Positions 1-52,829 of a DNA stretch of 52,829 bases are shown here, one piece after another; position 1 is the first letter of the stretch; the number at the start of each line of letters is the position of its first letter. The notes beneath the pieces are model-generated. The model made no database searches. It had not been told where the DNA came from and saw only the letters and a list, made by a program, of their open reading frames with translations. The DNA lies in the NCBI RefSeq assembly GCF_014174215.1, contig NZ_JABEQL010000029.1, positions 1 through 52,829 of the forward strand. The letters are read 5' to 3'. The stretch comes from Gluconacetobacter tumulicola (lineage in GTDB: Bacteria > Pseudomonadota > Alphaproteobacteria > Acetobacterales > Acetobacteraceae). The position numbers and the translations under genes were made by a program.

Positions 1-108
1 CAGAACCTGGTCCAGAACATCGTCAGGGATCACCGGCTTCTTGCGTCGGGCCATGATGCTTCTCCTTCCTCAGCATCACACCAAACACACGAAATTCAGG
101 ATAGGCCC
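1..108 (-). mobile_element. Left end of an IS256-family insertion sequence (partial)
   Basis: Only the first part of the element is in the window. On the minus strand an ORF starts with ATG at 54-52 and runs off the window edge; its 18 residues (MARRKKPVIPDDVLDQVL) match the characteristic N-terminus of IS256/Mutator-type transposases. A purine-rich ribosome binding site (GGAAGGAG) precedes the ATG. Between the start codon and about position 105-108 lies the presumed terminal inverted repeat, reading outward-in as GGGCCTATCCTGAATTTCGTG. Downstream of this point the plus strand turns into LysR coding sequence without a start, so the IS is inserted in that gene. The exact boundary and the target duplication cannot be fixed because the other end is outside the window. 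Confidence 0.75.
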
Positions 109-631
109 TGAATTCGGCGACTGCCTCGACCTGATCGTGCGGCTGGGCATGCCCGACATGCCGACCGCCATCGTGACGCATCTGGCCTCGACGACGCGCA
201 TTCTCTGCGCCTCGCCGGGCTATCTGGCGCACCATCCTGCCCCCGCGACGCTGCAGGACCTCGCGGCGCATGATTGCTTGTGCCTGCGGCGCAGCAAGTC
301 GATGACCCTCGTCAATCGCTGGGCATTCGGCGACGAGGAGAACCGGGAAGTGGTCACGGTGCAGCCGCGCCTGTCCTCGACGAGCTGCGAGGTCATCCAT
401 GACTGGGCGTTGTCGGGGCAGGGGATTGCCTACAAGCTGATGTGCGATGTCCATGACGATCTGAAATCCGGCAAGCTGGTGCATGTCCTGCCGGAGCTTT
501 CGGGGGAGGGGATTGATTTCTACGCGCTGCGGCCTCACCGCCAGGGGGCGCGGGCGAATGTGGATGTGTTCCTGCGCGAATTGCGCGCATATCTGAGGCG
601 CTGCGGCGGGTTTTCCTACCGGGCCGCGTAG
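109..631 (+). pseudogene. LysR-family transcriptional regulator, 3' fragment disrupted by IS
   Basis: The plus-strand frame from about 109 to the stop at 631 encodes the C-terminal two thirds of a LysR effector-binding domain (DLIVRLG, then an SPGYLAHHP-type segment, DCLCLR, and a closing FLRELRAYL helix). The N-terminal winged-helix DNA-binding domain and linker are missing: the frame runs straight into the end of an IS256-type element, and the apparent ATG/TTG starts upstream lie in IS sequence. The fragment is therefore unlikely to bind DNA. It lies 35 bp upstream of an Old Yellow Enzyme gene on the same strand, which the intact regulator might have controlled (inference). Confidence 0.8.
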
Positions 632-666
632 GGCGAGACACGCCGAAACATCGAAGGAGGGCATCC

Positions 667-1767
667 ATGCCGCAATCGAGGCTGTTCCAACCGATCGGGA
701 TTGGCGGGCTGACGCTGGCCAACCGCATCGTCATCGCCCCGATGTGCCAGTATTCGGCCGTCGAGGGCCGGATGACGGACTGGCATCTGATCCATCTGGG
801 CAATCTGGCGCTGTCGGGTGCCGGCCTGTTGACGATCGAGGCCACGTCGGTCCTGCCTGAAGGGCGCATCACCTATGGCGATGTCGGGCTGTGGGATGAC
901 GGCACGGAAGAGGCGCTGCGCCGCGTGCTGGACAGTGTCCGGGCGTGGTCGGACATGCCGGTCGGCATCCAGCTTTCCCATGCCGGGCGCAAGGCATCGT
1001 GCGAGGTGCCGTGGAAGGGCGGGCGGCAGATCGCGCCCGATGCCGCGAACGGATGGCAGACGGTGGCGCCGTCCGCACTGGCGTTTACGCCGGATACGCA
1101 TGCGCCGGCCGCCCTGGATCGCGAGGGGATGCGGCGGGTGCGCGAGGCCTTTGCGGCATCGGCGAAGCGGGCGGCGCGGCTGGGGCTGGATCTGGTGCAG
1201 CTTCACGCTGCGCATGGCTATCTGCTGCATCAGTTTCTCTCGCCGCTGTCCAACCGGCGGGACGACGAATATGGCGGCACGCTGGAAAACCGGATGCGCT
1301 TTCCGCTGGAAGTGTTCGATGCCGTGCGCCAGGCCTTTCCCGACAAGCCTGTCTCGGTCCGTGTTTCGGGCACCGACTGGGTCGAGGGGGGCTGGACGAT
1401 CGACCAGACCGTGGCCTTTGCGCAGTGCCTGAAGGCGCGCGGGTGCGATGCCGTGCATGTTTCCAGCGCGGGGTTGAGCCCGTTGCAGGATATTCCGGTG
1501 GCGCCCAGCTATCAGGTTCCGCTGGCCCGTGCGGTGCGGCAGCAGGTGGATGTGCCGGTGGTGGCGGTGGGGCTGATCACCGATTTCGACCAGGCCGAGG
1601 CGATTGTCGCCACTGGGGATGCCGACATGGTCGGGCTGGCGCGGACGATCCTGTATGACCCGCGCTGGCCCTGGCATGCGGCGGCGCATCTGGTGGCGCG
1701 GGTGAAGGCGCCGGAGCAGTATCTGCGCTGCCAGCCCGCGCGCTACCGGGACCTGTTCTCGGTGTGA
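667..1767 (+). CDS. Old Yellow Enzyme, NADH:flavin oxidoreductase (YqjM/NamA-like)
   Basis: This 366-residue TIM-barrel FMN enzyme should reduce the C=C bond of alpha,beta-unsaturated carbonyls or nitro compounds with NAD(P)H. It carries the YqjM-class hallmarks: Cys27 in APMCQYS, which tunes the flavin potential; the substrate-anchoring His pair in HAAHGYLLHQFLSP (His180, His183); and RRDDEYGG just after it. The C-terminal phosphate-binding region reads GDADMVGLAR. Length is normal for the class. The ATG at 667 follows a GAAGGAGGG Shine-Dalgarno. It stands alone apart from the broken LysR gene upstream and is followed by a strong hairpin. The physiological substrate cannot be inferred. Confidence 0.93.
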   Translation: MPQSRLFQPIGIGGLTLANRIVIAPMCQYSAVEGRMTDWHLIHLGNLALSGAGLLTIEATSVLPEGRITYGDVGLWDDGTEEALRRVLDSVRAWSDMPVGIQLSHAGRKASCEVPWKGGRQIAPDAANGWQTVAPSALAFTPDTHAPAALDREGMRRVREAFAASAKRAARLGLDLVQLHAAHGYLLHQFLSPLSNRRDDEYGGTLENRMRFPLEVFDAVRQAFPDKPVSVRVSGTDWVEGGWTIDQTVAFAQCLKARGCDAVHVSSAGLSPLQDIPVAPSYQVPLARAVRQQVDVPVVAVGLITDFDQAEAIVATGDADMVGLARTILYDPRWPWHAAAHLVARVKAPEQYLRCQPARYRDLFSV

Positions 1768-2145
1768 CGACCGGTTGTGCGGCGGGATGAAAAAACGGCA
1801 CCGCCATCGGGAGGATGGCGATGCCGCGGGAGGTTTCACGGCGCGAGGGTTGGGAAATCGACGGTTGGGAAACTGTCGTGACGCCGTGAGTTTCCGATCA
1901 ATAATAAGAATGAATATCAATTGCAACATGAAAGGGGTGACACGCCCGGTATGGGCATGCGGCGGTGGAGAAAGGCGGGCCGTCAGGAGATGGACCTGTC
2001 GGGGGGCGGAAATCCGCAGGATTCCGGAGCCGGGATGCCCGAGCATGCCGGATATGATTGTTGCGTGACGGCCGGGGATCGGGGTTGCCGACATCGCGGC
2101 CGATGCCCACATGGCCTGTTGAACGTCATGTTCATGGAGAAGACA
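1768..2145. other. Intergenic region between OYE gene and dps
   Basis: This 378-bp gap holds no convincing gene. It starts with a strong hairpin (1796-1826). Around 1849-1880 an imperfect direct repeat of ACGGTTGGGAAA occurs, followed at 1899-1925 by a short AT-rich stretch (AATAATAAGAATGAATATCA) that loosely resembles a Fur-type or promoter element. It probably contains the dps promoter, but no -35/-10 pair can be assigned with confidence. Confidence 0.4.
1796..1826. terminator. Hairpin terminator downstream of the OYE gene
   Basis: A near-perfect stem: CGGCA (1796-1800) pairs with TGCCG (1822-1826) and CGCCATC (1802-1808) with GATGGCG (1814-1820), with one C/A mismatch and a 5-nt loop. It lies 28 bp after the stop codon. 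A run of six A residues precedes it on the plus strand, so it has a U-tract only when read on the minus strand; on the plus strand it lacks one. Confidence 0.6.
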
Positions 2146-2691
2146 ATGTCGAACAAGACCAAAGTCCTGGCTGCCGGCGAGGCCCATGTTCACACCTATC
2201 TCGGGACACCGACCGACCTGAAGAAAGACGCGGTCGAGGCCATTTCCGCCGGTTTGCGGACGGTTCTGGCCGATGTCTTCGCGCTCTATATCAAGACCAA
2301 GAATTTCCACTGGCATATGAGCGGCCGCCATTTCCGCGACTTCCATGTGCTGCTGGACGAGCAGAGCGACCAGATCTTCGCCATGACCGATCCGCTGGCC
2401 GAGCGCGCGCGCAAGCTGGGGGGCACGACCCTGCATTCGATCGGCGAGATCAGCCGCCTGACCAAGGTGGCGGACAATGATGCGCTCTATGTCACCCCGG
2501 AAGACATGCTGGCCGAACTGCGCGAGGACAATCTGGCGCTGACCGGCCGCCTGCGCGCGGTGCATGCGATCTGCGACGAGGGCGGCGACGTGGCGACGGC
2601 GAGCCTGCTGGAAGTCTGGATCGACGAAACCGAGCGCCGGACATGGTTCCTGTTCGAATCCACGCGCCCCGCCTTTGGCGGCAATGACTGA
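2146..2691 (+). CDS. dps: Dps-family ferritin-like DNA protection protein
   Basis: A 181-residue four-helix ferritin-like protein of the Dps family, which forms dodecamers, oxidises Fe(II) with peroxide, stores iron and shields DNA under stress. The inter-subunit ferroxidase residues are all present when aligned by eye with E. coli Dps: His55 (in NFHWH), His67, Asp71, Asp82 and Glu86 (in DPLAERARKLGG). The ATG at 2146 was chosen because GGAGA lies 5 nt upstream; in-frame ATGs at 2128 and 2134 are possible but have no better site. The short N-terminal tail contains Lys and His residues but is not strongly basic. Monocistronic, with a hairpin 42 bp downstream. Regulation by iron or peroxide is likely for the family but not shown here. 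Confidence 0.93.
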   Translation: MSNKTKVLAAGEAHVHTYLGTPTDLKKDAVEAISAGLRTVLADVFALYIKTKNFHWHMSGRHFRDFHVLLDEQSDQIFAMTDPLAERARKLGGTTLHSIGEISRLTKVADNDALYVTPEDMLAELREDNLALTGRLRAVHAICDEGGDVATASLLEVWIDETERRTWFLFESTRPAFGGND

Positions 2692-2733
2692 CGGCGCGAC
2701 GCGCGCATCCCTGTAGGGACGGCCAACGGTCCG

Positions 2734-2760
2734 CGACGGTGCCCCTGTGCGGCACCGTTG
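2734..2760 (+). terminator. Hairpin downstream of dps
   Basis: ACGGTGCC (2736-2743) and GGCACCGT (2751-2758) form a perfect 8-bp stem with a 7-nt loop, extended by a G/T wobble and a C/G pair. It lies 42 bp after the dps stop. There is no U-tract, so it may be a weak terminator or an mRNA-stabilising 3' hairpin. Confidence 0.5.
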
Positions 2761-2982
2761 TGGGGCGGGCGTGATGTTTCCGGTGGCCGCCTTCCGGCCA
2801 TCGTGATCCTGCTTCTGATGTTCTCTCCACCAGCCACTGTGTCGCAGGTCCGCGACAGGTGTTGCGCGGGCCTGTCACGAGGGCGCGAGAGGGTGGGTGC
2901 GGCCTCTTTCGCGTCGCATGGGCCTGTGGCGATCTCATGCCCGGTAGCCGGCGGTTCGCATGGCTGAACGGGAGAAGATTGC

Positions 2983-3762
2983 ATGGCAATCGCAGGGAAG
3001 GTCGCGCTGGTCACGGGCGGGGCCCAGGGAATTGGCCGGGGCATTGCCCTGCGCCTGGCACGGGACGGCGCCGATGTGGCGCTGGTCGATCTCAAGGCCG
3101 AGGCGCTGACCTCGGTGGCGGCCGAGATCGAGGCGATCGGGCGCAAGGCCACGATCTTTGTCGCCGATGTGGGCGACCGCGAGCAGGTGCGGGCGGCGGT
3201 CGACCACGCTGCGCAGGCGCTGGGCGGCTTCGACATCATGGTCAACAATGCCGGCATCGCGCAGGTCAAGGCGCTGGCGTCGGTAACGCCGGAGGATGTG
3301 GAGCGGATTTTCCGCATCAATGTCCAGGGCGTGCTGTGGGGCATCCAGGCGGCGGCCGACCGGTTCATCGCGACCGGCCGGAAAGGCAAGATCATCAATG
3401 CATGCTCGATCGCGGGGCATGACGGGTTTGCGCTGCTGGGCGTCTATTCGGCGACGAAATTCGCCGTGCGCGGGCTGACCCAGGCGGCGGCGAAGGAATA
3501 TGCCAGCAAGGGCATTACGGTGAATGCCTACTGCCCCGGCGTGGTGGGGACGGATATGTGGGTGGAGATCGACCGGCTGTTCTCCGAGATCACGGGAGCG
3601 GAGAAGGGGGCGACGTTCCGCAAATATGTCGACGGCATCGCCCTGGGCCGGGCGGAAACGCCGGAGGATGTGGCAGGGCTGGTGTCGTACCTCTCGGGCC
3701 CCGATTCCGATTACATGACCGGCCAGTCGGTCCTGATCGATGGCGGGATGGTGTATCGCTGA
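2983..3762 (+). CDS. budC: Short-chain dehydrogenase, acetoin/diacetyl reductase (BudC-like)
   Basis: A 259-residue classical SDR. The NAD(P)-binding motif TGGAQGIG is at 11-18, NNAG at 88-91, and the catalytic Ser142, Tyr155, Lys159 are all present. The overall sequence, with [24 protein letters not shown] in the middle, [19 protein letters not shown] after the active site and a [14 protein letters not shown] ending, matches the acetoin reductase / meso-2,3-butanediol dehydrogenase family that interconverts diacetyl, acetoin and 2,3-butanediol. GGGAGAAG precedes the ATG. It is convergent with the P450 gene, 27 bp apart. Substrate assignment rests on family resemblance; another secondary alcohol is possible. 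Confidence 0.8.
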
Positions 3763-3789
3763 CCGCCAGCCGCGTGGATGGGCGTGCTG

Positions 3790-5139
3790 TCAGCGGCGGC
3801 GCAGCCGGAAGGCCGGGGCGTGGTCGGGCCGCGTCGACAGCACCCCCACCGGCAGCACCGGCCGATGGTCGGCGAGGGTGAGGGCGAAATCCTGGAGCAG
3901 CCGCGCCAGCACCAGCACGGCCTCGGTCATGGCCAGCTGCGCCCCGATACAGACATGCGGGCCGGCGCCGAACGGCAGGAAGGTGAAGCGTGGCGGATCG
4001 GGGCGGTCCAGGAAGCGTTGGGGATCGAATTGCGCGGGGGCGTCCCACAAGGCGGGATTGCGGTGCAGCATCCAGAACGGCAGCAGCACCATCGCGTTGC
4101 CGGGCAGGGTGTGGCCGCAGAGTTCGGTCTCGCCCACCGTTTCCCGGCCGCTCATGAAGGCGGGTGGATAGAGGCGCAGCGTTTCGCGCACCACGGCGGT
4201 GGTGGCGTGCAGGGCGGGCAGGGAGGTGGCGGCGCCATCCGGCGTCAGGTCCTTGTCGCGCGCTTCCCGCGCCACTTCGTCCTGCCAGCGGGGGGATTGG
4301 GCCAGCAGCAGGCAGGCCCAGAACAGGACCGATGCCGTCGTTTCGTGCCCGGCGACGATCATGGTGGCGACTTCGTCGATCAGTTCGGAGGTGGTGCCGC
4401 CGTCCTGGTCGCCGAATGCCGCCTGCATCAGGTCGAACAGGTCACGCGGGGCCTCCGCCGGACCCGGCGTGCGGCGGGCGGCGATGATCCGGCCGATCAG
4501 TGCCACCCATTGGCGGCGGAAGCGCGCGCGCCGCCAGCCCAGCAGGGTGGGCGTGCGGGGCGGGAGCAGGAAGTCGGACGGGCGCGGGGTGCCGATGCCG
4601 GTCATGAAACGGGTGACGGAATCGCGCAGGGGCTGGTCGAATGCCCCGATGTCCAGCGAGAACATGGACACCGCAGCGACATCCAGCGCCAGGCGCCGCA
4701 TGGCGGAGAACAGATCGACCGGCCGGTCGGTGTCCAGGCCGCGGCAGCCCCGTTCGGCGCAGGCGGCGATATGCCCGGCCAGCACCGGCACCGTGCGCGG
4801 CGTGAAGGCCGGGGCCATGGCGCGGCGCTGCCGCCGCCACGTATCGCCCTCGCTGACCAGCAGGCCGCGCCCGACGATGGGGCTGAGAACGCGCTGGCCG
4901 ACGCGCATGCGGCGATAATGCCCGGCATCCGACGTCAGGATGGCCTGCATGGAATCAGGCCCGGCGGCCAGTACCAGCGGACGGCCGAGCGCGCGCAGGC
5001 TGACGACCGGCTCCGTCAGGCAACGGGGCGGAAAGGCCGAATAGCCGTTGCGGCGCAGCGCAGCCAGAACGCGGAGGCCCCCGGCGCCTTCCGACAGAAG
5101 AGGCGGCATCGGTGGAACGAGGGGGGAGGAGTCGAGCAC
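3790..5139 (-). CDS. Cytochrome P450
   Basis: A 449-residue soluble P450 monooxygenase. Visible hallmarks are the I-helix oxygen-activation motif AGHETTAS, the K-helix ETLR (ExxR), and the haem loop FLPFGAGPHVCIG with the thiolate ligand Cys397. The N-terminus has no membrane anchor, as expected for a bacterial P450. It resembles the broad bacterial group that includes CYP102-like haem domains and other fatty-acid or terpenoid hydroxylases. No ferredoxin or ferredoxin reductase gene is adjacent, so redox partners must be encoded elsewhere. Substrate unknown. Confidence 0.93.
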   Translation of the reverse strand: MLDSSPLVPPMPPLLSEGAGGLRVLAALRRNGYSAFPPRCLTEPVVSLRALGRPLVLAAGPDSMQAILTSDAGHYRRMRVGQRVLSPIVGRGLLVSEGDTWRRQRRAMAPAFTPRTVPVLAGHIAACAERGCRGLDTDRPVDLFSAMRRLALDVAAVSMFSLDIGAFDQPLRDSVTRFMTGIGTPRPSDFLLPPRTPTLLGWRRARFRRQWVALIGRIIAARRTPGPAEAPRDLFDLMQAAFGDQDGGTTSELIDEVATMIVAGHETTASVLFWACLLLAQSPRWQDEVAREARDKDLTPDGAATSLPALHATTAVVRETLRLYPPAFMSGRETVGETELCGHTLPGNAMVLLPFWMLHRNPALWDAPAQFDPQRFLDRPDPPRFTFLPFGAGPHVCIGAQLAMTEAVLVLARLLQDFALTLADHRPVLPVGVLSTRPDHAPAFRLRRR

Positions 5140-5523
5140 GCGCGGACCTTTGCTGGACGGGCGGCCAGACTATCCAAACCGGTGTGGGCGGGAAAGCATG
5201 GAGGGTGCGCGGGAGGGGTGCGATCGCTCTCCGCGATCCAGGGGCGCATCATTGTTATCAATATTGCCGTCAATTATAATCATTGATTCAAGATCGAAAT
5301 AAACTTCTGTCGTGTGTGCGCGATTGTGGTAGGGATTATAAGGCGTTCGGCAATTCCAGCCTGCCGCGTGCGCCGCCGCTTCCGGAGAGTTGATTGCGAG
5401 AGCGAAATGCGTAATAGCACGTCGGCGATACTTGGCGGCGGCTCGGTTGAGATTGCTCGTCTTTCTTCGTTGTGACGACCGATATGGGCATGCGGACACA
5501 ACACTGCCGGACGAGGCGATTTT
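5140..5523. other. Intergenic region between divergent P450 and binding-protein genes
   Basis: A 384-bp divergent promoter region. At 5250-5300 it turns AT-rich and contains TCAAT-N7-ATTGA (TCAATTATAATCATTGA), an inverted repeat that could be an operator or part of a promoter. No small ORF with a ribosome binding site and no tRNA were seen. The plus-strand gene lacks a clear start, so its 5' untranslated region may reach further right. Confidence 0.4.
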
Positions 5524-6711
5524 TTGACGGATTGGTATAGCGTGCGCGCCTGTCGGGAAGGCTGTTTGAAAGGGCGATCTGCCGGGCGGGTGTGCCGCCG
5601 GGGGCTGAGTGCGGCGTTGGCGGCTGGTCGCGTCGGGGCATCGGCGGGCCGGTCTTCCCGTTGGCCTGTCCTGCTGGGGACGGGCGTTTTCATGCTGGTC
5701 CTGTCGGTCCTGCGGCCTTTCGAGGCGCATGCCAATGCCTTGAACCTGCTTGTCTGGAAATGGGGAATCAGTCCCGAATTGGTGCGGGCATGGACAGCCA
5801 TGACCGGCGTCGAGATCAACCAGATCGTCTTTGATAATGGAGACCGGCGGGACCTGCTGATCGCGAATGTCAATGCGCCGATCGATCTGGCCGTGATCGA
5901 CAGTGCGCATGTCCAGGCATTTGGCGAGCGGGGGCTGCTGCTGGACCAGTCCGGCCTGTCGCTGCCCGAGACGGCGCGGAGCGAGGAGCGGTGGCGCGGC
6001 ATGTGCGGGCGCTACGGCGTGCCCTATAGCTGGGGGAATACCGGGATCGTCTACCGCGCCGATCGTCTGAAGGAGGCCCCGCAATCCTGGGCGGATCTGC
6101 TGAAGCCGGGGCCCGCCCTGGTGGGGCATATCGCCATGACCGACGACCAGGAGGAATTGCTGGCTGCCGCCCTGAATTTCATGGGACGCCCGATGAACAG
6201 CGGCGATCCGGGAGACCTGCGGCGGGCCTTCGAACTGCTGCGCGCGCAGGCGCCCGCCGTGCTGACCTACGGGCTGCCATCGACCGCGCAGCAGCGTCGG
6301 GATGTAAGGGGCCAGATCTTTATCGGCCTGGGCGGAACGGGAGACCAGAAGACATTGAACATGGCCGGCGGGGGAAAGGAGGTCTGGCGTTTCGTGACGC
6401 CGCGCGAGGGGGCGATGGTGTGGACCGACTGCCTGGTCGTGCTGAAGCGTGCGCATAATCCGGGCCTGGCGGAACGGTTCGTCGCGTTTCTGGCGCAGCC
6501 GGACAATGGGGCGGCGAACGCCATCTTCCTGCGCCAGCCGCCGACCAACCCGCATGCGGCCGCATTGCTGCCGGGTACGATGCGCGACGACCCGCAGATC
6601 TATCCGCCGCCGGGCTATCCCATCATCTATCGCGGGCCCTTTCCGACCGACAGCCTGCCGTTGCGGCGCCGTATCCTCAGTGCCCTGCTGACGATCCATG
6701 ACACTCAATAG
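5524..6711 (+). CDS. PotD-like periplasmic substrate-binding protein (extracellular solute-binding family 1)
   Basis: A periplasmic binding protein of the spermidine/putrescine-binding type: LNLLVWKWGISPELVRAW near the mature N-terminus, YGVPYSWGNTGIVYRAD in the hinge region and a helical C-terminal lobe. A hydrophobic segment ending in EAHA-NA looks like a Sec signal. The start is uncertain: the longest frame opens at a TTG (5524) with no ribosome binding site, and GTG 5590, TTG 5617 or ATG 5692 would give a more normal signal peptide. No ABC permease or ATPase lies nearby. Instead the stop codon overlaps by 14 nt the start of a membrane diguanylate cyclase, so the protein is probably a ligand sensor for that enzyme, in the manner of Vibrio NspS with MbaA (inference). 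Confidence 0.82.
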   Translation: MTDWYSVRACREGCLKGRSAGRVCRRGLSAALAAGRVGASAGRSSRWPVLLGTGVFMLVLSVLRPFEAHANALNLLVWKWGISPELVRAWTAMTGVEINQIVFDNGDRRDLLIANVNAPIDLAVIDSAHVQAFGERGLLLDQSGLSLPETARSEERWRGMCGRYGVPYSWGNTGIVYRADRLKEAPQSWADLLKPGPALVGHIAMTDDQEELLAAALNFMGRPMNSGDPGDLRRAFELLRAQAPAVLTYGLPSTAQQRRDVRGQIFIGLGGTGDQKTLNMAGGGKEVWRFVTPREGAMVWTDCLVVLKRAHNPGLAERFVAFLAQPDNGAANAIFLRQPPTNPHAAALLPGTMRDDPQIYPPPGYPIIYRGPFPTDSLPLRRRILSALLTIHDTQ

Positions 6712-8335
6712 ACGCGCGTTCGCGGTCCTGTTCCCCATTGTCCTGCTGGGTCATATCCTGGCGGGCGGGGCGGCGTATCTGGGCTATCGCCATGCCCTGA
6801 TCACGCAGAACATGGCCAGGCTTCAGCAGAATCTGTCACAGCTCCAGAGCGCCTATGCCGAATATGCGTCGCTGGATTCGCAATTGCTGTATGTCGTGCG
6901 CAACAGCTCCGCCTTCCTGACCTTTATCGATGAAAGCGACGCCGAATACCGGACGAGGGTTCTGGCGATCGGTGTCCAGGACAGTCTGCAATCGCTGGTT
7001 CCCAATGACGGGACGAGCGTGTCGTGCAGCGTCTTTCAGTCGGATGGCAGGCAGATCTTCTATTTCGACAACGGGTCCGACCCGTTCCAGATACTGGGGA
7101 CGGGCCAGTCGGCCTTCGCGCATGCGGTGCTGAACGACGAGGTGGCCTTGCGTTCGGGACTGGTGACCGAAGGGGATGACACGACCTATCTGGTGATGGC
7201 GGCGAAGGTGCAGGCGCGCACGGGGGGCGTGGGGCTTGTGGGGCCGCAGCCGGATCAGTCGCTCGTCATGCAGGTTGCGGTGCGGCCTGGCCGTTTCGAG
7301 AAGATCCGGCGCACCATGGCCCACGAATATGGCGCGCCGGTCGAACTGAGCGGCACGCCGCAGATATCGTATCGGGAATTATCCGCCGGTACCGAGCTGG
7401 CTCCGGGCCTCTATGCGCATGAAACCCCCTCCGTCGCCTATCTGCGCGGCCCGCTGACGCGCTTCGCCGCCGTGACCGGCCTGTTTGTCATCGGTCTCAG
7501 CCTGGTGTCGGTGTGGGTGCTGATGATGCTGGTGCGCCGCTATGTCATCGCACCGGTCGAGGAACTGGACCGCCAGGTGACGGCGATCACGGAAAATCGC
7601 CGGAACGATATCGACGTGCCCGACATGGGAGAAGTCGGCCGGCTGGCGGCGAATGTGCGGATGCTGCATGGCCAGTTGACGCGATCGCTGCGCCAGATCC
7701 GGCAATTGTACGAGACGGATTCGGTGACCGGGATCGGCAACCGGATCTATTTCAACGACAAGCTGGACCAGTTCTTTCATATCAGCGTCACGACCGGCCG
7801 CCCGTTGACGATGCTGTTCATCGACCTGGACAATTTCAAGCAGGTCAATGACGTGCATGGCCACAGGACCGGAGATGCCCTGCTGGGCGCGGTGGCGAAT
7901 GCCTTGACCGCCACGGTGTGCGATGCGACCGAGGGCGGTGCCGGGGCGATGGGGGTCGTGGCGCGGCTGTCGGGCGACGAGTTCAGCGCGTTGATCCTGG
8001 CCGATCCGCGTGGGGACGTGGTCACGACGCTGATCGATGCGTTTCTGTTGAAGTTTCGCGGCGGCTTCCGCGTCGATGCCGTCACCTATCCCGTGACGGC
8101 CAGCATCGGGGTGGCGGCGGTGCCGGACGACGCCGATACACCGGCGCATCTGTTATCGTGCGCGGACCATGCGATGTATCATGCCAAGGCCGCGGGCCGG
8201 AATACGGTGGCCTTCCATGCCGACCTGCCCCGCGATGGCACCGCCGTGGTGACCTTGGAGCGGAGCGTCATGCCGGAAGAGCGCGGACGAGCAATGCGGC
8301 CACCTCTTCCACAAGTTTCCGGTCCTGCGGCGTGA
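6698..8335 (+). CDS. Membrane diguanylate cyclase with periplasmic sensor, HAMP and GGDEF domains
   Basis: A 545-residue inner-membrane protein: TM helix at about 8-30, a periplasmic sensor domain of about 225 residues, a second TM helix at 257-279, a HAMP-type linker to about 332 and a GGDEF domain at about 340-500. The active-site loop reads SGDEF (425-429), an accepted variant of GG(D/E)EF, with the metal-binding DLDNFKQVND ahead of it. There is no RxxD upstream of the loop, so product inhibition through the canonical I-site is probably absent. It should make c-di-GMP in response to a periplasmic signal. Start overlaps the preceding binding-protein gene by 14 nt, indicating translational coupling. 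The 3' end overlaps the convergent GAF gene by 68 bp. Confidence 0.93.
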   Translation: MTLNRRAFAVLFPIVLLGHILAGGAAYLGYRHALITQNMARLQQNLSQLQSAYAEYASLDSQLLYVVRNSSAFLTFIDESDAEYRTRVLAIGVQDSLQSLVPNDGTSVSCSVFQSDGRQIFYFDNGSDPFQILGTGQSAFAHAVLNDEVALRSGLVTEGDDTTYLVMAAKVQARTGGVGLVGPQPDQSLVMQVAVRPGRFEKIRRTMAHEYGAPVELSGTPQISYRELSAGTELAPGLYAHETPSVAYLRGPLTRFAAVTGLFVIGLSLVSVWVLMMLVRRYVIAPVEELDRQVTAITENRRNDIDVPDMGEVGRLAANVRMLHGQLTRSLRQIRQLYETDSVTGIGNRIYFNDKLDQFFHISVTTGRPLTMLFIDLDNFKQVNDVHGHRTGDALLGAVANALTATVCDATEGGAGAMGVVARLSGDEFSALILADPRGDVVTTLIDAFLLKFRGGFRVDAVTYPVTASIGVAAVPDDADTPAHLLSCADHAMYHAKAAGRNTVAFHADLPRDGTAVVTLERSVMPEERGRAMRPPLPQVSGPAA

Positions 8336-8750
8336 AGCGGTCGCGGATCGGGCTGTCGATATCCAGAACCCCGATCAGCCGGTCGCCGGCGATGAGCGGA
8401 ACCACGATTTCCGAGGCCGAGGCCGCATCGCAGGCGATGTGGCCGGGAAAGGCGTGGACATCCGCCACCACGATGGTCTCGCGCCGGCTGGCCGCAGCGC
8501 CGCAGACCCCCTTGTCCAGCGGGATGCGGGTGCAGGCGACCCGGCCCTGGAACGGCCCCAGGACCAACTGGTCGTCACGCAGGAAATAGAAGCCGGCCCA
8601 GTTGATGCGGGGCAGCGCCTCGAACAGCAGGGCGGCGACATTCGCCGCATTGGCGATGAGGTCGGGCTCTCCGGCCAGGATCGCCTCGACAGTGCCGAGC
8701 AGGTCGTCGGGGGTGACGCGTTGATCGGCAGGCTGATGGGTCATGGACAT
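8268..8750 (-). CDS. msrC: Free methionine-(R)-sulfoxide reductase (GAF-domain fRMsr)
   Basis: A 160-residue single GAF domain protein that reduces free L-methionine-(R)-sulfoxide, using thioredoxin for recycling. The three cysteines that define the family are present in their expected contexts: Cys73 (RVACTRI), Cys83 (KGVCG) and Cys107 (HIACD), corresponding to Cys84, Cys94 and Cys118 of E. coli YebR/MsrC. DVHAFPGHIACD and PLIAGDRLIGVLDIDSP are typical of the family. The ATG at 8750 gives the normal family length; an ATG two codons in (8744) is equally possible, and the longer open frame upstream reads into non-coding sequence. Its 3' end overlaps the convergent diguanylate cyclase gene. Confidence 0.92.
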   Translation of the reverse strand: MSMTHQPADQRVTPDDLLGTVEAILAGEPDLIANAANVAALLFEALPRINWAGFYFLRDDQLVLGPFQGRVACTRIPLDKGVCGAAASRRETIVVADVHAFPGHIACDAASASEIVVPLIAGDRLIGVLDIDSPIRDRFTPQDRKLVEEVAALLVRALPA

Positions 8751-8862
8751 GCTCCGGTCGTCGAACGTCAGCCCCTCATACTGCGAAGCGCGATGAAGTG
8801 GAATGTGGGGGTAGAAACGGTGCGCAGAGCGCGCAGAGTTCGTGGAGCGTGGAGGCGGCTGC

Positions 8863-9016
8863 AAAAGCTCCGATGGTGAGTGGAAGCGTGGCGCCAGCCA
8901 CGCGTCTGGCGGTGGTTTTTGAGCATCGGAGCGGAGCGGCCTTGATGGCCGTGAGCACCGAAGCGCAGGAAACGCGCGTCGGATCGCCGCCAGCGCGCAT
9001 TTCCAGGCAGGCTTTT
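8863..9016 (-). repeat. Dispersed structured intergenic repeat, copy 1
   Basis: First of three long copies of the same element. The core (about 8921-9005) is nearly identical to that of copy 3 at 44535-44618, including GGCCTTGATGGCC. The internal hairpin is GCGTGGC (8886-8892), loop GCCA, GCCACGC (8897-8903); copies 2 and 3 have GCGGCCC/GGGCCGC there, so pairing is kept while three base pairs are changed. The outer arms pair only through AAAAGC (8863-8868) and GCTTTT (9011-9016), so the left arm is eroded. The element begins at the stop codon (9015-9017) of the minus-strand Rdx gene and lies in its 3' UTR. Confidence 0.8.
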
Positions 9017-9299
9017 AGCGGTCGGTGTGGCCTAGAGACCGTTGCGGATCTATAATGTCCCGCACGCGCTGCTTCAGTTCTTTCGGGCCGGGGAAGCCGC
9101 CGTCGCGCGTGCGTTCCCACAGCAGGCTGCCATCCAGCATGATCTCGAAGCGGCCGCCGCTGTCGTCGGGGATCAGTGCGACCTCGCCCAGCGCGGCGCC
9201 GAAGGTCGAGAGGAGTTCCTGCGCCATCCAGGCCGCGCGCAGCAGCCAGTTGCAGCGGGTGCAGTAGCGGATCGTCAGGCGCGGGTGCTGGGTGGGCAT
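9015..9299 (-). CDS. Rdx-family (SelT/SelW/SelH) thioredoxin-fold protein
   Basis: A 94-residue protein of the selenoprotein W-related Rdx family, a small thioredoxin-like fold. The redox motif is CTRC (Cys13, Cys16) in IRYCTRCNW, the cysteine version of the CxxU motif. RFEIMLDGSLLWERTRDGGFPGPKELKQRVRD is the standard family C-terminal half. ATG 9299 places the redox motif about 12 residues from the start, as in relatives; an upstream in-frame ATG at 9335 would add 12 residues. Family members are proposed thiol-redox proteins, with no established bacterial function. A structured repeat begins at its stop codon. Confidence 0.88.
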   Translation of the reverse strand: MPTQHPRLTIRYCTRCNWLLRAAWMAQELLSTFGAALGEVALIPDDSGGRFEIMLDGSLLWERTRDGGFPGPKELKQRVRDIIDPQRSLGHTDR

Positions 9300-9389
9300 G
9301 GCGGGGGGCTTTCCCAGGGCGATGGGCGGGCCCATTCCGCCCGGCCGGTCCCGGGTGGGAACGCGGCCGGCCCCGCAAAGGATGCATGG

Positions 9390-9408
9390 GGGGCGGACCG
9401 GCCGCCCC
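9390..9408 (-). terminator. GC-rich hairpin downstream of the HU gene
   Basis: On the minus strand GGGGCGG, a 5-nt loop and CCGCCCC form a perfect 7-bp stem 20 bp after the HU stop codon. There is no U-tract. It may act as terminator or as a stabilising 3' hairpin. Confidence 0.45.
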
Positions 9409-9428
9409 TCCGATGCCGGTTGGGGTGA

Positions 9429-9698
9429 TCAGACCGCCTTCTTGAGGTTCGGGCTGGCCTTGAAGCGGACGGTCTTGCCGGCCTTGACCTTTACCGACTC
9501 GCCGGTGCGGGGATTGAGTGCCTTGCGGGCCTTCGTCTTGTGCACGGTGAACGTGCCGAAGGAGGGGAGCGTGAACCCGCCTTCCTCGTGCAACGTGGCC
9601 ACGATCGCATCGATCAGGTCGTTGGCGGCCTTGCCGGCAGCAACGCCCGTGCAGTTAAGAGAATCCTGAAGAACGGCGGCGATGAAAGCCTTGCTCAT
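9429..9698 (-). CDS. hup: HU-family histone-like DNA-binding protein
   Basis: An 89-residue HU/IHF-family protein that bends and compacts DNA as a dimer. The DNA-binding arm signature is present in slightly modified form (FGTFTVHKTKARKALNPRTGESVKVKAGKTVRFKASPNLKKAV). The N-terminal helices start MSKAFIAAVLQDSL. ATG 9698 was chosen because it gives the exact family length; the much longer open frame upstream overlaps the SDR gene antisense to its sense and has no HU-like sequence. No classical Shine-Dalgarno is visible. The sequence fits HU rather than IHF because the gene stands alone and the arm has an HU-like NPRTG. Confidence 0.93.
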   Translation of the reverse strand: MSKAFIAAVLQDSLNCTGVAAGKAANDLIDAIVATLHEEGGFTLPSFGTFTVHKTKARKALNPRTGESVKVKAGKTVRFKASPNLKKAV

Positions 9699-9859
9699 GG
9701 AGGAGCGTGTCCCAATGGTTAAAGATGTCGGGACGGTAGCAGCGGGACCGGAAAAATGTCTAATCCCATCGTAACGACATGTGCCTGAAACATCGCCTTT
9801 TGAAGCGTGTGTGGACGAAAAGCTGCTTGCGGCAGCTCTTCGCCCTGTAAAACCGGTGC

Positions 9860-10627
9860 TTACTGGGCGGTATAGCCGCCATCGATGACCAGTTCGCTGC
9901 CGGTCATGAATTTCGATTCGTCGGAGGCGAGGTAGAGGATGCCGTAGGCGATGTCGTCGGCTTCGCCCAGATGCCCCACGGGATGCAGCGCCTCCAGCCG
10001 TTTGCGGGCGGCGAGCTGGTCGGCGGTTTCGCCGGTCAGGCCCTGGACCATCGGGGTCCAGATATAGCCGGGATGGACCGAGTTGACGCGGACCCGGTAG
10101 CCGGAGCGGGCGCAATGCAAGGCCGCCGATTTGGTGAACAGGCGCACGCCGCCCTTGCTGGCATTGTAGGCGGCCAGGGTCGGATCGCCGATCAGCCCCT
10201 CGATCGAGGACAGGTTGATGATCGACCCGCCATGGTCCTTCATCGCGGCGACGGCGGCCTTCGTGCCCAGGAAGACGCCGTCGAGATTGATCGACTGCAC
10301 GCGGCGCCAGTCGTTCAGGCTGGTGCTTTCCACCGTGCCGGAATAGGCGATGCCGGCATTGTTGACCAGGATATCCAGCCGCCCGAAGCGCGCCAGGACA
10401 GCGGCGATGGCCAGCGTCCACTCATCTTCGCGGCTGACATCCAGCGGGACGAACAGGGCCTCGCCCCCGGCCGCCTCGATTTCGGCCACGACGGCGTGGC
10501 CTTCATCTTCCTTCAGGTCGGCGACGGCGACCTTTGCGCCCTCGCGGGCCAGCATCAGGGCGGCCGCCTTGCCGATGCCGAGTGATGCGCCCGTGACGAT
10601 CGCGACTTTGCCGGAAACACGTGCCAT
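9860..10627 (-). CDS. Short-chain dehydrogenase/reductase (R-ADH / glucose-1-dehydrogenase-like)
   Basis: A 255-residue classical SDR with TGASLGIG (12-19), NNAG (about 89-92) and the catalytic Ser141, Tyr154, Lys158. The acidic residue at Asp37 after the second strand (VAVADLKED) suggests preference for NAD over NADP. The sequence around HPGYIWTPMVQGLTG and the C-terminal SKFMTGSELVIDGGYTAQ resembles bacterial secondary-alcohol or cyclic-alcohol dehydrogenases of the LbADH type. The exact substrate is not determinable. It stands alone, 161 bp upstream of HU on the same strand. Confidence 0.88.
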   Translation of the reverse strand: MARVSGKVAIVTGASLGIGKAAALMLAREGAKVAVADLKEDEGHAVVAEIEAAGGEALFVPLDVSREDEWTLAIAAVLARFGRLDILVNNAGIAYSGTVESTSLNDWRRVQSINLDGVFLGTKAAVAAMKDHGGSIINLSSIEGLIGDPTLAAYNASKGGVRLFTKSAALHCARSGYRVRVNSVHPGYIWTPMVQGLTGETADQLAARKRLEALHPVGHLGEADDIAYGILYLASDESKFMTGSELVIDGGYTAQ

Positions 10628-10877
10628 GACGGCGCTCCATGATCAGAAAGGGGGTGCAGTATGATGAGAGCGCCTGCTCGGATTCCATGATCTGGATCAA
10701 GGATGGGGGCCGGCTTGCGGCTCCACCGACGGTCGATCGGCAAAGTAAATATAATCTTCATAATTCGGTCGGCGGATTGACTGTAGGTTCGCGCGCGTGT
10801 CCCTGCCATTCCGGCCGTGGGCGGCGTGCGTCCATCAAATTGGGAAACGGGCGCCAGATAGAGCGAAAGGGTGGCCT

Positions 10878-12731
10878 GTGCGATCGCTTGGTATCAAAGG
10901 GTCGTTGAGTATCGTTCTGTTTTTTATCGCCCTTTCCTGTGTGTTCTCCGGGCTGTTTTCGATAGGGGGCCTGACCTATGTGAATGGCCGGGTCGAGGCG
11001 ATTACCAACAAGTCGCTTGCGAGCATCAAGGCGCTTTCGACCCTGCGCACCGAGATCCAGAATTTCCGGGGCATCGAAATCACGCAGCTTACCGCGTCGT
11101 CGCAGGATGATTTCACGAAGCTCTCGGGCGAGAGCGACGTGGCCTCGGACAAGATCGCCCACGCCATCGACCAGTATGTTCCGTTCATCACGACGGATCG
11201 CGAGCAGGCGCTGTTCCATAACATTCAGGAGCAATGGTACCAGTACAAGGACCTGCACGACGAGACGTTCAAGACCTGGTCGGTTGCCCAGGACCATGCC
11301 CACGCCGTCGCGACGGCCGGCCAGGATCTGGTCGAGGCGGAGGAAACGGTTTCGGAGACCCTGACCTCGTTCCTCGATGGCAGCATCAAGGATGCGGCGT
11401 CGTATGGTGTTCAGTCGGAGGCTGTCTACAGGACGACGATCCGCCGGGTCTATGCGGCTTATTCCGTGCTGTTCGTCGTGATGCTGGCGGCGGTTCTTGT
11501 GGTTCTGTACAAGATTCTACGGCCGCTTCAGTGGATCAATACTTCCATCACCAGGCTGGCGGGCGGGGAGACGGACCTGGTCTTTCCGATGGACAGGACG
11601 GACGAGATCGGTGCGATTTCCCGTTCGCTTGAGGTCTTTCGTGTCGCCGCCATTGCGAAGCAGGAGCTGGAGCGGGATGCCGAGGGCCAGCGCCGACGCG
11701 TGGAGGCCGAGCGTGTCGCCATTCAGGAGCAGGCCGAGGCCGAGGCCCGGGAATGGCTGCTGCGGGCCACCAGCGCGCTGGCGGATGGGCTGAAGCGGAT
11801 GGCGGGCGGCGATCTTTCCTTCCAGATCACGACCCCGTTCTCGGCGGAATTCGAATCCCTGCGCGGTGATTTCAACCAGTCCCTGGCCCAGCTTGGCGCG
11901 GCCTTCGGCCAGATGTCGGGCGCCGTCCGCGTGATCCGCGACGGGACCCATGAACTGGCGGCCGGGGCGGAGAATCTGGCGCGCCGGACCGAACGTCAGG
12001 CCGCGGCGCTGGAGCAGACGAACGCGGCGGTGTCGGGGATTGTCCGGAGCGTGGCGGATACGGCGGAGCGGTCGGACAATGCCCACCGGATCGGTGTACG
12101 GGCGCGCGAGTCGGCGGCGACCTCGCGCACCGTCACGCTGGAAACGGAGGAGGCGATGAGCCGGATCGAACGGGGATCGGAGAGGATCGCCGCGATCGTG
12201 GACATGATCGACAATGTAGCCTTCCAGACCAATATCCTGGCGCTGAATGCCAGTGTCGAGGCCGCCAGGGCCGGGGAGGCGGGCAGGGGCTTCACCGTGG
12301 TGGCCAGCGAAGTGCGCCTGCTCGCGCAGAAATGCGCCGACGCCGCCCGGGATGTGCGGAGCGTGATCCGCGCGACTGCCGCCGACGTGAAGGATGGCTC
12401 GAGCCGGGTCAGGGATTGCAGCGGGGCGCTGCGGACGATTTCCGATTTTATCGGCGAGATGGGGGAGCATCTGGATGCCATCGCCGTGGCGGCGAAGGAG
12501 CAATCGTCCAGCCTGTCGGAGATCAATGCCGCCGTGGGTTCGCTGGATCAGACGACGCAGCAGAACACGAATGTTGCCGAGAGATTCAGCGAAACATCCC
12601 GGCGGCTGGCCACTGAGGGGCGGCGGCTCAACGGTCTGGTTGAAACATTCCGTCTGCCGGAGGCGCGCGGCTCCGGACCGGCTGTCGCGGTACGGAAAAC
12701 CACGGTGGAACCGGCGCTGCTGTCAGGGTGA
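10878..12731 (+). CDS. Methyl-accepting chemotaxis protein
   Basis: A chemoreceptor of about 617 residues: TM helix just after the N-terminus (SLSIVLFFIALSCVFSGLFS), a periplasmic four-helix-bundle sensor of about 150 residues, a second TM helix (SVLFVVMLAAVLVVLYKIL), a HAMP domain, and a cytoplasmic signalling domain with the highly conserved hairpin tip AFQTNILALNASVEAARAGE followed by GRGFTVVASEVRLLAQ. GTG 10878 was chosen because AAAGG precedes it and the TM helix then sits close to the N-terminus; an upstream in-frame GTG at 10797 would add 27 residues. The C-terminus lacks an obvious CheR-docking pentapeptide. No che genes are nearby and the ligand is unknown. Confidence 0.93.
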   Translation: MRSLGIKGSLSIVLFFIALSCVFSGLFSIGGLTYVNGRVEAITNKSLASIKALSTLRTEIQNFRGIEITQLTASSQDDFTKLSGESDVASDKIAHAIDQYVPFITTDREQALFHNIQEQWYQYKDLHDETFKTWSVAQDHAHAVATAGQDLVEAEETVSETLTSFLDGSIKDAASYGVQSEAVYRTTIRRVYAAYSVLFVVMLAAVLVVLYKILRPLQWINTSITRLAGGETDLVFPMDRTDEIGAISRSLEVFRVAAIAKQELERDAEGQRRRVEAERVAIQEQAEAEAREWLLRATSALADGLKRMAGGDLSFQITTPFSAEFESLRGDFNQSLAQLGAAFGQMSGAVRVIRDGTHELAAGAENLARRTERQAAALEQTNAAVSGIVRSVADTAERSDNAHRIGVRARESAATSRTVTLETEEAMSRIERGSERIAAIVDMIDNVAFQTNILALNASVEAARAGEAGRGFTVVASEVRLLAQKCADAARDVRSVIRATAADVKDGSSRVRDCSGALRTISDFIGEMGEHLDAIAVAAKEQSSSLSEINAAVGSLDQTTQQNTNVAERFSETSRRLATEGRRLNGLVETFRLPEARGSGPAVAVRKTTVEPALLSG

Positions 12732-12861
12732 GGGGACGCCGCGACGGCTGAACCTGATATCCGGCCGTGGAAAACGCATGACTGATCGCGGCCATCGCGC
12801 CTTTCCGGTCAGGCTCCGCCAAGGGCAGCCTGTCGGGAAAGGCGTGCGGGAGCGGGAGCCG

Positions 12862-13458
12862 TCAGGTATCCAGTTCGCTGTCCCAGTATAGATAATCCCG
12901 CCAGCTCTCATGCAGGTAATTCGGCGGGAAGGAGCGTCCGTTTTCCTGCAATTCCCAGGTGGAAGGCTGGGCGGGCGTGCGGCGCGGATACATGTGGAGT
13001 TCATACGGCATCCGCGAGCCCTTCATCAGATTGCAGGGGCTACAGGCGGTGACGACGTTTTCCCACGTGGTGCGGCCGCCCTTGCAGCGGGGAATGACGT
13101 GGTCGAACGTCAGATCGTGGGTCGGCAGGCGGTCCAGGCAATATTGACAGGAGAAATTGTCGCGCAGGAAGACGTTGAAGCGGGTGAAGGCGGGTCGGCG
13201 GGCGGTCGGGATATAATCCTTCAGCGCGATGACGCTGGGTAATCGGAGTGACCGGCTGGGGGAGCGGACTTCCTCGTCATATTCGCTGAGGACCGAGACC
13301 CGGTCGAGGAACACCGCCTTGATGGCATCCTGCCATGACCAGAGCGAGAGCGGAAAATAGGAAAGCGGCCTGAAATCAGCGTTCAGGACCAAGGCCGGAT
13401 AATGTGGACTGCCAGCAAGCAAGGGGCGCATCCTTTCGCGATGCCGCCACACCATCAT
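12862..13458 (-). CDS. HNH endonuclease domain protein
   Basis: A protein of up to 198 residues with a C-terminal HNH nuclease fold: CQYC, then THDLTFDHVIPRCKGG, WENVVTACSPCNLMKG. The two CxxC pairs form a structural zinc site and DHVIP carries the catalytic His. The N-terminal half (PALVLNADFRPLSYFPLSLWSWQDAIKAVFLDRV) is typical of a stand-alone HNH family common in alphaproteobacteria, where it is chromosomal and not tied to a phage. An ATG at 13431 (MRPLLAGSPHYP) may be the true start because conserved sequence begins just after it. Biological role unknown. Confidence 0.88.
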   Translation of the reverse strand: MMVWRHRERMRPLLAGSPHYPALVLNADFRPLSYFPLSLWSWQDAIKAVFLDRVSVLSEYDEEVRSPSRSLRLPSVIALKDYIPTARRPAFTRFNVFLRDNFSCQYCLDRLPTHDLTFDHVIPRCKGGRTTWENVVTACSPCNLMKGSRMPYELHMYPRRTPAQPSTWELQENGRSFPPNYLHESWRDYLYWDSELDT

Positions 13459-13608
13459 CGGGCGTCGTTACTCAAAATCCGAACGCCGAATGATATGCGC
13501 CGTTGAGAACCTTCAATCTATATCGCAAATATTCCTCGTTTCCGCAAGGGAGGCGGGGGCATTCGTGCCGGTCCGGCGACGGGGCGGCGGGTGAGGGAGC
13601 GTTGCGGT

Positions 13609-15844
<2,236 letters not shown>

Positions 15845-15854
15845 GGACCGGTAA

Positions 15855-17069
15855 ATGGCATCGGAAGAGCCCGGCTTCGCCGCCCGCACCGGGCGGCTGG
15901 AATCGCCCGCCACCATCGCCATGGCGGTGCGGGCGCGGGCGCTGCGGGCCGAAGGGCATCAGGTACTGTCGCTGGCGCTGGGCGAGCCGGATTTCGCCAC
16001 CCCGCGCGCGGTGATCGAGGCCACGCATCGGGCCGCGCTGGACGGGCAGACGAAATATCCGCCCGTCGATGGCACCCCGGCGCTGAAAACCGCGATCGCG
16101 CACAAATTCGCACGCGAGAACGGGCTGGAATACGCGCTGTCGGAGATCATGGTTTCCAACGGCGGCAAGCAGGTGATCTTCAACGCCTTCATGGCGACCA
16201 TCGATGCCGGCGACGAGGTGGTGATCCCCGCACCCTACTGGGTCAGTTATCCGCTGGCGGCGCGGCTGTTCGGCGGCGTGCCGGTGGCGGCGGAATGTCG
16301 GGAGGAAGACGGGTTCCGCCTGACCGCGCCGGCGCTTGAGGCTGCGATGTCGCCGCGCACGCGCTGGGTGGTGCTGAACTTCCCCAGCAATCCGACCGGG
16401 GCGGTGATGGGGCTGGCGGATCTGGAAGCCGTGGCCGAGGTGCTGCGCCGCTATCCTCAGGCGTGGATTCTGTCCGATGAGATCTATGAGCATCTGGTCT
16501 TCGACGGGGCGCGTCATCATTCGCTGGCTGCCGTGGCGCCGGATCTGGCATCGCGCATCCTGACGGTGAACGGGGTGTCGAAATCCTATGCCATGACCGG
16601 CTGGCGCGTGGGCTATGCGGGTGGGCCGGAGCGGCTGATCCGCATGATGACGCGGATTCAGGGCAATGCGACCTCGGGCATCTGTTCGGTCGCGCAGGCC
16701 GCGGCCGCCGCCGCGCTGGATGGGCCGGCGTCGCTGATCGCGGAGATGCGCGATACCTATGCGCGGCGCCGCACGATGGTGGTGGAGGCCCTGCGCGCCA
16801 TTCCCGGCGTGACCTGTGCCATGCCGGAGGGGGCGTTCTATGCCTATCCGGGCATTGCCGGCTGCCTGGGGCGGACCAGCAGGGGCGGGCAGGCGGTGCG
16901 GACGGATGAGGATTTTGCCCGCGCCCTGCTGGACGAGCAGCATGTGGCCTGCGTGCATGGCAGCGCCTTCGGGCTGGGGCCTTACCTGCGCCTCTCCTGT
17001 GCTACCAGCGACGATGTGCTGCGCGAAGCCTGCGCGCGGATCGCCGATTTCGTAGCCGGCCTGCGATAG
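15855..17069 (+). CDS. Class I aminotransferase, tandem paralogue of the preceding gene
   Basis: A 404-residue PLP aminotransferase, clearly homologous to its upstream neighbour throughout: LSLALGEPDFATPRAV, SNGGKQVIFNAF, NFPSNPTG, DEIYEHLVFDG, PLP lysine in NGVSKSYAMTGWRVG, and LRLSCA at the C-terminus. It begins 10 bp after the stop of the first, so the two are co-transcribed. It differs at several positions lining the substrate pocket region (for example SAGEPDF to ALGEPDF and DDIY to DEIY), so it may have another amino-acid preference such as aromatic or prephenate. The split of function is inference. Confidence 0.92.
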   Translation: MASEEPGFAARTGRLESPATIAMAVRARALRAEGHQVLSLALGEPDFATPRAVIEATHRAALDGQTKYPPVDGTPALKTAIAHKFARENGLEYALSEIMVSNGGKQVIFNAFMATIDAGDEVVIPAPYWVSYPLAARLFGGVPVAAECREEDGFRLTAPALEAAMSPRTRWVVLNFPSNPTGAVMGLADLEAVAEVLRRYPQAWILSDEIYEHLVFDGARHHSLAAVAPDLASRILTVNGVSKSYAMTGWRVGYAGGPERLIRMMTRIQGNATSGICSVAQAAAAAALDGPASLIAEMRDTYARRRTMVVEALRAIPGVTCAMPEGAFYAYPGIAGCLGRTSRGGQAVRTDEDFARALLDEQHVACVHGSAFGLGPYLRLSCATSDDVLREACARIADFVAGLR

Positions 17070-17125
17070 CGAAAGATTTATTCGTTCAGGAAAAACCGAT
17101 GTCCCCAGAACAAGGTTCCCTGAAC

Positions 17126-17163
17126 AAAAAAAAGTTTTTTGGTTCTTTTTTTCAAAAAAGAAC
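17126..17163. terminator. Bidirectional A/T-rich hairpin between convergent genes
   Basis: GTTCTTTTTT (from 17142) pairs with AAAAAAGAAC (ending 17163), preceded by an A8 run and GTTTTTT. The stretch lies between the stop codons of the aminotransferase (plus) and the cyclophilin gene (minus) and supplies U-tracts in both directions. Its striking base composition in a GC-rich region suggests a mobile or conserved terminator module. Confidence 0.65.
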
Positions 17164-17172
17164 AACGCGACT

Positions 17173-18060
17173 TTACGGTTTCAGCCGCACCGGCACCGGC
17201 ACATTGCACAGCGCGACGCCATGGGCGGGGCGGACGAAGAACGGGTCCGTGCGGTTGGCGCGGGCGTTCAGGTAATCCGTGAATGTGGGGCTGTCGGTGC
17301 GCATGACCTGAAGATGCGGCTGCTTGGCGCTGGGCAGGTCGGCGGCGAGCGAGATGCTGTGAATCGCGACGTTCTGGGCCTTGCTGGCGTAAAAGCCCAG
17401 GGCGGCCGTGCCGCGTGGCAATGCGCCGAGATGCTCCATGCCGGTGAGAACCCGCCCCACGATGGCGAGATTGCGGTCGAGCTGGCGGGGGGCCTCGCTG
17501 TTGACGGCGTACAGCTCCTGCCCGTCGCCGGTATCGGGGGGCATGTCGCGCCCGACGCCGACCATGCCGTAACAGTGGGGGAGCCAGACCCGGTCGCCAT
17601 CCACGGCGACGGGCCAGCCTGACGAGAACCCGGCCGATGGTGCGTAGGGATCGGGAAAGCCGAGTGGACGAATGGCAATATCCTGACGCGCGCGATCATA
17701 TTCCGCTGGTGGATGGGCGACAAAGCCTGCGGGTGGCTTGGCCTTTTCGTCGCGCGGGGCCCATTGCACGACGTAATTGTCCTGCACGCGGATGATCGCG
17801 CCGCCATCCCACCAATGCGCGCGCGCCAGATGCACGATATTGCCGGTGTGGATTGGTGCGAACTGGGGGACGAGCTCGATCGCGACCTGCGCGCCGTCGG
17901 CCAGCGTCATGACCAGGAGCCGGTCCGGCGGCACGTCGGCCCAGGCGGTGTTGGGCGCGTGGGCCACGATCTCGGAGGGGCTGGGGCTTGGTGCCGCCGC
18001 CGCCGCATTGGGCAGGAGCAGGGTGAGGATCGGCAGGAAACGGCGCATGAGAGCGATCAT
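17173..18060 (-). CDS. Secreted cyclophilin-type peptidyl-prolyl isomerase
   Basis: A 295-residue protein with an N-terminal signal peptide (MRRFLPILTLLLPNAAAAA) and a cyclophilin-like domain: VIELVPQFAPIHTGNIVHLAR, then WWDGGAIIRVQDNYVVQWAPRD, corresponding to the family's F-H-R-V-I region. YGMVGVGRDM replaces the usual MANAGP-type motif and the insert with PDPYAPSAGFSSG is longer than in small cyclophilins. It probably acts as a periplasmic folding catalyst, though catalytic residues are only partly conserved and activity is unproven. Convergent with the aminotransferase pair. Confidence 0.8.
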   Translation of the reverse strand: MIALMRRFLPILTLLLPNAAAAAPSPSPSEIVAHAPNTAWADVPPDRLLVMTLADGAQVAIELVPQFAPIHTGNIVHLARAHWWDGGAIIRVQDNYVVQWAPRDEKAKPPAGFVAHPPAEYDRARQDIAIRPLGFPDPYAPSAGFSSGWPVAVDGDRVWLPHCYGMVGVGRDMPPDTGDGQELYAVNSEAPRQLDRNLAIVGRVLTGMEHLGALPRGTAALGFYASKAQNVAIHSISLAADLPSAKQPHLQVMRTDSPTFTDYLNARANRTDPFFVRPAHGVALCNVPVPVRLKP

Positions 18061-18245
18061 GCCTGCGGTGAAAGGATTACGGCAAGCGTGGAAACCAGGG
18101 GGATGGCCATGTCTGTCCTTTCATCCCTGACCCGCTGAAAGGTCGCCTGGGTGGATGAACGCCATGGGCATTCTTCCGGCATCGTGTTTTCCGCCAATTA
18201 TCGGGGCTTCGCCGGAACTGTATTATTCCGGCAACAGTCTGTGAT

Positions 18246-18283
18246 TATATCCACCCATATACAGATCTATGTACGGGGATATA
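18246..18283. promoter_or_regulatory. Inverted repeat upstream of the TonB-dependent receptor gene
   Basis: TATATCC (18246-18252) and GGATATA (18277-18283) form a perfect 7-bp inverted repeat with a 24-nt spacer that is itself partly palindromic around CAGATCTATG. It lies 77 bp before the receptor ATG in the only AT-rich part of the gap, a sensible position for an operator. The binding protein is unknown; it does not match a canonical Fur box. Confidence 0.4.
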
Positions 18284-18359
18284 TAGACAACCCCGTCTCA
18301 GGGCGGGCAGAAAAAACACATCTCACGTTCTTTGTTCATAGTCCGGATGCGCCAGATCC

Positions 18360-20744
18360 ATGCCCCATCGTTTTCATGCCCTGTTCATCGCCGGCACGTT
18401 TGGCGCCTCTCTGCTGGCCACTTCGGCGCTGGCCGCACCGCCTGCCTCCACACCGCAGGGCAGGACTGGCAGCCAGGCCGTAAAAACGCCGCCCGCCCGG
18501 ACGCCGGTTGCCGGAACACGGGCCACTAGAACGCCGCCTGCCGGAACATCGGCCACCACGGCCCCGATTGCCGGGATACTGGATGGTTCCAACGGCGAAA
18601 CCGTGACCGTTCATGGCCATCATGCGGCGGACGGCACGGCCGCCAAATATATGAACAAGAGCGTCTATCTCGGGCCGCTGGGCAATCGGGACACGCTGGA
18701 TACGCCTTATTCCATCATGGGCGTTCCGCACGATGTTGTGGTCAACCAGCAGATCCGCAACATCAATGACATGGCGCAGTATCTGCCCTCGGTGCAGCTG
18801 GAAATCCGGGGCGACCCCAATACGTCCCGCCCGCAGTCGCGCGGGTTCGAGGCCGACGTGGTCGCCAACTCCCGCCTTGACGGGTTGAATGTGGTGTCCA
18901 CCACCCCTTATCCGGCCGAATGGGTCGATAACCTGCAGGTCCTCAACGGTCTGGCCGGGGCGATGTATGGGCCGGAAAATCCGGCCGGCGTCTTTGAATA
19001 TACGCTCAAGCGCCCGACCGACCGGCGGACCGAACGGCTTTCGGTCGGTGTGGATTCCATCGGCACCCCCATCGTCAATGGCGATATCTCCGGTCGTGTC
19101 GGCAGGAATGGCTGGTTTGGCTACCGCCTGAACATGCTGCATGCCGATGGCACGGCCTACGCACCGGGAAGCTGGATACGGCGCGAAATGGTCAGCGCCG
19201 ATTTCGATATCCACCTGGACGACAGGACGGTTATCGAAATTGACGCCAGCCATTATACCTACGCCGCGCGCGGCCTGGCACCGGGCTTCGGGATTCCTGC
19301 CGGCACCGCCGCCAACCCCACCGGCATTGGCGGGCAGTTGCCCGAGGCACCGGATCTGGGCAAGCGGCTGGCTCCTGACTGGAGCGGCTATAACATGGAG
19401 ACCAATACGTTCCTCGCCAAGGTCAGGCACCAGATCAACGAGGATTGGAGCTTTACCCTGGGCGGACTCTATCAGGACGCCATGCGGCAGTCCTTTGGTA
19501 TCAGCGATACGCTGACCGCGACTGATGGAACGGATGGGTTCTATTCTGCGAAGGCCACCGCAACAACGACGGCAAATGATTTCCGCGTCGGCAGCAACAT
19601 GGCGTATTTCAATGGCCGTGTTTATACCGGGCCGATCCGGCATGATCTGGTCATTGGCACCAACGGCTACATGATGGGAAATTATAACCCGACAAGTGCG
19701 GTAACGCCTGCGCAGAGCCTGGGAACATACAATATGTATGGTGCCGCGCCCACGAACGGCACGCAGCCTTATTATCAGGGGCGTTACAAATCCAGCACCA
19801 TTACCAGCCAGTCCTTTATCGTGGGCGATACGCTGACGATCAACAGACATTGGTCGATCATGGGTACGCTGGCCTGGAGCTGGATCGATCAGGCGGGGGC
19901 GCTGAATGCAACCAGTGCGCTGAAAAAGACCTTTTCGGCCGACGCGGCTTTCAGCCCGACCACCAGCCTGATGTATAAACCGACCGATAACCAGACCTTC
20001 TATTTCACCTATGGACGGTCGGTTGAAGCGGGGCCGGTGACGCCGAACAGTCAGTATTATACCAATACGAACATCGCATTGCCGATTGCACATTCGGAAG
20101 AGTATGAAGTCGGCTATAAACTGCGTTATCAGGAAATGCAGCTTAACATCGCTGGTTTCCGCATGACGTCGCCTTATGCGATGTATGTCAGTGCGGCAAA
20201 TGGCACGTGCGCGGGCGGCACGACGTGCCAGACCTACACATATGGCGGAACGCAGCGCAATTATGGTGTGGAAGCCCAGGTTTCGGGTGAAGTGCTGCCG
20301 AACCTCTCGATTCTTGCCGGTATGACCTGGCTGGATGCGGAACTGGTCGACAGCAGGACCGCCGCCTATAACGACAAGGAGATTGTGGGCGCGGCGCCGT
20401 TGCAGGCCAGTCTGTTGCTGGATTACCGCCTGCCGGCTTCATTGGGCGCCTTCGCGTCGGGCTGGGCCTTCAATGCCGGTATCCATTATATGGGCAACCG
20501 CGCGGCCAACGTGACCAACACGCTGCATACCGGATCGTACACGACGCTGGAACTGGGCACGCGCTATGCCTTCCATGTCGCCCGGTTTCCGTGGGTCGCG
20601 CGTTTCGGCGTCAGCAATGTGACCAACGAACGGTATTGGGCATCGGTTTATACGGGTGCGCCGAGTGGCACATCGGGCGCGGCATCAACCCTGTATGCGG
20701 GCCTGCCGCGCGTCTACCACTTCACCTTGTCGGCGGAGTTCTGA
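18360..20744 (+). CDS. TonB-dependent outer-membrane receptor (siderophore type)
   Basis: A 794-residue outer-membrane receptor. Residues 1-25 are a signal peptide ending ATSALA. Residues about 26-75 form a Pro/Thr/Ala-rich linker with repeated TPPA, TPVAG and APIAG units. The plug domain follows (YSIMGVPHDVVVNQQIRNINDMAQYLPSVQLEIRG, then RGFEADVV...RLDGLN), then a 22-strand-type barrel ending VYHFTLSAEF with the terminal aromatic required for assembly. The plug style matches siderophore receptors of the FhuA/FpvA kind. No siderophore synthesis or sigma/anti-sigma genes are adjacent; there is no N-terminal signalling domain for an ECF sigma system. The ligand is unknown. Confidence 0.9.
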   Translation: MPHRFHALFIAGTFGASLLATSALAAPPASTPQGRTGSQAVKTPPARTPVAGTRATRTPPAGTSATTAPIAGILDGSNGETVTVHGHHAADGTAAKYMNKSVYLGPLGNRDTLDTPYSIMGVPHDVVVNQQIRNINDMAQYLPSVQLEIRGDPNTSRPQSRGFEADVVANSRLDGLNVVSTTPYPAEWVDNLQVLNGLAGAMYGPENPAGVFEYTLKRPTDRRTERLSVGVDSIGTPIVNGDISGRVGRNGWFGYRLNMLHADGTAYAPGSWIRREMVSADFDIHLDDRTVIEIDASHYTYAARGLAPGFGIPAGTAANPTGIGGQLPEAPDLGKRLAPDWSGYNMETNTFLAKVRHQINEDWSFTLGGLYQDAMRQSFGISDTLTATDGTDGFYSAKATATTTANDFRVGSNMAYFNGRVYTGPIRHDLVIGTNGYMMGNYNPTSAVTPAQSLGTYNMYGAAPTNGTQPYYQGRYKSSTITSQSFIVGDTLTINRHWSIMGTLAWSWIDQAGALNATSALKKTFSADAAFSPTTSLMYKPTDNQTFYFTYGRSVEAGPVTPNSQYYTNTNIALPIAHSEEYEVGYKLRYQEMQLNIAGFRMTSPYAMYVSAANGTCAGGTTCQTYTYGGTQRNYGVEAQVSGEVLPNLSILAGMTWLDAELVDSRTAAYNDKEIVGAAPLQASLLLDYRLPASLGAFASGWAFNAGIHYMGNRAANVTNTLHTGSYTTLELGTRYAFHVARFPWVARFGVSNVTNERYWASVYTGAPSGTSGAASTLYAGLPRVYHFTLSAEF

Positions 20745-20783
20745 TAGCCGGTTTGTGGCTGTCATTCGCCTGTGGGTAAAGCG

Positions 20784-22406
20784 TCAGGCATGCAGGCCTG
20801 GCGCTTCGCGGCCGGTGCGGGCGACATATTCGGTATAGCCGCCGTCGTAGCGATGGATGCCTTCCGGTGTCAGTTCCAGGACGAGGTTGGACAGGGCGGC
20901 CAGGAAATGACGGTCGTGCGAGACGAAGAGCATGGTGCCGTCATAATCGGCCAGGGCGGTGATCAGCATTTCCTTGGTGGCGATGTCGAGATGGTTGGTC
21001 GGTTCGTCGAGCACCAGGAAGTTCGGGGGATCGTAGAGCATCAGGGCCAGGACCAGGCGGGCCTTTTCGCCGCCGGAGAGCACGCGGCAGAGTTTGTCGA
21101 CATCGTCGCCCGAGAAGCCGAAGCCGCCGGCCAGCGCCCGGAGCGAGCCCTGGGCGGCGAGGGGAAAGGCGTCGTTCAGGGTTTCGAAGATCGTGCGGTC
21201 GCCGTCCAGCAGGTCCATGGCGTGCTGGGCGAAATAGCCCATCTTGACGCTGCCGCCGAGGGTGACCGTGCCGGCATCGGGTTCGGTGGTGCCTGTGACC
21301 AGCTTCAAGAGTGTCGATTTGCCTGCGCCGTTGACGCCGAGCACGCAGCAACGCTCCTGCCGACGGATCAGCAGGTCGAGATCCTGATAGATCACCCGGC
21401 TGCCGTATGTCTTGTCCACGCCGCGCAGATTGACGACCGCGTCGCCTGACCGGGGGGCTTGCGGGAAGGTGAAGGCGAGCGTCTGGCGGCGCTTCGGCGG
21501 CTCGACGCGGTCGATCTTGTCCAGTTTCTTGACCCGGCTCTGTACCTGGGCGGCGTGGGAGGCGCGGGCCTTGAAGCGTTCGATGAAGGCGACTTCCTTG
21601 GCCAGCATCGCCTGCTGGCGGTCGAACTGCGCCTGCTGCTGCTTCTCGTTCATGGCCCGCTGCTGCTCGTAGAATTCGTAATCGCCCGAGAAGCTGGTCA
21701 GGACGCCGCCGTCGATCTCGATCACCTTGTTGATGATGCGGTTCATGAAGGCGCGATCGTGCGAGGTCATCAGCAGGGCGCCGTCATAGCCGGCCAGGAA
21801 CTGCTCCAGCCAGATCAGGCTTTCCAGGTCGAGATGGTTGCTCGGTTCGTCGAGCAGCATCACGTCCGGCTTCATCAGCAGGATGCGGGCCAGCGCCACG
21901 CGCATCTTCCATCCGCCCGACAGGCGGCCGACATCGCCGTCCATCATTTCCTGGCTGAAGCCCAGCCCGTGCAGGACCTCGCGCGCGCGCCCGTCCAGCG
22001 CGTAGCCGCCCAGTTCCTCGAAGCGGGCCTGGACCTCGCCGAACCGTTCGAGGATGGTGTCCAGCTCGTCGAACCGCTCCGGGTCGGCCATCGCCGTTTC
22101 CAGCTCGGCCAGTTCCGCCCCGATCTCGGCCACCGGGCCGGCCCCGTTCATCACCTCGGCGACCGCGCTGCGGCCGGCCATCTCGCCCACATCCTGGTTG
22201 AAGAAGCCGACCGTGACCCCGCGATCGGTCAGGACATGTCCTTCATCGGGTTCTTCCTGGCCGGTGATCAGGCGGAACAGCGTCGTCTTGCCCGCACCAT
22301 TGGGGCCGACCAGCCCGATCTTTTCGCCCTTCTGCAGCGCGGCCGAGGACTCGATGAAGATGACGCGATGGCCGTTATGCTTGCTGATATTGTCGAGACG
22401 GATCAT
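20784..22406 (-). CDS. ABC-F family ATPase (YbiT-like translation factor)
   Basis: A 540-residue soluble protein with two ABC ATPase domains and no membrane segment. First domain: Walker A GPNGAGKTT, signature LSGGW, Walker B VMLLDEPSNHLD. Second domain: Walker A GVNGAGKST, signature LSGGEKAR, Walker B FLVLDEPTNHLD. The charged interdomain linker (YEQQRAMNEKQQQAQFDRQQAMLAKE...) is the P-site tRNA interaction motif of ABC-F proteins. Length and linker resemble E. coli YbiT. Such proteins act on ribosomes, easing stalling. It is convergent with the TonB receptor gene. Confidence 0.92.
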   Translation of the reverse strand: MIRLDNISKHNGHRVIFIESSAALQKGEKIGLVGPNGAGKTTLFRLITGQEEPDEGHVLTDRGVTVGFFNQDVGEMAGRSAVAEVMNGAGPVAEIGAELAELETAMADPERFDELDTILERFGEVQARFEELGGYALDGRAREVLHGLGFSQEMMDGDVGRLSGGWKMRVALARILLMKPDVMLLDEPSNHLDLESLIWLEQFLAGYDGALLMTSHDRAFMNRIINKVIEIDGGVLTSFSGDYEFYEQQRAMNEKQQQAQFDRQQAMLAKEVAFIERFKARASHAAQVQSRVKKLDKIDRVEPPKRRQTLAFTFPQAPRSGDAVVNLRGVDKTYGSRVIYQDLDLLIRRQERCCVLGVNGAGKSTLLKLVTGTTEPDAGTVTLGGSVKMGYFAQHAMDLLDGDRTIFETLNDAFPLAAQGSLRALAGGFGFSGDDVDKLCRVLSGGEKARLVLALMLYDPPNFLVLDEPTNHLDIATKEMLITALADYDGTMLFVSHDRHFLAALSNLVLELTPEGIHRYDGGYTEYVARTGREAPGLHA

Positions 22407-22495
22407 GGGGCCTCAGATGCCGAAGGGGGGCGGAGCGGGAGCGCCCTTATTGCGCAGCCCTTGCGTGCCGTAAACCGTGGGTGGCACGGCAGGGC

Positions 22496-23104
22496 CTAGA
22501 CAAGAGTAAGCCCGATGACCAGCAGTCCGTTGACGAGAGCGTGGCAGAGGGCCGTCGTGAGGTAGGGGCGGAAATGGTATTCATTGACTGATCTGTAATA
22601 GGTGAGGCTGAAAATACTGCCGGATACCAGTCCGATGACAAGGGCCTGGTAGAAAGAGTGATAGATGAAAATACCGTGGCTCCTCTTGGGGAGATGCAGA
22701 ACGAAAAAAATGAGATCCGACAGAATGATGTAGAATATCAGCCTTGTTCTGTTCGTCAGTTTTCCGAGTTGGGGGAATATGAGTTTATAGAGAAAATGGA
22801 ATATGGATGTTTCAAGTAGGGGGGCAACAAAAAGTACATCCACGAACAATACGATTAATAACTCGGTGAGATCTATCTGTCGATTTGGGTGGGGATCGGT
22901 AACCGGCTGTCCTGACAGGACGTAGCATAATGAACTCAAGACGAAATCGATAAGAGCCATCCTGATTGCAAGGGAATAGCCTATTCGCGCGTTTGGCTGC
23001 CTGTGCGCCAATGTCGATGTCTGCCCGAAGAGAGGCCGGTCGGATTTCGGTGCCGTGAGGATCTGCGTGGCGCGGCGGACCGTTGCGGAGAAGCCGGTTG
23101 TCAT
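22496..23104 (-). CDS. CPBP-like intramembrane protein with degenerate protease motif
   Basis: A membrane protein of up to 202 residues (about 154 if the ATG at 22960 is the start) with several hydrophobic segments. The arrangement LLETSIFHF, FFVLHLP and ALCHALVNG resembles the three motifs of CPBP/Abi intramembrane proteases (EExxxR, FxxxH, HxxxB), but the first Glu-Glu is reduced to Glu-Thr and the Arg is missing, so protease activity is doubtful. Codon use and base composition are visibly more AT-rich than in all neighbours, which suggests recent transfer. It lies 42 bp downstream of the methylthioribose kinase gene on the same strand, but nothing links their roles. Confidence 0.6.
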   Translation of the reverse strand: MTTGFSATVRRATQILTAPKSDRPLFGQTSTLAHRQPNARIGYSLAIRMALIDFVLSSLCYVLSGQPVTDPHPNRQIDLTELLIVLFVDVLFVAPLLETSIFHFLYKLIFPQLGKLTNRTRLIFYIILSDLIFFVLHLPKRSHGIFIYHSFYQALVIGLVSGSIFSLTYYRSVNEYHFRPYLTTALCHALVNGLLVIGLTLV

Positions 23105-23146
23105 TCAGGACCTGTCGGGAAGCGCATTTCGGGGCGTGCCTTCATT

Positions 23147-24397
23147 TTAGCGGGCGCGATCGGCGGCGCATGCGCCCAGTGCTGCGATGGTGGGTGTGCG
23201 TTCGGGATGTGCCAGCATGTCGCGGGCCAAGCGCAGGGCGGCTTCCTGTCTTGCCGCGCGGGCGGTGCGGTCCGCGATGAGGTCGAAGTCCGCGACGTGG
23301 GCGTAGCCGGTGGTTCGGCGGATGATCTCGAGTGCGGCGAAGGCGATCGTGTCGGTTTCGATGTCGTCGAGGAACTGGGTCTGCACCTGGCGCAGGGATG
23401 CGGGATCGTCGCGGAACAGGGGGGCGGCGTAGGCGTCGCCGGATTGGCCGTGTGTGACGGCGTTGGTCCAGAGGGCGATGAAATCCTGCCGGAAATGGGT
23501 CCAGAATTGGTCGATGTCGCGGAGCGCCCGGGCTCGGCCCTCGGGCGTGAGGGTTGCGAACAGGTGCATCAGCAGGTTGCCGATGAACAGGCCGCAATCG
23601 AAGCCGATCGGGCCGGGGAGGGCGAATTCGCCATCGATGACGCGGGTGTCGCTGCCCGAGACCATAACCGAGCCGGTGTGCAGGTCGCCGTGCAGCAGGG
23701 CCTGCTGGCAGGTGAGGAAACGGGTCTGCATCTGTCCCACCCGTCGGCGCACCGCCGGATCGGCGCGGAATTCGGCTACGGTGGCATCGAGTTCGGGGCT
23801 GAGCCAGTGATTGCGCGGGTGGGCGTGGTAGGGATCGGTCAGGACGAGATCGACGGTGATGCGGGTGAGCGTGTGGTTGCGGGCGAAGGGGGCCAGCAGG
23901 GTCGACGCATCCTCGAATTTCAGGGCCAGCGGCGAGGTCGGGAAGGTGGCGCGGGCCACGAAGCGGCCGATGGCGGCGGCCGCGTCGGGCCAGTCGCCGC
24001 CCTGCATCAGGCCATGTCGCAGCACCACGTGGCCGTCCAGGCTTTCGACCACCAGCACGAACAGGTCGGGGTCGAAATGCAGCAATTCGGTCGTGAGGTC
24101 GCCGACATGGGGGCGGACGGCGCGCAGATACGCGGCCTCGAACGCCGTGCGGTCCAGCGGCATTTTCCAGTTTGGGTCCACCCGGACATGGGGCAGGGAT
24201 TGCTTGAAGCAGACGCCGCCGGCCGGACCGTCGACCAGGAACACATTGTTGAGGTTGCCGTCGCTGACCTCGCGCACCCGCCACGCGTCCGGCTGGCCGC
24301 CCAGGCGCGCCGCAAGGGCGGGTTGGGCGGCGAGAAAGGCGCGGATGCCGGCCGGGTCCAGTGTGCGGTAGGCGGCGGGAGAGGCGGGTCGGGTCAT
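23147..24397 (-). CDS. mtnK: S-methyl-5-thioribose kinase
   Basis: A 416-residue protein-kinase-like fold enzyme that phosphorylates methylthioribose in the methionine salvage pathway. Motifs: VREVSDGNLNNVFLV (the nucleotide-binding loop), GVCFKQSLPHVRV with the phosphate-binding Lys, LLHGDLHTGSVMV (catalytic loop) and VIDGEFALPGPIGFDCG (metal-binding Asp and Glu). The conserved GPIGFDCGLFIGNLL is diagnostic for MtnK. ATG 24397 gives the family length; the open frame upstream is antisense to the MocR gene. Other mtn genes are not in the window. It is divergent from the MocR-type regulator. Confidence 0.93.
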   Translation of the reverse strand: MTRPASPAAYRTLDPAGIRAFLAAQPALAARLGGQPDAWRVREVSDGNLNNVFLVDGPAGGVCFKQSLPHVRVDPNWKMPLDRTAFEAAYLRAVRPHVGDLTTELLHFDPDLFVLVVESLDGHVVLRHGLMQGGDWPDAAAAIGRFVARATFPTSPLALKFEDASTLLAPFARNHTLTRITVDLVLTDPYHAHPRNHWLSPELDATVAEFRADPAVRRRVGQMQTRFLTCQQALLHGDLHTGSVMVSGSDTRVIDGEFALPGPIGFDCGLFIGNLLMHLFATLTPEGRARALRDIDQFWTHFRQDFIALWTNAVTHGQSGDAYAAPLFRDDPASLRQVQTQFLDDIETDTIAFAALEIIRRTTGYAHVADFDLIADRTARAARQEAALRLARDMLAHPERTPTIAALGACAADRAR

Positions 24398-24494
24398 GCT
24401 CTGTGTCTCGTAACCGGTCGTCGGTGCGGGAGGATAGCATGCCGGGCCGGAAACGGCTTGGGGGGACGGCGATGGTTCTTGCGGTGGCATGATG

Positions 24495-24530
24495 CATACA
24501 ATGTCGCGGAGGGATTGTCGGTATTGTATG
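24495..24530. promoter_or_regulatory. ATTGTAT inverted repeat in front of the MocR-type regulator
   Basis: CATACAAT (24495-24502) and ATTGTATG (24523-24530) form a perfect 8-bp inverted repeat with 20 nt between arms, 45 bp before the regulator ATG in the gap shared with mtnK. The same ATTGTAT word recurs several times in front of the Nit1C operon (26094-26172). This is a likely autoregulatory binding site of the MocR protein (inference). Confidence 0.55.
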
Positions 24531-24574
24531 GAGGCATATGTGCCAACAGGTTCCATACGAAAGTCGCTCGCCCG

Positions 24575-25978
24575 ATGTCTGACCCGTCCTATCTCGCGCA
24601 CTGGAAAGAGCAGGTCGATCGCAATGCGGGGGCGATCTATCTCACGCTGGTCGATGCGCTGGCGCTGTCCATCCGCAAGGGCGATCTGCGGGAGGGGGAC
24701 CGGCTGCCGCCCCAGCGGACCATCGCGGAGTATCTGGGCACCAATCTGACCACGGTGACCCGCGCCTTTACCGAGGCGCGGCGGCGGGGGCTGATCGACG
24801 CCACGGTGGGGCGGGGGACGTTTATCCGCGTCGGTGCCGGGGAGAGCCACTGGCGGCATACCGGGCCGGCTGTGATCGACCTGACCATGAACCTGCCGCC
24901 GGTGCCGCAGGACCCGCCGCTGCAGAAGATGATCCAGGCCGATATCGCGGCGCTGCTGAAGCAGCAGGATCTGAACAGCCTGATGTCTTACCGCGTGACC
25001 GGCGGCACGATGGAGGAACGCCAGTTGGGGGCGAAATGGATCGCGCCGGTAGTCGGGCCGCGCCGGGTGGATGAGGTGCTGGTGGCACCGGGGGCGCAGA
25101 GCGCGCTGGCGGCCATTGTCACCACGCTGACGCAGCCCGGCGATGTGATCGTGACGGATCGGATCGCCTATCCGGGCATCCGCACCATCGCCGCGCAGTT
25201 CGGGCTGATCCTGGTGGGGGTGGACAGCGATGCCGAGGGGATGATGCCCGAGCAGCTCGACCGGGTCTGCGCGCAGCATCATCCGCGCCTGCTTTATTGC
25301 ATTCCCACCATTCACAATCCGACCACGGCGACCATGTCGCTGCAACGGCGCCGGGACATCCTGGCTGTTGCGCAGCTTCATCATCTGCATGTGGTGGAAG
25401 ATGATCCATACAGCCTGCTGATGGACAATCCGCCGCCGGCGCTGGCGGCGCTGGATCATGGGCGCGTTTTCTATGTCGCGACCCTGGCCAAGACGCTCAG
25501 CCCCGGCCTGCGTACGGCCTATGTGGCGTTGCCGGGCACGGACATGACGCGTCGGGTCACTGCCGCGATCCGGGCGATTGCGCTGACCAATGCGGGGCTG
25601 CTCAGTGCCCTGACCGCGCGCTGGATGCAGACGGGGGAGGCGGAGCAGATCCTGCATGCGATCCGGAACGAGTTGCGCCTGCGGCAGTCCATTGCCCGCA
25701 GGATTCTGGGGGAGGGGCACTGCATGAATCCCGATGGGCCGCATGTCTGGCTGAAATTGCCGGACTGGTGGGGGAGCACGGATTTCGTCGCCTATGCCCG
25801 CCGCCGGGGGTTGGCGCTGGTGCCCAGCACGGTGTTCACGATCAGCGGCGAGCCGCCGCAGCGGGCGCGGGTTGCGCTGGGGAGTGCGCCGGATGCTGCG
25901 AGCCTTGAGGATTCCCTGCGCGGGGTCGTGTCAGTGTTGCAGCATAAGCGGTCGCCGGGATTTGCGGATATCGTGTGA
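24575..25978 (+). CDS. MocR-family transcriptional regulator (GntR wHTH plus aminotransferase domain)
   Basis: A 467-residue regulator. Residues about 1-90 form a GntR-type winged helix (LREGDRLPPQRTIAEYLGTNLTTVTRAFTEARRRGLIDATVGRGTFI). Residues about 100-460 are a fold-type I aminotransferase-like effector domain with Tyr/Asp residues of the PLP site (VVEDDPYS) and Lys306 in VATLAKTLSPGLR as Schiff-base lysine. MocR proteins sense PLP together with an amino acid or amine. ATG 24575 gives the standard wHTH start. It lies 288 bp upstream of the Nit1C operon in the same direction, and both have ATTGTAT boxes in their promoters, so it is the probable operon regulator. Confidence 0.92.
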   Translation: MSDPSYLAHWKEQVDRNAGAIYLTLVDALALSIRKGDLREGDRLPPQRTIAEYLGTNLTTVTRAFTEARRRGLIDATVGRGTFIRVGAGESHWRHTGPAVIDLTMNLPPVPQDPPLQKMIQADIAALLKQQDLNSLMSYRVTGGTMEERQLGAKWIAPVVGPRRVDEVLVAPGAQSALAAIVTTLTQPGDVIVTDRIAYPGIRTIAAQFGLILVGVDSDAEGMMPEQLDRVCAQHHPRLLYCIPTIHNPTTATMSLQRRRDILAVAQLHHLHVVEDDPYSLLMDNPPPALAALDHGRVFYVATLAKTLSPGLRTAYVALPGTDMTRRVTAAIRAIALTNAGLLSALTARWMQTGEAEQILHAIRNELRLRQSIARRILGEGHCMNPDGPHVWLKLPDWWGSTDFVAYARRRGLALVPSTVFTISGEPPQRARVALGSAPDAASLEDSLRGVVSVLQHKRSPGFADIV

Positions 25979-26041
25979 GAGGCCGATCGGTATCAGATAA
26001 AGGTGCAGGGCGTTCACGAGTTCGTGATTTATGAAGTAAGG

Positions 26042-26175
26042 CATAACAATGGGTTGTGAGGGAGGGAGTCTATTGTACCCTGCCTGATATCATATTGTAT
26101 GGAATTGAAATCGGCCCTGTGGGGTACGTCGGGATGATTGTCTTCATTGTATTGAAGGCGAGATACATACAAAAT
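26042..26175 (+). promoter_or_regulatory. Cluster of ATTGTAT-type boxes before the Nit1C operon
   Basis: In this AT-rich stretch between the MocR gene and the operon, the words CATAACAAT (26042-26050), TATTGTAC (26071-26078), ATTGTATGGA (26094-26103), ATTGTAT (26146-26152) and CATACAA (26166-26172) occur. ATTGTATGGA is identical to bases 24523-24532 in the regulator's own promoter region. The box at 26146 and the inverted word at 26166 form a spaced palindrome. These are plausible regulator sites. The operon promoter must lie here or just downstream. Confidence 0.5.
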
Positions 26176-26266
26176 TTTACCTCCCGCCTGATCCCGTGCC
26201 ACGACTTCTCCCGTCAGGGCGGCCTGCCTTGTGCCGCCGGATAGTGATCCATACGGGAGATCCATC

Positions 26267-26749
26267 ATGCCGAAAGTCGAACACGCCCCCCATAAGGATG
26301 GCGATATCTTCGTCGATTACGAAAACAAGGTTTTCGAGGACGTCAAAGCCAATCCGGGCGAGAAGGCGCTGGTGACCTTCCATACCGTTGCGTTCGAGGG
26401 ATCGATCGGGTTCGTCAATCTGTTGCAGGCGACGCGGCTGATCCGGAAGGGGTTCGAGACCTCCGTGCTGCTTTATGGGCCCGGTGTGACGCTTGGCATC
26501 CAGCGTGGCTTTCCGCGTCTGGGGGATGAAGCCTTTCCCGGCCATATGAACTGCAACAAGCAGATTTCGAAAATCATCGAGGAAGGCGGCAAGGTCTATG
26601 CCTGCCGGTTCGCGCTCCAGGCGCTGTATGGCCATGGCGAGCCGTCGCTGATTCCGGGGATCACGCCCATCAATCCGCAGGACGTGCTGGATCTGGTGCT
26701 GCTGCACCGGCGGGATAACGCCTTCATTCTGGATACCTGGACGCTCTGA
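26267..26749 (+). CDS. nitB: MSMEG_0572/Sll0783-family protein (Nit1C first gene)
   Basis: A 160-residue soluble protein of the nitrogen-starvation-response family named after Sll0783 and MSMEG_0572, which opens Nit1C clusters. It resembles a DsrE-like fold: [40 protein letters not shown], with [16 protein letters not shown] carrying a conserved Cys. The biochemical function is not known. ATG 26267 follows GGGAGA at 7 nt; the open frame extends 12 codons upstream without a site. The nitrilase gene follows after 28 bp. Confidence 0.9.
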
Positions 26750-26777
26750 GCATCCGATTGCGGGAAGGACAGCCTTC

Positions 26778-27746
26778 ATGTCACGCATCGTTCGTGCGGC
26801 GGCCATCCAGATTTCGCCCGTTCTGGGCGATGACGGGTCGGGGACCGCGCGGAAAGTCTGCCAGAGCATTCGCGACGCCGCGGAACGGGGCGTGAAGCTG
26901 GCGGTCTTTCCTGAAACCTTCGTGCCTTATTATCCGTATTTCTCGTTCATCCAGCCGGCCTTTCGCTTCGGCGGCGAGCATCTGGCGCTTTACGAACGCG
27001 CGGTCGTCATTCCCGGTCCGGTGACCGGCATGGTGGCCGAGGCCGCGCGCGAGACCGGGATGGTGGTCGTGCTGGGCGTGAACGAGCGCGATCACGGCAC
27101 GCTTTACAATACGCAGATCGTCTTCGACGCCACGGGAGAGATCCTGCTCCGGCGCCGCAAGATCACCCCGACCTATCACGAGCGCATGGTCTGGGGGCAG
27201 GGCGATGGCGCGGGGCTGAAGGTGGTGGATAGTGCGGTGGGGCGCATCGGGGCGCTGGCCTGCTGGGAGCATTACAATCCGCTGGCGCGTTATGCGCTGA
27301 TGACGCAGCACGAGGAAATCCACTGCGCGCAGTTTCCGGGATCGCTGGTCGGGCAGATCTTTGCCGACCAGATGGAGGTCACGATCCGGCATCATGCGCT
27401 GGAATCGGGCTGTTTCGTCGTCAATGCCACCGGCTGGCTGACCGATGAGCAGATCAGCCAGGTTGCGGGCGATCCGGCGCTGGAAGGCCCGCTGCGGGGT
27501 GGCTGTTTCACGGCCATCGTCTCGCCGGAAGGCAAGCTGCTCGGCGCGCCGCTGACCGAGGGTGAGGGGATGGTGATCGCCGATCTGGATTTCGCGCTGA
27601 TCACCAAGCGCAAGCGGATGATGGACTCGGTGGGTCATTATGCGCGGCCCGAACTGCTCAGCCTTCTGGTCGATCGGCGCCCGGCCCGGACCGTGCATGC
27701 GTATGGCCCGGGTGCGGAATTGGGTGGGATGGAGATTCTGCCATGA
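26778..27746 (+). CDS. nitC: Nit6803-family nitrilase
   Basis: A 322-residue carbon-nitrogen hydrolase of the nitrilase branch. The catalytic triad is visible: Glu46 ([15 protein letters not shown]), Lys128 ([19 protein letters not shown]) and Cys162 ([11 protein letters not shown]). The CWEHYNPL motif is typical of true nitrilases, which convert nitriles directly to carboxylic acid and ammonia. It matches the Synechocystis-type nitrilase (Nit6803) found in Nit1C clusters. In pseudomonads the equivalent gene is needed for growth with cyanide as nitrogen source, but the true substrate in this organism cannot be told. A ribosome site GGGAAGGA precedes. It overlaps the next gene by ATGA. Confidence 0.94.
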
Positions 27747-28852
27747 GTGTTCCCACAATCGGCACCGTTGCCGGGCGGCAATTGATCACCGACCTGCAAT
27801 CCTTCGGGTTGCAGATCGGCGAGCAGGGCGGGGGCATTGCCCGCAAGGGTGGGGCGGGGCCGTCGGACCACAAGGCGATTACCATCGCCGGGCAGACCGT
27901 GATGGTTCCGGTCTATACGGCCGACGCGCGGCGCTCGCCTTTTCAGGCGAGTGTGCCGTCTGCCGACGGCACCAGCATGCTGGTGCGCGATGGGCAGGCT
28001 CTGGGGCCGATCCGTTTTCCGGCACCGCCGCGTTTTTATGGGCTGGAGACGGCGGAGGGTATTCCCTACTGGAAGATCGCGCTGCTGCATGGGCGCGATA
28101 CGCTGGCGACCACCGTGCACCAGACCTGTATCCGCTATGCCGACAGGCGGACAGCGTGCCAGTTCTGTGCCATCGGCCAGTCGCTGGAGGCCGGGCGCAC
28201 CATTGCCTACAAGAGCCCGGCGCAGCTTGCCGAAGTGGCGAAGGCGGCGGTGGAGCTGGACCATGTGCGCGACATGGTGCTGACGACCGGTACGCCCAAT
28301 ATCGTGGATCGGGGGGCCGCCGTGCTGGCGGAGTCCGTCCGTGCGATCAGGGCGGCGGTCGATCTGCCGATTCAGGTGCAGTGCGAGCCTCCGCGTGACC
28401 ATGCGTGGTTCGGGCGGCTGCGCGATGCCGGGGCGGACAGTCTGGGCATGCATCTGGAGGCCGCGACCCAGGCGGTGCGGGAACGGATCATGCCCGGCAA
28501 GGCGACCGTCAGCGTCGAGCGCTATCTGGATGCCTTTGCCAGTGCGGTGCCCGTCTTCGGGCGCGGGCAGGTGAATACCTATCTGCTGGCCGGGCTGGGG
28601 GATACGGCTGAAGAAATCCTGGCTCTGGCCCAGCGGCTGATTGCGCTGGGGGTTTATCCGTTCGTGGTACCGTTCGTGCCGATTTCGGGCACGCCGCTGG
28701 AAGAGCATGCGCCGCCATCGTCCGATTTCATGAAATCGGTCCTGGCCCCTCTGGGCCGCATGCTGCGCGAGGCGAACATGAAATCGAGCGATATCCGAGC
28801 GGGGTGCGGCCGGTGCGGCGCCTGTTCGTCGCTCTCGGCGTATGAGCAATGA
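27743..28852 (+). CDS. nitD: MSMEG_0568-family radical SAM protein
   Basis: A 369-residue radical SAM enzyme of the Nit1C cluster. The cluster-binding cysteines are spaced unusually: Cys129, Cys139 and Cys142 ([16 protein letters not shown]9CX2C) instead of CX3CX2C. A further cysteine trio ends the protein (Cys355, Cys358, Cys361, CX2CX2C) and could hold a second Fe-S centre. [11 protein letters not shown] and QVQCEPP (GIGL-type and later strands) follow the barrel order. The reaction is unknown. Start and stop overlap both neighbours by 4 nt (ATGA), showing tight coupling. Confidence 0.92.
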
Positions 28853-29412
28853 GAGCCGCCATGGATGATGTGGATGATCGCCCCTTTATCCCGACGGAAT
28901 ATATCGTGCGTCTGGCGCGATCGAAATGGGAGCGGGCCGGCCATTATGCCCTGCGGCGGGAAATCTTCTGCCGGGAGCAGGGGGTTTTTGCGGATGACGA
29001 CCGCGATACGATCGATGCGCATGCCATGCCTATCATCGCCTCATGCTGCGTGGCCGGGATGCCGGACCGGATTGTCGGCGCCGTGCGCATTCATGAGGCC
29101 GAGCCCGGTATCTGGCGCGGTTCGCGGCTGGCGGTCCATGCGGAGCATCGAAAGCTGGGACGGATCGGGGCGGAGCTGATCCGCATGGCGGTCTGCACCG
29201 CGCATGGGTTGGGGGCGCGGCGTTTTCTGGCGCAGGTGCAGGAGCAGAATGTGCTGTTCTTTCGGCGCCTGCACTGGACAAGCCTGGGCACCGTCACCCT
29301 GCATGGCCTGCCGCATCATGAGATGGAGGCCGATCTGTCGCGTTATCCGGCGCATGGGCGGGCGCAGACATGGTTGCTGCGTCCTCAGCCCGTCCTGCGA
29401 CGGAGTGCGTGA
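28849..29412 (+). CDS. nitE: MSMEG_0567/Sll0786-family GNAT N-acetyltransferase
   Basis: A 187-residue single-domain GNAT protein. The acetyl-CoA-binding motif region reads RLAVHAEHRKLGRIGAELIRMAVCTAHGLGA, and FLAQVQEQNVLFFRRLHWTSLG is the typical strand-bulge-helix that follows. ERAGHYALRREIFCREQGVF is characteristic of the Nit1C-associated subgroup. The ATG at 28849 overlaps the radical SAM stop codon; ATG 28861 is an alternative. It probably acylates an amine intermediate made by the cluster (inference). Confidence 0.9.
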   Translation: MRAAMDDVDDRPFIPTEYIVRLARSKWERAGHYALRREIFCREQGVFADDDRDTIDAHAMPIIASCCVAGMPDRIVGAVRIHEAEPGIWRGSRLAVHAEHRKLGRIGAELIRMAVCTAHGLGARRFLAQVQEQNVLFFRRLHWTSLGTVTLHGLPHHEMEADLSRYPAHGRAQTWLLRPQPVLRRSA

Positions 29413-29414
29413 GG

Positions 29415-30383
29415 ATGGGCGCCCTTGCCAGGATGCTGCACGGCCTGCGAAGCAGTCGCGCGCTGGTCGCGAAACGCGATATCGCCGGCACGGTCGCCGC
29501 CCTGGGCTATCGGGCCGGGGATGCCATTGCGCTGGGTGACGATTGCGCGGCCATTCCGGATGGGGATGGCTATCTTCTCTTCGCCAGCGAAGGATTTCAG
29601 GACGGGTTCGTGCGCGCCATGCCGTGGTTCGCCGGCTATTGCGGCGTCATGGTCAATGCCAGCGACATCGCGGCCATGGGCGGGCGCCCGATCGCGGTCG
29701 TCGATACGCTGTGGGGTGAGACCGCCGAGAGTGCCGCGCCGATCCTGCATGGGCTGCGCGACGGTGCGCGGGCCTATGGCATCCCGGTTGTGGGCGGGCA
29801 TACCAATCTCGGCAGCGCGCATTGTTCGCTCTCGGTTGCCATTCTCGGGCGGGCCCGGCGGCTGCTGACCAGCTTTGACGCACGGCCCGGCGAGGTGCTG
29901 GTGGCCGCCATCGACCTGCGGGGACGCTGGCATGATCCGCACCCATTCTGGGATGCGAGTTCCGGACTGGGGACGAGCGCGGATGCCGCGCGGCTGCGGG
30001 CCGACCTGGAATTGCTGCCGGAGATCGTGGAGGCGGGGCTCAGTCGGGCGGCCAAGGATATCAGCATGGCGGGGATTCTCGGCACTGCCCTGATGCTGGC
30101 GGAATGTTCGCGGATCGGGATCACGATCGATCTGGAGGCCATTCCCCGGCCGGCGGGGGCGCCTCTGGAACGCTGGCTCGGGGCCTTTCCCAGCTATGGC
30201 TATCTTCTGACCGCGCGCCCGGCGGATGCGGAGGCCGTTCTTGCCCGGTTCCGGGCGCGGGGCATTGCTGCAGCCATCATCGGCTCCTGTGACGGATCGG
30301 GGAGGCTGGATGCGCTGTGGGATGGGGCGCGCGAGACGTTCTGGGATCTGGGGCAGGGGCCGCTGATCGGGTGCGCGCCATGA
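29415..30383 (+). CDS. nitF: Sll0787-family AIR-synthase-like protein
   Basis: A 322-residue protein related to the PurM/SelD/HypE/ThiL fold of ATP-using enzymes. The N-terminal glycine/aspartate loop ALGDDCAAIP, the central MVNASDIAAMGGRPIAVVD and VVGGHTNLGS are the hallmarks. KDISMAGILGTALMLAE is the C-terminal signature. It likely phosphorylates or cyclises a substrate by ATP, but the true reaction is unknown. ATG 29415 follows GTGAGG directly after the GNAT stop; a longer in-frame start (29370) would overlap the previous gene. It overlaps the next gene by 4 nt. Confidence 0.9.
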   Translation: MGALARMLHGLRSSRALVAKRDIAGTVAALGYRAGDAIALGDDCAAIPDGDGYLLFASEGFQDGFVRAMPWFAGYCGVMVNASDIAAMGGRPIAVVDTLWGETAESAAPILHGLRDGARAYGIPVVGGHTNLGSAHCSLSVAILGRARRLLTSFDARPGEVLVAAIDLRGRWHDPHPFWDASSGLGTSADAARLRADLELLPEIVEAGLSRAAKDISMAGILGTALMLAECSRIGITIDLEAIPRPAGAPLERWLGAFPSYGYLLTARPADAEAVLARFRARGIAAAIIGSCDGSGRLDALWDGARETFWDLGQGPLIGCAP

Positions 30384-31549
30384 CGCTCTCCATCGCCATC
30401 CTCACCCATTCGACCAATCCGCGCGGGGGCGTGGTGCATGGCATGGCGCTGGCCGAGGCGCTGTGCGCCGCCGGGCACGAGGCGACGCTGATTGCGCCCG
30501 ATGCTGGCGGGGCGGGTTTCTTCCGCGCGCCGCGTTGTGACGTGCGCTGCATTGCGGTGCCGGAGGTGCGCGATCTCTCCGCGCGGGTTGAGCTGCATTA
30601 TGGCGCCATGCGTGAAGCGCTGCGGGGGGCGCGGTACGATGTGTTCCATGCCCAGGACCCGATCAGTGCCAATGCGCTGGCGGATCTGGTGGCGGAAGGG
30701 TGCATTCCCGGTTTTGCGCGCACCGTTCATCATCTCGACCATTTTTCCGATCCCGGCCTGGCGATGCGTCAGGCGCGGGGGCTGCGGGCGGCGGCGGAGC
30801 TGTTGACCGTCAGCGCGCTGTGGGAAAGCACCCTGCTTGCGGAATGGGGGCGTGTGGCGCCGGTTGTCGGCAATGGGGTCGATCCGCTGCGGTTTTCGCC
30901 CGATGAGGGGGAGCAGGATGGCTCGTTGCGGGCGCGCCATGGGCTGCCGCCGGAGCGGCACCTGATTCTGTCGGTCGGCGGGATCGAGCGGCGGAAGAAT
31001 ACGCTTGCCCTGCTGGAGGCCTTTCTGCGCCTGCGCGCGGTGCGCCCGGATGTGCATCTTGTCATCGCCGGCGGTGCGTCGCTGCTGGATCATTCCGATT
31101 ATCGCGCGGCTTTTGCGGATCGTCTGGCGGCCAGCGGGCAGGCGGAGGCCGTGACGGTGACGGGGCCAGTGGCGGATGCCGACATGGCGGCCTTCTACCG
31201 GCAGGCGTCCGTGCTGGCCTATCCCTCGCACAGCGAAGGGTTCGGCCTCTGCCCGGTCGAGGCGCTGGCCTGCGGCACGCCGATCATCGTGCCCGACGCA
31301 GCACCCTTTACCGAGCATCTGCGTGGTGAGGAGGCCCTGTGGTGTGTACCGCATCGGCCCGACACCCTTGTCCGTGCCCTGCACGACGCGCTGAGCCCCG
31401 GCGGGCGCGACCGTTTCCGGGCCATCGGCCCTGCGGTTGCGTGCCGCTTCTGCTGGCACGGCGTCGCCGCGCGGCACATTCCCGCATACCGGCGCCTGGC
31501 GGCGTTGCCCGGGCCCGGTGTGCTTCAGGAGCGTTCAATCCATGCCTGA
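30380..31549 (+). CDS. nitG: MSMEG_0565-family glycosyltransferase (GT4)
   Basis: A 389-residue GT-B fold glycosyltransferase. The N-terminal domain starts LSIAILTHSTNPRGGVVHGMALAEAL; the C-terminal donor-binding domain has ILSVGGIERRKNTLALLEAF and the E-x7-E motif in SHSEGFGLCPVEALACGTPI. It matches the family found in Nit1C clusters of mycobacteria. Acceptor and sugar donor are unknown; presence of a GT suggests the pathway product is glycosylated. Start overlaps the preceding stop as ATGA; the stop overlaps the following gene. Confidence 0.92.
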   Translation: MTLSIAILTHSTNPRGGVVHGMALAEALCAAGHEATLIAPDAGGAGFFRAPRCDVRCIAVPEVRDLSARVELHYGAMREALRGARYDVFHAQDPISANALADLVAEGCIPGFARTVHHLDHFSDPGLAMRQARGLRAAAELLTVSALWESTLLAEWGRVAPVVGNGVDPLRFSPDEGEQDGSLRARHGLPPERHLILSVGGIERRKNTLALLEAFLRLRAVRPDVHLVIAGGASLLDHSDYRAAFADRLAASGQAEAVTVTGPVADADMAAFYRQASVLAYPSHSEGFGLCPVEALACGTPIIVPDAAPFTEHLRGEEALWCVPHRPDTLVRALHDALSPGGRDRFRAIGPAVACRFCWHGVAARHIPAYRRLAALPGPGVLQERSIHA

Positions 31550-31826
31550 AATGATCTTTCGTGTCCGATGGCCGGACGAGACGGAGAGCGACTGTTATTC
31601 GCCGTCGCTGGTCGTGCGCGATCACCTTGTGGTCGGGACGGATTATCCGGTCGCGGATTTCCTCGCCCGGGCAGAGGCGGCCCTGACGGAGGCCAGTGCG
31701 CGGGTGCAGGCCCGGTACGGGTTTGCGTGCAGTCGCGCGCTCGGCCAGCTGCAGGTGGTTCGCGAGATATGCGGGCGCTTTGCCGATGCAGGGGGCGCGC
31801 GGGTGCGTGTCCTGTCGTTCCACTGA
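31542..31826 (+). CDS. MSMEG_0570-family nitrogen starvation response protein
   Basis: A 94-residue small protein (MPEMIFRVRWPDETESDCYSPSLVV...) matching the MSMEG_0570 family that accompanies Nit1C clusters. It is mixed alpha/beta with no transmembrane segment. DYPVADFLARAEAALTEASARVQARYGFACSRALGQL is the conserved helix pair with a Cys. Function unknown. ATG 31542 overlaps the glycosyltransferase stop by 8 nt; the longer frame upstream is out of register with that gene's protein. Confidence 0.88.
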   Translation: MPEMIFRVRWPDETESDCYSPSLVVRDHLVVGTDYPVADFLARAEAALTEASARVQARYGFACSRALGQLQVVREICGRFADAGGARVRVLSFH

Positions 31827-31848
31827 AATCCCTTTGCGGAATATCCTT

Positions 31849-33096
31849 ATGTCACAGAATGAAAAAACCATTCCCGTCGTCATTGTCGGTGGGGGACAGG
31901 CCGGACTTTCCCTGAGCTGGTATCTCTGCCGCGAGGGGGTGGCGCATGTGGTGCTGGAGGCGGGAACGGCCTGCCATTCCTGGGAAGACGAACGGTGGGA
32001 TAATTTCTGCCTCGTCACGCCGAACTGGCAGTGCCGGCTGCCGGGCCACCCCTATGCGGGGGATGATCCGCATGGCTTCATGGTGAAGGGCGAGATCGTC
32101 GATTATGTGCGGTCTTTCCAGGACTCTTTTGCGCCGCCGTTGCGCGAGCATACGCGCGTGACCTCCGTTACCCGTCATGAAGAGGGCGGGTATCGTGTGG
32201 TGGCCAATGATGAAATCTGGCATGCTCGGCACGTCGTCATTGCCTCCGGCGCCTATCATGATGCCGTGATCCCCGGCTATGCCGGTGCGATCGATCCCGC
32301 GATTGTCCAGATTCATTCGCAGGATTACCGGAATGCCGCGCAATTGCCCGAGGGGGCGGTGCTGGTGGTGGGCAGCGGGCAGTCCGGCGCGCAGATCGTC
32401 GAGGACCTGCATCTGGAAGGCCGCAAGGTGCATCTGTGCGTCGGCAGCGCGCCGCGCGTCTCGCGCTTCTATCGCGGGCGGGATGTTGTGGACTGGCTGG
32501 CGGATATGAAGTTCTACGACCTGACGGTGGACAGGCATCCGTTGCGGGATGGGGCGCGCGACAAGACCAACCATTACGTCACCGGCCGCAATGGCGGGCA
32601 TGATCTGGATCTGCGGCAGTTCGCGAAGGACGGGGTGGGCCTGCACGGCACGCTGGAGACCATTCGTGACGAGGTCGCGTTCTTTCTGCCCGACCTGACG
32701 GAAAATCTGGACGATGCCGACAAGACAAATGCCGACATCAAGGCATCCATCGACGCGCATATCGTGCGGGCGGGGATCGAGGCGCCGACCGAGGCCCCGT
32801 ATGTGCCGGTCTGGGAGCCTGCTGCGGAGAATGCGCCACTCGACCTGAAGGCCGCCGGGATTACCGCCATCCTGTGGTGCATCGGGTTCCGGCCGGATTA
32901 TCGCTGGATCGACGTGCCGGTCTTCAATGGGGCCACGAAGCCGGTGTGGGATCGGGGCGTGACCGGTGCGCCGGGCTTCTACTTCCTGGGCCTGCCGTGG
33001 CTGCACACCTGGGGGTCCGGCCGGTTTTCCGGCATTTCGCGCGATGCCGCGTGGCTTGCCGGACAGATCACCGGCAAAGAGATCCCCATCGCCTGA
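31849..33096 (+). CDS. nitH: MSMEG_0569-family flavin-dependent oxidoreductase
   Basis: A 415-residue FAD/NAD(P)H monooxygenase-like protein. The FAD-binding GxGxxG is GGGQAG near the N-terminus (VVIVGGGQAGLSLSWYL) and the NADPH-binding one is GSGQSG (VLVVGSGQSGAQIVEDL). VTPNWQCRLPGHPYAG is typical of the Nit1C-linked subgroup of flavin-containing (class B-like) monooxygenases. It probably hydroxylates an amine or oxygenates an intermediate. It begins 22 bp after the preceding small gene and is followed by an acyl-CoA synthetase after 13 bp. Confidence 0.92.
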   Translation: MSQNEKTIPVVIVGGGQAGLSLSWYLCREGVAHVVLEAGTACHSWEDERWDNFCLVTPNWQCRLPGHPYAGDDPHGFMVKGEIVDYVRSFQDSFAPPLREHTRVTSVTRHEEGGYRVVANDEIWHARHVVIASGAYHDAVIPGYAGAIDPAIVQIHSQDYRNAAQLPEGAVLVVGSGQSGAQIVEDLHLEGRKVHLCVGSAPRVSRFYRGRDVVDWLADMKFYDLTVDRHPLRDGARDKTNHYVTGRNGGHDLDLRQFAKDGVGLHGTLETIRDEVAFFLPDLTENLDDADKTNADIKASIDAHIVRAGIEAPTEAPYVPVWEPAAENAPLDLKAAGITAILWCIGFRPDYRWIDVPVFNGATKPVWDRGVTGAPGFYFLGLPWLHTWGSGRFSGISRDAAWLAGQITGKEIPIA

Positions 33097-33109
33097 GCGG
33101 AGACGCGCC

Positions 33110-34882
33110 ATGCTCCCGTGGACAACATATGACGCCATGCGTCACGCGGCCGCGACCGATCCTGACGGGTTCTGGCTGGAGGCGGCGCGGCGCATTGCGT
33201 GGGAGCAGGCGCCCGCGACCGCCTGCCGGCCCCGTGCGGACGGGTGGCATGACTGGTTTGCCGGCGGCACGCTCAATAGCTGCCACAATGCGGTGGACCG
33301 GCATGTCGCGGCCGGACGCGGGGACCAGCCCGCCCTGGTCTGGCATTCCTGTGCGACGCAGGAGACGCAAATCCTGTCCTACACCACGCTTCAGCGCCGC
33401 GTCGCGGGGTTTGCGGGCGGGCTGCGCGCGCTGGGTGTCGGCAAGGGGGATCGGGTTCTGATCGCGGCGCCCTGCATGGTGGAAACCGCAATCGCGATGC
33501 TGGCCTGTGCGCGGATCGGCGCGGTGCATGTCGTGGTCTTCGCCGGCTATGCGGCGGCGGAGCTGGCGCGGCGGATCGACGACGTGACGCCGAAGATCCT
33601 CGTCGTGGCCAGTTGCAGTTTTCAGGGGCGGACTGCCCTGCCTGTGCGGGCGACGCTGGACGAGGCGCTGGCCGGAGCCGGGCATGTGCCCGATGGCTGC
33701 GTCATCGTGCAGCGTACGGCCTGCCCGATGCGGGCCAAGCCGGGGCGGGATCATGATTTTCATGCGCTGGAGCGGCACGTGCCCGTGCCCCCGGTGCCGG
33801 TGCGGGCCGAGGACCCGCTCTATATTCTCCATACATCCGGCACGACGGGAACGCCCAAGGGGATCGTCCGCGACAATGGCGGCCATGCGGTGGCACTGAG
33901 CCTGTCGATGGAACTGATCTATGGCTGCGGGCCGGGCGATTGCTTCTTCACCACGTCGGATCTCGGTTGGGTGGTCGGACATTCCTATGGTGTCTATGCG
34001 CCTCTGCTGAGCGGGGGCACCAGCGTTATTGTGGAAGGGTGCCCCTCTGCCGCCGTGATCCTGGGGCTGTGCGCCGCGCATGATGTCCGGTGCCTGTTCA
34101 CCACGCCGACGCAGTTGCGCGTGATGCGCCAGGGTGGGGCGGACCTGTCCGGCCATGATCTGCCCGCGTTGAAGCGGGTCTTTGTCGCCGGGGAATATGC
34201 CGATCCGGCGTTGCTGGACTGGGCGCGGTCGTCTTTCCGCCGGCCGGTGGTGAATCACTGGTGGCAGACCGAAACCGGGTGGAGCATCACCGCGCATTTC
34301 TTTGGACTGGCCGAAGGCGACCCTCCGGCCCTCATGGAGGATATCGGGCGGCCCGCGCCCGGTTTTTGGCCGCGTGTCCGCCCGCCGGTCGAGGGCGGGC
34401 AGAGTGGGGAAATCCTGCTGGCGCTGCCGCTTCCGCCAGGCTGCCTCGCCGGAATCTGGAAGGAGGGCGCGCTTCGGCCGCCGACATCGTATCTGGCGGA
34501 TCATGGGGCCTGTTACCGCACGTTCGATGAGGGGCTGATCACGGACGATCAGGCCGTGCATATGCTGGGGCGGTCGGACGATGTCATCAAGGTGGCCGGG
34601 CGGCGGGTCTCCGGCGTCCAGATCGAGAAGATCATTGCCGGCCACCCTGCCGTGCATGGCTGCGCCGTGGCGGCTGTCTCCGATGGGTTGCGGGGGCAGA
34701 GGCCTGTTGCCTATGTCGTGCCTGCCTCGTGGCCGGTACAGCCAGGCTGGACGGCCGAGATTGTGGAACGGGTCGGGCGCGCCCTGGGCCGATGGGTGGG
34801 GCTGAAGGAGGTGCTGTTCGTGAAGCAGCTTCCGACGACGCGATCGGGCAAGATCATGCGCAAGGCGCTGGCGACGGCCTGA
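33110..34882 (+). CDS. Acyl-CoA synthetase (AMP-forming, acetyl/propionyl-CoA synthetase-like)
   Basis: A 590-residue ANL-family ligase. The P-loop is LHTSGTTGTPKGIVRDNGG, a form typical of acetyl/propionyl-CoA synthetases; ANL motif WWQTETGWS is present, as are the hinge Asp region (GRSDDVIKVAGRRVSG) and the catalytic Lys in TRSGKIMRKAL. It starts 13 bp after the flavin oxidoreductase with GCGGAGACG upstream, so it belongs to the operon. Not all Nit1C clusters carry such a gene. It may activate a carboxylic acid, possibly the nitrilase product, as acyl-CoA for the GNAT (inference). Start at 32966 in the open frame would overlap the oxidoreductase and is unlikely. Confidence 0.9.
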   Translation: MLPWTTYDAMRHAAATDPDGFWLEAARRIAWEQAPATACRPRADGWHDWFAGGTLNSCHNAVDRHVAAGRGDQPALVWHSCATQETQILSYTTLQRRVAGFAGGLRALGVGKGDRVLIAAPCMVETAIAMLACARIGAVHVVVFAGYAAAELARRIDDVTPKILVVASCSFQGRTALPVRATLDEALAGAGHVPDGCVIVQRTACPMRAKPGRDHDFHALERHVPVPPVPVRAEDPLYILHTSGTTGTPKGIVRDNGGHAVALSLSMELIYGCGPGDCFFTTSDLGWVVGHSYGVYAPLLSGGTSVIVEGCPSAAVILGLCAAHDVRCLFTTPTQLRVMRQGGADLSGHDLPALKRVFVAGEYADPALLDWARSSFRRPVVNHWWQTETGWSITAHFFGLAEGDPPALMEDIGRPAPGFWPRVRPPVEGGQSGEILLALPLPPGCLAGIWKEGALRPPTSYLADHGACYRTFDEGLITDDQAVHMLGRSDDVIKVAGRRVSGVQIEKIIAGHPAVHGCAVAAVSDGLRGQRPVAYVVPASWPVQPGWTAEIVERVGRALGRWVGLKEVLFVKQLPTTRSGKIMRKALATA

Positions 34883-34900
34883 CGCGGCTGCGCATAATCG

Positions 34901-35374
34901 TTACTCGCCCGGCATGGTACCACCGGGGCGGGCAGGGCGCAGCAGGTACAGGATTTCGATCAGCAGGCCGGGCAGCAGGATCATTCCCGTCGCGGCGCCG
35001 GCCAGCCAGAAGGCCAGAAGCCCGGCGGCCAGCGAGACGGCCATGACGATGCGGCCGGCTGGGCCGAGTGCCACGACGAACAGCACCGCGCTGGCGGCGC
35101 TGGTGATGGCGGCGGCCAGCGTGCGCAGGGGGTGAGAGAGCAGCTCCATCCCCATGCCGCCGACGACATTGCCCATGACCCGCGCATGGTCGGTCTGTCC
35201 GGCCATGCCGAACAGGAAGGAGAAGGGCAGGAACAGGATGCCGAAAATATCGCGCAGCAGCAGGAAAAGCCCGTTGACCAGCGGCGCCATCATCAGGATC
35301 GCGGCCGCGCCGGCCATGCTGGTGATGACCAGGACGATCGCGAGCCGTTCAAGCATGATGGAAAGACGGGACAT
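34901..35374 (-). CDS. Small integral membrane protein of unknown function
   Basis: A 157-residue protein (ATG 35374; a longer frame starts at 35410) with about four hydrophobic segments: ERLAIVLVITSMAGAAAILM, LVNGLFLLLRDIFGILFLPF, LAAAITSAASAVLFVVALGP and VMAVSLAAGLLAFWLAGAATG. No recognised motif. It is convergent with the acyl-CoA synthetase, 18 bp apart, and not part of its operon. Confidence 0.65.
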   Translation of the reverse strand: MSRLSIMLERLAIVLVITSMAGAAAILMMAPLVNGLFLLLRDIFGILFLPFSFLFGMAGQTDHARVMGNVVGGMGMELLSHPLRTLAAAITSAASAVLFVVALGPAGRIVMAVSLAAGLLAFWLAGAATGMILLPGLLIEILYLLRPARPGGTMPGE

Positions 35375-35447
35375 GGTCCGCGTGTCGCGGATCAAGGGCC
35401 GGCGCGCCAATCCGCGCGAACGGGCCGTATTGTCAGGATGATCGGGC

Positions 35448-36113
35448 TTATTTCTTCTTGATCCACCATTTCACGGGCTCGGGTTCGTCCTCGATCACCT
35501 CGGGGGCCGGGGCACGGCGGGGACGGGGAACCGGTGCGGGCCTGGGCAGCTGGGGGGCCGCGGCGCGCGTCCTGGGAGCGGAAAGCTCCTCTGTCAGGCG
35601 GGCGATTTCGGCACGGGCCGCGGACAGGCTGGATCGCAGGGTGCGGATTTCCTCGTCACGGCTGGCCAGTCCGGCCTGGGCTTCGGCCAGGATGATATCG
35701 GCATGGCCGATGCGGGTTTCCAGCGAGCGCAGGCTGCTCTGGGCATCGTGGCTGGCGCGGTCGGCATCGTCACGCTGCTTTTGCAGCAGCTTGACTTGCT
35801 GGCGCAGGCGCTCGATTTCGCCGCCATCGTCCTGCGGCGCATGCATCGCGCGGGCCGTGGGGCGGTTCAGGACATGATGTTCGACCCGGACATCGCCGTC
35901 CTGGACGAATTTCCGCCGCCGCTGTGCCGCATCGAAGGGACGGGCGTTGGCGCGGGGCGCCGATGGGGCGGAGGAAGCGGGGGCGGATTGTTTCGAGCCG
36001 AGACGGGACAGGGCGAGACGCAGCGCCTGCTCGTTGACCTCATCGCGATTGTCGATGTCGGGCTGTTCGGTATCTGCGGAAAAGGGGAAGGTATCATTAT
36101 AGGATGCGGACAT
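35448..36113 (-). CDS. Coiled-coil protein of unknown function
   Basis: A 221-residue hydrophilic protein. Residues about 40-60 are Ala/Ser/Pro-rich, about 98-175 form a predicted coiled coil (GEIERLRQQVKLLQKQRDDAD... RSLETRIGHAD... EEIRTLRSSLSAARAEIARLTEEL), and the rest is Pro/Arg/Glu-rich and ends in the basic tail KWWIKKK. There is no signal peptide or membrane helix. AAAGAGG is near the ATG on the minus strand, suggesting a real start at 36113. No function can be assigned. Confidence 0.7.
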   Translation of the reverse strand: MSASYNDTFPFSADTEQPDIDNRDEVNEQALRLALSRLGSKQSAPASSAPSAPRANARPFDAAQRRRKFVQDGDVRVEHHVLNRPTARAMHAPQDDGGEIERLRQQVKLLQKQRDDADRASHDAQSSLRSLETRIGHADIILAEAQAGLASRDEEIRTLRSSLSAARAEIARLTEELSAPRTRAAAPQLPRPAPVPRPRRAPAPEVIEDEPEPVKWWIKKK

Positions 36114-36847
36114 GGGGAGTCTCTCAAAGAGGAGATGAAAATCGTGGGGAATGTTTGTTGAAAATATGCCGATGTGGGGGCGTTTTTCTTGTCTTGTTCA
36201 TTTCATTCCGGACGAAACGGAAGCTGTTGTTGCGCTGCGCCGAATGACCGACCGCCGGTTTCAGGCAGGCTACCGGTTCGGAACCGGTGGGTGCGAAGCG
36301 CATTATGGATAAGAGAATTTGATCCAATAAGTTTCACATACTCTCTTTCCCGAAGAAAATGCAAGGCCGGGCTGATCGCATGTTCTTCCGGTGCTGTGCG
36401 CTGAATTGACGCCGTATGTGCAAAATTTCACCCTTGTGCAATATTTAGAATTAAATTACCGTAAATAATTACGAATATTATCGTAATGAATGGATAGATT
36501 GTGTGTTTTTTGTGTTAGCCATGTAATTTCGTTTCTTTTTAAAGTAATGTTTTCTTATTTCATTTTATTTTTTTTGATATGACGTTGAGATGTTGTAATT
36601 GTTTATTGTGTAACTCCCGATGATTTTGGACGGGTAGGGTATTTCCTGCCTGATTGCTGAGGGAACGTGGGAGAAAGCAGGGGGTTTTTTGTCTTTTCCT
36701 CGGGTTCTGGAATGGAGGGATAATAAACATCACGTTTCCGTGATGTCTAGCCCGATCCTGTATGCCGCCTGAATGGCGATGCCGGGCGCGCCGACATGAT
36801 TTGAAAAAATGAAGATCCCGTGGGCCCGGATAGGCGCGCCGCTGTCG
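36114..36847. other. Long AT-rich intergenic region
   Basis: No gene was recognised in these 734 bp. From about 36320 to 36620 the sequence is strikingly AT-rich compared with the rest of the window. It contains a perfect inverted repeat ATTACGA-N6-TCGTAAT (36468-36487), T-rich runs (36525-36575), and a stretch of short poly-T. Such a region could bind a nucleoid protein, hold a promoter for an untranslated RNA, or be a remnant of transferred DNA. The short ORFs inside have no ribosome sites. Confidence 0.5.
36468..36487. promoter_or_regulatory. Perfect inverted repeat in the AT-rich gap
   Basis: ATTACGA (36468-36474), spacer ATATTA, TCGTAAT (36481-36487). A nearby partial copy (ATTACCGTAAAT) lies at 36456-36467. 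This resembles a dimer operator. No regulator can be named. Confidence 0.35.
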
Positions 36848-37009
36848 GAGCCTGACCAAAAATGTGGGCTGGCGAGCGAGAGCGGCCCGCAGGGCCGCGC
36901 CCGGCGTGTGTTTCCGAGCATCGGAGCGGAGTGGCCTTGATGGCCATGAGCACCGAAGCGCAGGCAACACGCGCTGGAGCGCCGCCAGCGCGCATTTTCG
37001 GTCAGGCTC
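36848..37009 (-). repeat. Dispersed structured intergenic repeat, copy 2
   Basis: Second long copy. Arms GAGCCTGACCAAAAATG (36848-36864) and CATTTTCGGTCAGGCTC (36993-37009) pair over 16 of 17 positions. The arm sequence differs from that of copy 3 yet stays complementary. Internal hairpin GCGGCCC (36882-36888), loop GCA, GGGCCGC (36892-36898). The core contains GAGCATCGGAGCGGAGTGGC and GGCCTTGATGGCC as in the other copies. The element abuts the stop codon (37010-37012) of the minus-strand PduO gene exactly. Confidence 0.85.
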
Positions 37010-37585
37010 TCAGATATCCGGGTTGCCGGGATGCCACAGCACATCGTCCTGTCCGTCATTGTTCAGGTGCCGGGCCAGTACGAACAGATAATCGGACAGT
37101 CGGTTCAGGCAGCGCAGGACGGACGCGCTGACGGGTTCGGCATGGCGTAGCGTCACGACCTGGCGTTCTGCCCGGCGGGCCACTGTGCGGGCCAGATGAG
37201 CGTGGGCGGCGCCCGGACTGCCGGCTGGCAGCACGAAACTGCGCAGGGGCGCCTGGCAGGCGCGCAGCCGTTCCGTCGCCTGTTCGAGAAACGCGACCGC
37301 CGCGTCGCCGCCGCGAAAATTGTCGGTATCGGCTGGTCCGGATTCCGGCACGCACAGGATCCCGCCGATATCGAACAGCAGGGACTGGATGCGTGCCAGG
37401 CAGGCGGCATCGGGCGAAGATGCCGGCACATGCAGCCGCAGGACGCCGATCGTGGCATTGGCCTCGTCCACCGCGCCCAGGGCCTCGATCCGCGCGCAGG
37501 ATTTGTCCACCCGCGTTCCGTCGCCCAGCGAGGTCTGCCCGCCATCGCCGCCGCGGGTGACGATGCGATCGATTCGGATGCTCAT
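37010..37585 (-). CDS. pduO: Cob(I)yrinic acid a,c-diamide adenosyltransferase, PduO type
   Basis: A 191-residue ATP:cob(I)alamin adenosyltransferase that makes adenosylcobalamin. Family motifs: the N-terminal TRGGDGGQTSLGDGTRVDKSCARIEALGAVDEANATIG, and the C-terminal SVLRCLNRLSDYLFVLARHLN (ATP/cobalamin-binding helix with Asn, Arg and Asp). The region RARRAERQVV-like (RTVARRAERQVVTL) carries the family Arg-Glu. Trimeric in relatives. No other cobalamin gene is in the window. A structured repeat starts at its stop codon. Confidence 0.93.
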   Translation of the reverse strand: MSIRIDRIVTRGGDGGQTSLGDGTRVDKSCARIEALGAVDEANATIGVLRLHVPASSPDAACLARIQSLLFDIGGILCVPESGPADTDNFRGGDAAVAFLEQATERLRACQAPLRSFVLPAGSPGAAHAHLARTVARRAERQVVTLRHAEPVSASVLRCLNRLSDYLFVLARHLNNDGQDDVLWHPGNPDI

Positions 37586-37636
37586 GGTGCGTGTCGGTTC
37601 CTCACGGTCGGGGGACCGGCTGCGGCTTCGTTCCGG

Positions 37637-38185
37637 TCAGTGATGCGGGCGACGATGGTGCCCGTGTTGGCCCAATGTCCTGGCCATGTCCAGATGGGAG
37701 TGGACGGCCGCCTGCATGTCGATGGCGTAGGTTTTCAGGGCCGGGTCGGACCCGCTGGCCGCTTCGGCCTGGAACAGCGGGGCGGCATCATTGTGGCCCG
37801 CGATCTGCAGGGCGGTGAAGTCGCGGTCGAAGGTGCGCCCCTTTTCGGCCTTCAGACTGTCCAGAACATGTTCCTCGTCCGTATTCAGGTCGGCGGGCAG
37901 GGTGGTGCCATGCCGGTCGGCGATGGCCTTCAGCCGGTCCTGGCTGGCTGTGTGGTCGGAGACCAGCCGGGCGGCGAAATCCTTGACATGCGGGTTGCGG
38001 GCCTGGGTGGCGGCCAGCTTTGCCGTCGCGATGATGAAATCGTTGCTGCGGGCGGCCTTTTCGATGAACGTGGCGTCGGTCTCGGTCAGGGCAGGCGGCG
38101 GCGCGGGTGCGGGTTTCGGCGCGGTGGCGCAGGCGGCCAGCGGCAGCAGTGCCGCGAAGAGCATCCAGCGATCATGTTTCGTCAT
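37637..38185 (-). CDS. DUF4142 lipoprotein
   Basis: A 182-residue protein with a signal peptide ending in a lipobox (LLPLAAC), so likely lipid-anchored, followed by a Pro-rich linker and a DUF4142 domain, a ferritin-like four-helix bundle: FIEKAARSNDFIIATAKLAATQARNPHVKDFAARLVSDHTAS, then LQIAGHNDAAPLFQAEAASG and a His-rich tail (GQHGHHRRPHH). The domain function is unknown; the His tail may bind metal. ATG 38185 was chosen by the signal peptide. It is 51 bp upstream of PduO. Confidence 0.85.
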   Translation of the reverse strand: MTKHDRWMLFAALLPLAACATAPKPAPAPPPALTETDATFIEKAARSNDFIIATAKLAATQARNPHVKDFAARLVSDHTASQDRLKAIADRHGTTLPADLNTDEEHVLDSLKAEKGRTFDRDFTALQIAGHNDAAPLFQAEAASGSDPALKTYAIDMQAAVHSHLDMARTLGQHGHHRRPHH

Positions 38186-38259
38186 CGGTCCCCGATCCTT
38201 TCCCGGCATGGCGGATACAGGCCCAACGTGGGCATCCCCATGGGGTTCGGGCGATGCTG

Positions 38260-39207
38260 CTAGAGTGTGCGCATCTCTTCGACGCAGGTGACCAGCCGCC
38301 GGCGGATCCCCGGTTCCAGCGCGGAATGCCCGGCGTCCGGCACCAGGCTGAGTGTGGCGCCGGGCCACGCGTGGACGAGGTCCCATGCGGAGGTGCAGGG
38401 GCAGATCATGTCGTAGCGGCCCTGGACGATGATGCCGGGAATATGGGCGATCCGCTCCATATGGCCCAGCAGGCCGCCCGGCGGCAGGAACAGGCCGTGG
38501 CGGAAATAATGGGCCTCGATCCGTGCCAGGCCGATCACCGCGCGGTCGCGGGCGAAGCCGGCGACGGCCGCGGGTGCGGGGATCAGGGTGGAGCATGTGC
38601 CCTCATAGCCCGACCAGGCTCGCGCGGCCGGCAGGTGGATCGCCGGGTCGGGGTCGAACAGCAGCCGGCAATAGGCCGCCAGCGGATCGTGGCGTTCATG
38701 CTCGGGCAGGTGCGACAGGAAGGCCGCATGCGCGTCGGGAAAGACCTGGGCCAGCCCGTGGAAGAACCAGTCCAACTCGCTCGGCCGGCCCAGGAAGATC
38801 CCGCGCAGGATCATCGCCCGCACCCGCTCGGGGTGGGCCTGGGCGTAGGACAATGCCAGCGTCGAGCCCCATGAGCCGCCGAACAGGAGCCAGTCTGGAA
38901 TATTCAGCGCCGTGCGCAGGCGCTCGATATCCTGCACCAGGTGCGGCGTGGTGTTGGCGACCACCGAGGCGTGCGGGCGCGAGCGGCCCGCGCCGCGCTG
39001 GTCGAACAGCACGATTCGCCAGTGCGTGGGATCGAAGAAGCGGCGATGGACCGCCCCGCTGCCTGCGCCGGGGCCGCCATGCAGGAACAGGACCGGCCGG
39101 CCGGCCGGATTGCCCGCCTGTTCCCAATAGAGTTCGTGCCCGTCGCCGACAGGCAGGGTGCCGCTTTCGTACGGCGCGATGTCCGGAAACAGGTCGTGGC
39201 GTGGCAT
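38260..39207 (-). CDS. pip: Proline iminopeptidase
   Basis: A 315-residue alpha/beta-hydrolase of peptidase family S33 that removes N-terminal proline. Motifs: LFLHGGPGAGSG (oxyanion loop), DQRGAGRSRPH, the nucleophile elbow GGSWGST (Ser), GRYDMICP (Asp) and DAGHSALE (His). Length and the P-specific cap region are typical. ATG 39207 follows from homology; the open frame runs on antisense to the DUF423 gene. Divergent from that gene by 48 bp. Confidence 0.93.
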   Translation of the reverse strand: MPRHDLFPDIAPYESGTLPVGDGHELYWEQAGNPAGRPVLFLHGGPGAGSGAVHRRFFDPTHWRIVLFDQRGAGRSRPHASVVANTTPHLVQDIERLRTALNIPDWLLFGGSWGSTLALSYAQAHPERVRAMILRGIFLGRPSELDWFFHGLAQVFPDAHAAFLSHLPEHERHDPLAAYCRLLFDPDPAIHLPAARAWSGYEGTCSTLIPAPAAVAGFARDRAVIGLARIEAHYFRHGLFLPPGGLLGHMERIAHIPGIIVQGRYDMICPCTSAWDLVHAWPGATLSLVPDAGHSALEPGIRRRLVTCVEEMRTL

Positions 39208-39255
39208 GGGGCGACTATACGGCAACAGGGGCGCCCGGCTAGACTGCCGGTCGTG

Positions 39256-39663
39256 ATGACTCTGTCTGGTTCTCCTTATTCGGTGCCGCGTGCGGCCCGG
39301 CTTTTCCTCTCGCTGGGCGGCCTGCTGGGGCTGCTGTCGGTGGCGGGCGGCGCGCTGGCGGCGCACCTGCCCGATGCGATGTTCGCCGCTTCTTCCGGCC
39401 GCGCGCTGGCGCGCGAGGCGGTGCAGATGGGCATGTGGCACGCGCCCGCGCTGCTGGCGGTCGGCATCCTGCTGTGCGTGCGGGGGCGGCGGGTGCCGCT
39501 GCTGCTGGCCGGCGCCGCCTTTGCGCTGGGGGTGGTGCTGTTCAGCGGTGCCGTCGGCTGGACCGGCGTGACGGGGCGGCATCTGGGCCCGGTCGCGCCC
39601 ACCGGCGGCAGCCTGCTGATGCTGGCGTGGCTGCTTCTGGCGGTGGACGGACTGCGCCGATGA
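39256..39663 (+). CDS. DUF423 membrane protein
   Basis: A 135-residue integral membrane protein with four hydrophobic segments (LFLSLGGLLGLLSVAGGALAAH, HAPALLAVGILLC, LLLAGAAFALGVVLFSGA, GGSLLMLAWLLLAVDGL). The first, GALAAHLPD, and WTGVTGRHLGPVAPTGGSL are DUF423 signatures. Function unknown, though relatives are often beside an RNA methyltransferase gene. The stop codon overlaps the start of the next gene (ATGA). Confidence 0.82.
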   Translation: MTLSGSPYSVPRAARLFLSLGGLLGLLSVAGGALAAHLPDAMFAASSGRALAREAVQMGMWHAPALLAVGILLCVRGRRVPLLLAGAAFALGVVLFSGAVGWTGVTGRHLGPVAPTGGSLLMLAWLLLAVDGLRR

Positions 39664-40652
39664 CCGCACCTGTTCATGGCGATGAGGCGCCGGTCGTGCT
39701 GCCGCACCCCGTGCGTGCGGCCTATCTGGCGGCCGAAGGGTTCGAGGACGCGCTGGCCGAGGAACTGGGCCGGCAGGGCGCGGACATCATGGCGTGGCAT
39801 GGGCGGCTGGCGCTTTCGGCCAGCCCGCCGGTTGCGGCGGCATGGGCGCTGGATATCTGGCTGGAGCCCGAGATCCATTCCATCGCCTCGATCGGCGCGG
39901 CGGTGGCGCTGCTGCGCGGTCGGCAGCGCAACTGGGCCTGCCATGCCGTGCGCCATCACCGTCGCGCGACGCTGATTGCGGACCGCCTGCCGCCGGTGGC
40001 CGCCCGGCCGCTGGTCTTTCCCGCCGCGGCGCCCACCGGGCATCTGGGCGGGTGGACGCTGCTGGCGCCGGATACGCTGTTGCTGTCGGCGCGCAAATCC
40101 TCGCCCTTCGTGAACGGGGTGGTGCCGTTTGTCGAGGATCGGGTGGGGCCGCCTTCGCGCGCCTATCTGAAATTATGGGAAGCCTGCGCCCGGCTGGGTG
40201 CGTGGCCCATGCCCGGTGAACGCTGCGTCGATCTGGGGGCGTCGCCTGGCGGGTGGACCTGGGCGATTGCGCAATGTGGGGCGGACGTGGTGGCGGTGGA
40301 TCGTGCGGACCTCGCGCCACAGGTGGCGGCGATGCCGGGGGTGACGCTGCGCCGGGAAAGCGCGTTCGGGATCGAGCCCGCCGAACTGGGGGCGGTGGAC
40401 TGGATGTTCTCCGACATCATCGCTTACCCGACGCGCCTGCTGGCGCTGGCGCAGCGCTGGATCGCGGGCCGCACGGCGCGGCGCATCGTGATGACCATCA
40501 AGTTCCAGGGCACCACCGACCACGAGACCGCCGCCGCCTTCGCCGCGATTCCGGGCGGGCGGGTGCTGCATCTGTGGCACAACAAGCATGAACTGACGTT
40601 TTTGTGGGACCGCGATGCGGCGGCCCAGGCCGAACCGTTACCGCCGGGCTGA
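39660..40652 (+). CDS. rlmM: RlmM-like 23S rRNA 2'-O-methyltransferase
   Basis: A 330-residue protein with an N-terminal THUMP-like region and a C-terminal FtsJ/RrmJ-type SAM methyltransferase. Motif I is CVDLGASPGGWTWAI; the catalytic tetrad K-D-K-E of 2'-O-methyltransferases can be traced as SRAYLKLWEA (Lys), the Asp in SDIIAYP, MTIKFQG (Lys) and KHELTF (Glu). This fits the RlmM family that methylates C2498 of 23S rRNA. It is translationally coupled to DUF423 by ATGA. Confidence 0.85.
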   Translation: MTAPVHGDEAPVVLPHPVRAAYLAAEGFEDALAEELGRQGADIMAWHGRLALSASPPVAAAWALDIWLEPEIHSIASIGAAVALLRGRQRNWACHAVRHHRRATLIADRLPPVAARPLVFPAAAPTGHLGGWTLLAPDTLLLSARKSSPFVNGVVPFVEDRVGPPSRAYLKLWEACARLGAWPMPGERCVDLGASPGGWTWAIAQCGADVVAVDRADLAPQVAAMPGVTLRRESAFGIEPAELGAVDWMFSDIIAYPTRLLALAQRWIAGRTARRIVMTIKFQGTTDHETAAAFAAIPGGRVLHLWHNKHELTFLWDRDAAAQAEPLPPG

Positions 40653-40949
40653 GGCCCGGCGCGCGCGCAGTCGGTCGATCGCCCATTCGCCGCCCTGCAC
40701 GATCGGCAGGGCCAGCAGGAAGCAGGTGACGGCGACCCCCATCACGATCAGCCGTTCGCGGGCCTCGGCGTCCGAGGCGCCGGTCATGCCGTACAGGCTG
40801 CTCCACAGCCGTGTTCCGGCAATGTGATCGACCAGATAGGCGACATGGGCGCTGTAGCGCAGGGTGGCCATCAGCCCGGCCGTCACGGCCACCATGGCGG
40901 CGGTCTTGATCAGGGTGCGGGCGATGCCGGATTGCGCGGCCTCTGTCAT
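40638..40949 (-). CDS. Small membrane protein of unknown function
   Basis: A 103-residue protein with two hydrophobic segments (TLIKTAAMVAVTAGLMATL and LIVMGVAVTCFLLALPIV) and a basic C-terminus. It overlaps the 3' end of the convergent methyltransferase gene by 15 bp. GGATGAC precedes the ATG weakly. It is probably real, but no function can be given. Confidence 0.6.
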   Translation of the reverse strand: MTEAAQSGIARTLIKTAAMVAVTAGLMATLRYSAHVAYLVDHIAGTRLWSSLYGMTGASDAEARERLIVMGVAVTCFLLALPIVQGGEWAIDRLRARRASARR

Positions 40950-41062
40950 CCGGGAGAAGATCCTTTTATCGTCATGATGGATCTGTATGGCTTTTGCCGC
41001 GTAAGATCCATCTTAACCTGATATTATGCCTTGTTCATCCTTGGCTTCATGGACCGAATTTC

Positions 41063-41575
41063 ATGCTTCTGCGCCGCCTTCTTCCCCTGACCGTCCTGAT
41101 GGCCGGTCTGGCCGCCACCCCGGCCCTGGCCGACCTGCCGCCCGTGCCCCAGGTGGGGCAGGAAACGCCGAAGCCGGTCGCCGCACCCTATGGGCCGACC
41201 GAGGGCGCGCAGGCGCAGGTCGATGCCGCCTTCAGGACAGCGAAGGAAACGGGCCGCAATGTGCTGATCGATTTCGGCGGCAACTGGTGCCCGGATTGCC
41301 GGATGCTGTCGGGTGTTCTGGCGCTGCCCTCGGTCGCGCCTTGGGTGGCTGCGCATTTCGTTACCGTGATGGTCAATGTCGGGCGGATCAATACCAACCT
41401 GGATATCGCCCAGCATTATGGGGTGACGATCAAGGCCGTGCCCACGGTGCTGATCGTGACGTCCCAGGGGCGGCTGCTGAACCCGGACGGTACGCTGGAA
41501 CTGGGGAATGCGCGGCGCATGTCGGCCCAGGCGGTCGTTGACCTGCTGGCCGGCTGGAACGGCCGCGGGGCCTGA
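41063..41575 (+). CDS. Secreted thioredoxin-like protein
   Basis: A 170-residue protein with a signal peptide (MLLRRLLPLTVLMAGLAATPALA) and a thioredoxin fold of the Thioredoxin_7 type. The active site is CPDC (Cys76-Cys79) in DFGGNWCPDCRML, and AVPTVLIV contains the cis-Pro. It should act as a periplasmic thiol-disulfide protein. ATG 41063 was chosen for the signal peptide. It has its own strong terminator. Confidence 0.88.
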   Translation: MLLRRLLPLTVLMAGLAATPALADLPPVPQVGQETPKPVAAPYGPTEGAQAQVDAAFRTAKETGRNVLIDFGGNWCPDCRMLSGVLALPSVAPWVAAHFVTVMVNVGRINTNLDIAQHYGVTIKAVPTVLIVTSQGRLLNPDGTLELGNARRMSAQAVVDLLAGWNGRGA

Positions 41576-41578
41576 ATG

Positions 41579-41605
41579 GAAGGGCGGGGGTTTCCCCCGC
41601 CCTTC
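41579..41605 (+). terminator. Strong hairpin terminator of the thioredoxin-like gene
   Basis: GAAGGGCGGGGG and CCCCCGCCCTTC form a perfect 12-bp stem with a TTT loop, starting 3 bp after the stop codon, followed by TTGATT. Confidence 0.8.
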
Positions 41606-41613
41606 TTGATTCG

Positions 41614-41703
41614 AAAGGCTGTTTGAAAAGTCAGCCTGCCGAGTGAGGGTGCCGCGAAGCGGCACGCCGGATCGCCGGCAGGGTGACTTTGCAAGCAGCC
41701 TTT
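41614..41703 (-). repeat. Short structured hairpin element at the M3 peptidase stop codon
   Basis: A 90-bp element. Its outer arms (41614-41641 and 41676-41703) form a nearly continuous stem of about 28 bp with only two mismatches, and inside lies GTGCCGC (41649-41655), loop GAA, GCGGCAC (41659-41665). It ends exactly at the stop (41704-41706) of the minus-strand peptidase gene. Layout and the inner CGGATCGCCG(G/C)CAG match the three long repeat copies, so it may be a shorter relative. As DNA it may serve as a terminator for the peptidase gene. Confidence 0.7.
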
Positions 41704-43380
41704 TTAGCGCGTGTGCAGGAAGCGGTCGGCCTCCTGCACGATGTCGGCCAGGGTGCCCTGTTTGAAGGGGCTGATCAGGCCGGCGGCGTCGACCAGGCCG
41801 GTGAAGGGCTGCGAGCCGCCCAGCGCGCAGAGATCGGCATAGATTGCCATCGCGCCTGCCTGGTCGGCCCGGCTGTATAGCCAGAACTGCATCGCGCAGC
41901 ACAGGGCCAGCGTGTAGTCGATGTAATAGAAGGGCGAGCGGTAGATATGGCCCTGGGCCTGCCAGCGGCCGCCGCCGGCGGGCCATGACAGGTCGCCGTA
42001 ATCGCGCCAGGGCAGGTACAGCTTTTCCAGACGCTGCCAGGTTTCGTGCCGTTCGGCGGCCGTCATATCGGGTTTGGCGTAGATCTCGTGCTGGAAATGA
42101 TCGACGCAGACGCCGTAGGGCAGGAAGCTCAGCGAGCCGATCAGGTGCATGCGGCGGAAGCGGTCGGCCAGCCCGTCCTCGACCATCAGGTCGATCTGCG
42201 GCCAGGTGAGGAATTCCAGCGCCATCGAATGGATCTCGGCGGCGTCCATGGTCGGCCAGAGCAGGTCGATCCCCGGCAGGTCGCGGCTCTTCCAGTTCTG
42301 GTAGGCGTGGCCCATTTCGTGCGTGAAGACGGTGATGTCGTGCTGGGTGCCGTTGAAATTGGCGAAGATGAAGGGCATCCCGACGCTGGGAAAGGCGGTG
42401 CAGAAGCCGCCGCCGGCCTTGCCCTCGCGATTGCGCAGGTCGAGGAAGCCGCCTTCGACCATCTGGCGGTAGAACGTGCCCAGATCGCCGCCCATGCGGT
42501 CGAACATCGTCTGCGCCCGTTCCAGCAGCAGGTCGTGGTCGCCGGCCGGCTTCGGGTTGCCCAGCGGGTCGATCAGCGATTCGTCCCAGAAATGCAGCCG
42601 GTCCCAGTTCATGGTCAGGCGGCGGTTTTCCATGATCGCGCTCACCAGCGGCACCACATGGGCCAGCACGTCGTCGCGAAAGCGCGCGACCTCTTCCGGC
42701 CCGTAATCGACGCGGCGCATCCGCCGGTAGCCCAGAGGGGTGTAGGTATCATAGCCCAGCGTGCGCGCCATGCCGTGGCGCACTTGGACCAGTTGGTCGT
42801 AGATCCGGTCCAGCTCGGGCCCGTTGGCGGCGAAGAAGTCCCATCGCGCCTTCTCGGCCTCGTGGCGGACGGCGCGGTCGGGATGTTCGGCGAAGGGGGC
42901 GAGGCCGGACAGATTGACCGTCTGGCCCTGCACCGTCACGCGTGCGGCGGCCAGCAGGGCGGTATAGTCGGCGCCCAGCCGGGATTCTTCTTCCAGTGCC
43001 TCGCGGATGCGCGGGTCGAAGGTGGTGATGTCGGTTTCCCACAGGCGGACGGTGTGGGTGCCGACGGCGGTGGCGAGGCCCGCGCGGTCGGGGTCATCCA
43101 GCAGCCGGCGCTTGATGGCGACTTCAAGCTCGGTCACGTGCGGGGTCAGGCGGTCGGCCAGGTCGCGATCGGTGCGGGCCTGCTGGCTGGTGGTGTCCTG
43201 GGAGAAGCGCAGGGCGACCATCGAGGCCCAACTGTCATAGGCCCGGCGTTCGGCGTCGAAGCGGGTCAGTGCCTGGGCGCGGTCGCCTTCGTCCAGCAGG
43301 GCGGATACGGCGCCGAAGGCCGCATCGAGGCTTTCGGCGGAGGGGGTGGGGAAAGTGAGGTCGGCGAATTGGATGGACAT
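41704..43380 (-). CDS. M3-family oligoendopeptidase
   Basis: A 558-residue zinc metallopeptidase of the oligoendopeptidase F type. The gluzincin motif HEMGH is at 354-358 (ITVFTHEMGHAYQNW), with the third ligand Glu about 25 residues later (DAAEIHSMALE). Other conserved segments are FCTAFPSVGMPFIFANFNGT and YYIDYTLALCCAMQFW. It hydrolyses short peptides in the cytoplasm. ATG 43380 was chosen; a longer frame starts at 43416. A structured hairpin starts at its stop codon. Confidence 0.92.
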   Translation of the reverse strand: MSIQFADLTFPTPSAESLDAAFGAVSALLDEGDRAQALTRFDAERRAYDSWASMVALRFSQDTTSQQARTDRDLADRLTPHVTELEVAIKRRLLDDPDRAGLATAVGTHTVRLWETDITTFDPRIREALEEESRLGADYTALLAAARVTVQGQTVNLSGLAPFAEHPDRAVRHEAEKARWDFFAANGPELDRIYDQLVQVRHGMARTLGYDTYTPLGYRRMRRVDYGPEEVARFRDDVLAHVVPLVSAIMENRRLTMNWDRLHFWDESLIDPLGNPKPAGDHDLLLERAQTMFDRMGGDLGTFYRQMVEGGFLDLRNREGKAGGGFCTAFPSVGMPFIFANFNGTQHDITVFTHEMGHAYQNWKSRDLPGIDLLWPTMDAAEIHSMALEFLTWPQIDLMVEDGLADRFRRMHLIGSLSFLPYGVCVDHFQHEIYAKPDMTAAERHETWQRLEKLYLPWRDYGDLSWPAGGGRWQAQGHIYRSPFYYIDYTLALCCAMQFWLYSRADQAGAMAIYADLCALGGSQPFTGLVDAAGLISPFKQGTLADIVQEADRFLHTR

Positions 43381-43428
43381 GGCCGCATCATCGCATTCGC
43401 GATACGGCCCGTCCACGGTCCTGTGCGG

Positions 43429-44424
43429 TCAAGCCCCGGCCAGCGCGTGCCGCGCCGCCGCCGCGAGGGCGAAGGAATGCAGGCGGGCGGCGTGGTCGTG
43501 GATCGCGCCGACGATCATCAGCTCGTCGGGCTGGTGGCGCTCGATGAAGCGGGCCAGGCCGGTGCGCACGGTGTCAGGGCCGCCCACGACGGCGCAGGCC
43601 AGCGCCCGGTCGATTCCGGTTTGTTCGGTCGGGGTCCATAGTCCCTCTGTTTCGGCAACTGGGGGCGGAAACTGGCCGGGCCGGCCCCGGCGCAGGGCGA
43701 CGAATTGCTGCTGGTGCGAGGTGAACAGGAACCGGGCCTGCGCATCGGTGTCGGCGGCCACCACGTTCAGCCCCAGCATGACGTAGGGCTGAGCCAGCCG
43801 GGCGGATGGGGTGAAACGCTGGCGGTAGAGCGTTGCGGCCTCTTCCATCATGTCCGGCGCGAAATGCGAGGCAAAGGCGAAGGGCAGGCCCAGATGGGCC
43901 GCCAGATGGGCCGAGAACAGCGACGATCCCAGCAGCCAGACCGGGATATCCATGCTCGCGCCGGGCACGGCCTGCACGCGCTGGCCGGGCTGGGGCGGGG
44001 CGAAATAATGCAGCAGCTCGGCGACTTCCTGCGGGAAGCGATCGGCGCTGGTGGGGTCGCGGCGCAGGGCGCGCATCGTTTCCTGGTCCGAGCCAGGGGC
44101 GCGGCCCAGCCCGAGGTCGATCCGGCCGGGGAACAGGCTTTCCAGCGTGCCGAACTGTTCGGCCACCATCAGAGGGGCGTGGTTGGGCAGCATGATGCCC
44201 CCGGCGCCGACGCGGATATGCTGCGTGCCCGCCGCCAGATGGCCGATCAGGATGGCGGTCGCCGCCGACGCGATGGCCGGCATGGCATGATGTTCGGCCA
44301 CCCAGTAGCGGTGAAAGCCCAGCGCCTCGGCATGGCGCGAGAGGTCGAGGCTGTTGCGAAAAGCGGTGGCGGCGTCACTGCCACGAACGATCAGGGACAG
44401 GTCGAGGACCGAGAAGGGGATCAC
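43429..44424 (-). CDS. LLM-class flavin-dependent oxidoreductase
   Basis: A 331-residue bacterial luciferase-like TIM-barrel monooxygenase that uses FMNH2. Recognisable: [52 protein letters not shown] and [14 protein letters not shown], typical of the YhbW-type subgroup. Substrate unknown, and no partner flavin reductase is nearby. It starts 205 bp downstream of the OPT transporter gene on the same strand, with a structured repeat between them. Confidence 0.9.
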
Positions 44425-44463
44425 CGCTGGAAACTCCTTTTATCGTCCGTGTGTCTGGTCTCG

Positions 44464-44630
44464 GAAACCCTGTCTGGAAATGTGGGCTGGTGAGCGAGAG
44501 CGGCCCGAAAGGGCCGCGCCCGTCGTGTGTTTCCGAGCATCGGAGCGGAGTGGCCTTGATGGCCATGAGCACCGAAGCGCAGGAAACGCGCGTCGGATCG
44601 CCGCCAGCGCGCATTTCCAGACAGGGTTTC
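44464..44630 (-). repeat. Dispersed structured intergenic repeat, copy 3
   Basis: The best-preserved copy. Arms GAAACCCTGTCTGGAAATG (44464-44482) and CATTTCCAGACAGGGTTTC (44612-44630) are a perfect 19-bp inverted repeat. The internal hairpin is GCGGCCC (44500-44506), loop GAAA, GGGCCGC (44511-44517). The core is nearly identical to that of copies 1 and 2. The arm overlaps the stop codon (44629-44631) of the minus-strand OPT gene, so the stop codon itself begins the stem. Confidence 0.88.
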
Positions 44631-46581
44631 AGGCCTTGCGGATGCGGTGGCCGAACCATGCACATATGGCGGCAAAGACCAGGAATCCCAGTACCGACGG
44701 CAGCGTGGTCGCGTCGGGTGAGAGGATGGCCAGTGTGTCGTCGCGGCCGGTGGCGCCGGCAACACCGGCCAGCAGCACGCCCGTCAGGCTTTCGCCCACG
44801 ATGAAGCCCGAGGCCAGCATGGTGGCAACGCCGCCTTCGGCCTGACGGGCACCGCGCGAGCAGGCCCAGCCGATGATGGCGCCGATGGCCAGCGTGACGC
44901 TGACCGCCGGGGGAAGATACAGCCCGATGCCGACCGCCAGCGGCGGCAGGGCCCCGCCGATGCGGCGCAGACCCAGATCGGCGATGATGAGCACGACGCC
45001 CAGCGCGATGCCGATCAGGATCATGGTCCAGTCGAGCTGGTGCTGGAAGATGCCGATGGCGATGGTGGTCAGGAGGGCGGGTTGCGGGGCCGGCAGCGCA
45101 TGGTCGGGGTTCATGCCCGCATGGGGCATGGCGCCGACGAAGCCATAGGCCTGGTACAGCAGTTCCAGCACCGGCGGGATGACGATGGCGCCGCTGACGC
45201 AGCCCACCAGCAGCGCCACCTGCTGCCGCCAGGGCGAGGCCCCGACCAGCTGACCGGTCTTGAGGTCCTGGAGGTTGTCGTTGGAAATGGCCGAGGAGGC
45301 GACGATGGCCGAGAGGATATAGAGCGCGAAGGCCACGGACAGGTGCCGGCCGTTGGCCGACATCTCGGTGGGCAGGACGCCCAGCGGCTCCAGCACCAGC
45401 ATGAAGGACGCGACCAGGACGATGGCGATGATCGCGATGCCTGACAGGGGCGAGGAGGAGGACCCCACGATGCCGGCCATGTAGCCGCATGCGGCGGCGA
45501 CCAGGAAGCCGAACAGGGCGCAGAACGCCACCGCCGCCAGCGCCGCCGTGACGATGGCACCGCCATGGGCGAAGGGATACTGGAAGGCGACGAACAGGAC
45601 GAACAGGATGGCCAGGCACAGGCCGGTCAGCAGCAGGAGCGTGCGCGGCGTAAGGTCGCGCATGCGCCCGTCCTCGCCGTCCGAACCATGGGCGTGCATC
45701 ATGTCGCGGATGCCGGCCGCGACCGGGCGCGCCAGCAGGGCCAGTGTCCAGATGGCGGAGATGGCGATGGTGCCGGCGCCCAGGAACCGCACCTTGTGCG
45801 CCCAGAGCTGGGTTGCGAAATCGCCGGCGGCGAGGTGGCCGGGATTGGGCAGCCGGACGCTGAGAATCGGGACCGCGACGTCCCACGCGATGAGGGTGCC
45901 GATCAGCATGGCGAGGCCGCCGGCGATTCCGACCAGATAGCCCGCGCCCAGCAGGGCCAGCGAGAAGCCGGTCGAGGCGCGGAAGATGGCGCCGCTCCAG
46001 GTCGCGGTCAGCGCCGCGCCGTCGGCCAGCAGGCGCAGCCCGCCGGTGGCGAATGTGACCAGGGCCGACAGGAGGCCGCCGGTCAGCAGGGCGCGCAGGC
46101 TCTCGGGGCTGCCGCTCTCGGACCCGGCCTTCAGGATCTCGGCCGCTGCGACGCCTTCGGGGTAGGGCAGGTCGCTGTTGGTCACCATGGCCCGGCGCAG
46201 CGGAACGGTGAACAGCACGCCGGTCATGCCGCCGGCCATGGTGAGCAGCGTCGTCTCCAGGTACGGAAAATGCTGCCAGTAGCCGATCATGATCATGCAG
46301 GGGAGCGAGACGAACACGCAGGACAGCGTGCCGGCCGCCGAGGCCTGCGTCTGGACCATGTTGTTCTCGAGGATCGTGGAGCCGCCCATCGCCCGCAGCA
46401 CGGACATGGAGATCACGGCCGCCGGAATCGACGACGCGACGGTCAGGCCGATCTTGAGCCCCAGATAGACGTTGGAGGCGGTGAAGACGATGGTGATCAG
46501 GGCACCGAGGATAAAACCGCGCAGGGTCATTTCCCGCTGGCTGAGGGCGGGCGCGGTCTGGGAAAGGGCGGTGTCCGTCAT
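44629..46581 (-). CDS. OPT-family oligopeptide transporter
   Basis: A 650-residue polytopic inner-membrane protein with about 16 hydrophobic helices. N-terminal EMTLRGFILGALITIVFTASNVYLGLKIGLTVASSIPAAVISM and NNMVQTQASAAGTLSCVFVSLPCMIMIGYW are diagnostic of the OPT superfamily, which moves peptides or metal-chelate compounds in symport with protons. Length fits the bacterial OPT branch. Substrate not predictable. It lies 97 bp from the lipoprotein gene on the same strand. Confidence 0.92.
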   Translation of the reverse strand: MTDTALSQTAPALSQREMTLRGFILGALITIVFTASNVYLGLKIGLTVASSIPAAVISMSVLRAMGGSTILENNMVQTQASAAGTLSCVFVSLPCMIMIGYWQHFPYLETTLLTMAGGMTGVLFTVPLRRAMVTNSDLPYPEGVAAAEILKAGSESGSPESLRALLTGGLLSALVTFATGGLRLLADGAALTATWSGAIFRASTGFSLALLGAGYLVGIAGGLAMLIGTLIAWDVAVPILSVRLPNPGHLAAGDFATQLWAHKVRFLGAGTIAISAIWTLALLARPVAAGIRDMMHAHGSDGEDGRMRDLTPRTLLLLTGLCLAILFVLFVAFQYPFAHGGAIVTAALAAVAFCALFGFLVAAACGYMAGIVGSSSSPLSGIAIIAIVLVASFMLVLEPLGVLPTEMSANGRHLSVAFALYILSAIVASSAISNDNLQDLKTGQLVGASPWRQQVALLVGCVSGAIVIPPVLELLYQAYGFVGAMPHAGMNPDHALPAPQPALLTTIAIGIFQHQLDWTMILIGIALGVVLIIADLGLRRIGGALPPLAVGIGLYLPPAVSVTLAIGAIIGWACSRGARQAEGGVATMLASGFIVGESLTGVLLAGVAGATGRDDTLAILSPDATTLPSVLGFLVFAAICAWFGHRIRKA

Positions 46582-46678
46582 GCTGTCTTCATGTCGCTAA
46601 TATCGCTTGGTCTGTCGGTGAAGGCCGCGGGCGGGCGCCGGCCGCCGGCATGGTTGCGCGCCTGCGGCCGCTTGCTGG

Positions 46679-47278
46679 TCACATGTGATGGAAGGTCGGC
46701 GCGATCAGGTGGGTCTGGTTGTAATCCAACTGTTCTTTCGTCAACTGAAGGCCGACCTCCAGCCGGTAGCCGTCGATCGTGACGTGCTTGGACACCGGCA
46801 GCGTGATCGGCACGATGCGGGTATGGGTCAGCATCTGGGTGACGTTGGCCGGGAACTGCACCGTCTCGGTGAACTGCTTCTTGTTCTTGATCTCGTCGCC
46901 ATAGACCACGGCGACGAAATACGGGATTTCGAGCGTGCGTCCGGCGCCGGGGCCGCGCGTGACGTTCAGGCCCAGGCTGATATCGGCGACGACCGAGGCC
47001 GATTTTCCCGAGCCTTTGTGGCACTGGCCGGTGACGCGCGTCACGCTGGCACGGGAGGCAAGGTGGCCGATATCGTGCGACGGGCCGGTGAAGGCGACCA
47101 GGTCGGCGGCCGCGCCGGGGACCTCGACGATCGGGCAGGACGGTGCGAAGGCATCCGGATTGTCCAGGGTGCATGCCGCCAGCGACATGGCGAGCGGCAG
47201 GATCGCCAGGCCGCTGAGATGGGCGGGGCGAAAGCGGCGAAGGCCGCTCGGGCTGACGATGGTCATGCGGGAGGTCAT
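46679..47278 (-). CDS. Putative lipoprotein of unknown function
   Basis: A 199-residue protein with a signal peptide and lipobox LAAC (LSGLAILPLAMSLAAC). The mature part is an all-beta-looking domain (VTRVTGQCHKGSGKSASVVADISLGLNVTRGPGAGRTLEIPYFVAVVYGDEIKNKKQF). The motif around CPIVEVPGAAADLVAF and the extracytoplasmic location occur in acetic acid bacteria and rhodospirilla relatives, without known function. ATG 47278 or 47266 are both possible starts. Confidence 0.75.
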   Translation of the reverse strand: MTSRMTIVSPSGLRRFRPAHLSGLAILPLAMSLAACTLDNPDAFAPSCPIVEVPGAAADLVAFTGPSHDIGHLASRASVTRVTGQCHKGSGKSASVVADISLGLNVTRGPGAGRTLEIPYFVAVVYGDEIKNKKQFTETVQFPANVTQMLTHTRIVPITLPVSKHVTIDGYRLEVGLQLTKEQLDYNQTHLIAPTFHHM

Positions 47279-47374
47279 GCGGGTTCCGGGGTCTCGTGCT
47301 TGGTCAGGGTTGCGGGGACCGCCATGTGGACGGGCTGCTTGTGTGGCTCCGGCTGGACGGCTATGTCCAAATGC

Positions 47375-47414
47375 ACCGGGGTTACAGGAAAATGGCTTGC
47401 GCCATGGCCCCGGT
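47375..47414. other. Nested hairpin in the gap before ispH
   Basis: ACCGGGG (47375-47381) pairs with CCCCGGT (47408-47414), enclosing ATGGC-TTGC-GCCAT (47392-47405). It lies 96 bp upstream of the ispH ATG on the plus strand, between divergent genes. It could be part of a 5' leader or a chance GC-rich palindrome; no matching riboswitch class was recognised. Confidence 0.3.
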
Positions 47415-47509
47415 TTGCGTAGGGCCGGACCAGCACCGGGATGCGCGGCCGGCCGGTCGCTGCCCCCGGCCCGTATCCTATACCGCTCGCCGGCCGTTTG
47501 GGGAACACC

Positions 47510-48508
47510 ATGCCCGACCAGATGATTCAGACCTCCGATTCCGCTTCCGTCGAGGCGCCCATGCGGTCGCTGAAGGTTCTTCTGGCCGGGCCGCGCGGCT
47601 TCTGCGCCGGAGTGGATCGCGCGATCCGCGTGGTCGAGGAAGCGATCCGCCGCTATGGCGCGCCGGTCTATGTGCGGCACGAGATCGTGCATAACCGGAC
47701 CGTGGTCGAGGAGCTGGAAGCGCAGGGTGCCATCTTCGTCGAGGAGCTGGACGAGGTGCCGGCTGACGCGCATGTCGTGTTCTCGGCCCATGGCGTGCCC
47801 AAGACGGTGCCGGCCGAGGCCGAGCGGCGCAACCTGCTGTATCTGGATGCGACCTGCCCGCTGGTTTCCAAGGTGCATCGCGAGGCCGAGCGTCATTTCG
47901 CCGATGGCGGCCCCGAGAGCCGCCACATCCTGATGATCGGCCATGCCGGACACCCGGAAGTGGTGGGCACGATGGGCCAGTTGCCGGCCGGCGCGGTGAC
48001 CCTGATCAACGACGCGGAAGAGGCCCGGACCGTGCAGCCGGCCGACCCGGCGCGCCTGGCCTTCATTACCCAGACCACGCTCTCGGTCGACGACACCGCC
48101 GAGATCGTCGAGATCCTGCGCCGCCGCTTCCCGCTGATCGAGGGGCCGAAGCGCGAGGATATCTGCTACGCCACCACCAACCGCCAGGAAGCGGTCAAGG
48201 CCATCGCGCCGGGCTGCGACCTCGTGATCGTGATCGGCTCGCCGAATTCCTCCAACTCCCAGCGCCTGCGCGAAGTGGCGGAACGCTCCGGCGCGCCGCG
48301 CGCCCTGCTGGTGCCGCGCCTGAGCAATCTGGACTGGTCGGTGCTGGACGGGGTGAACACGCTGGGCATCACCGCCGGGGCCTCGGCGCCCGAGGCGCTG
48401 GTGCAGGAAATGGTGACGGCGCTGGCCAAGCATTTCACGCTGGAAATCGAGGAACGGACGGTCAAGGAAGAGAACGTGACCTTCCGCCTGCCGGCGCCGC
48501 TGGGCTGA
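47510..48508 (+). CDS. ispH: 4-hydroxy-3-methylbut-2-enyl diphosphate reductase
   Basis: A 332-residue enzyme of the MEP isoprenoid pathway that makes IPP and DMAPP from HMBPP using a [4Fe-4S] cluster. The three cluster cysteines lie in [28 protein letters not shown] and [13 protein letters not shown]. Also visible are the substrate-binding His in [11 protein letters not shown] and SSNSQRL for phosphate binding. ATG 47510 follows GGGGAACACC; an in-frame start at 47441 lacks a site. It heads the ispH-thrB-rnhA run that recurs in alphaproteobacteria. Confidence 0.95.
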
Positions 48509-48524
48509 TCAAGGCCCCGTTCGC

Positions 48525-49490
48525 ATGGCTGTCTATACGGATGTGTCGGACGGGGCGCTGCGGGCGTTCCTGTCCTTCTACGATATCGGTGAACTCACGG
48601 CCTACCGGGGCATTGCCGAGGGGGTCGAGAACAGCAATTTCGTCCTGCGGACCACGGACGGCGATTTTATCCTGACATTGTATGAGCGGCGGGTGAATCC
48701 CGCCGACCTGCCCTGGTTCCTGGGGCTGATGGGGGCCCTGGCCGATCACGGCCTGTCCTGCCCGCGCCCGGTGGCGGGGCGCGACGGCGATGCCCTGCGC
48801 AGCCTGGCCGGACGGCCGGCGGCGATCACGACCTTTCTGCCCGGTGTGTGGCCGCGCGACGTGCGGGTGGAACATTGCGCGCCGGTGGGTGCCGCGCTGG
48901 CGGCGCTGCATGTCGCAGGGCGGGATTATACGGCCGAACGTGCGAACGGGCTGGGGCCGGCCGCCTGGGCGCCGTTGCTGGACTCCTGCCGGGCGGATGC
49001 GGATTCGGTGTCGCCGGGCCTGGGGGCGGAACTGGATGCCGCGCTGGCCGCGATCCTGCCGGCCTGGCCGAGAGCCGACGCGTTGCCGCGTGGACAGATC
49101 CATGCCGACCTGTTCCCCGACAATGTCTTCTTTCTGGATGGCAGGGTGTCGGGGCTGATCGATTTCTATTTCGCCTGCACCGATTTCCTGGCCTACGACA
49201 TTGCGATCTGTCTGAACGCCTGGTGTTTCGAGGCCGACGGCGCGTTCGTGCCCGAGCGGGCGCGGGCGCTGATCGCGGGGTATGAATCGGTGCGGCCTCT
49301 CAGCTCGGCCGAGCGGCGGGCGATGCCGGTGCTGGCCGCGGGGGCCGCGATGCGGTTTCTGCTGACCCGGCTGTATGACTGGCTGAACACGCCGCCCGGC
49401 GCGATGGTGACGCGCAAGGACCCGCTCGATTACCTGCGCCGCCTGCGCTTTCATCGTAAGGCAGGGGATGCGTCGGTCTATGGCGTCTGA
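48525..49490 (+). CDS. thrB: Homoserine kinase (aminoglycoside-phosphotransferase type)
   Basis: A 321-residue homoserine kinase of the APH-fold type typical of alphaproteobacteria, unrelated to the GHMP-type ThrB. Motifs: [25 protein letters not shown] (nucleotide site), [16 protein letters not shown] (catalytic loop) and [16 protein letters not shown] (metal-binding Asp). It phosphorylates homoserine for threonine synthesis. It is 16 bp after ispH, and its 3' end overlaps rnhA. Confidence 0.94.
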
Positions 49491-50004
49491 TACCGACCGG
49501 CCGATCGAGGCCGATGCCGCATTCGAGCTTGATGTACCGAACGCGTCCGCGCCGGTCGAGATCTGGACCGATGGGGGCTGCAAGCCCAATCCGGGGCCGG
49601 GCGGCTGGGCGGCGCTGCTGAAATTTCGTGGCACTGAGCGCGAGATTTCGGGTGGCGAGGCCGAGACCACCAACAATCGCATGGAGCTGACGGCGGCGGC
49701 CGAGGCACTGGAGGCGCTGAGGCGCCCCTGCGTCGTGGTGCTGCATACCGACAGCGAATATGTGCGCAACGGCATCACCCGCTGGCACACCGGCTGGGTG
49801 CGCCGGAACTGGCGCAATGCTTCGGGCGATCCGGTTGCCAACATGGATCTGTGGCGTCGGCTGCTGGAGATCACCAAGCGTCACCAGGTCGAGTGGCGCT
49901 GGGTGCGCGGCCATTCGGGCGACGAGAATAACGAGCGGGTCGACCGGCTGGCCACGGCGGCACGCGACGCGCTGGGACTGGCCTATCCCGTTCGTCGCCG
50001 GTGA
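49468..50004 (+). CDS. rnhA: Ribonuclease HI
   Basis: A 178-residue enzyme (174 if ATG 49480 is used) that cleaves RNA in RNA/DNA hybrids. The catalytic carboxylates are visible: Asp in [17 protein letters not shown], Glu in [14 protein letters not shown], Asp in [14 protein letters not shown] and the C-terminal [11 protein letters not shown]. An N-terminal extension of about 30 residues precedes the usual start of the domain. The start overlaps thrB by 11-23 nt, which couples the two. The stop overlaps the GTG of the ABC ATPase gene. Confidence 0.95.
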
Positions 50005-50738
50005 CGGCACCGGCACCTGCGCTGAGGCTGCGGGATCTGGCCGTGGCGCATGGCGGGCGCGCGTTGTTCACCGGACTGGACCTGACACTGCCGGCCGGAG
50101 TGTTTTCCGTGCTGCTGGGTTCCAGCGGGGTGGGCAAGACCAGCCTGCTGCGCGTGATCGCGGGGCTGGATCGCCCGGCGGCGGGCACGGTTGCGGCCGA
50201 TGACGGCGCGCCGCTGGCGGGCCGGATGGCGTGGATGGGGCAGCGCGACCTGTTGCAACCCTGGGCGCGGGTGATCGACAATGTGATGCTGGGCGATCGG
50301 CTGCGCGGCCGGCGGCCCGATCGTGACCGGGCGGTGGAGTTGCTGCGGCGGATGGGGCTGGCCGATCGGCTGACGGCGCTGCCGGCCGAACTGTCGGGTG
50401 GGATGCGCCAGCGTGTGGCGCTGGCCCGGACATTGTACGAGGATCGTCCGGTCGTGCTGATGGACGAGCCCTTTTCGGCGCTGGACAGCGTGACGCGGGC
50501 GCGGATGCAGGATCTGGCGGCCGAGACGCTGCATGGGCGCACGGTGGTGCTGATTACCCATGACCCGCTGGAGGCCTGCCGGCTGGGGCAGGAAATCCTG
50601 CTGATGGCGGGTGACCCGGTGCGTGTGGCGGGCATTGCGGTGCCGGAGGGCGCGGTGCCCCGGCCGGCGGATGAGGAATCCGTGCTGCATGCCCAGGGGG
50701 TGCTGCTGCGCCGCATGCTGGATGCGGCGGGGCCATGA
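50001..50738 (+). CDS. ABC transporter ATP-binding protein (ThiZ/SsuB-like)
   Basis: A 245-residue nucleotide-binding subunit with Walker [11 protein letters not shown]-loop [10 protein letters not shown], signature [13 protein letters not shown], Walker [13 protein letters not shown] and the H-loop in ITHDPLEA. The sequence fits the taurine/nitrate/HMP group of importers (SsuB, TauB, ThiZ). GTG 50001 overlaps the rnhA stop by 4 nt. It overlaps the permease gene by ATGA. The missing partner is a substrate-binding protein, which is not in the window. Confidence 0.9.
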
Positions 50739-51505
50739 GCATGCGGCGAATCGCGGGGCGGCTGGGCCGGCCGGTGGGCACGCTGTGCGGGCTGGGCCTG
50801 CTATGGTGGGGGATCGTCCGGCTGGGCGGGGTGCCGCCCTATCTGCTGCCGCCGCCGGGAGCGGTGGGGCGGGCCCTGTGGGCGCAGCGTGGATTGCTGG
50901 CCGGCGCGGCGGGGACGACCCTGCTGGAAACCGTGTTGGGGCTGCTGCTGGGCACGTTGGGCGGTGGCGTTCTGGCGTTGCTGATGATGGCGTCGGCCCC
51001 CGTGCGGCGCTGGATGATGCCGCTGGTGCTGCTCAGTCAGGCGGTGCCGGTCTTTGCGCTGGCGCCGCTGCTGGTGCTGTGGTTCGGCTTCGGCATCGCC
51101 TCGAAGGTGGTGATGGCGGTGCTGGTGATCTTCTTTCCCATCACCTCGTCCTTCTTCGATGGCTTGCGCCGCACGCCGCCGGGCTGGCTGGATCTGGCGC
51201 GGAGCATGGATGCGCGGCCTGGGCTGGTGCTGCTGCGGCTGCGGCTGCCGGCGGCGCTGCCGGCCTTTGCCTCCGGCCTGCGGGTGGCCGCCGCGATCGC
51301 GCCGCTGGGCGCGGTGGTGGGGGAATGGGTGGGGGCGTCGTCCGGGCTGGGCTTCCTGATGCAGACGGCCAATACACGCTTCGAGACCGACCTGATGTTC
51401 GCGGCGCTGCTGGTATTGGCGACGATGACGGTGCTGCTCTGGTGGGGGGTGGACCGGGCGTTGGCGCGGATGCTGTACTGGGTGCCGGACGATCGGTCCG
51501 ATTGA
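50735..51505 (+). CDS. ABC transporter permease (ThiX/SsuC-like)
   Basis: A 256-residue integral membrane subunit with about six helices. VPPYLLPPPGAVGRALW, the EAA-loop like FFDGLRRTPPGWLDLARSMDARPG and LPAALPAFASGLRVAAAIAPLGAVVGEWVGASSGLGFLM are typical of the SsuC/ThiX group. Together with the preceding ATPase it forms a putative importer for a thiamine precursor, sulfonate or nucleobase-like compound. The neighbour nucleoside hydrolase, 12 bp downstream, favours a pyrimidine- or purine-linked substrate (inference). Confidence 0.9.
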   Translation: MSMRRIAGRLGRPVGTLCGLGLLWWGIVRLGGVPPYLLPPPGAVGRALWAQRGLLAGAAGTTLLETVLGLLLGTLGGGVLALLMMASAPVRRWMMPLVLLSQAVPVFALAPLLVLWFGFGIASKVVMAVLVIFFPITSSFFDGLRRTPPGWLDLARSMDARPGLVLLRLRLPAALPAFASGLRVAAAIAPLGAVVGEWVGASSGLGFLMQTANTRFETDLMFAALLVLATMTVLLWWGVDRALARMLYWVPDDRSD

Positions 51506-51517
51506 AGGAGGGATATT

Positions 51518-52471
51518 GTGGCGCGCGCCATCATCATCGACACCGACCCGTCGCCGGACGATGCGGTCGCTTTCCTCATGGCGCTGGCATCGCCCGACGA
51601 GCTGGAGGTGCTGGCGCTGACGACGGTGGGGGGCAACGTGCCGCTGGCGTTGACCACGCGAAACGCCCTGATGGCGCTGGAACTGGCGGGACGGGGGGAT
51701 GTGCCGGTCTATGCCGGGGCGGCGGGGCCGCTGGTGGGGGCGCTGCGTACCGCCGAGCATGTGCATGGCACCACCGGGTTCGATGGCTACGACCTGCCGC
51801 CGCCTTCGCTGCAAGCGGCCGAGGGCTTCGCCCCTGATCGGATCGTCGAACTGGTGATGAGCCGCCCGCGCGACAGCGTGACGCTGTGCTGCCTGGCGCC
51901 GTTGACCAATATCGCGCTGGCGATGGCGCGCGAGCCGCGCCTGGCCGGGCATCTGCACGGGATCGTGCTGATGGGCGGGGCGCGGACCGAGGGTGGAAAC
52001 ATCACCCCGGCGGCGGAATATAATATCCATGTCGACCCGGAAGCTGCGGCGCGGATCTTCGAATCGGGCGTTCCGATCACGATGATCCCGCTGGACTGCA
52101 CGCACCGGGCGCTGACGACGGCGGCGCGCATGGCACGGCTGCGTGCGATCGGCACGCCGTTGGCCGAGGCGTTCTATCATCTGCTGACCTTCAACAAGCG
52201 CTTCAACGCGCGCCAGTGGGGCACGGATGGCGGGCCGCTGCATGATCCGACGGTGATTGCGGCGCTGCTGCGCCCGGATCTGTTCAGCGGCCGGCTGGCG
52301 CATGTCGGGGTCGAATGCCACGGAACGCTGACGCGGGGCATGACGGTGATCGACTGGTGGAGCGTGACCGGCCGGCATCCGAACGCCCTTGTTCTCAACA
52401 GGGTGGATGCCGAGGGTTACTTCGATCTGGTGATCGAGCGCCTGTCGCGCTTTGGCATCGGATCGCCATAA
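51518..52471 (+). CDS. Inosine-uridine-preferring nucleoside hydrolase
   Basis: A 317-residue nucleoside N-ribohydrolase. The calcium-binding N-terminal motif reads IIDTDPSPDDAVAFLMAL, close to the family consensus DTDPGxDDA with Gly changed to Ser-Pro. LTNIALAM, VLMGGARTEGGNITPAAEYNIHVDPEAA and the C-terminal HDPTVIAALL are all family signatures. It releases a nucleobase from ribonucleosides. The GTG start at 51518 has AAGGAGGG upstream. It is the third gene of the putative importer operon. Confidence 0.92.
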   Translation: MARAIIIDTDPSPDDAVAFLMALASPDELEVLALTTVGGNVPLALTTRNALMALELAGRGDVPVYAGAAGPLVGALRTAEHVHGTTGFDGYDLPPPSLQAAEGFAPDRIVELVMSRPRDSVTLCCLAPLTNIALAMAREPRLAGHLHGIVLMGGARTEGGNITPAAEYNIHVDPEAAARIFESGVPITMIPLDCTHRALTTAARMARLRAIGTPLAEAFYHLLTFNKRFNARQWGTDGGPLHDPTVIAALLRPDLFSGRLAHVGVECHGTLTRGMTVIDWWSVTGRHPNALVLNRVDAEGYFDLVIERLSRFGIGSP

Positions 52472-52603
52472 AGCACTGAGGCGGGGCAATGGAAGGTTGC
52501 CGGATCGGGGTGCGCTCCAGTAATGGTCGCGCGTTCGCGCCGGTCCGGCGCGGCCGATCCTGACGTCGCTTCCATGTGGGGCGTCCTGCTGTCCGGAGTC
52601 CGC

Positions 52604-52829
52604 ATGGATCAAACATCGCCCCCGCCTTCGCCTGGGTCTTCGTCCGGGTCTTCGTCCGCGTCGTCTGCCGCGGCTTCTCCTGTTCAGCCCCGTGCGACCG
52701 GCGGGGTGGGGGACCCTGTGTTCGCGGGGCTGGTGCGTCTGTCGGGTTGGCTGATCCTTGGCCTGCTGGGTGGGTTGATCGCGGTTCTGGCGTGGGGCGG
52801 GCTTTCGGCGTGGTCGGCGTTTGGTCCTG
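52604..52829 (+). CDS. pstC: Probable phosphate ABC transporter permease PstC, N-terminal part
   Basis: Only the first 75 codons are in the window and the frame is open to its end. A low-complexity Ser/Pro-rich start (PPPSPGSSSGSSSASSAAASP) is followed by GDPVFAGLVRLSGWLILGLLGGLIAVLAWGGLSAWSAFGP, which resembles the first TM helix and start of PstC (phosphate permease). The product remains tentative because so little is visible. Confidence 0.55.
   Translation, partial: MDQTSPPPSPGSSSGSSSASSAAASPVQPRATGGVGDPVFAGLVRLSGWLILGLLGGLIAVLAWGGLSAWSAFGP

Follow-up and report, generated by a model that had tools for sequence, protein, structure and literature searches.

Palindromic insertion elements directly behind stop codons in Gluconacetobacter: a likely MITE-like family with a structured domain on one strand

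The window, a stretch of 52,829 nucleotides of Gluconacetobacter tumulicola analysed at its full length, contains four copies of one repeat family on the + strand, three long and one short, located by model matches in a scan of the organism's own genome that covered 79 loci. Copy 1 (8848-9019; CM match 103.9 bits) abuts the TAA stop of an Rdx-family gene on the − strand (9015-9335; PF10262, 3.6e-30). Copy 2 (36843-37014; CM match 186.2 bits) is a full element whose right end lies at the TGA stop of a cobalamin adenosyltransferase (PduO) gene (37010-37585, − strand; PF01923, 4.5e-53). Copy 3 (44461-44633; CM match 193.9 bits, supported by its fold), likewise a full element, has its right end at the TGA of an OPT transporter gene (44629-46581, − strand; PF03169, 8.7e-99). 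The short copy 4 (41613-41704; CM match 72.4 bits at 41610-41707, supported by its fold) is situated between convergent genes; its right end meets the TAA stop (41704-41706) of a gene for a peptidase M3 (41704-43416, − strand; PF01432, 5e-34). An earlier note on this DNA had described the three long copies as dispersed relatives, each beginning at, or 1-2 bases from, the stop of a gene on the minus strand. The model matches all three, and their right ends do overlap the Rdx, PduO and OPT stops; the short fourth copy had been missed.

The + strand of the element folds into a Y, composed of a long outer stem (P1), a small hairpin (P2) and a long hairpin (P3). Elements measure ~165-175 nt and short forms roughly 55-100 nt; copy 4 consists of P1 and one hairpin, without P3. 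In copy 3 the left arm of P1 (44464-44482) is paired at 19/19 positions with the right arm (44612-44630), which extends into the stop codon (44629-44631). The pairing of copy 2 is nearly as complete, as the earlier note had reported for both. The P3 domain of copy 3 (44520-44596; R2 match 94.5 bits; alignment A5) is common to other Proteobacteria. Copy 1 is built differently, with left and right ends that fail to pair. Comparison with orthologs by eye shows that its left arm and P2 resemble subtype B, and that its right arm and P3 are of the main type, subtype A. At the same locus, one sister species carries a short subtype-B hairpin alone and another the opposite arm combination (both by eye). 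From these alignments, copy 1 reads as a chimera of two subtypes, so that its altered internal hairpin would be a subtype allele and not, as had been proposed, the product of three compensatory changes.

The organism's own genome gave 112 model matches at E <= 0.001, with 150 of 5975 candidates scored and some of the matches being fragments or opposite-strand repeats. Among 100 genomes scanned, matches occur in the own genome, in all 13 relatives of the same genus and in 12 others; the element is found in acetic acid bacteria, repeatedly behind stop codons, and plasmids and phages gave no match. A search with the pattern of the element ends returned 93 matches against 1 for the reversed control. 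In a separate pattern search, two of the hits, in Elstera and Lachnospiraceae bins, had no model match. No Rfam 15 family scored above its gathering score within the window, the best weak match over copy 3 being VA RNA at 29.3 bits, below its cut-off of 62. At 40 loci, relatives included, none fell on the element; the 10 Rfam matches listed there are tRNA, tmRNA, rRNA and a riboswitch, all outside it.

Both the stability and the variation of the element distinguish its two strands. For copy 3, the predicted folding energy of the + strand is −126.8 kcal/mol, compared with −66.1 on average for shuffled sequences (z −14.7). Within the window, the best-folding strand is the + strand, antisense to the abutting genes. 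Across the family, the + strand of the element is more stable than its complement in 169/170 copies, with DNA parameters likewise in 169/170. Genome-wide covariation, for which the earlier note had suggested looking, is present in 22 of 61 pairs, with 0/500 shuffles as high; double-change cells number 128, compared with 20.4 ± 3.7 in shuffled and 12-17 in slid controls. Across the element pairs G.U outnumbers A.C by 186:100, and in ortholog comparisons, where the same copies are partly repeated, by 140 to 49. The interior pairs carry this strand asymmetry (142:69), and the outermost arms show a weak G.U excess (44:31, p 0.17). The wobble pattern points to selection acting on one folded strand; given the near-equal G.U and A.C counts of its arms, P1 by itself could be a palindrome at the DNA level.

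The placement of the elements relative to genes is strongly directional. In 86 of 171 copies the right end lies exactly at a convergent gene's stop codon and in 12 more the stop falls inside the arm; 72/171 copies are away from a stop according to a gene caller trained on the window. Thus the right end is at or in a stop in 98/171 copies and the left end in 1/171 (p 3e-28, a value that is too small because the copies are related and partly orthologous). The flank and stop-codon profile covers 87 of 106 copies, with opposite-strand repeats and short ones set aside, and the gene-neighbour survey 84 of the 112 own matches, after partial matches and any weaker than 1.2e-16 had been set aside. Three further genomes of the family have 4/40 copies at stops, none by the left end; the gene calls for them are too noisy for use and at one locus contradict a separate result. 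The stop codon is native, mostly TGA or TAA, and usually coincides with a target TNA; 9 of the 86 copies exactly at a stop have TAG, which does not match TNA. A stop supplied by the element was considered and rejected, since at six genes compared non-carriers end at the same codon. As an exception, the PduO orthologs of six species differ by 1-3 codons in their ends, and the 12 copies with a gene reading into the arm may also be exceptions to the native stop. Among TNA copies away from stops, where frames score under 1 or are too short to score, 15 have TCA and 6 TGA, so that the target letters explain at most part of the direction.

This placement bears on the interpretation advanced in the earlier note, an RNA structure in the 3′ UTR. 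In such a reading, the mRNA-sense strand would shield the mRNA from 3′ exonucleases or aid the end of transcription. The position directly behind native stop codons fits this, as do the persistence of the element at orthologous genes across species and the mRNA-sense strand of copy 3, which is also very stable (−102.3 kcal/mol, z −10). However, the folded strand favoured by wobbles and mismatches, in nearly every copy, is the complement of the abutting gene's mRNA, and a plain 3′ UTR hairpin is thus not the simplest reading. The left flank also lacks the A-rich run that would yield a U-tract: A occurs at 0.14-0.29 in each of 8 columns, and no U-tract of an intrinsic terminator in the gene's direction is seen in them. 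Moreover, many copies lie between same-direction genes, some of them closely spaced. The idea supposes that most copies are at gene 3′ ends, and the share of copies at or in a stop places the family near that line. Of the earlier reading, selection on the folding of one strand finds support in the wobble pattern; a 3′ UTR hairpin of the abutting genes we regard as unlikely.

Comparison with relatives shows that the elements are insertions, whose targets carry 3-bp TNA repeats above chance; the earlier view of an RNA structure in place of a transposon is not supported. At empty sites in relatives, the filled locus has 168 nt (SDR) or 156 nt (OPT) extra directly behind the stop, and non-carriers have the same protein ends without the element. 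One relative that has copies at loci of its own lacks them at COX15, OPT, SDR and PduO. Flanking 3-mers are identical in 20 of 73 copies, compared with 9.2 expected and a maximum of 16 in 1000 shuffles, and 18 of these 20 are TNA. That no more than 20 of the 73 keep identical 3-mers counts against the transposon reading. The element has the ends GAGCCTGACCGAAAATG, its terminal arms pair at both ends, and at ~170 nt it is too short for a transposase gene. In two relatives, insertion sequences of 930 bp carry TTA or TAA repeats together with the ends GAGCCCGATCCGAAAG; we take these to be the IS5 family, IS1031-type elements of the genus, with TNA as target. No insertion sequence bearing exactly the element's ends was found in the own genome or among the IS copies in relatives. 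A parent transposon was sought in the own genome among seven PF13340 matches and was not identified with any of them; two have the ends GAGGGTGTTATG. Two others lie at contig starts, having one end with CTGACCGGAAATG as in the element arm, by eye, and the other end off the contig. At the start of contig C8 an arm-like end lies beside a frame that is presumably IS66-like.

After removal of repeats of one copy, 27 ortholog pairs with right flanks at least 96% identical could be compared: 10 differ at 8-17 of 61 pairs, with double changes making up most of the differences in 8 of these, and the remaining 17 differ at 1-6 base pairs. That the recent arm differences arose mainly by stepwise compensation is not supported; replacement or conversion of whole elements appears to fit this variation better. 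The earlier inference from conserved pairing with changed sequence keeps its support in the covariation, and part of the change between sister species would instead reflect replaced elements. Between orthologs, 135 double-transversion cells stand against 162 double-transition cells. So many double transversions would fit a plain selfish MITE, with pairing kept for transposition and via hairpin template-switching repair of mismatches, a view to which the insertion anatomy and the near-equal wobbles of the outermost arms also conform. We consider it quite improbable as a full account, as it leaves unexplained the strand asymmetry of the interior, the 98:1 direction at stops and the conservation of the P3 loops beyond the genus.

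Distantly related bacteria also carry the P3 tip. The R2 model detects it in 42 of the 385 alphaproteobacterial genomes, a count that includes the own genome, and 20 of its 25 pairs covary. Alignment A5 comprises 26 of 27 candidates, one misaligned sequence having been left out and some ends trimmed. The unpaired purines of P3 are invariant in it, and the P3 loops are conserved across genera and classes; in the cross-genus comparison (33 of 36 loci, odd lengths left out), the P1 arms look unrelated between genera. Matches to R2 beyond the class are weak (best E 8e-10), and part of them may have arisen by chance. In one genome from a different class P3 lies within an rRNA operon, likewise antisense. 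Literature searches, sequence strings included, returned no account of the P3 tip, which may represent a structured signal, RNA or DNA, that has escaped notice.

A single-stranded DNA element is a further candidate. Integron attC sites and REP hairpins are folded single strands recognised by a recombinase or an HUH-type enzyme. If such a recombinase or transposase read the folded + strand, this would constrain both the pairing and the P3 purines, and the direction would reflect the exposed DNA strand. The strand asymmetry with DNA parameters, the invariant purines, the replacement of elements at fixed sites between sister species and the unrelated P1 arms would all be compatible with it. We nevertheless think it distinctly improbable: 3-bp TNA repeats and IS1031-like ends better suit a double-strand DDE transposase, inspection by eye of the longest frames next to 12 loci of the class revealed no recombinase, and the foot lacks the GTAG of REPs.

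On balance, we think it fairly likely that the family consists of non-autonomous, MITE-like palindromic insertion elements with a structured domain on one strand, including the roles of transposition, selection and a barrier as follows. An IS5-family transposase of the IS1031 type would move the elements in trans, as suggested by the full-length insertion sequences of the genus with similar ends and the same target. Insertions at stop codons would persist since the stop is restored by the duplicated TNA. Those in the opposite direction would be lost if the + strand RNA with its conserved P3 tip, perhaps a processing or protein-binding signal, were harmful inside an mRNA. The surviving direction might, as the most speculative step, act as a one-way barrier to antisense or read-through transcription from downstream, with P3 as the recognised part. 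More tentatively, and with somewhat less than even confidence, we propose that P3 is an undescribed single-strand-specific domain across Proteobacteria, carried by unrelated palindromic insertion families antisense to transcription units, mostly behind stops. A conserved host factor would read it, either as RNA or as folded single-stranded DNA, making it a mobile one-way signal where genes end.

Repeats of this small palindromic kind are mostly dismissed as junk or credited simply with stabilising mRNA. In the present family the structured strand is defined, the direction relative to genes is nearly fixed, and the motif at the tip is found in more than one order; if the tip is read by a host factor, the rule of facing against the gene would expose measurable selection on gene ends.

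Among known systems, YPAL of Yersinia was reportedly described by De Gregorio in 2006 as lying just after stop codons and forming a 3′ UTR hairpin of the abutting gene; the placement is the same in the 86 of 171 copies at a stop here. The IS1031-type elements share the TNA target and, in the 930-bp copies of two relatives, ends of the form GAGCC..GA.CCGAAA that are similar here; in contrast, our element has no transposase gene, an unrelated interior and ends that are similar but not identical. RAYT-linked REPs carry a GTAG or CGTC foot tag, which is missing from the element, whose foot is GAG/CTC. REPs measure 20-40 bp (PMC3733652), whereas our element is ~170 nt. Br-REP1/2 of Bradyrhizobium are likewise hairpin repeats in gene 3′ regions, where sense and antisense small RNAs were observed, but their printed sequences differ from the element (PMC5082802). 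ERIC, Correia/NEMIS and RUP resemble it as small palindromic MITE-like repeats with transcripts that would form long hairpins, but have TA at their termini (PMC2229807), whereas the element ends in GAG..CTC with TNA outside. The bcr1 repeat of the Bacillus cereus group, a structured interspersed repeat of 147-167 nt, is similar as described, and its host belongs to a different phylum (PMC2267715). YPAL, or RU-2, is a palindrome of ~168 bp that can reach about a hundred copies, duplicates its target, has both empty and filled sites and is linked to upstream gene expression (PMC2229807, PMC2267715). It thus resembles the present family in size, palindromic form, copy number, target duplications and the occurrence of empty as well as filled sites, as described. 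Its target repeats, however, range from 3 to 26 bp and its inverted repeats are internal (PMC2229807), whereas here the targets are 3-bp TNA and the repeats terminal; the fixed direction and the order-spanning P3 seen here are absent from the available parts of the YPAL account.

The element, a palindromic repeat of about 170 nt, folds as a Y, in which both arms join in an outer stem (P1) that carries two hairpins, a small one (P2) and a long one (P3). A covariance model of the whole element (R1), built from 41 copies, picks up the three window copies at 8848-9019 (Rdx), 36843-37014 (PduO) and 44461-44633 (OPT), which belong to one family as the earlier note had proposed. It also finds a fourth, short copy at the peptidase M3 gene (match 41610-41707, element about 41613-41704). 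Across the own genome (4.29 Mb in 90 contigs) R1 gives 112 matches at E <= 0.001 (150 of 5975 candidates scored), fragments or opposite-strand repeats among them. Short forms of about 55-100 nt keep the arms and lack P3 or both inner hairpins (window 41613-41704; loci L256, L258, L260, L263, L265 and L311), and several contain a GGATCGCC-like motif. A lone arm, GAGCCTGACCGGAAA, lies at window 12802-12816 (-), and arms with no partner within 1.6 kb occur at 16 further loci of the own genome. Head-to-tail runs are also found in this genome (G000), with four copies at C3:165358-165997 and three at C4:198948-199427. Elsewhere in the window, the adjacent plus-strand frames 14408-15844 and 15855-17069 share in-register stretches (123 nt at 76%, 48 nt at 75%) and are perhaps a tandem gene duplication.

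Pairing within the element is maintained on a single strand, the + strand. In fold predictions, the + strand of the OPT copy reaches -126.8 kcal/mol (z -14.7) and its - strand -102.3 kcal/mol (z -10); the + strand is the better folder in 169 of 170 copies, under RNA and DNA parameters alike. The covariation that the earlier note expected among genome-wide copies is borne out: in a structure-free MAFFT alignment, 22 of 61 pairs have changed on both sides, which makes 128 double-change cells; 500 shuffles gave 20.4 +- 3.7 and never reached that number, and sliding the partners gave 12-17. Model-fitted alignments, which are biased toward the structure, show covariation at 41 of 61 pairs in 83 own copies and at 38 in 87 copies from other species. 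Compared with nearest neighbours, G.U events number 186 and A.C events 100, and these wobble pairs point to the + strand as the structured one. The outermost 12 pairs by themselves give just 44:31 (p 0.17); p values for covariation and wobble are too favourable, because the copies have common ancestry.

The direction of the element at stop codons is nearly fixed. Among 171 copies (84 own, 87 from other species), with genes called by our own caller, the right end lies at the stop of a minus-strand gene in 86 (69 TGA, 8 TAA and 9 TAG), and in 12 more that stop falls within the right arm. The left end meets the stop of a plus-strand gene once, at a gene that looks like rpoD; at the remaining 72 copies neither end is at a stop, several of which may reflect missed genes. 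Between co-directional genes, 81 copies are antisense to both and 14 are sense. Copies with TCA or TGA as right or left 3-mer and no coding frame divide into 15 TCA and 6 TGA, and the bias in direction therefore comes mostly from the gene rather than from target letters. Given this direction, the abutting gene's mRNA would bear the complement of the strand whose fold is conserved. To the left of the short window copy, a perfect GC-rich hairpin (41580-41604) follows a thioredoxin-like gene (40994-41575) and is perhaps its terminator.

The elements are insertions. Six genes (OPT, PduO, Rdx, COX15, SDR and the gene behind locus L026) were compared with orthologs from up to 13 relatives in the genus. 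At the clearest sites, homology runs up to the stop codon and resumes beyond the element: at SDR, carrier position +174 aligns with non-carrier +6 (168 nt extra), and at OPT, +158 aligns with +2 (156 nt extra). Protein ends are identical with or without the element, except in the PduO orthologs of six species (1-3 codons off), so the stop codon is native. Clear GAG..CTC ends are present in 73 copies, and in 20 of these the 3 bases on the two flanks are identical (9.2 expected; maximum 16 in 1000 shuffles), with no comparable excess for flanking repeats of 1, 2, 4 or 5-9 bases. The earlier note had set the conserved pairing against a transposon origin, a contrast that these filled and empty sites and 3-base target repeats do not support.

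Orthologous copies also differ from one another. The right flanks are at least 96% identical in 27 ortholog pairs. In 10 of these, 8-17 of the 61 base pairs differ, and double changes are the majority of differences in eight of the ten; the other 17 differ at 1-6 base pairs. In the alignments inspected, change is confined to the element plus a stretch on the left of it, with the gene side near-unchanged. This looks less like gradual compensation than like replacement of the element, whether through conversion or through loss followed by a fresh insertion. At Rdx (window 8848-9019; L333, L332), three relatives carry element subtype A and one a short subtype B hairpin; opposite A/B chimeras stand at the same stop in the window genome and one sister species. 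The altered hairpin described earlier for the Rdx copy is present, as part of one of these two chimeras. With unmixed types elsewhere, we read them as a direct record of recombination within a repeat.

Judged by model matches, P3 is widely distributed. Among the matches listed for a pattern search across named genomes, nearly all are from Gluconacetobacter species; the rest are one Acetobacteraceae bin, which also fits the model, and a few bins from other groups, of which those tested gave no model match. R1 has matches in 26 genomes out of 100, namely the own genome, 13 congeners, 10 others from the same family and two from other families. A P3-only model (R2), from 26 diverse sequences, shows double changes in 20 of 25 pairs (151 cells; 47.0 +- 5.4 shuffled) and invariant unpaired purines. 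It matches 42 of 385 alphaproteobacterial genomes (38 of 277 genera, own genome counted) and 107 of 398 genomes drawn from the phylum as a whole, but outside the class its matches are weak; one genome contains 54 matches. No Rfam family matched at cut-off over the element in the window and related loci.

Taking a single locus per genome in 29 genomes of the class, the stop of a convergent gene lies right of P3 (-10 to 70 nt) in 14, only left (-10 to 100) in four, and on neither side in 11. For 33 further loci the corresponding counts are 7/2/2 within the class and 8/3/11 outside it. Of the 20 copies in a 1.8-Mb genome from another family, eight border a right stop and none a left stop; three genomes from the own family, with noisy gene calls, have four right stops and no left ones among 40 copies. 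Seven of the best loci from 12 further genera have a right stop at most 4 nt away. In a genome of another class, a P3 copy sits in an rRNA operon spacer, antisense to the rRNA and flanked by the tRNA and 23S genes (L469, about 1501-1567), and L479 and L486 (about 1501-1567) are two more rRNA-operon copies with the same sequence and surroundings. Two genera from another class carry near-identical long palindromes with ends AGGGCCTGTTCACAATTG built around a P3-like tip (L467, L468, L476, L477 and L488); they constitute a separate family bearing the same tip. In genomes G204 and G214, several P3 matches of equal or close score lie no more than about 100 nt from contig ends, a pattern suggestive of recent repeats in high copy number at which these assemblies break.

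Literature on palindromic stop-codon, Gluconacetobacter/Acetobacteraceae or IS1031/MITE repeats, and on P3 sequence strings and bcr1, yielded no account of the element family among the papers listed; this absence is weak, because subscription journals were mostly outside coverage. An IS1031-type transposase may mobilise the elements, insertions that place the + strand into mRNA would be lost, and the element could, at a guess, act as a one-way barrier. No exact parent transposon was found among the insertion sequences examined in the own genome and relatives. Two relatives carry full-length insertion sequences of 930 bp with ends GAGCCCGATCCGAAAG and with TTA or TAA repeats, the pattern of IS1031-group elements (IS5 family).
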